From contig NWUY0300003947.1 in the NCBI GenBank assembly GCA_004151065.3, positions 58,695 through 83,795 on the forward strand: 25,101 nt of DNA, written 5' to 3'. Shown here piece after piece: positions 1 through 25,101 of the stretch. This stretch comes from Larix sibirica (Eukaryota > Streptophyta > Pinopsida > Pinales > Pinaceae). Position 1 is the first letter of the stretch; each line of letters opens with the position of its first letter. The notes below the pieces were generated by a model. That model was given only the letters and a program-made list of their open reading frames with translations. It was not told where the DNA came from and ran no database searches. Position numbers and translations under genes: made by a program.

Positions 1-434
1 TAGCTGGAGTAAAATTATTCTATTACCATTCTTTATATAAGAGAGGTGGAAAAATATTTATCCCACATGTATTATGGGATGTGAACATCCATCCCTCTAG
101 CATATATAATAGAGGTGAAGGAGACCCATTGGGTACATGAAAAATGATATTTTTAAATATTTTCAGTTGTGATATAAAGCATATGTGAGGGTGCCAAATA
201 TTGTAAGAGTGAAAGTTTCCTTAAGAATAAGAATATCAAACTTTCATGGACATTTCCCCATTTGGGGTTTTACCATGTATATCCATCCTTATCTTCTCTC
301 TTTCTTGTCTTGCATATTATATTGATTTTTTTATGCTTATGTTGATAGGAGATTAGACTAGTAAGCTTTTAGTTATCGATTTACATGTTAGTAATCTATT
401 GTTATATGTTAATGCATATTTCTCAATTCTAACA
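1..434. other. Non-coding, LTR-like AT-rich stretch
   Basis: No open frame of note. A TATA-like run (tatataatag) lies near 102-113. At about 254-274 there is a motif TTCCCCAT followed closely by GGGGTTTTACCA, which recurs inside the gypsy LTR at about 5968-5987. C-rich and G-rich blocks of this kind are common near the R/U5 part of plant LTRs, so this may be the worn end of an LTR. No TG...CA ends or target-site duplication could be fixed, and the left edge may lie outside the window. The assignment is inference. Confidence 0.3.
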
Positions 435-528
435 TTTAATACCATTCATGAATCTTCTGTATGTCATATGCCTTGAAAAATCATATCTAAAAAAATATAT
501 TAGACTAGAGGTTGGGTCTTGTTGCCAC
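435..528 (+). repeat. Direct repeat, copy a (94 bp)
   Basis: The segment starting tttaataccattcatgaatc and ending gttgccac recurs at 951-1044 at a constant offset of 516 bases with scattered substitutions. On the minus strand both copies give similar peptides (about 30 residues containing YDFSR and FMNGIK), which is why two small minus-strand frames (429-650 and 849-1148) resemble each other. It may be part of an old tandem or segmental duplication, or two fragments of one transposon family. I do not recognise the encoded peptide. Confidence 0.85.
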
Positions 529-950
529 ATCTCATTAAAGGTATGAGATAATCCCTTTGTGTTTGGTAATGAACCAAAAGAAGGATGCATCAAATTGTTG
601 CAAATGTATATTAGAATCTTTGATATTGAGTAGCTAAAAAATGAGCTCAACTCCCAATTAAAGAAGGAAATATCAACATCACACCAAGATTGACTTGTGT
701 TGTTGTATGCATGGAATATGCATTTCTAGATAGTATTGATATAAAAACTATCTGCCAGACATGAAAGGGAAAACCCATTATTAAGCCATGAACCATTAGT
801 ATTCCCTGCAAAATACCTCTCCAAAGGTTGATTACCATATTCTAACAATTATCCTCTCTTGTTGTTATAAAATTCCATCGGTACTATATCAAACAACAAG
901 GGATTAGTAGGAAGCTCCAAGAAAAATCTACCAGAAATAAATTGCCCATC

Positions 951-1044
951 TTTAATACCATTCATGAATCCTCCACATGTCATATTCCTTGAAAAATCAT
1001 ATATGGAAAAATATATTGTACTAGAGGTTAGGGTTTGTTGCCAC
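951..1044 (+). repeat. Direct repeat, copy b (94 bp)
   Basis: Second copy of the repeat at 435-528. Similarity begins at tttaatacc and ends at gttgccac. Between the two copies (529-950) I see no further repeat and no recognisable gene. The substitutions between copies show that the duplication is old, in contrast to the near-perfect 11-kb duplication elsewhere in the window. Confidence 0.85.
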
Positions 1045-1149
1045 TTGTTTGGTGGTTGAAAAAATATTTTACATGTCAACACATGTCTATATTGTTGGCC
1101 CACACATGTGGTTTCCCCAAAATGTACTATTTTGTTGATTTCAAACACT

Positions 1150-1893
1150 TAACATGAGTGTTGGTTGCAAATGTCATTTTCTATATTTTCTCTCATGCAT
1201 AACTATCTCATAATGTTTATTTATGTCATGTTGCATTAAATTTTCTTACCTACTAAAGATGTACAAATGTTGATCATTAGAAATAGAAGCAAATCCATAG
1301 CATAACTCAACATTCTTTGGAAGTCCAAAACCAAGGGCAATAAAATATGAATCATCATTTTGTTGCATCATGAAATTGGCCTCAAGAGTGATCTAAATGG
1401 AAGGTATATAGTGGTGCATAAAATTCATTCAATATCGGTATTATAATTGAGATCCCCAAAAAGCAACATAGTAATCAGCATCCCAATTACACCTTCTGAT
1501 CAAGGCAAGAGAACCAATATCACCATGGTTATGGAAGCCATGTTCTTTGTCATTAAAGAATATGAAAACTCCTAAAACATTTTCATCCAACAAGGGTTTC
1601 TTTACAACATCTATCATTTTTTACTCTTCAAAAATTCATCGTCATGTTTAAAAAATTGAAAAGGAAGTTCACCATCGCTTACCAAGCCCTTATCTTCTTA
1701 AAAAATGAGGATAGTTTCTAAAATGTCTCTTCATTCAAGTGTACATTAGCATCACAAGATGATTCTCTTAGAACAAGAGGGAGTGCATCCTCCTCGGGAG
1801 AATTATCAACAAAATCTTCAAGGTTTTCAACATTTTGATCTATGAGATCATATACCGATGGATCTTATAATGAAGGAAAATGATGGTCATTTA
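1150..1893 (-). pseudogene. Unidentified degenerate coding-like stretch
   Basis: Read on the minus strand, this continues leftwards from the gag-like frame but changes frame several times. One block below 1893 is rich in acidic residues. Another, from an ATG at 1617 to a stop at 1441-1443, is open for 58 codons and contains the string NDKEHGFHNHGDIG. Further left, coding-like peptide continues with stops to about 1250. I do not recognise any domain. It could be the continuation of the gag-like element to its right or an unrelated decayed gene. No start signal, splice pattern or promoter supports a live gene. Confidence 0.25.
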
Positions 1894-2600
1894 TATAGAA
1901 ATTCTCTTGAAACTCATCTCCATGTTACTCATTAGTTGATCCATAAGTTTATTCTTATAGGGGATAAGAAGGGCATTTAATGCTTCAAATTTTTCCTTTA
2001 TTTCAGCTAATATTAATCCCTTCAAATGGTTACTATGAAATACAAATATTGGCTACTCTATCTCTTTTTTTTCATGGAAAGCACCAATCATAAAATGAGC
2101 ATCACAAGGTTCATCAAATAGATCTTTAACGTGTTCTTATTCATAACTAAGATTTCAATATTTGTGAAATGATTTGATTAAATCTACAAATAAAGATATT
2201 TCCCTTGGAATACAATTTTTAAACCATACATTTTCATCATCTTCCAAGTTACGCACAAACATTTCATCATGACAACCTCGTGGGAAACATTAAGATCTAA
2301 ATAATTTTAATGAAATATGTAACATTTTGTGCAACTAGACGAGTGTTTCCATGGAGATTTGTACATATGCTTGACCCATCTTGAATTAGGGATATCATTC
2401 AGACATCCTAAAATACCTTAGAAATCTAAAGGACCAAACAATTCAACCCCCAACTTTTATATGAATAATGTCATATTGCTTTACTTCCAAATCTTCATAT
2501 TTCAATGATGATGCACTTTCTTTAAAATAACACGCTACCAACATACCTCTGTTCCACATAATTGGAGTCGTTGAGTCGTTATTCAAATCCTTTAAACCCT
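1894..2600 (-). pseudogene. Degenerate gag-like polyprotein (retrotransposon gag signature)
   Basis: A single minus-strand frame can be followed from about 2600 to a stop at 1891-1893 without a frameshift, but it is broken by about nine in-frame stops. A tryptophan-phenylalanine block around 2210-2260 reads VWFKNCIPREISLFVDLIKS. This has the spacing of the capsid-region signature of LTR-retrotransposon Gag proteins, in which W-F/Y, a proline, S/I, then F-x-D-L and an aromatic residue follow in order. Several stops fall where a C-to-T change in CAG, CGA or TGG would explain them. If correct, this is the gag of a minus-strand Ty3/gypsy element, perhaps the one whose 5' LTR and primer-binding site lie at 7257-9068. 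The family assignment rests on one weak motif and could be wrong. Confidence 0.4.
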
Positions 2601-2616
2601 ACTGGATGTCCTCAAT

Positions 2617-2903
2617 TGATCCAAAATGGATCAATATATAATTTGTCATCTATTTGGAGCTTTCGGGATCGAAAGATTGGATGAATTGGCTTGTAGGGCC
2701 CATTTTATGGGCATGTCTCATTATGCAGAATTGGGTTATAGAACCTTCCAATGCATGTTTGAGGGTCTAAATGACATTTTTTGGGGGTAACAAAACCCAT
2801 CTCTAATTCTCATGGGCCATGACTCGATTCTACACTCGAAGACCTTTTCAACAATCCAAAGGTCTCCTCGATTAGAGTCCGTATGAAGAAGTTATGCCTC
2901 CCA
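2617..2903 (+). mobile_element. Partial gypsy LTR-like segment, cut by assembly gap
   Basis: This 287-bp segment aligns with 5306-5592, the start of the gypsy 3' LTR, at a constant offset of 2689 with roughly four fifths of bases matching. Shared blocks include the run around 2630-2722 and gtatgaagaagttatgcctc at its right end. Its position left of the gypsy gag-pol remnant fits a 5' LTR of the same element, with the rest of the LTR and most of gag lost in the gap at 2904. The exact TGTG start of the 3' LTR is not preserved here (the aligned bases read atTGAT), so it could instead belong to a related insertion. Confidence 0.6.
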
Positions 2904-2904
2904 N
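2904..2904. other. Assembly gap (single N)
   Basis: One N interrupts gcctccca/gatgctacc. To the left is LTR sequence; to the right is the end of a gypsy gag. A single base cannot bridge these in a complete element, so the N probably stands for a gap of unknown size. Confidence 0.85.
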
Positions 2905-3017
2905 GATGCTACCAAGGAGGGGAAGAAGAAGTGGAAAATAAGGGAGAAGAAGGCTATAAACATAGCACATCAGTGCAAGGATCCAAAAAACCACTATAAC
3001 CACTAAACATTGATAGC

Positions 3018-3280
3018 CACACTGAAGACAAGTGTTGGATTTAATTCATGAGCTAAACCCCAAGAAGGATGCCAAGAAGAAAAACCTTCTAGCCTTAGAG
3101 TCAAGTAAGGAGTTAGAAAGCAACTGGAATGTGGAAGAGAAGATTATTTGTACCACAATGCAGAAGTAGGTGAATCTAAGTAGCCTTCACCCTAAGGAAG
3201 AGAAAGAGATGAAAAAACACTTCCACATTAAGGTCTAAGTCAAGAAGGCCAAGATCGATACTCTATTCGATTCTGGTTAG
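3018..3280 (+). pseudogene. Gypsy gag nucleocapsid and protease remnant
   Basis: At 3018-3038 the peptide HTEDKCW is the H-x4-C half of a CCHC zinc knuckle; the first two cysteines cannot be seen. A frame change follows, then LNPKKDAKKK from 3053 in a second frame. That frame reaches KIDTLFDSG, whose D-S-G at 3269-3277 is the retropepsin active-site triad of gypsy protease. Stops interrupt this frame at 3167-3169, 3236-3238 and directly after the triad at 3278-3280, and the next block is in a different frame, so no protease can be made. Gag would form the particle and the protease would cleave the polyprotein. Assignment is by motif and by position upstream of the spacer at 3307. Confidence 0.65.
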
Positions 3281-3306
3281 CAGAGGGTCTGGTACGTAAG
3301 CCTGGA

Positions 3307-3835
3307 TTGAAAGTACATGGTCACCCTAATCCCTACCCATTGGGATGGGTAAATAAGGATGCAAAGCTCAAAGTCACAAAACAATTCAAGATTAATTTTT
3401 CCATTAGTGAAAAGTATATTGATGATGTGGAGGTAGACGTAGTACCCAAGGATTTTTGTGGCGTAGTGTTTGGAATCCCCTACATGTATATGAGGGATGC
3501 AATCTTCTTGAGGAGAACCAATCAATACCGCTTGATCAAGGACAGTAAATCCTTCATCATCAACACACACAAAGGTAAATCAAAGATCTCTTTGGTAAGT
3601 TCCAACCAAGCAAAAAGTTTGATCAATCCAAGTAGGAAGTTTGTATTGCTTTTCTTAAGACAAAATAAACAAGAAGATGAAACAATAAAAGTGAAGGCAT
3701 CCCTAAAGGGATGTACCAAAGAGCATAAACACCAGTTGGAGAACCTTTTGCGGGAATTTAGAGAAGTGTTCTAGGAGCCTAAGGGGATACCTCCGCGGAG
3801 GGAGGTGGATCACAAGATACGGTTATTTCTAGATT
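3307..3835 (+). pseudogene. Gypsy protease-to-RT spacer region (RT itself missing)
   Basis: An open run of 155 codons (3307-3771) ends at a TAG at 3772-3774, and the same frame resumes after it as EPKGIPPRREVDHKIRLFLDS to about 3835. The block has the character of the region between protease and reverse transcriptase in plant gypsy Pol: a PYPLGW motif, a DVCGVVFG-like segment (here DFCGVVFG), then the IPPRREVDH-type motif that normally stands directly before RT. The stop is most simply a CAG-to-TAG change, since Gln commonly stands here in the family (from memory). The first codon is TTG, so this is a fragment of a polyprotein and not a free-standing gene. After about 3835 the text no longer matches RT; a deletion of the RT and RNase H domains is inferred. 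Confidence 0.75.
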
Positions 3836-3876
3836 CTTTATGTCGAATATCGAGCGATACCCACAATACATAAAAG

Positions 3877-4577
3877 GATGAATAGACAAAAGATGAAGAC
3901 TTAAAAGAGTTACTTCAAAAACTACAAGGCCAATTTCATGTAGAAGAAGGTGATAGCAAGGATGACTATAATATCCAGGATAGGTTATTGTACAAGTTGG
4001 ACAACCTTTGTGATCCTTGAGGTGAGAGATTTCAATTTATCAAAGAGGCACACACCTCCAAATTTGCAGGGCATTTTGGTGTAGAGAATATAGTTGCAAA
4101 CTTACATAGGTATGCTCATTGTCCTAGAATGAAAGAAGATGTAGCTCGGTTTATTAGAGGATGCATACTTTTTGTACAAGAAAGCCCAGTAATAGGAAGC
4201 AAGGTCTATACCATCCCTTACCTTTTCCTACAAGACCATGGGAGTGCATCTCCATGGACTTTGTGGGTTTCAACAAGATGTACATTCTTATGCCTTGTGA
4301 AAAGACCATAAGAGGATAGGAAGCAGTGAACATGCTCTTTGAACATGTCTGGGAGAACTTTGGGATACCTAGAAGCATCATCTTAGACATGGATACTAGA
4401 TTTCTTAGTGCCTTTTGGATTACACTTCGGAAGAAAATAGACATGAAGTTGAAAATATCTACATCATTACATCCACAGACATATGGTTAGATAGAAATAG
4501 TCAACAGGACTTTGGTACAACTTTTGAGGGGTTACAATCAGAAGCACCTAAAGGCTTGGATGAAAACTTGATATATA
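3877..4577 (+). pseudogene. Gypsy integrase: zinc-binding domain and catalytic core, broken
   Basis: An RNase H-to-integrase linker (about 3890-4020) is followed by the HHCC zinc-binding domain. Histidines at 4051-4053 and 4072-4074 are present. The first cysteine is at 4162-4164, but the partner three codons later is Phe (4171-4173). After a frame change the core carries Asp (4257-4259), Asp (4386-4388) and Glu (4494-4496), with exactly 35 residues between the last two, the D,D-35-E pattern. Only 42 residues separate the first two, about 15-20 fewer than usual, so an internal in-frame deletion is likely just after the first Asp. Stops at 4018 (TGA), 4317 (TAG) and 4488 (TAG) fall at expected Arg or Gln positions. 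Integrase would insert the cDNA into the host chromosome; this copy cannot. Confidence 0.8.
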
Positions 4578-5270
4578 TTCAACACTCTTATAACATAACA
4601 GTCCACACTTCCATTGGTAAGATTCCCTTTGAAAATTCTTTTGGATATTTACCACCTTCACCTCTAGATGTTGTATATGGACAACACGAGGGAGTGAGGG
4701 AAGACACCACAGGTGAAGCATTAAGAGCTGAAAATTTCATTGGTACGATTGGCCAAATCCATTTATAAGTATAGGAAGCATTGAATAAGTCACGGGAAAA
4801 ATACAAGGCTAGGTATAACTAACACATGGTTGAAAATTCATTCAAAGTGGGAGATAGAGTATGGTTACACCTAAACAAGGAAATAATACAGGGTCATGGT
4901 AAGAAGATAAAGGCTCTGAGGTATGGTCTTTCGAGGTATTGGAAAAGGTGGGAGATAATGCCTACAAACTCAATCTATCCCCATACATGCGCTTTTACTT
5001 TGTAGTGAATGTGAAAAAACTGAAACTCTATGAACCTTCCATGTTGGATCAGGAACTTGAGCAAGTATTACCTTCTATAGAGGACTTAGCATTAGAGGCT
5101 CAAGCAGAGTTAGCATAAGACACAGTTTTTCCGAAGAAGTCCATAACTACCATGTAGGTAAAGTATGAACTATGGTAGGTTGGGTTGAAAGGACAACTTC
5201 CAAACAACGGTTAATGGTACCCTAAGGAGAAGGTAGAGGAAAAATTTCCTCACCTCATTTAATAAAAGAT
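4520..5270 (+). pseudogene. Gypsy integrase C-terminal region and Pol tail
   Basis: From about 4520 the reading shifts to the frame that is open to 4765 (AWDENLIY... to IGQIHL) and includes FGYLPPSPLDVVYG, a stretch typical of the end of the gypsy integrase core. Stops follow at 4766-4768, 4772-4774 and 4820-4822, all explainable as CAA or CAG changed to TAA or TAG. The next block, FKVGDRVWLHLNKE, is the GPY/F-type C-terminal integrase module; its GPF motif is damaged by a frameshift near 4925. The tail (VNVKKLKLYEPSMLD and then a Trp-containing basic stretch, about 5000-5270) could be a worn chromodomain-like end, but I cannot confirm this. It runs up to the polypurine tract at 5291. Confidence 0.75.
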
Positions 5271-5290
5271 TGTGGGGACCAAAAGCATCC

Positions 5291-5303
5291 CAAAATGGGG
5301 AGG
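5291..5303 (+). other. Gypsy polypurine tract
   Basis: caaaatggggaggt, purine-rich and ending directly at TGTGATATG, the inferred first bases of the 3' LTR. In LTR elements the polypurine tract primes plus-strand DNA synthesis and always abuts the 3' LTR. Confidence 0.7.
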
Positions 5304-6933
5304 TGTGATATGAAATGGATCAATATATAATTTTTCATCTATTTGGAGCTTTCACAATCGAAAGATTGGATGAATTGGCTTGTAGGGCCCATTTTATGGG
5401 CAGGTCTCATTTGGTAGATTTGGATACGAAACCTTTTGAGGCTTGTTTGAGGGTATAAATTATGGAATTTTGGGGGGTAAAATAACCCTTCACTAGTGCC
5501 ATGGTTTATGAAACGATTCGACACTTGGAGACCTTTCTAATGGTCCAAATATCACCTCAATCGGAGTCTGTATGAAGAAGTTATGCCTCTCGCAAGTTGA
5601 CCCATCCAGTTGAACACCATAGTTTTGAGTTGATTCCACAACACCTCTCATTTCTCGCACATGTGGAGCTAGTCACTTGTGGAATTTCAAGAACATTCTA
5701 GAAGATCTAGAACCCTAAATCTAAACAAAAATCGAGGCATGTTAAATACCATACCATTAGGAGAAGAAGGGGTTGCATTTCTATTGTATTGTTCCATAGG
5801 TGAGCAATAATAAGGGGTGGTGGTGAAGAATAAATAGGGAGTAATATATTTTGTAGCATCCATTCAGGCCATAGTGTCCAAGGTAACTCCATCACAAGTA
5901 CCAATTTCCTTTTGCATTTTCATTCTACATAAAAGAGCAAGGCATGGTCCTCATTCCAGTTGGGTTTTTCCCCATAGGGGTTTTACCAGCATAAATTTTG
6001 TGTCGAATGTGTGTGGATTGTGTATTTCTTGTTTCATCATTTCTCTTACAGTTCTAAAAAATAAACTAATTAAAAGAACTAGTGGTATGATCCATTGTGA
6101 CGAACTATTTGTTACACATAATTTTTGTCATCATCGTGATGATGGATAATGTGCCTTTTCCTTTGCCATATTCCCTAAAGGATATGCAGAATATTGCTTG
6201 GAAGATGAAACCTGTGAGGAAATTTCCCTTGAAAAAACCCTAATTTAAGAGGTTGTCCATCTTGATTTTTGAAAAAATGCGACAACCCCTGATGTCGCAG
6301 GTTGCATCACCCCAGATTGTTACATTCTCTCATGTTGCATTTGTACAGGGTGTGACACTCTCTTTATGAAAAGAAAAAGAGAAGGTTCGAGGAGATTCTA
6401 GAATAAAGCCCTCATGGGCATTCATCTCTTCCTATTTGGGTGGATCTCAGCTGAATTCCTAAACCTTTGGAATCCTTCCCTATCCTTCTCCCCTCATTAT
6501 CTCATCTCCCAACTATCCCTTTGAGATTATAAATACAAGCCCAAGCTCATGGAGTAAAGTATGGAATCTTTGATTTCATAGCCAAATGATGGAGAAATTC
6601 TTATATTTCCACAGTGTTGTTGCCATTCCTTGACAGTCATTCTCTTGGAGAAAGACAAGCAAGTTGAGGAAAAGGCACCTTTTGGAGGAAGCCTACAACT
6701 CCAAGGCTATTGGTTGTATCTCTCTCTCTCTTCATTATTTATTAATACAGTAAATGCATTCTTATCCCACAATAACTTGTTCAAATTTTTGTTGCACTCT
6801 TTCTTGGATGTATGCATAAGTTCTATGTAATTGCACTTGTATATTTTATTTTCTTATCTTGGGCAGGTGTTCTACCAAGATCGTATAAGAGTGGAAGATA
6901 CAAGACTAATATGAGGACAACCTTCAGATCACA
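5304..6933 (+). mobile_element. Gypsy 3' LTR (right end approximate)
   Basis: Starts TGTGATATG immediately after the polypurine tract, and its first 290 bases match 2617-2903. A TATAAATAC box at 6528-6536 would drive transcription. The best inverted partner of the TGTGAT start is ATCACA at 6928-6933, giving about 1.63 kb, but no matching target-site duplication was found, so the end could lie further right. No protein gene is apparent inside; small frames at 5339-5524, 5707-5904, 5874-6149 and 6630-7184 have no recognisable domain. A short motif at about 5968-5987 resembles one at 254-274. Confidence 0.65.
6528..6536 (+). promoter_or_regulatory. TATA box of gypsy LTR
   Basis: TATAAATAC preceded by a pyrimidine-rich stretch, within the LTR. 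Its position about three quarters along the LTR fits the U3/R boundary. Inference from consensus and context only. Confidence 0.45.
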
Positions 6934-7256
6934 GGTTAGCCTCCAGACTAATTACATTCATGCTTTGAGAACTTGGGGAAAGAGTTGTGTTTCTATATGT
7001 TCTGTTCCAGTTTAAACTATCTAAACTAGGGAGGTCAGTTTGTATCCGCACTTACAGACTTATCCATAAACATTGTTCCAATGGAATATCCACGTCAATT
7101 TACATATCATCAACTCTGCAAACAACATGTAACTTAAAAATCTTTTGGAACATAGCTTTGTTCCTTTGTAGATTCGACAAATGAGAAAACATCTTCAAAT
7201 CAATATCCTCATCAAATCACCATATTTGATCTACTCAATCGCAGGACCTAGACTTT
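6934..7256 (-). other. Non-coding interval, possibly 5' leader of an antisense gypsy element
   Basis: No recognisable gene. If the primer-binding site at 7257-7276 is real, this is the start of the internal region of a minus-strand gypsy element; a minus-strand ATG near 7175 opens a short frame (MFSHLSNLQRNKAMFQK) that would be placed like a gag start, but I see no Gag motif in it. The interval abuts the plus-strand gypsy LTR, so that LTR may have inserted here. Confidence 0.3.
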
Positions 7257-7276
7257 GTCCTCAACAATGACACCAA
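7257..7276 (-). other. Decayed primer-binding site of an antisense gypsy element
   Basis: On the minus strand this reads TTGGTGTCATTGTTGAGGAC. The motif usual next to plant gypsy 5' LTRs is TTGGCGCCGTTGCCGGGGAC (established, from memory). The two differ at six of 20 positions, and all six are C-to-T or G-to-A. This is what deamination of methylated C would give. It places a minus-strand 5' LTR to the right and the internal region to the left. Confidence 0.55.
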
Positions 7277-8019
7277 TTTTTTACCTCCCAAACCTACACT
7301 TCAATTGTTACAAAATCCTTTAACAAAGTGAAACCCAAGGGGCACTTAGGAAAATTTCCCATTGTCACCTTGCTATACTTCATCTCTCTTTCACCTAATT
7401 CTTTTTATGGAATAAGGGTGGAGCCATACAAAATAAGTGTTTTCTTATTTTTAGAATAGTATAGTGGTAGAATTTATCAAGACTATTGCCTATGCAAATG
7501 GGATATGGAGTTAGGGTAGGTTTAGAACAATAAGGCTTGAATATGGTGGATAATACATAATTAAGTGGTCATAGATAAGCCATAATTATTTAAAAAATAT
7601 GCAGGAATAAATTGAGAGCACTTAAACAAGACACACTATCATAACCATGAAATTACAACCAACTATAATGTGCAACTAACACATAAATAAGGCAACCATG
7701 ACCTCTTTGAACAATATAAATGACAACAATAAATTCCTTCAATAATTCAATACTACATCGAGGATTAGAAAGGATTTAACAGTCAACCCTAATCTCTTCT
7801 TTTGGGACAAATCTTCCATTCTACATAGATTATTCTAGCAACAAGGTAATTGGAATTCTTCAAAAGTAGGTTACAATCCATGAAAATAATATAGAGATGA
7901 AGAAACCTCAACTTGAATCAATGTCATTCTTCCAATTCTACTAAAATCTATTTGACAAAGTACTTGGGAGGGAAATCCCTATCTTCCAACAATGCCTCCA
8001 TCACATGAGAATATATCTC

Positions 8020-8027
8020 CTTTTATA
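8020..8027 (-). promoter_or_regulatory. TATA box, minus strand
   Basis: The plus-strand cttttata is TATAAAAG on the minus strand, in the context actaTAAAAGGAGATA. It is the clearest core-promoter motif in this interval, and it points leftwards, towards the antisense PBS. Confidence 0.45.
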
Positions 8028-8286
8028 GTTTTCCCTTCAACAACTTCTCTAGTAAAATATTATTTCTTTAAAAGGTCCTAGAATCCTCCTAAGGTGGAGT
8101 GCTCCCTATTTCCTTTTGATTGGATATAATGTTTTGAAATGGCGTATGTTTCCACTTGGCATATTTCTATTCCATGATATCCTCTGAAAACATTCATTTA
8201 TTCTTCATTTGAGGTTTTTACCATGTAAATTATGGCACATAGCATCTCCGCATGCAAATAGCTCTCTTCCAAATATGTAGAAAATG

Positions 8287-8812
8287 CCTTGAACAATATG
8301 TCATTACCCCCAAATACCTCAAAGGTGAAAAATGCCTCCAAATATGTGAAACACACCTCAAGCACTGTGTATTTACCCCAAAAGACCCCTTCAAATGTGA
8401 AATACACCTCAAATACACGGAAGCCCCTCCATTAGGATTATTTTACCCCCTTCTTGACATGTGCCATGCTCTAACCACCACCTTGAAGAGAGCGTTCAAT
8501 ATTAAGTGGTCCTTTGACCATGCCTAGTGCAATTTTAAAGCCATGTGGCACCTTCACAATGTGTCCTTACCCCTAAATACCTCAAAGGTTAAAAATGACT
8601 CAAAATATGTGAAACACACCTTAAACATCATGTATTTACCCCAAAACACCTCTTCAAATGTGAAATACACCTCCAATTACATGGAAGCTCCTCCATTAGG
8701 ATTATTTCACCCCTTCTTACCATGTGCCATGTTCTAACCACCACCTTCAAGAGGGAATTTAATATTAAGTGGGACTTTTACAATTCCTAGTGCAATTTTA
8801 GAGCCACAAGGC
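8287..8812. repeat. 263-bp tandem duplication with internal sub-repeats
   Basis: Unit 1 (about 8287-8549) and unit 2 (about 8550-8812) match at offsets of 263-264: aaatacctcaaagg at 8312 and 8575, attagg at 8431 and 8695, cctagtgcaatttta at 8523 and 8786. A third unit begins (about 8813-8835) and fades. Within units, a motif of the form tccaaatatgtgaaa recurs at about 8268, 8337 and 8390, so an older short repeat underlies the long one. Open frames across both units share the peptide EAPPLGLF, which follows from the DNA repeat. The block is upstream of the minus-strand TATA box at 8020-8027. Confidence 0.9.
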
Positions 8813-9068
8813 ACCTTTACAAGTACGGTGTTTTCTCCTTTGGGCTTTATTTGACCCCTACCTTGCCATAAACTGTGCCTTGGAAATTTCCCAAGGATGG
8901 TTGTTCTTCATCTAAGTCTCCCTTCAATCTTACATAATCCATCCATGTTGTCCCAATACCCTAGGTTTGTCTATGTGTAGGGCACTCCATCAATGATGCA
9001 ATAAAGTAGTGATGCATGCCCCCAAACTTGTAGCCAAGCCTCTAATAAGGTAGGGAAATCCTCATTGG
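8813..9068. other. Non-coding interval before the copia element
   Basis: No gene or clear repeat after the third partial unit. A near-palindrome ccttggaaatttcccaagg lies at 8878-8896. The sequence ends at attgg (9064-9068), directly outside the copia LTR; these five bases are the candidate target-site duplication, but the partner is beyond the sequenced end of the other LTR. Confidence 0.5.
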
Positions 9069-9557
9069 TGTTAGAGAATAATAGGATTAGGTAGATCAAT
9101 GAGCTAGTATTCCAATAGAGTGGCGATGTCTAAAGACACGATTACATCACTTTATAAGCACAACCAAGAATAACTCAACATATATAAATGTAAGAAACCA
9201 AACTATTTCCACACACAATGCACTACAAACATGTCAAGTACATGTTGTTTAAATCAATCCATAGGGCCATCTTATATAGCATCAATATGTAACCAACTCC
9301 CTTAAAGTGAGGAAGACAAGGTCCACATAAATTGGTGAGGGCACGTAAGAAGCTCCTCGATTTATACCTTGTTCTACACACTAGTTGGTTGTTTTGTTCT
9401 AATTGTCTGATTGGTTGGAGCCTACTCAACCATTTAATCAATCCCTTTATTCAATCACTCAATCAACTACTTGGATAACTCTTATAGTAAAATATTGACT
9501 CACTCTCTACAAAAGATCCATATGTGTGATAACCCCGCATATCCTATTATTCCAACA
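9069..9557 (-). mobile_element. Copia 3' LTR (489 bp)
   Basis: On the minus strand it begins TGTTGGAATAATAGG (9557 leftwards) and ends CCTATTATTCTCTAACA (to 9069), so the ends are near-perfect inverted repeats with TG...CA termini. The first 230 plus-strand bases match 13848-14084. A minus-strand TATATAAG box at 9271-9278 is a plausible promoter core, and the other LTR has a related TATATAAT. The small minus-strand frame at 9223-9441 is incidental. Confidence 0.88.
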
Positions 9558-9576
9558 ACACCCCCCCTCCCATTAG
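9558..9576 (-). other. Copia polypurine tract
   Basis: The plus-strand acaccccccctcccatta is TAATGGGAGGGGGGTGT on the minus strand, ending at the TG of the 3' LTR. It is a long G-rich purine run in exactly the position needed for plus-strand priming. Confidence 0.8.
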
Positions 9577-9699
9577 CATAATTCTTTGGAGATTCAAGAA
9601 GCAAAATTAATTCTATACACCCTCCCATAATTGTAGCTTCCTAAAGCCTAAGCATAGCCCAAAGTTTCATAGACTTAGCTTCCAAGAGAGGCTTCATAA

Positions 9700-10200
9700 A
9701 TATAATAGTAACACAATCATCTATCCTATAACAATGAAGATTCACAACATTTTGTGTATTGATTATCTCAAATTACGAGCATGAAACTCCACATACTTCA
9801 TCTTGTTGTCTGCAACATGATTTTCTACAACTTGTATTGCACTTTGATTGTCACATTATACCATATTCGATGACTTGACTAGAAAACCAAGTTCACGCAC
9901 GAGGTGTCAAATCTATATGGCCTCTATGCTAGCATGCACTACACCGCAATATTATGATTTTGTGGTTGATAAATAAACCAACTTATGCTTTTTATAGGAC
10001 CAAACAATGGGTTTGGATCCAAGTTGAAACACATAGCTAGATGTAGACTTGATGGTGTCACCTTCTCCAGCCCAGTGTAAGTCAATGTAACTGACTAACT
10101 AGTTCACTTCATTACTATAATACTTTACACCAAGCTGATAAGGGCCCTTGATATAACAACCTATTATCTTTGTTGCTTTAAGGTGACTTTCTTGCCAATC
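9700..10200 (-). pseudogene. Copia RNase H and Pol C-terminus, degenerate
   Basis: The minus-strand frame gives KSTSSYVFQLGS (about 10050), then LVYLSTTKS*Y (a damaged LSSTEAEY motif), EAI*I*HLVRELG, CDNQSAIQVVENH (CDNQS at 9855-9841) and KMKYVEFHARNLR. This is the usual order of motifs in copia RNase H. Stops lie where Glu, Trp and Arg are expected: the tag in EAI*I is a TGG change and the tga after it a CGA change, while the Glu-to-stop needs a transversion. RNase H would remove RNA from the RNA:DNA hybrid during reverse transcription; this copy is dead. The boundary with RT upstream is indistinct because of further frame changes. Confidence 0.8.
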
Positions 10201-10299
10201 CTACATAAATCAAGAAACCACACAAACAACAAAGCAAATATCAAGTTGACTATGAGTTAAAATAATAAGACTACTAACATGATGTCAATAGAGTGTAGC

Positions 10300-10990
10300 A
10301 TCAACTTTCGAAGAATCACACTTCTTGGTTAAATTCACTTTCAACTGATAAGGTGTAGTGCAAGTTTTTTAGTCTTCCATTATGAAATTCTATAATTTTT
10401 CAGCACATACTTAGGTTGAAAAATAAATATACCATCATCCATTTATAAGATTTGGATGCCCAAAAGGAAATGCAATAGACCAAGGTCAGTCACCTTAAAT
10501 GTACATGTTAATGTTTCTTCAAACCCAAAATTAAATTAAGATTGCTTCCAATAATGACTAGGTCATCCACATACAATGTAATAATTAATGTCTCGCCATT
10601 TACATGTAATGCATGGATATTATGATCTAATTCACACCATTTGAAATCGATATTGAGGAAAAAGTGTTCAATTTTTTCATACCATGCCTTGAGGGTTTGT
10701 TTCAAACCATACAAGGCTTTCTTCAATATGCACATACTAGTGCCATCCTTATGAAAACTAGGGGGGTGATCTATATAAATCTCTTCAATGAGATCACCAT
10801 GCAGAAAAGCACTTTTGACATCCATGTAATGTACCTCCCATTTGAAGTAAGCAACCAATGGAATCGATTTCATCTTTGCAAGCGAGGAAAAGGTCTCAGT
10901 ATAGTCGATGCCTTCTTGTTGAGAAAAACCCTTAGCTACCAAACAATCCTCATGTCTTTAAACAATGCCTTCAAATGTGAATTTGGTCTT
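10300..10990 (-). pseudogene. Copia reverse transcriptase, degenerate but with open catalytic core
   Basis: An open run of 144 codons (10942-10511) covers the palm core. VAKGFSQQEGIDYTETFSS (codons 2-20) is the copia entry motif, YMDVKSAFLHGDL (codons 39-51) holds the first catalytic Asp, KKALYGLKQ is at codons 74-82, and YVDD is at codons 124-127 with both catalytic Asp residues. Beyond the stop at 10508-10510 the thumb region continues in broken form, with recognisable pieces such as a remnant of the LYR-x2-SLIxLTHS motif near 10250-10300. Upstream, a stop (taa) near 10958 separates the block from the integrase side. RT would copy the element RNA into DNA. It is the least damaged part of the element, but it cannot be translated as part of a full Pol. 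Confidence 0.88.
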
Positions 10991-11439
10991 GTAGACCCAT
11001 TGACATTTCATTATATTATTTCGTAAATCCCATGTGTAATTCTTCATCAAGGAACGATACTCATCAACCATAGCAATTTCCTATTTAGGTCGACCATGTG
11101 CGTATGCATATGGATCACATGCCTTTGGCACACATGTCATTAGAGCAACACTACCATGTCAGTTCAAATTTTGAGTTTTTCTTGAGTCATTGATGTCTCC
11201 TACATCAACTCCAGCAACTTCAATGGTCTTGTTCGCCCATTTGGGAATACAAACCCTAATTGTTGAAGGAGTTATTATGTCAAGATCATCATTTCTGGAT
11301 CGAATAGGGGTCCCAAAGCTTGTAGTTAGTTCTATTGTGGAATGTCAATTGTAATCGATTTAGGAAAATAAGTCAATTGACTAGTCGAAGGTGCTACGAA
11401 GTAGTCAATCGATCCAGATTTCCCTAATATTTCTAAAGA

Positions 11440-12439
11440 TTTTTGCTCAACAAGCCATAAGAGGAATTCAATGGAGCAATATATAGTTGAAATCATTTCA
11501 TCAAAGACAACATCTCTTGGGTAGATAGTCTCCTATTTGGAAAGGTCAAACAACATGTGGGTCTTTAAATCTTTAGAATAGCCATCATGATACAAGCATG
11601 ACCTTTCACATCTAGTTTCTTCCTTCCGTCATCTAGAATATGAACCCACACTATGCATACAAAGGTTCTAAGATGTCTGATTGGGGATTTTATTCCACTC
11701 CATTTTTTGACTGGAGCACATCCCATATAGATTTAGTTGGAATCAAATTTAACAAATAGTTTGAATAATATACAGTTTTTGCCCAAGGCTTAATTGATAG
11801 ACCTTTGGCTTGAAGCAAACAATGTATCGTTTCTACCAAAGTTTGACTCTTTATTTTAGCAATGCCATTCTATTGAGGTGTGTAAGGTACACATATTTTC
11901 CAAGAGATTCATTTATGTGACAAGTAAATTTCAAAATTCTTGCCTACATATTCTCATCCATTGTTCAATCTTAAACATTCCATAGGTCAACCACTTTGTT
12001 TTTTAACAAATGCACTAAATTCCTTAAACTTTTTTAAGATGAGACTCTAATTCTTTGAGGAATACACCCAAATATACCAAGAAAAATCATCAATGAATGA
12101 AAATCCATCCCTTGCACTAGCTAGTGATGGTTTGTTCAAGGAACACAGGTCACTATGGACAAGTTCCAACCAAGAATTTACTGTCTAAGCTTTCCCTTTT
12201 TCAAAGGAAACTTGATGATTCTTGTCAACCATACATGTTTCATATACTCCATCATGGAGAGAAACCTTAGGTATTCTGGTAACATGTTGTGTTTCACCTT
12301 TAGTTTTAAGCTTCCAAAATTTAGATGTCCGAGTCAATCACACCAAACTCTACTATGATCGTCAGTGTGAACTATGAGTGTAGTCAGTTTTGAGTCTTTC
12401 TTGTGAAAATCACAGAACTTATACAATCTATCATTTGGA
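11440..12439 (-). pseudogene. Copia integrase, degenerate, catalytic residues lost
   Basis: Downstream of protease on the minus strand come a GAG-pre-integrase remnant (CMVDKNHQVSFEKGK, about 12220) and then the core. The first catalytic Asp is in LVHSDLCS (Asp codon 12151-12149), followed by DGFSFIDDFSWY. The second, in the LRSDNGGE-type motif, reads LRLNNG*EY, so Asp has become Asn (codon 11965-11963). The motif TPQQNGxxER reads TPQ*NGIAKI, so the catalytic Glu has become Lys (codon 11857-11855) and a Gln codon has become TAG. Both residue losses are G-to-A changes. Coding-like text continues with stops to about 11440. It would have inserted copia cDNA into the chromosome. Confidence 0.82.
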
Positions 12440-12799
12440 TCAAGGAAATGTCAACAAAAACATGAACAAATTGTGCATACCCTTCATAATAAACCAATTT
12501 GGCCAAAACTCTACCTTCTTGCTAGTACATGTTAGTTGGGGTACAAATAGTAAATTTGCACTCAAGATAGGTACATGATACACATCAATGATCACACTAT
12601 TCTGGCATTCAATCATTCCACAACCAACAAAAATAAGTGCATAATCATTTACTACAAAGATATTTTTTTCTATAGCCTCTTTTAATGAAGAGAGGATGGA
12701 AGCATTGTTAGCCATGTGATGGGTGCAACCACAATCAACTATCCATTCACTTTGGGAAGTATGAGCATTCAAGGATTGAGAGGCATTAACAATAAACAT
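12440..12799 (-). pseudogene. Copia protease region
   Basis: An open run of 119 codons. Residues 19-29 read WIVDCGCTHHM, the copia protease active-site block normally WIVDSGCTHHM; the D-S/T-G triad is changed to D-C-G (12736-12728), which would probably abolish an aspartic protease. The next part (DVYHVPILSANLLFVPQLT, residues 72-90) is the conserved VPxLxxNLLSVxQL segment that leads into the GAG-pre-integrase domain. The first Met is not a biological start, since this is the middle of a Gag-Pol polyprotein; gag lies immediately upstream (13688-12800). Confidence 0.85.
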
Positions 12800-13688
12800 A
12801 TAGTAGTATATGCCTCACCTTCTGAAGTTCATGTTTATAGGTTAGTCGATCTTCCAATCAACATGTCTCCTTCAACTTTCTTCACTTCCTCCTCCGATCC
12901 CTTGGTATTCTACCAACAAGTCTTCTCCATATGTCCCAATTTTTTGTCATAGTCGCGGGACTTATTCTTCCTAACTTTCCTAGTCAAAGTTTAATCATCA
13001 TGTGTTTTTTATCACTTTGGTCAATACTATCATGTTGTTTCTCCTATCGACCTCTTTCTCTGTAATTTTATTGATCTTTTCCCTTCAACAAATGGGCATG
13101 TTGCTTGATCTCAAGTTTCCCTTCATCAAGCAATCTTTCTTGTGTCGTAATCAATCAATCATATAAAGAGACAAAGGAATAATCCTTAACATCATCTTTT
13201 ATGGAGGTATAGCAAGCATGGAATGTCAAACATAACAGATCATATGGTGCATTTAGATTCATTAGGATCAGTTCTATGAGTTGACCATCCTTGTTGGGGA
13301 AATCCTTTCCGCATTTACCTAGTTTTGACTAAAGTTCTTCAATTCTTTTAAAAGAAAGATGATCCAGAGAGATCAATTATTTCTCAATTGATATAACCCA
13401 ACTTTAATTTGTTTTATCAAGCAGAATCTCTGACTTTTTCTAGATAGCATTCAGGTAATCGATCCCACTTGTATAAAAGTGAATCTTGCTATAGATGTTG
13501 GTCATGACTCCTATCTCCTCATCCTTATTCTTATAGATGACAAAATTCTATAGTTCATCCTTTGGATATAGAACCACAAGTTTCATAAACTAACACAACA
13601 CCTTACTCTTCAACAATGTTGCCATATTTTATGCCCAAGTCCCATATTTGTGGCCATTCAAAACCATAGGTTTTTGCTTGGAACTCAT
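12800..13688 (-). pseudogene. Copia gag, degenerate
   Basis: The minus-strand ATG at 13688-13686 starts MSSKQKPMVLNGHKYGTWA, a typical copia Gag opening (a NG-x-NYxxW-like segment). The stop that follows comes where the family has further coding sequence. Several frame-consistent blocks continue leftwards with stops (for example WVISIEK, LDEGKLEIKQHAHLLKG). Near 12960-12915 the sequence SRDYDKKLGHMEKTCW is a CCHC zinc knuckle in which the first two cysteines have been lost while GH and the last Cys remain. Gag would form the virus-like particle and bind RNA. The ATG lies about 145 bp downstream of the PBS, a normal leader length. Confidence 0.75.
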
Positions 13689-13833
13689 AATGTCGATCTA
13701 CTCATCTAATCCTAGATTTAATTTGCGAGTCCAAACTTTGAGTTAATCTACAAGATAGATTCAACAAGTCAGGAGTGCGTACAACCAACAAACTCCACAA
13801 GACTTGTAGACAACATGCTAGATCTCAAACCAC

Positions 13834-13847
13834 CAACATTGATACCA
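13834..13847 (-). other. Copia primer-binding site
   Basis: On the minus strand TGGTATCAATGTTG follows directly after the ...CTGTCA end of the 5' LTR. The first eight bases are identical to TGGTATCAGAGC, the initiator tRNA-Met complement used by most plant copia elements; the remainder has diverged. Confidence 0.8.
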
Positions 13848-14084
13848 TGACAGAGAATTAGAGGATTAGGTAGATTAAAGAGCTAGTATTCCAACTAAGT
13901 GGTGGTGTATAAAGACATTGTTACAACATTTAATTACAACTAAGCATAGATCAACATACATATTAGTGTAAGAAACCAAAAGACTTTCATACACAATACA
14001 CTACACACATGTTCGCTACCTGTTATGTAGATTGACCCATAGGGCCATATTATATAGCACCAACATAGATCCATCTTAAACCTG
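13848..14084 (-). mobile_element. Copia 5' LTR, partial, cut by assembly gap
   Basis: The plus-strand tgacagagaatta onward aligns with 9069-9300 of the other LTR (for example gagctagtattccaa, gtaagaaaccaaa and ccatagggccat are shared). Only 237 of an expected 490 bp are present before the N at 14085. About one base in four differs between the LTRs. Confidence 0.85.
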
Positions 14085-14085
14085 N
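14085..14085. other. Assembly gap (single N) at the duplication junction
   Basis: Left of it is unfinished copia 5' LTR (ending cctg). Right of it is mid-gag/protease gypsy sequence (ccaagaag) that matches 3072 onwards. The N therefore joins two unrelated interior points of the same 11-kb sequence, which marks it as a scaffold join. Confidence 0.9.
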
Positions 14086-14320
14086 CCAAGAAGAAGAACC
14101 TTCTAGCCATAGAGTCAAGTAAGGAGTTAGAAAGCAACTGGAATGTGGAAGAGAAGATTATTTGTACCACAATGCAGAAGTAGGTGAATCTAAGTAGCCT
14201 TCACCCTAAGGAAGAGAAAGAGATGAAAAAACACTTCCACATTAAGGTCTAAGTCAAGAAGGCCAAGATCGATACTCTATTCGATTCTGGTTAGCAGAGG
14301 GTCTGGTACGTAAGCCTGGA

Positions 14321-14849
14321 TTGAAAGTACATGGTCACCCTAATCCCTACCCATTGGGATGGGTAAATAAGGATGCAAAGCTCAAAGTCACAAAACAATT
14401 CAAGATTAATTTTTCCATTAGTGAAAAGTATATTGATGATGTGGAGGTAGACGTAGTACCCAAGGATTTTTGTGGCGTAGTGTTTGGAATCCCCTACATG
14501 TATATGAGGGATGCAATCTTCTTGAGGAGAACCAATCAATACCGCTTGATCAAGGACAGTAAATCCTTCATCATCAACACACACAAAGGTAAATCAAAGA
14601 TCTCTTTGGTAAGTTCCAACCAAGCAAAAAGTTTGATCAATCCAAGTAGGAAGTTTGTATTGCTTTTCTTAAGACAAAATAAACAAGAAGATGAAACAAT
14701 AAAAGTGAAGGCATCCCTAAAGGGATGTACCAAAGAGCATAAACACCAGTTGGAGAACCTTTTGCGGGAATTTAGAGAAGTGTTCTAGGAGCCTAAGGGG
14801 ATACCTCCGCGGAGGGAGGTGGATCACAAGATACGGTTATTTCTAGATT
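14321..14849 (+). pseudogene. Gypsy protease-to-RT spacer, copy 2
   Basis: Identical in translation to 3307-3835: 155 open codons, TAG at 14786-14788, then the IPPRREVDH-type motif and abrupt loss of RT homology near 14849. That the same deletion junction and the same stop occur in both copies shows that the duplication, real or artefactual, postdates all this decay. Confidence 0.75.
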
Positions 14850-14890
14850 CTTTATGTCGAATATCGAGCGATACCCACAATACATAAAAG

Positions 14891-15591
14891 GATGAATAGA
14901 CAAAAGATGAAGACTTAAAAGAGTTACTTCAAAAACTACAAGGCCAATTTCATGTAGAAGAAGGTGATAGCAAGGATGACTATAATATCCAGGATAGGTT
15001 ATTGTACAAGTTGGACAACCTTTGTGATCCTTGAGGTGAGAGATTTCAATTTATCAAAGAGGCACACACCTCCAAATTTGCAGGGCATTTTGGTGTAGAG
15101 AATATAGTTGCAAACTTACATAGGTATGCTCATTGTCCTAGAATGAAAGAAGATGTAGCTCGGTTTATTAGAGGATGCATACTTTTTGTACAAGAAAGCC
15201 CAGTAATAGGAAGCAAGGTCTATACCATCCCTTACCTTTTCCTACAAGACCATGGGAGTGCATCTCCATGGACTTTGTGGGTTTCAACAAGATGTACATT
15301 CTTATGCCTTGTGAAAAGACCATAAGAGGATAGGAAGCAGTGAACATGCTCTTTGAACATGTCTGGGAGAACTTTGGGATACCTAGAAGCATCATCTTAG
15401 ACATGGATACTAGATTTCTTAGTGCCTTTTGGATTACACTTCGGAAGAAAATAGACATGAAGTTGAAAATATCTACATCATTACATCCACAGACATATGG
15501 TTAGATAGAAATAGTCAACAGGACTTTGGTACAACTTTTGAGGGGTTACAATCAGAAGCACCTAAAGGCTTGGATGAAAACTTGATATATA
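14891..15591 (+). pseudogene. Gypsy integrase core, copy 2
   Basis: Same state as in copy 1: His at 15065 and 15086, Cys at 15176 with its partner changed to Phe, catalytic Asp at 15271 and 15400 and Glu at 15508, and stops at 15032, 15331 and 15502. No difference from copy 1 was seen in this interval. Confidence 0.8.
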
Positions 15592-16284
15592 TTCAACACT
15601 CTTATAACATAACAGTCCACACTTCCATTGGTAAGATTCCCTTTGAAAATTCTTTTGGATATTTACCACCTTCACCTCTAGATGTTGTATATGGACAACA
15701 CGAGGGAGTGAGGGAAGACACCACAGGTGAAGCATTAAGAGCTGAAAATTTCATTGGTACGATTGGCCAAATCCATTTATAAGTATAGGAAGCATTGAAT
15801 AAGTCACGGGAAAAATACAAGGCTAGGTATAACTAACACAGGGTTGAAAATTCATTCAAAGTGGGAGATAGAGTATGGTTACACCTAAACAAGGAAATAA
15901 TACAGGGTCATGGTAAGAAGATAAAGGCTCTGAGGTATGGTCTTTCGAGGTATTGGAAAAGGTGGGAGATAATGCCTACAAACTCAATCTATCCCCATAC
16001 ATGCGCTTTTACTTTGTAGTGAATGTGAAAAAACTGAAACTCTATGAACCTTCCATGTTGGATCAGGAACTTGAGCAAGTATTACCTTCTATAGAGGACT
16101 TAGCATTAGAGGCTCAAGCAGAGTTAGCATAAGACACAGTTTTTCCGAAGAAGTCCATAACTACCATGTAGGTAAAGTATGAACTATGGTAGGTGGGGTT
16201 GAAAGGACAACTTCCAAACAACGGTTAATGGTACCCTAAGGAGAAGGTAGAGGAAAAATTTCCTCACCTCATTTAATAAAAGAT
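15534..16284 (+). pseudogene. Gypsy integrase C-terminus and Pol tail, copy 2
   Basis: Same as 4520-5270 apart from two substitutions, t-to-g at 15841 (changing the Met after the N*H stop region) and t-to-g at 16195 in the tail. Stops at 15780, 15786 and 15834 are shared with copy 1. Confidence 0.75.
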
Positions 16285-16317
16285 TGTGGGGACCAAAAGC
16301 ATCCCAAAATGGGGAGG

Positions 16318-17947
16318 TGTGATATGAAATGGATCAATATATAATTTTTCATCTATTTGGAGCTTTCACAATCGAAAGATTGGATGAATTGGCTTGTAGG
16401 GCCCATTTTATGGGCAGGTCTCATTTGGTAGATTTGGATACGAAACCTTTTGAGGCTTGTTTGAGGGTATAAATTATGGAATTTTGGGGGGTAAAATAAC
16501 CCTTCACTAGTGCCATGGTTTATGAAACGATTCGACACTTGGAGACCTTTCTAATGGTCCAAATATCACCTCAATCGGAGTCTGTATGAAGAAGTTATGC
16601 CTCTCGCAAGTTGACCCATCCAGTTGAACACCATAGTTTTGAGTTGATTCCACAACACCTCTCATTTCTCGCACATGTGGAGCTAGTCACTTGTGGAATT
16701 TCAAGAACATTCTAGAAGATCTAGAACCCTAAATCTAAACAAAAATCGAGGCATGTTAAATACCATACCATTAGGAGAAGAAGGGGTTGCATTTCTATTG
16801 TATTGTTCCATAGGTGAGCAATAATAAGGGGTGGTGGTGAAGAATAAATAGGGAGTAATATATTTTGTAGCATCCATTCAGGCCATAGTGTCCAAGGTAA
16901 CTCCATCACAAGTACCAATTTCCTTTTGCATTTTCATTCTACATAAAAGAGCAAGGCATGGTCCTCATTCCAGTTGGGTTTTTCCCCATAGGGGTTTTAC
17001 CAGCATAAATTTTGTGTCGAATGTGTGTGGATTGTGTATTTCTTGTTTCATCATTTCTCTTACAGTTCTAAAAAATAAACTAATTAAAAGAACTAGTGGT
17101 ATGATCCATTGTGACGAACTATTTGTTACACATAATTTTTGTCATCATCGTGATGATGGATAATGTGCCTTTTCCTTTGCCATATTCCCTAAAGGATATG
17201 CAGAATATTGCTTGGAAGATGAAACCTGTGAGGAAATTTCCCTTGAAAAAACCCTAATTTAAGAGGTTGTCCATCTTGATTTTTGAAAAAATGCGACAAC
17301 CCCTGATGTCGCAGGTTGCATCACCCCAGATTGTTACATTCTCTCATGTTGCATTTGTACAGGGTGTGACACTCTCTTTATGAAAAGAAAAAGAGAAGGT
17401 TCGAGGAGATTCTAGAATAAAGCCCTCATGGGCATTCATCTCTTCCTATTTGGGTGGATCTCAGCTGAATTCCTAAACCTTTGGAATCCTTCCCTATCCT
17501 TCTCCCCTCATTATCTCATCTCCCAACTATCCCTTTGAGATTATAAATACAAGCCCAAGCTCATGGAGTAAAGTATGGAATCTTTGATTTCATAGCCAAA
17601 TGATGGAGAAATTCTTATATTTCCACAGTGTTGTTGCCATTCCTTGACAGTCATTCTCTTGGAGAAAGACAAGCAAGTTGAGGAAAAGGCACCTTTGGGA
17701 GGAAGCCTACAACTCCAAGGCTATTGGTTGTATCTCTCTCTCTCTTCATTATTTATTAATACAGTAAATGCATTCTTATCCCACAATAACTTGTTCAAAT
17801 TTTTGTTGCACTCTTTCTTGGATGTATGCATAAGTTCTATGTAATTGCACTTGTATATTTTATTTTCTTATCTTGGGCAGGTGTTCTACCAAGATCGTAT
17901 AAGAGTGGAAGATACAAGACTAATATGAGGACAACCTTCAGATCACA
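16318..17947 (+). mobile_element. Gypsy 3' LTR, copy 2
   Basis: Same as 5304-6933 with one substitution (17697). PPT at 16305-16317, TATA box at 17542-17550, inferred end ATCACA at 17942-17947. Confidence 0.65.
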
Positions 17948-18270
17948 GGTTAGCCTCCAGACTAATTACATTCATGCTTTGAGAACTTGGGGAAAGAGTT
18001 GTGTTTCTATATGTTCTGTTCCAGTTTAAACTATCTAAACTAGGGAGGTCAGTTTGTATCCGCACTTACAGACTTATCCATAAACATTGTTCCAATGGAA
18101 TATCCACGTCAATTTACATATCATCAACTCTGCAAACAACATGTAACTTAAAAATCTTTTGGAACATAGCTTTGTTCCTTTGTAGATTCGACAAATGAGA
18201 AAACATCTTCAAATCAATATCCTCATCAAATCACCATATTTGATCTACTCAATCGCAGGACCTAGACTTT

Positions 18271-18290
18271 GTCCTCAACAATGACACCAA
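18271..18290 (-). other. Decayed antisense gypsy primer-binding site, copy 2
   Basis: Identical to 7257-7276. Confidence 0.55.
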
Positions 18291-20082
18291 TTTTTTACCT
18301 CCCAAACCTACACTTCAATTGTTACAAAATCCTTTAACAAAGTGAAACCCAAGGGGCACTTAGGAAAATTTCCCATTGTCACCTTGCTATACTTCATCTC
18401 TCTTTCACCTAATTCTTTTTATGGAATAAGGGTGGAGCCATACAAAATAAGTGTTTTCTTATTTTTAGAATAGTATAGTGGTAGAATTTATCAAGACTAT
18501 TGCCTATGCAAATGGGATATGGAGTTAGGGTAGGTTTAGAACAATAAGGCTTGAATATGGTGGATAATACATAATTAAGTGGTCATAGATAAGCCATAAT
18601 TATTTAAAAAATATGCAGGAATAAATTGAGAGCACTTAAACAAGACACACTATCATAACCATGAAATTACAACCAACTATAATGTGCAACTAACACATAA
18701 ATAAGGCAACCATGACCTCTTTGAACAATATAAATGACAACAATAAATTCCTTCAATAATTCAATACTACATCGAGGATTAGAAAGGATTTAACAGTCAA
18801 CCCTAATCTCTTCTTTTGGGACAAATCTTCCATTCTACATAGATTATTCTAGCAACAAGGTAATTGGAATTCTTCAAAAGTAGGTTACAATCCATGAAAA
18901 TAATATAGAGATGAAGAAACCTCAACTTGAATCAATGTCATTCTTCCAATTCTACTAAAATCTATTTGACAAAGTACTTGGGAGGGAAATCCCTATCTTC
19001 CAACAATGCCTCCATCACATGAGAATATATCTCCTTTTATAGTTTTCCCTTCAACAACTTCTCTAGTAAAATATTATTTCTTTAAAAGGTCCTAGAATCC
19101 TCCTAAGGTGGAGTGCTCCCTATTTCCTTTTGATTGGATATAATGTTTTGAAATGGCGTATGTTTCCACTTGGCATATTTCTATTCCATGATATCCTCTG
19201 AAAACATTCATTTATTCTTCATTTGAGGTTTTTACCATGTAAATTATGGCACATAGCATCTCCGCATGCAAATAGCTCTCTTCCAAATATGTAGAAAATG
19301 CCTTGAACAATATGTCATTACCCCCAAATACCTCAAAGGTGAAAAATGCCTCCAAATATGTGAAACACACCTCAAGCACTGTGTATTTACCCCAAAAGAC
19401 CCCTTCAAATGTGAAATACACCTCAAATACACGGAAGCCCCTCCATTAGGATTATTTTACCCCCTTCTTGACATGTGCCATGCTCTAACCACCACCTTGA
19501 AGAGAGCGTTCAATATTAAGTGGTCCTTTGACCATGCCTAGTGCAATTTTAAAGCCATGTGGCACCTTCACAATGTGTCCTTACCCCTAAATACCTCAAA
19601 GGTTAAAAATGACTCAAAATATGTGAAACACACCTTAAACATCATGTATTTACCCCAAAACACCTCTTCAAATGTGAAATACACCTCCAATTACATGGAA
19701 GCTCCTCCATTAGGATTATTTCACCCCTTCTTACCATGTGCCATGTTCTAACCACCACCTTCAAGAGGGAATTTAATATTAAGTGGGACTTTTACAATTC
19801 CTAGTGCAATTTTAGAGCCACAAGGCACCTTTACAAGTACGGTGTTTTCTCCTTTGGGCTTTATTTGACCCCTACCTTGCCATAAACTGTGCCTTGGAAA
19901 TTTCCCAAGGATGGTTGTTCTTCATCTAAGTCTCCCTTCAATCTTACATAATCCATCCATGTTGTCCCAATACCCTAGGTTTGTCTATGTGTAGGGCACT
20001 CCATCAATGATGCAATAAAGTAGTGATGCATGCCCCCAAACTTGTAGCCAAGCCTCTAATAAGGTAGGGAAATCCTCATTGG
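18291..20082 (-). mobile_element. Putative antisense gypsy 5' LTR, copy 2
   Basis: Identical as far as I can see to 7277-9068, with the minus-strand TATA box at 19034-19041. The same uncertainty about its limits applies. Confidence 0.45.
19301..19826. repeat. 263-bp tandem duplication, copy 2
   Basis: Same two units as 8287-8812. All substitutions that distinguish unit 1 from unit 2 are preserved, so no exchange between units has occurred since the two 11-kb copies separated. Confidence 0.9.
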
Positions 20083-20571
20083 TGTTAGAGAATAATAGGA
20101 TTAGGTAGATCAATGAGCTAGTATTCCAATAGAGTGGCGATGTCTAAAGACACGATTACATCACTTTATAAGCACAACCAAGAATAACTCAACATATATA
20201 AATGTAAGAAACCAAACTATTTCCACACACAATGCACTACAAACATGTCAAGTACATGTTGTTTAAATCAATCCATAGGGCCATCTTATATAGCATCAAT
20301 ATGTAACCAACTCCCTTAAAGTGAGGAAGACAAGGTCCACATAAATTGGTGAGGGCACGTAAGAAGCTCCTCGATTTATACCTTGTTCTACACACTAGTT
20401 GGTTGTTTTGTTCTAATTGTCTGATTGGTTGGAGCCTACTCAACCATTTAATCAATCCCTTTATTCAATCACTCAATCAACTACTTGGATAACTCTTATA
20501 GTAAAATATTGACTCACTCTCTACAAAAGATCCATATGTGTGATAACCCCGCATATCCTATTATTCCAACA
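20083..20571 (-). mobile_element. Copia 3' LTR, copy 2
   Basis: Identical to 9069-9557. The polypurine tract follows at 20572-20590. Confidence 0.88.
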
Positions 20572-20713
20572 ACACCCCCCCTCCCATTAGCATAATTCTT
20601 TGGAGATTCAAGAAGCAAAATTAATTCTATACACCCTCCCATAATTGTAGCTTCCTAAAGCCTAAGCATAGCCCAAAGTTTCATAGACTTAGCTTCCAAG
20701 AGAGGCTTCATAA

Positions 20714-21214
20714 ATATAATAGTAACACAATCATCTATCCTATAACAATGAAGATTCACAACATTTTGTGTATTGATTATCTCAAATTACGAGCATGAAA
20801 CTCCACATACTTCATCTTGTTGTCTGCAACATGATTTTCTACAACTTGTATTGCACTTTGATTGTCACATTATACCATATTCGATGACTTGACTAGAAAA
20901 CCAAGTTCACGCACGAGGTGTCAAATCTATATGGCCTCTATGCTAGCATGCACTACACCGCAATATTATGATTTTGTGGTTGATAAATAAACCAACTTAT
21001 GCTTTTTATAGGACCAAACAATGGGTTTGGATCCAAGTTGAAACACATAGCTAGATGTAGACTTGATGGTGTCACCTTCTCCAGCCCAGTGTAAGTCAAT
21101 GTAACTGACTAACTAGTTCACTTCATTACTATAATACTTTACACCAAGCTGATAAGGGCCCTTGATATAACAACCTATTATCTTTGTTGCTTTAAGGTGA
21201 CTTTCTTGCCAATC
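20714..21214 (-). pseudogene. Copia RNase H, copy 2
   Basis: Same motifs and stops as 9700-10200, including CDNQS at 20869-20855. Confidence 0.8.
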
Positions 21215-21313
21215 CTACATAAATCAAGAAACCACACAAACAACAAAGCAAATATCAAGTTGACTATGAGTTAAAATAATAAGACTACTAACATGATGTC
21301 AATAGAGTGTAGC

Positions 21314-22004
21314 ATCAACTTTCGAAGAATCACACTTCTTGGTTAAATTCACTTTCAACTGATAAGGTGTAGTGCAAGTTTTTTAGTCTTCCATTATGAA
21401 ATTCTATAATTTTTCAGCACATACTTAGGTTGAAAAATAAATATACCATCATCCATTTATAAGATTTGGATGCCCAAAAGGAAATGCAATAGACCAAGGT
21501 CAGTCACCTTAAATGTACATGTTAATGTTTCTTCAAACCCAAAATTAAATTAAGATTGCTTCCAATAATGACTAGGTCATCCACATACAATGTAATAATT
21601 AATGTCTCGCCATTTACATGTAATGCATGGATATTATGATCTAATTCACACCATTTGAAATCGATATTGAGGAAAAAGTGTTCAATTTTTTCATACCATG
21701 CCTTGAGGGTTTGTTTCAAACCATACAAGGATTTCTTCAATATGCACATACTAGTGCCATCCTTATGAAAACTAGGGGGGTGATCTATATAAATCTCTTC
21801 AATGAGATCACCATGCAGAAAAGCACTTTTGACATCCATGTAATGTACCTCCCATTTGAAGTAAGCAACCAATGGAATCGATTTCATCTTTGCAAGCGAG
21901 GAAAAGGTCTCAGTATAGTCGATGCCTTCTTGTTGAGAAAAACCCTTAGCTACCAAACAATCCTCATGTCTTTAAACAATGCCTTCAAATGTGAATTTGG
22001 TCTT
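21314..22004 (-). pseudogene. Copia reverse transcriptase, copy 2
   Basis: Same 144-codon open core (21956-21525) with MDVKSAFLHGD and YVDD. The single difference, at 21731, makes codon 76 Ser, giving KKSLYGLKQ. Ser is the usual residue in copia RTs (family knowledge), so copy 2 appears to hold the original base and copy 1 the change or error. Confidence 0.88.
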
Positions 22005-22453
22005 GTAGACCCATTGACATTTCATTATATTATTTCGTAAATCCCATGTGTAATTCTTCATCAAGGAACGATACTCATCAACCATAGCAATTTCCTATTT
22101 AGGTCGACCATGTGCGTATGCATATGGATCACATGCCTTTGGCACACATGTCATTAGAGCAACACTACCATGTCAGTTCAAATTTTGAGTTTTTCTTGAG
22201 TCATTGATGTCTCCTACATCAACTCCAGCAACTTCAATGGTCTTGTTCGCCCATTTGGGAATACAAACCCTAATTGTTGAAGGAGTTATTATGTCAAGAT
22301 CATCATTTCTGGATCGAATAGGGGTCCCAAAGCTTGTAGTTAGTTCTATTGTGGAATGTCAATTGTAATCGATTTAGGAAAATAAGTCAATTGACTAGTC
22401 GAAGGTGCTACGAAGTAGTCAATCGATCCAGATTTCCCTAATATTTCTAAAGA

Positions 22454-23453
22454 TTTTTGCTCAACAAGCCATAAGAGGAATTCAATGGAGCAATATATAG
22501 TTGAAATCATTTCATCAAAGACAACATCTCTTGGGTAGATAGTCTCCTATTTGGAAAGGTCAAACAACATGTGGGTCTTTAAATCTTTAGAATAGCCATC
22601 ATGATACAAGCATGACCTTTCACATCTAGTTTCTTCCTTCCGTCATCTAGAATATGAACCCACACTATGCATACAAAGGTTCTAAGATGTCTGATTGGGG
22701 ATTTTATTCCACTCCATTTTTTGACTGGAGCACATCCCATATAGATTTAGTTGGAATCAAATTTAACAAATAGTTTGAATAATATACAGTTTTTGCCCAA
22801 GGCTTAATTGATAGACCTTTGGCTTGAAGCAAACAATGTATCGTTTCTACCAAAGTTTGACTCTTTATTTTAGCAATGCCATTCTATTGAGGTGTGTAAG
22901 GTACACATATTTTCCAAGAGATTCATTTATGTGACAAGTAAATTTCAAAATTCTTGCCTACATATTCTCATCCATTGTTCAATCTTAAACATTCCATAGG
23001 TCAACCACTTTGTTTTTTAACAAATGCACTAAATTCCTTAAACTTTTTTAAGATGAGACTCTAATTCTTTGAGGAATACACCCAAATATACCAAGAAAAA
23101 TCATCAATGAATGAAAATCCATCCCTTGCACTAGCTAGTGATGGTTTGTTCAAGGAACACAGGTCACTATGGACAAGTTCCAACCAAGAATTTACTGTCT
23201 AAGCTTTCCCTTTTTCAAAGGAAACTTGATGATTCTTGTCAACCATACATGTTTCATATACTCCATCATGGAGAGAAACCTTAGGTATTCTGGTAACATG
23301 TTGTGTTTCACCTTTAGTTTTAAGCTTCCAAAATTTAGATGTCCGAGTCAATCACACCAAACTCTACTATGATCGTCAGTGTGAACTATGAGTGTAGTCA
23401 GTTTTGAGTCTTTCTTGTGAAAATCACAGAACTTATACAATCTATCATTTGGA
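22454..23453 (-). pseudogene. Copia integrase, copy 2
   Basis: Same as 11440-12439, including loss of the second catalytic Asp (Asn at 22979-22977) and of the catalytic Glu (Lys at 22871-22869). Confidence 0.82.
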
Positions 23454-23813
23454 TCAAGGAAATGTCAACAAAAACATGAACAAATTGTGCATACCCTTCA
23501 TAATAAACCAATTTGGCCAAAACTCTACCTTCTTGCTAGTACATGTTAGTTGGGGTACAAATAGTAAATTTGCACTCAAGATAGGTACATGATACACATC
23601 AATGATCACACTATTCTGGCATTCAATCATTCCACAACCAACAAAAATAAGTGCATAATCATTTACTACAAAGATATTTTTTTCTATAGCCTCTTTTAAT
23701 GAAGAGAGGATGGAAGCATTGTTAGCCATGTGATGGGTGCAACCACAATCAACTATCCATTCACTTTGGGAAGTATGAGCATTCAAGGATTGAGAGGCAT
23801 TAACAATAAACAT
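23454..23813 (-). pseudogene. Copia protease region, copy 2
   Basis: Translation identical to 12440-12799, with D-C-G at 23750-23742 in place of the D-S/T-G active site. Confidence 0.85.
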
Positions 23814-24702
23814 ATAGTAGTATATGCCTCACCTTCTGAAGTTCATGTTTATAGGTTAGTCGATCTTCCAATCAACATGTCTCCTTCAACTTTCTTCACT
23901 TCCTCCTCCGATCCCTTGGTATTCTACCAACAAGTCTTCTCCATATGTCCCAATTTTTTGTCATAGTCGCGGGACTTATTCTTCCTAACTTTCCTAGTCA
24001 AAGTTTAATCATCATGTGTTTTTTATCACTTTGGTCAATACTATCATGTTGTTTCTCCTATCGACCTCTTTCTCTGTAATTTTATTGATCTTTTCCCTTC
24101 AACAAATGGGCATGTTGCTTGATCTCAAGTTTCCCTTCATCAAGCAATCTTTCTTGTGTCGTAATCAATCAATCATATAAAGAGACAAAGGAATAATCCT
24201 TAACATCATCTTTTATGGAGGTATAGCAAGCATGGAATGTCAAACATAACAGATCATATGGTGCATTTAGATTCATTAGGATCAGTTCTATGAGTTGACC
24301 ATCCTTGTTGGGGAAATCCTTTCCGCATTTACCTAGTTTTGACTAAAGTTCTTCAATTCTTTTAAAAGAAAGATGATCCAGAGAGATCAATTATTTCTCA
24401 ATTGATATAACCCAACTTTAATTTGTTTTATCAAGCAGAATCTCTGACTTTTTCTAGATAGCATTCAGGTAATCGATCCCACTTGTATAAAAGTGAATCT
24501 TGCTATAGATGTTGGTCATGACTCCTATCTCCTCATCCTTATTCTTATAGATGACAAAATTCTATAGTTCATCCTTTGGATATAGAACCACAAGTTTCAT
24601 AAACTAACACAACACCTTACTCTTCAACAATGTTGCCATATTTTATGCCCAAGTCCCATATTTGTGGCCATTCAAAACCATAGGTTTTTGCTTGGAACTC
24701 AT
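23814..24702 (-). pseudogene. Copia gag, copy 2
   Basis: Same degenerate gag as 12800-13688, with ATG at 24702-24700 and a worn zinc knuckle near 23930-23975. Confidence 0.75.
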
Positions 24703-24847
24703 AATGTCGATCTACTCATCTAATCCTAGATTTAATTTGCGAGTCCAAACTTTGAGTTAATCTACAAGATAGATTCAACAAGTCAGGAGTGCGTACAACC
24801 AACAAACTCCACAAGACTTGTAGACAACATGCTAGATCTCAAACCAC

Positions 24848-24861
24848 CAACATTGATACCA
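24848..24861 (-). other. Copia primer-binding site, copy 2
   Basis: Identical to 13834-13847. Confidence 0.8.
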
Positions 24862-25101
24862 TGACAGAGAATTAGAGGATTAGGTAGATTAAAGAGCTAG
24901 TATTCCAACTAAGTGGTGGTGTATAAAGACATTGTTACAACATTTAATTACAACTAAGCATAGATCAACATACATATTAGTGTAAGAAACCAAAAGACTT
25001 TCATACACAATACACTACACACATGTTCGCTACCTGTTATGTAGATTGACCCATAGGGCCATATTATATAGCACCAACATAGATCCATCTTAAACCTGGA
25101 T
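24862..25101 (-). mobile_element. Copia 5' LTR, copy 2, partial
   Basis: Identical to 13848-14084 and three bases longer (gat). The rest lies beyond the window. Confidence 0.85.

Follow-up and report, generated by a model that had tools for sequence, protein, structure and literature searches.

A near-identical 11-kb repeat around a single N in a Larix sibirica scaffold is very probably a false duplication

The stretch of Larix sibirica DNA considered here (25,101 nucleotides, bases 58,695-83,795 of scaffold C1351; hereafter the window) presents the same 11 kb twice in succession, with a single N between the two copies. The question is whether the genome contains this DNA twice or the assembly represents one locus two times. 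We believe that the latter holds with a probability of about 0.96, i.e., that the repeat is a false duplication, in which redundant contigs of one locus stand in series. An assembly error of this kind is already known, and the duplication itself is without biological interest. The coordinates are collected in Table 1.

Table 1. Contigs, joins, repeat copies and transposon fragments in the window
Feature	Position	Strand	Evidence or remark
Contig X, preceding; its end (2624-2900) is LTR-like	1-2903		ends at the N at 2904
First join of the scaffold within the window, one N	2904		sequence
Contig A, 11,180 bp, N at both ends	2905-14084		sequence
167 bp exclusive to contig A, continuing the gypsy homology seen in relatives	2905-3071	+	5/5 relatives (L004-L008)
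Copy 1 of the duplicated 11,013 bp	3072-14084	+	comparison, BLAST
Integrase zinc-binding (H2C2) fragment, gypsy-like element	4021-4311	+	PF17921, E 8.1e-12
Second LTR-like stretch of the gypsy-like element	5306-5589	+	sequence comparison
Copia LTR, 3' by element direction	9073-9288	-	77.5% identical to 13852-14066
Copia reverse transcriptase fragment	10508-10957	-	PF07727 RVT_2, E 3.9e-39
Copia Pol beta-barrel fragment (Pol_BBD)	12440-12814	-	PF22936, E 3.9e-15
Copia LTR, 5' by element direction, copy 1	13852-14066	-	homology to most relatives examined ends here, 18 bp short of the contig end
Single N separating copy 1 and copy 2	14085		sequence
Copy 2 of the duplicated 11,013 bp	14086-25098	+	comparison, BLAST
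Contig B, 11,016 bp, last contig of scaffold C1351	14086-25101		sequence, scaffold length
Sole 3 bp of contig B missing from contig A	25099-25101	+	sequence

Direct comparison of the two copies gives a match at an offset of 11,014 with six substitutions and no indel, and BLAST of copy 1 against copy 2 reports 99.946% identity across 11,013 bp. The substitutions (copy 1/copy 2) are 3082 A/G, 3095 T/A, 4827 T/G, 5181 T/G, 6683 T/G and 10717 C/A. Such identity over such a length rules out chance similarity as the cause of the match; the stop codons and the reverse transcriptase (RT) deletion shared by the copies would simply follow from it. A preliminary description of this DNA had proposed the offset, the six substitutions and the absence of a net indel, and all of these are exact to the base. 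It had also placed the edges of the match at the N, and the coordinates agree: the last base of copy 1 stands directly before position 14085 and the first base of copy 2 directly after it.

The window contains exactly two N and ends where scaffold C1351 ends (83,795 bp, window position 25101), 3 bp past the end of the match. Contig B is contained in contig A except for these 3 bp at the right, and contig A is longer by 167 bp at the left, so that copy 1 starts inside contig A and not at its end. The N at 2904, the 167 unmatched bp and the scaffold end were absent from the preliminary description. On these coordinates, we take the arrangement to be less a long dovetail of two continuing contigs than a duplicate, nearly contained contig at a scaffold end.

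The repeat could also be real, if 11 kb of decayed gypsy and copia DNA had been duplicated in tandem very recently and the junction had defeated the assembler and been left as an N. The head-to-tail order agrees with this, and nothing in the sequence forbids it; however, one breakpoint would then have to coincide with a scaffold join, and the end of the second unit with the scaffold end to within 3 bp. The left edge presents a further difficulty. In each of the five gypsy-part relatives examined (L004-L008), the match with contig A begins between 2906 and 2940, crosses 3071/3072 and reaches 3400, the end of the query, with 75-78% identity. The left part of contig A is therefore an ordinary continuation of the element, and the left edge of contig B is a cut inside it; a real unit would have to start at this arbitrary point. 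Considering that the same edge pattern is found elsewhere in the assembly (see below), we regard a real tandem duplication as extremely improbable.

At the right edge, the relatives of the copia LTR diverge from both contigs near 14066 and 25080, i.e., 18 and 21 bp before the contig ends. The homology stops there in seven of eight relatives and extends 10 bp further in the eighth; this set of eight excludes the window's own left LTR and four minus-strand loci, and the genome search contains a few LTR matches that end elsewhere. A 19-base word at 14064-14082 and 25078-25096 recurs in reversed orientation at C1351:18730, one base into another contig, past a single N at 18728. The contigs concerned may all end some 20 bp inside one shared repeat.

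The assembly searched for further copies comprises 618 Mb in 19,862 sequences. For four probes (13900-14300, 24850-25101, 4600-5300 and 5600-8200), the two tandem copies are the only near-identical matches among those scored, and the next matches by E-value are 86%, 79%, 82% and 81% identical, respectively. The probes span part of the 11 kb; the search scored the best candidates from part of the assembly, and its counts are lower bounds. A 401-base probe across the 14085 junction has no other full-length match among the 40 matches scored, the actual content of the junction being masked by the N; the only junction between copy 1 and copy 2 that we see is the one with this N.

The other join of the window is of a different character. 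In a related locus (L036), the counterparts of window positions 2616-2903 and 2910-3400 are separated by about 1.5 kb, with an N of that locus's own between them. The join at 2904 thus probably hides about 1.5 kb of missing gypsy-like sequence between contigs X and A, unless there is a deletion in this copy. Since the join at 2904 seems to leave sequence out and that at 14085 repeats 11 kb, a single N says little about the true distance between the contigs that it separates.

The same pattern was found at other joins. In scaffold C10881, positions 19565-21241 equal 21243-22919 (1,677 bp) with zero differences and a single N at 21242; a further N stands at 19555, and the scaffold ends at 22949, 30 bp past the match. 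Judged by this layout, C10881:19556-22949 (L046, L047) is a second putative false duplication of the same design. More generally, we considered 13 joins in 151,729 called bases, each made of 1-3 N and flanked on either side by 50 bases or more; the loci sampled are relatives of the transposons plus some places chosen by number, and the sample is not random. The first 13 bases of the right contig recur upstream (within 12 kb, or less where the flank is shorter) at four of the 13 joins. For comparison, a 13-base word recurs in this manner at 322 of 12,828 random positions (2.5%), which are those left from 20,000 drawn after positions containing an N or lying inside copy 2 were dropped. Three of the four exact-word overlaps, of 13, 19 and 1,677 bp, end exactly at the N.

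The short unmerged overlaps are those at C8829:24376 (19 bp, one N), C2664:33524 (13 bp, three N) and C19862:9407 (43 bp at 95%, one N); in the last, 41 of 43 bases match and the overlap stops 11 bases before the N. At the fourth exact-word join (L026, C16886:5665-6901), the 187 bases to the right of the NN at C16886:6713 recur without a difference about 1 kb upstream; this is perhaps another repeated contig, truncated where the examined sequence ends. The exact-word test fails at C19862:9407 and at the window's own 14085 join because of substitutions; with both included, overlaps are found at six of the 13 joins. The remaining seven (C1351:18728; C1351:61598, which is window position 2904; C2581:56593; C10337:20509; C10881:19555; C5587:57788; C12542:8125) have no clear overlap, a number to be read with the fact that several upstream flanks are short or rich in long N runs, where overlaps may be missed. 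It is thus ruled out that a single N always marks an overlap.

Some other observations concern the redundancy of the assembly. At C12542:8125 (L050), counted above as having no overlap, the contig to the right of an NN opens with 538 aligned columns that are 76% like the end of the left contig; these would be either joined related elements or an old tandem pair. In the scaffold pairs C16938/C15919 and C13220/C6218, the matches agree in coordinates and scores, and these scaffolds may be redundant. Pairs of matches with equal scores within one scaffold (C5618, C133, C9443, C327 and C5944) are candidate false duplications.

The repeated DNA consists of old transposon sequence, and both copies hold everything described here except the gypsy LTR at 2624-2900, which belongs to contig X. 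The first element is called gypsy-like because of its H2C2 fragment and in agreement with the preliminary description; its LTR-like stretches, 2624-2900 and 5313-5589, are 81% identical by BLAST. The copia LTRs, previously described as about one quarter diverged, indeed measure 77.5% identity across 218 aligned columns (BLAST). Between the gypsy and copia parts there is a repeat pair (8293-8822 and, in the second copy, 19307-19836) with units of about 267 bp that start 263 bp apart and are 86% alike. A Pfam scan of 12 distinct frames out of the 27 of at least 70 aa in 1-14084 found only transposon domains above the cut-off. In a list of 120 copia RT relatives, the highest entry with a name is from Taxus (50% identity), and after it come two with Gb_ labels; flowering plants, a fern and one PITA_ label stand further down. 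We take Gb_ and PITA_ to be labels of Ginkgo and Pinus taeda proteins, respectively.

If the repeat is a false duplication, the six differences bear on its origin. Contigs A and B could be two haplotypes of a diploid (the heterotype case), placed in series. Two of the six differences lie within 24 bp of the start of contig B (P of about 7e-5 if differences are uniform), as if B began at a variant site. Simple errors at the end of contig B can be rejected as their source, considering that relatives carry B's base at both: four of five at 3082, where the fifth has the base of contig A, and five of five at 3095. At 4827, the base of contig B is found at eight of ten loci and that of contig A at none, the loci including the redundant C10881 pair; at 5181, the ten loci (two of them this same pair) have G in four, T in four and A in two. 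At 10717, all three DNA relatives have the base of contig B, one of them within a poorly aligned stretch, and 120 protein homologues include 72 with alanine, as encoded by contig A, and 43 with serine, as encoded by contig B.

Judged from these relatives, the unusual base stands in contig A wherever the site can be polarised, namely at 3082, 3095 and 4827. A plain random error in B fails as an explanation, since most relatives share its base at these sites; the unusual bases could reflect an allele that is derived, mistakes in A, or the incorporation into B of reads that come from relatives. The haplotype explanation gains from this, as A looks derived rather than B erroneous. It is weakened by the presence of just six differences in 11 kb, by the zero differences between the redundant contigs of C10881, and by the five transversions among the six differences, which fit error better than ordinary mutation (the probability of at least five is 0.35 if two thirds are expected and 0.018 if one third is). 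We give it somewhat less than an even chance.

Alternatively, A and B could be redundant contigs of the same sequence (the homotype case) that differ because of errors in the assembly or the reads, or because reads from gypsy and copia relatives were pulled into one of them. The excess of transversions, the identical redundant pair in C10881 and the scaffold pairs with equal coordinates are in favor of this. The location of the unusual bases at 3082 and 3095 is not: they lie 178 and 191 bp from the end of contig A, and contig B, whose end is closest, does not have them. The odds of this second case appear to us about even, and we make no firm choice between allelic and plain redundant contigs.

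In either case, contigs A and B would be two assembled versions of one stretch that contains a decayed gypsy-like element, the repeat pair and an old copia element. The assembler would have kept them separate, their right ends lying a little beyond the copia LTR and differing by 3 bp; a scaffolder would then have lined them up one after the other and put a single N between them. We infer this placement, as well as the step of the pipeline that failed. The coordinates, the near containment, the scaffold end, the continuity of the gypsy homology and the recurrence elsewhere in the assembly are matters of observation. The earlier proposal that one locus is represented twice is strongly supported by the match ending at the N, the near containment of B in A, the homology of relatives running through the start of B, and the overlaps at other short-N joins.

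The practical consequence is a warning that in this assembly one sequence may stand on both sides of a short N run. Unless redundant contigs are purged first, the assembly is likely to overstate the numbers of transposons, tandem repeats and young duplications.

For Meraculous, contigs that overlap and have a negative gap estimate are described in PMC3158087, and the behaviour of SOAPdenovo2 and ALLPATHS-LG in this respect is given in PMC5368935. The likeness to these systems is that contigs flanking a gap overlap and yet stay unmerged; the assembly literature consulted names no scaffolder as the one that writes a single N for overlapping contigs. The difference from Meraculous is that the unmerged overlaps in the cited part of PMC3158087 are too short or repetitive, whereas the overlap here is 11 kb.

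The closest known cases are the false duplications of PMC9516828 (Genome Biol 2022), in which, according to the sections cited here, gaps between copies are a mark of the phenomenon, and heterotype and homotype duplications are named and classified by read depth, k-mers and linked reads. The common features are near-identical adjacent copies in one scaffold with an assembly gap between them, found here at 99.946% identity with the N at 14085. In contrast to those cases, the present one is recognised from assembled sequence, and the Larix sibirica stretch that is repeated holds decayed transposons.
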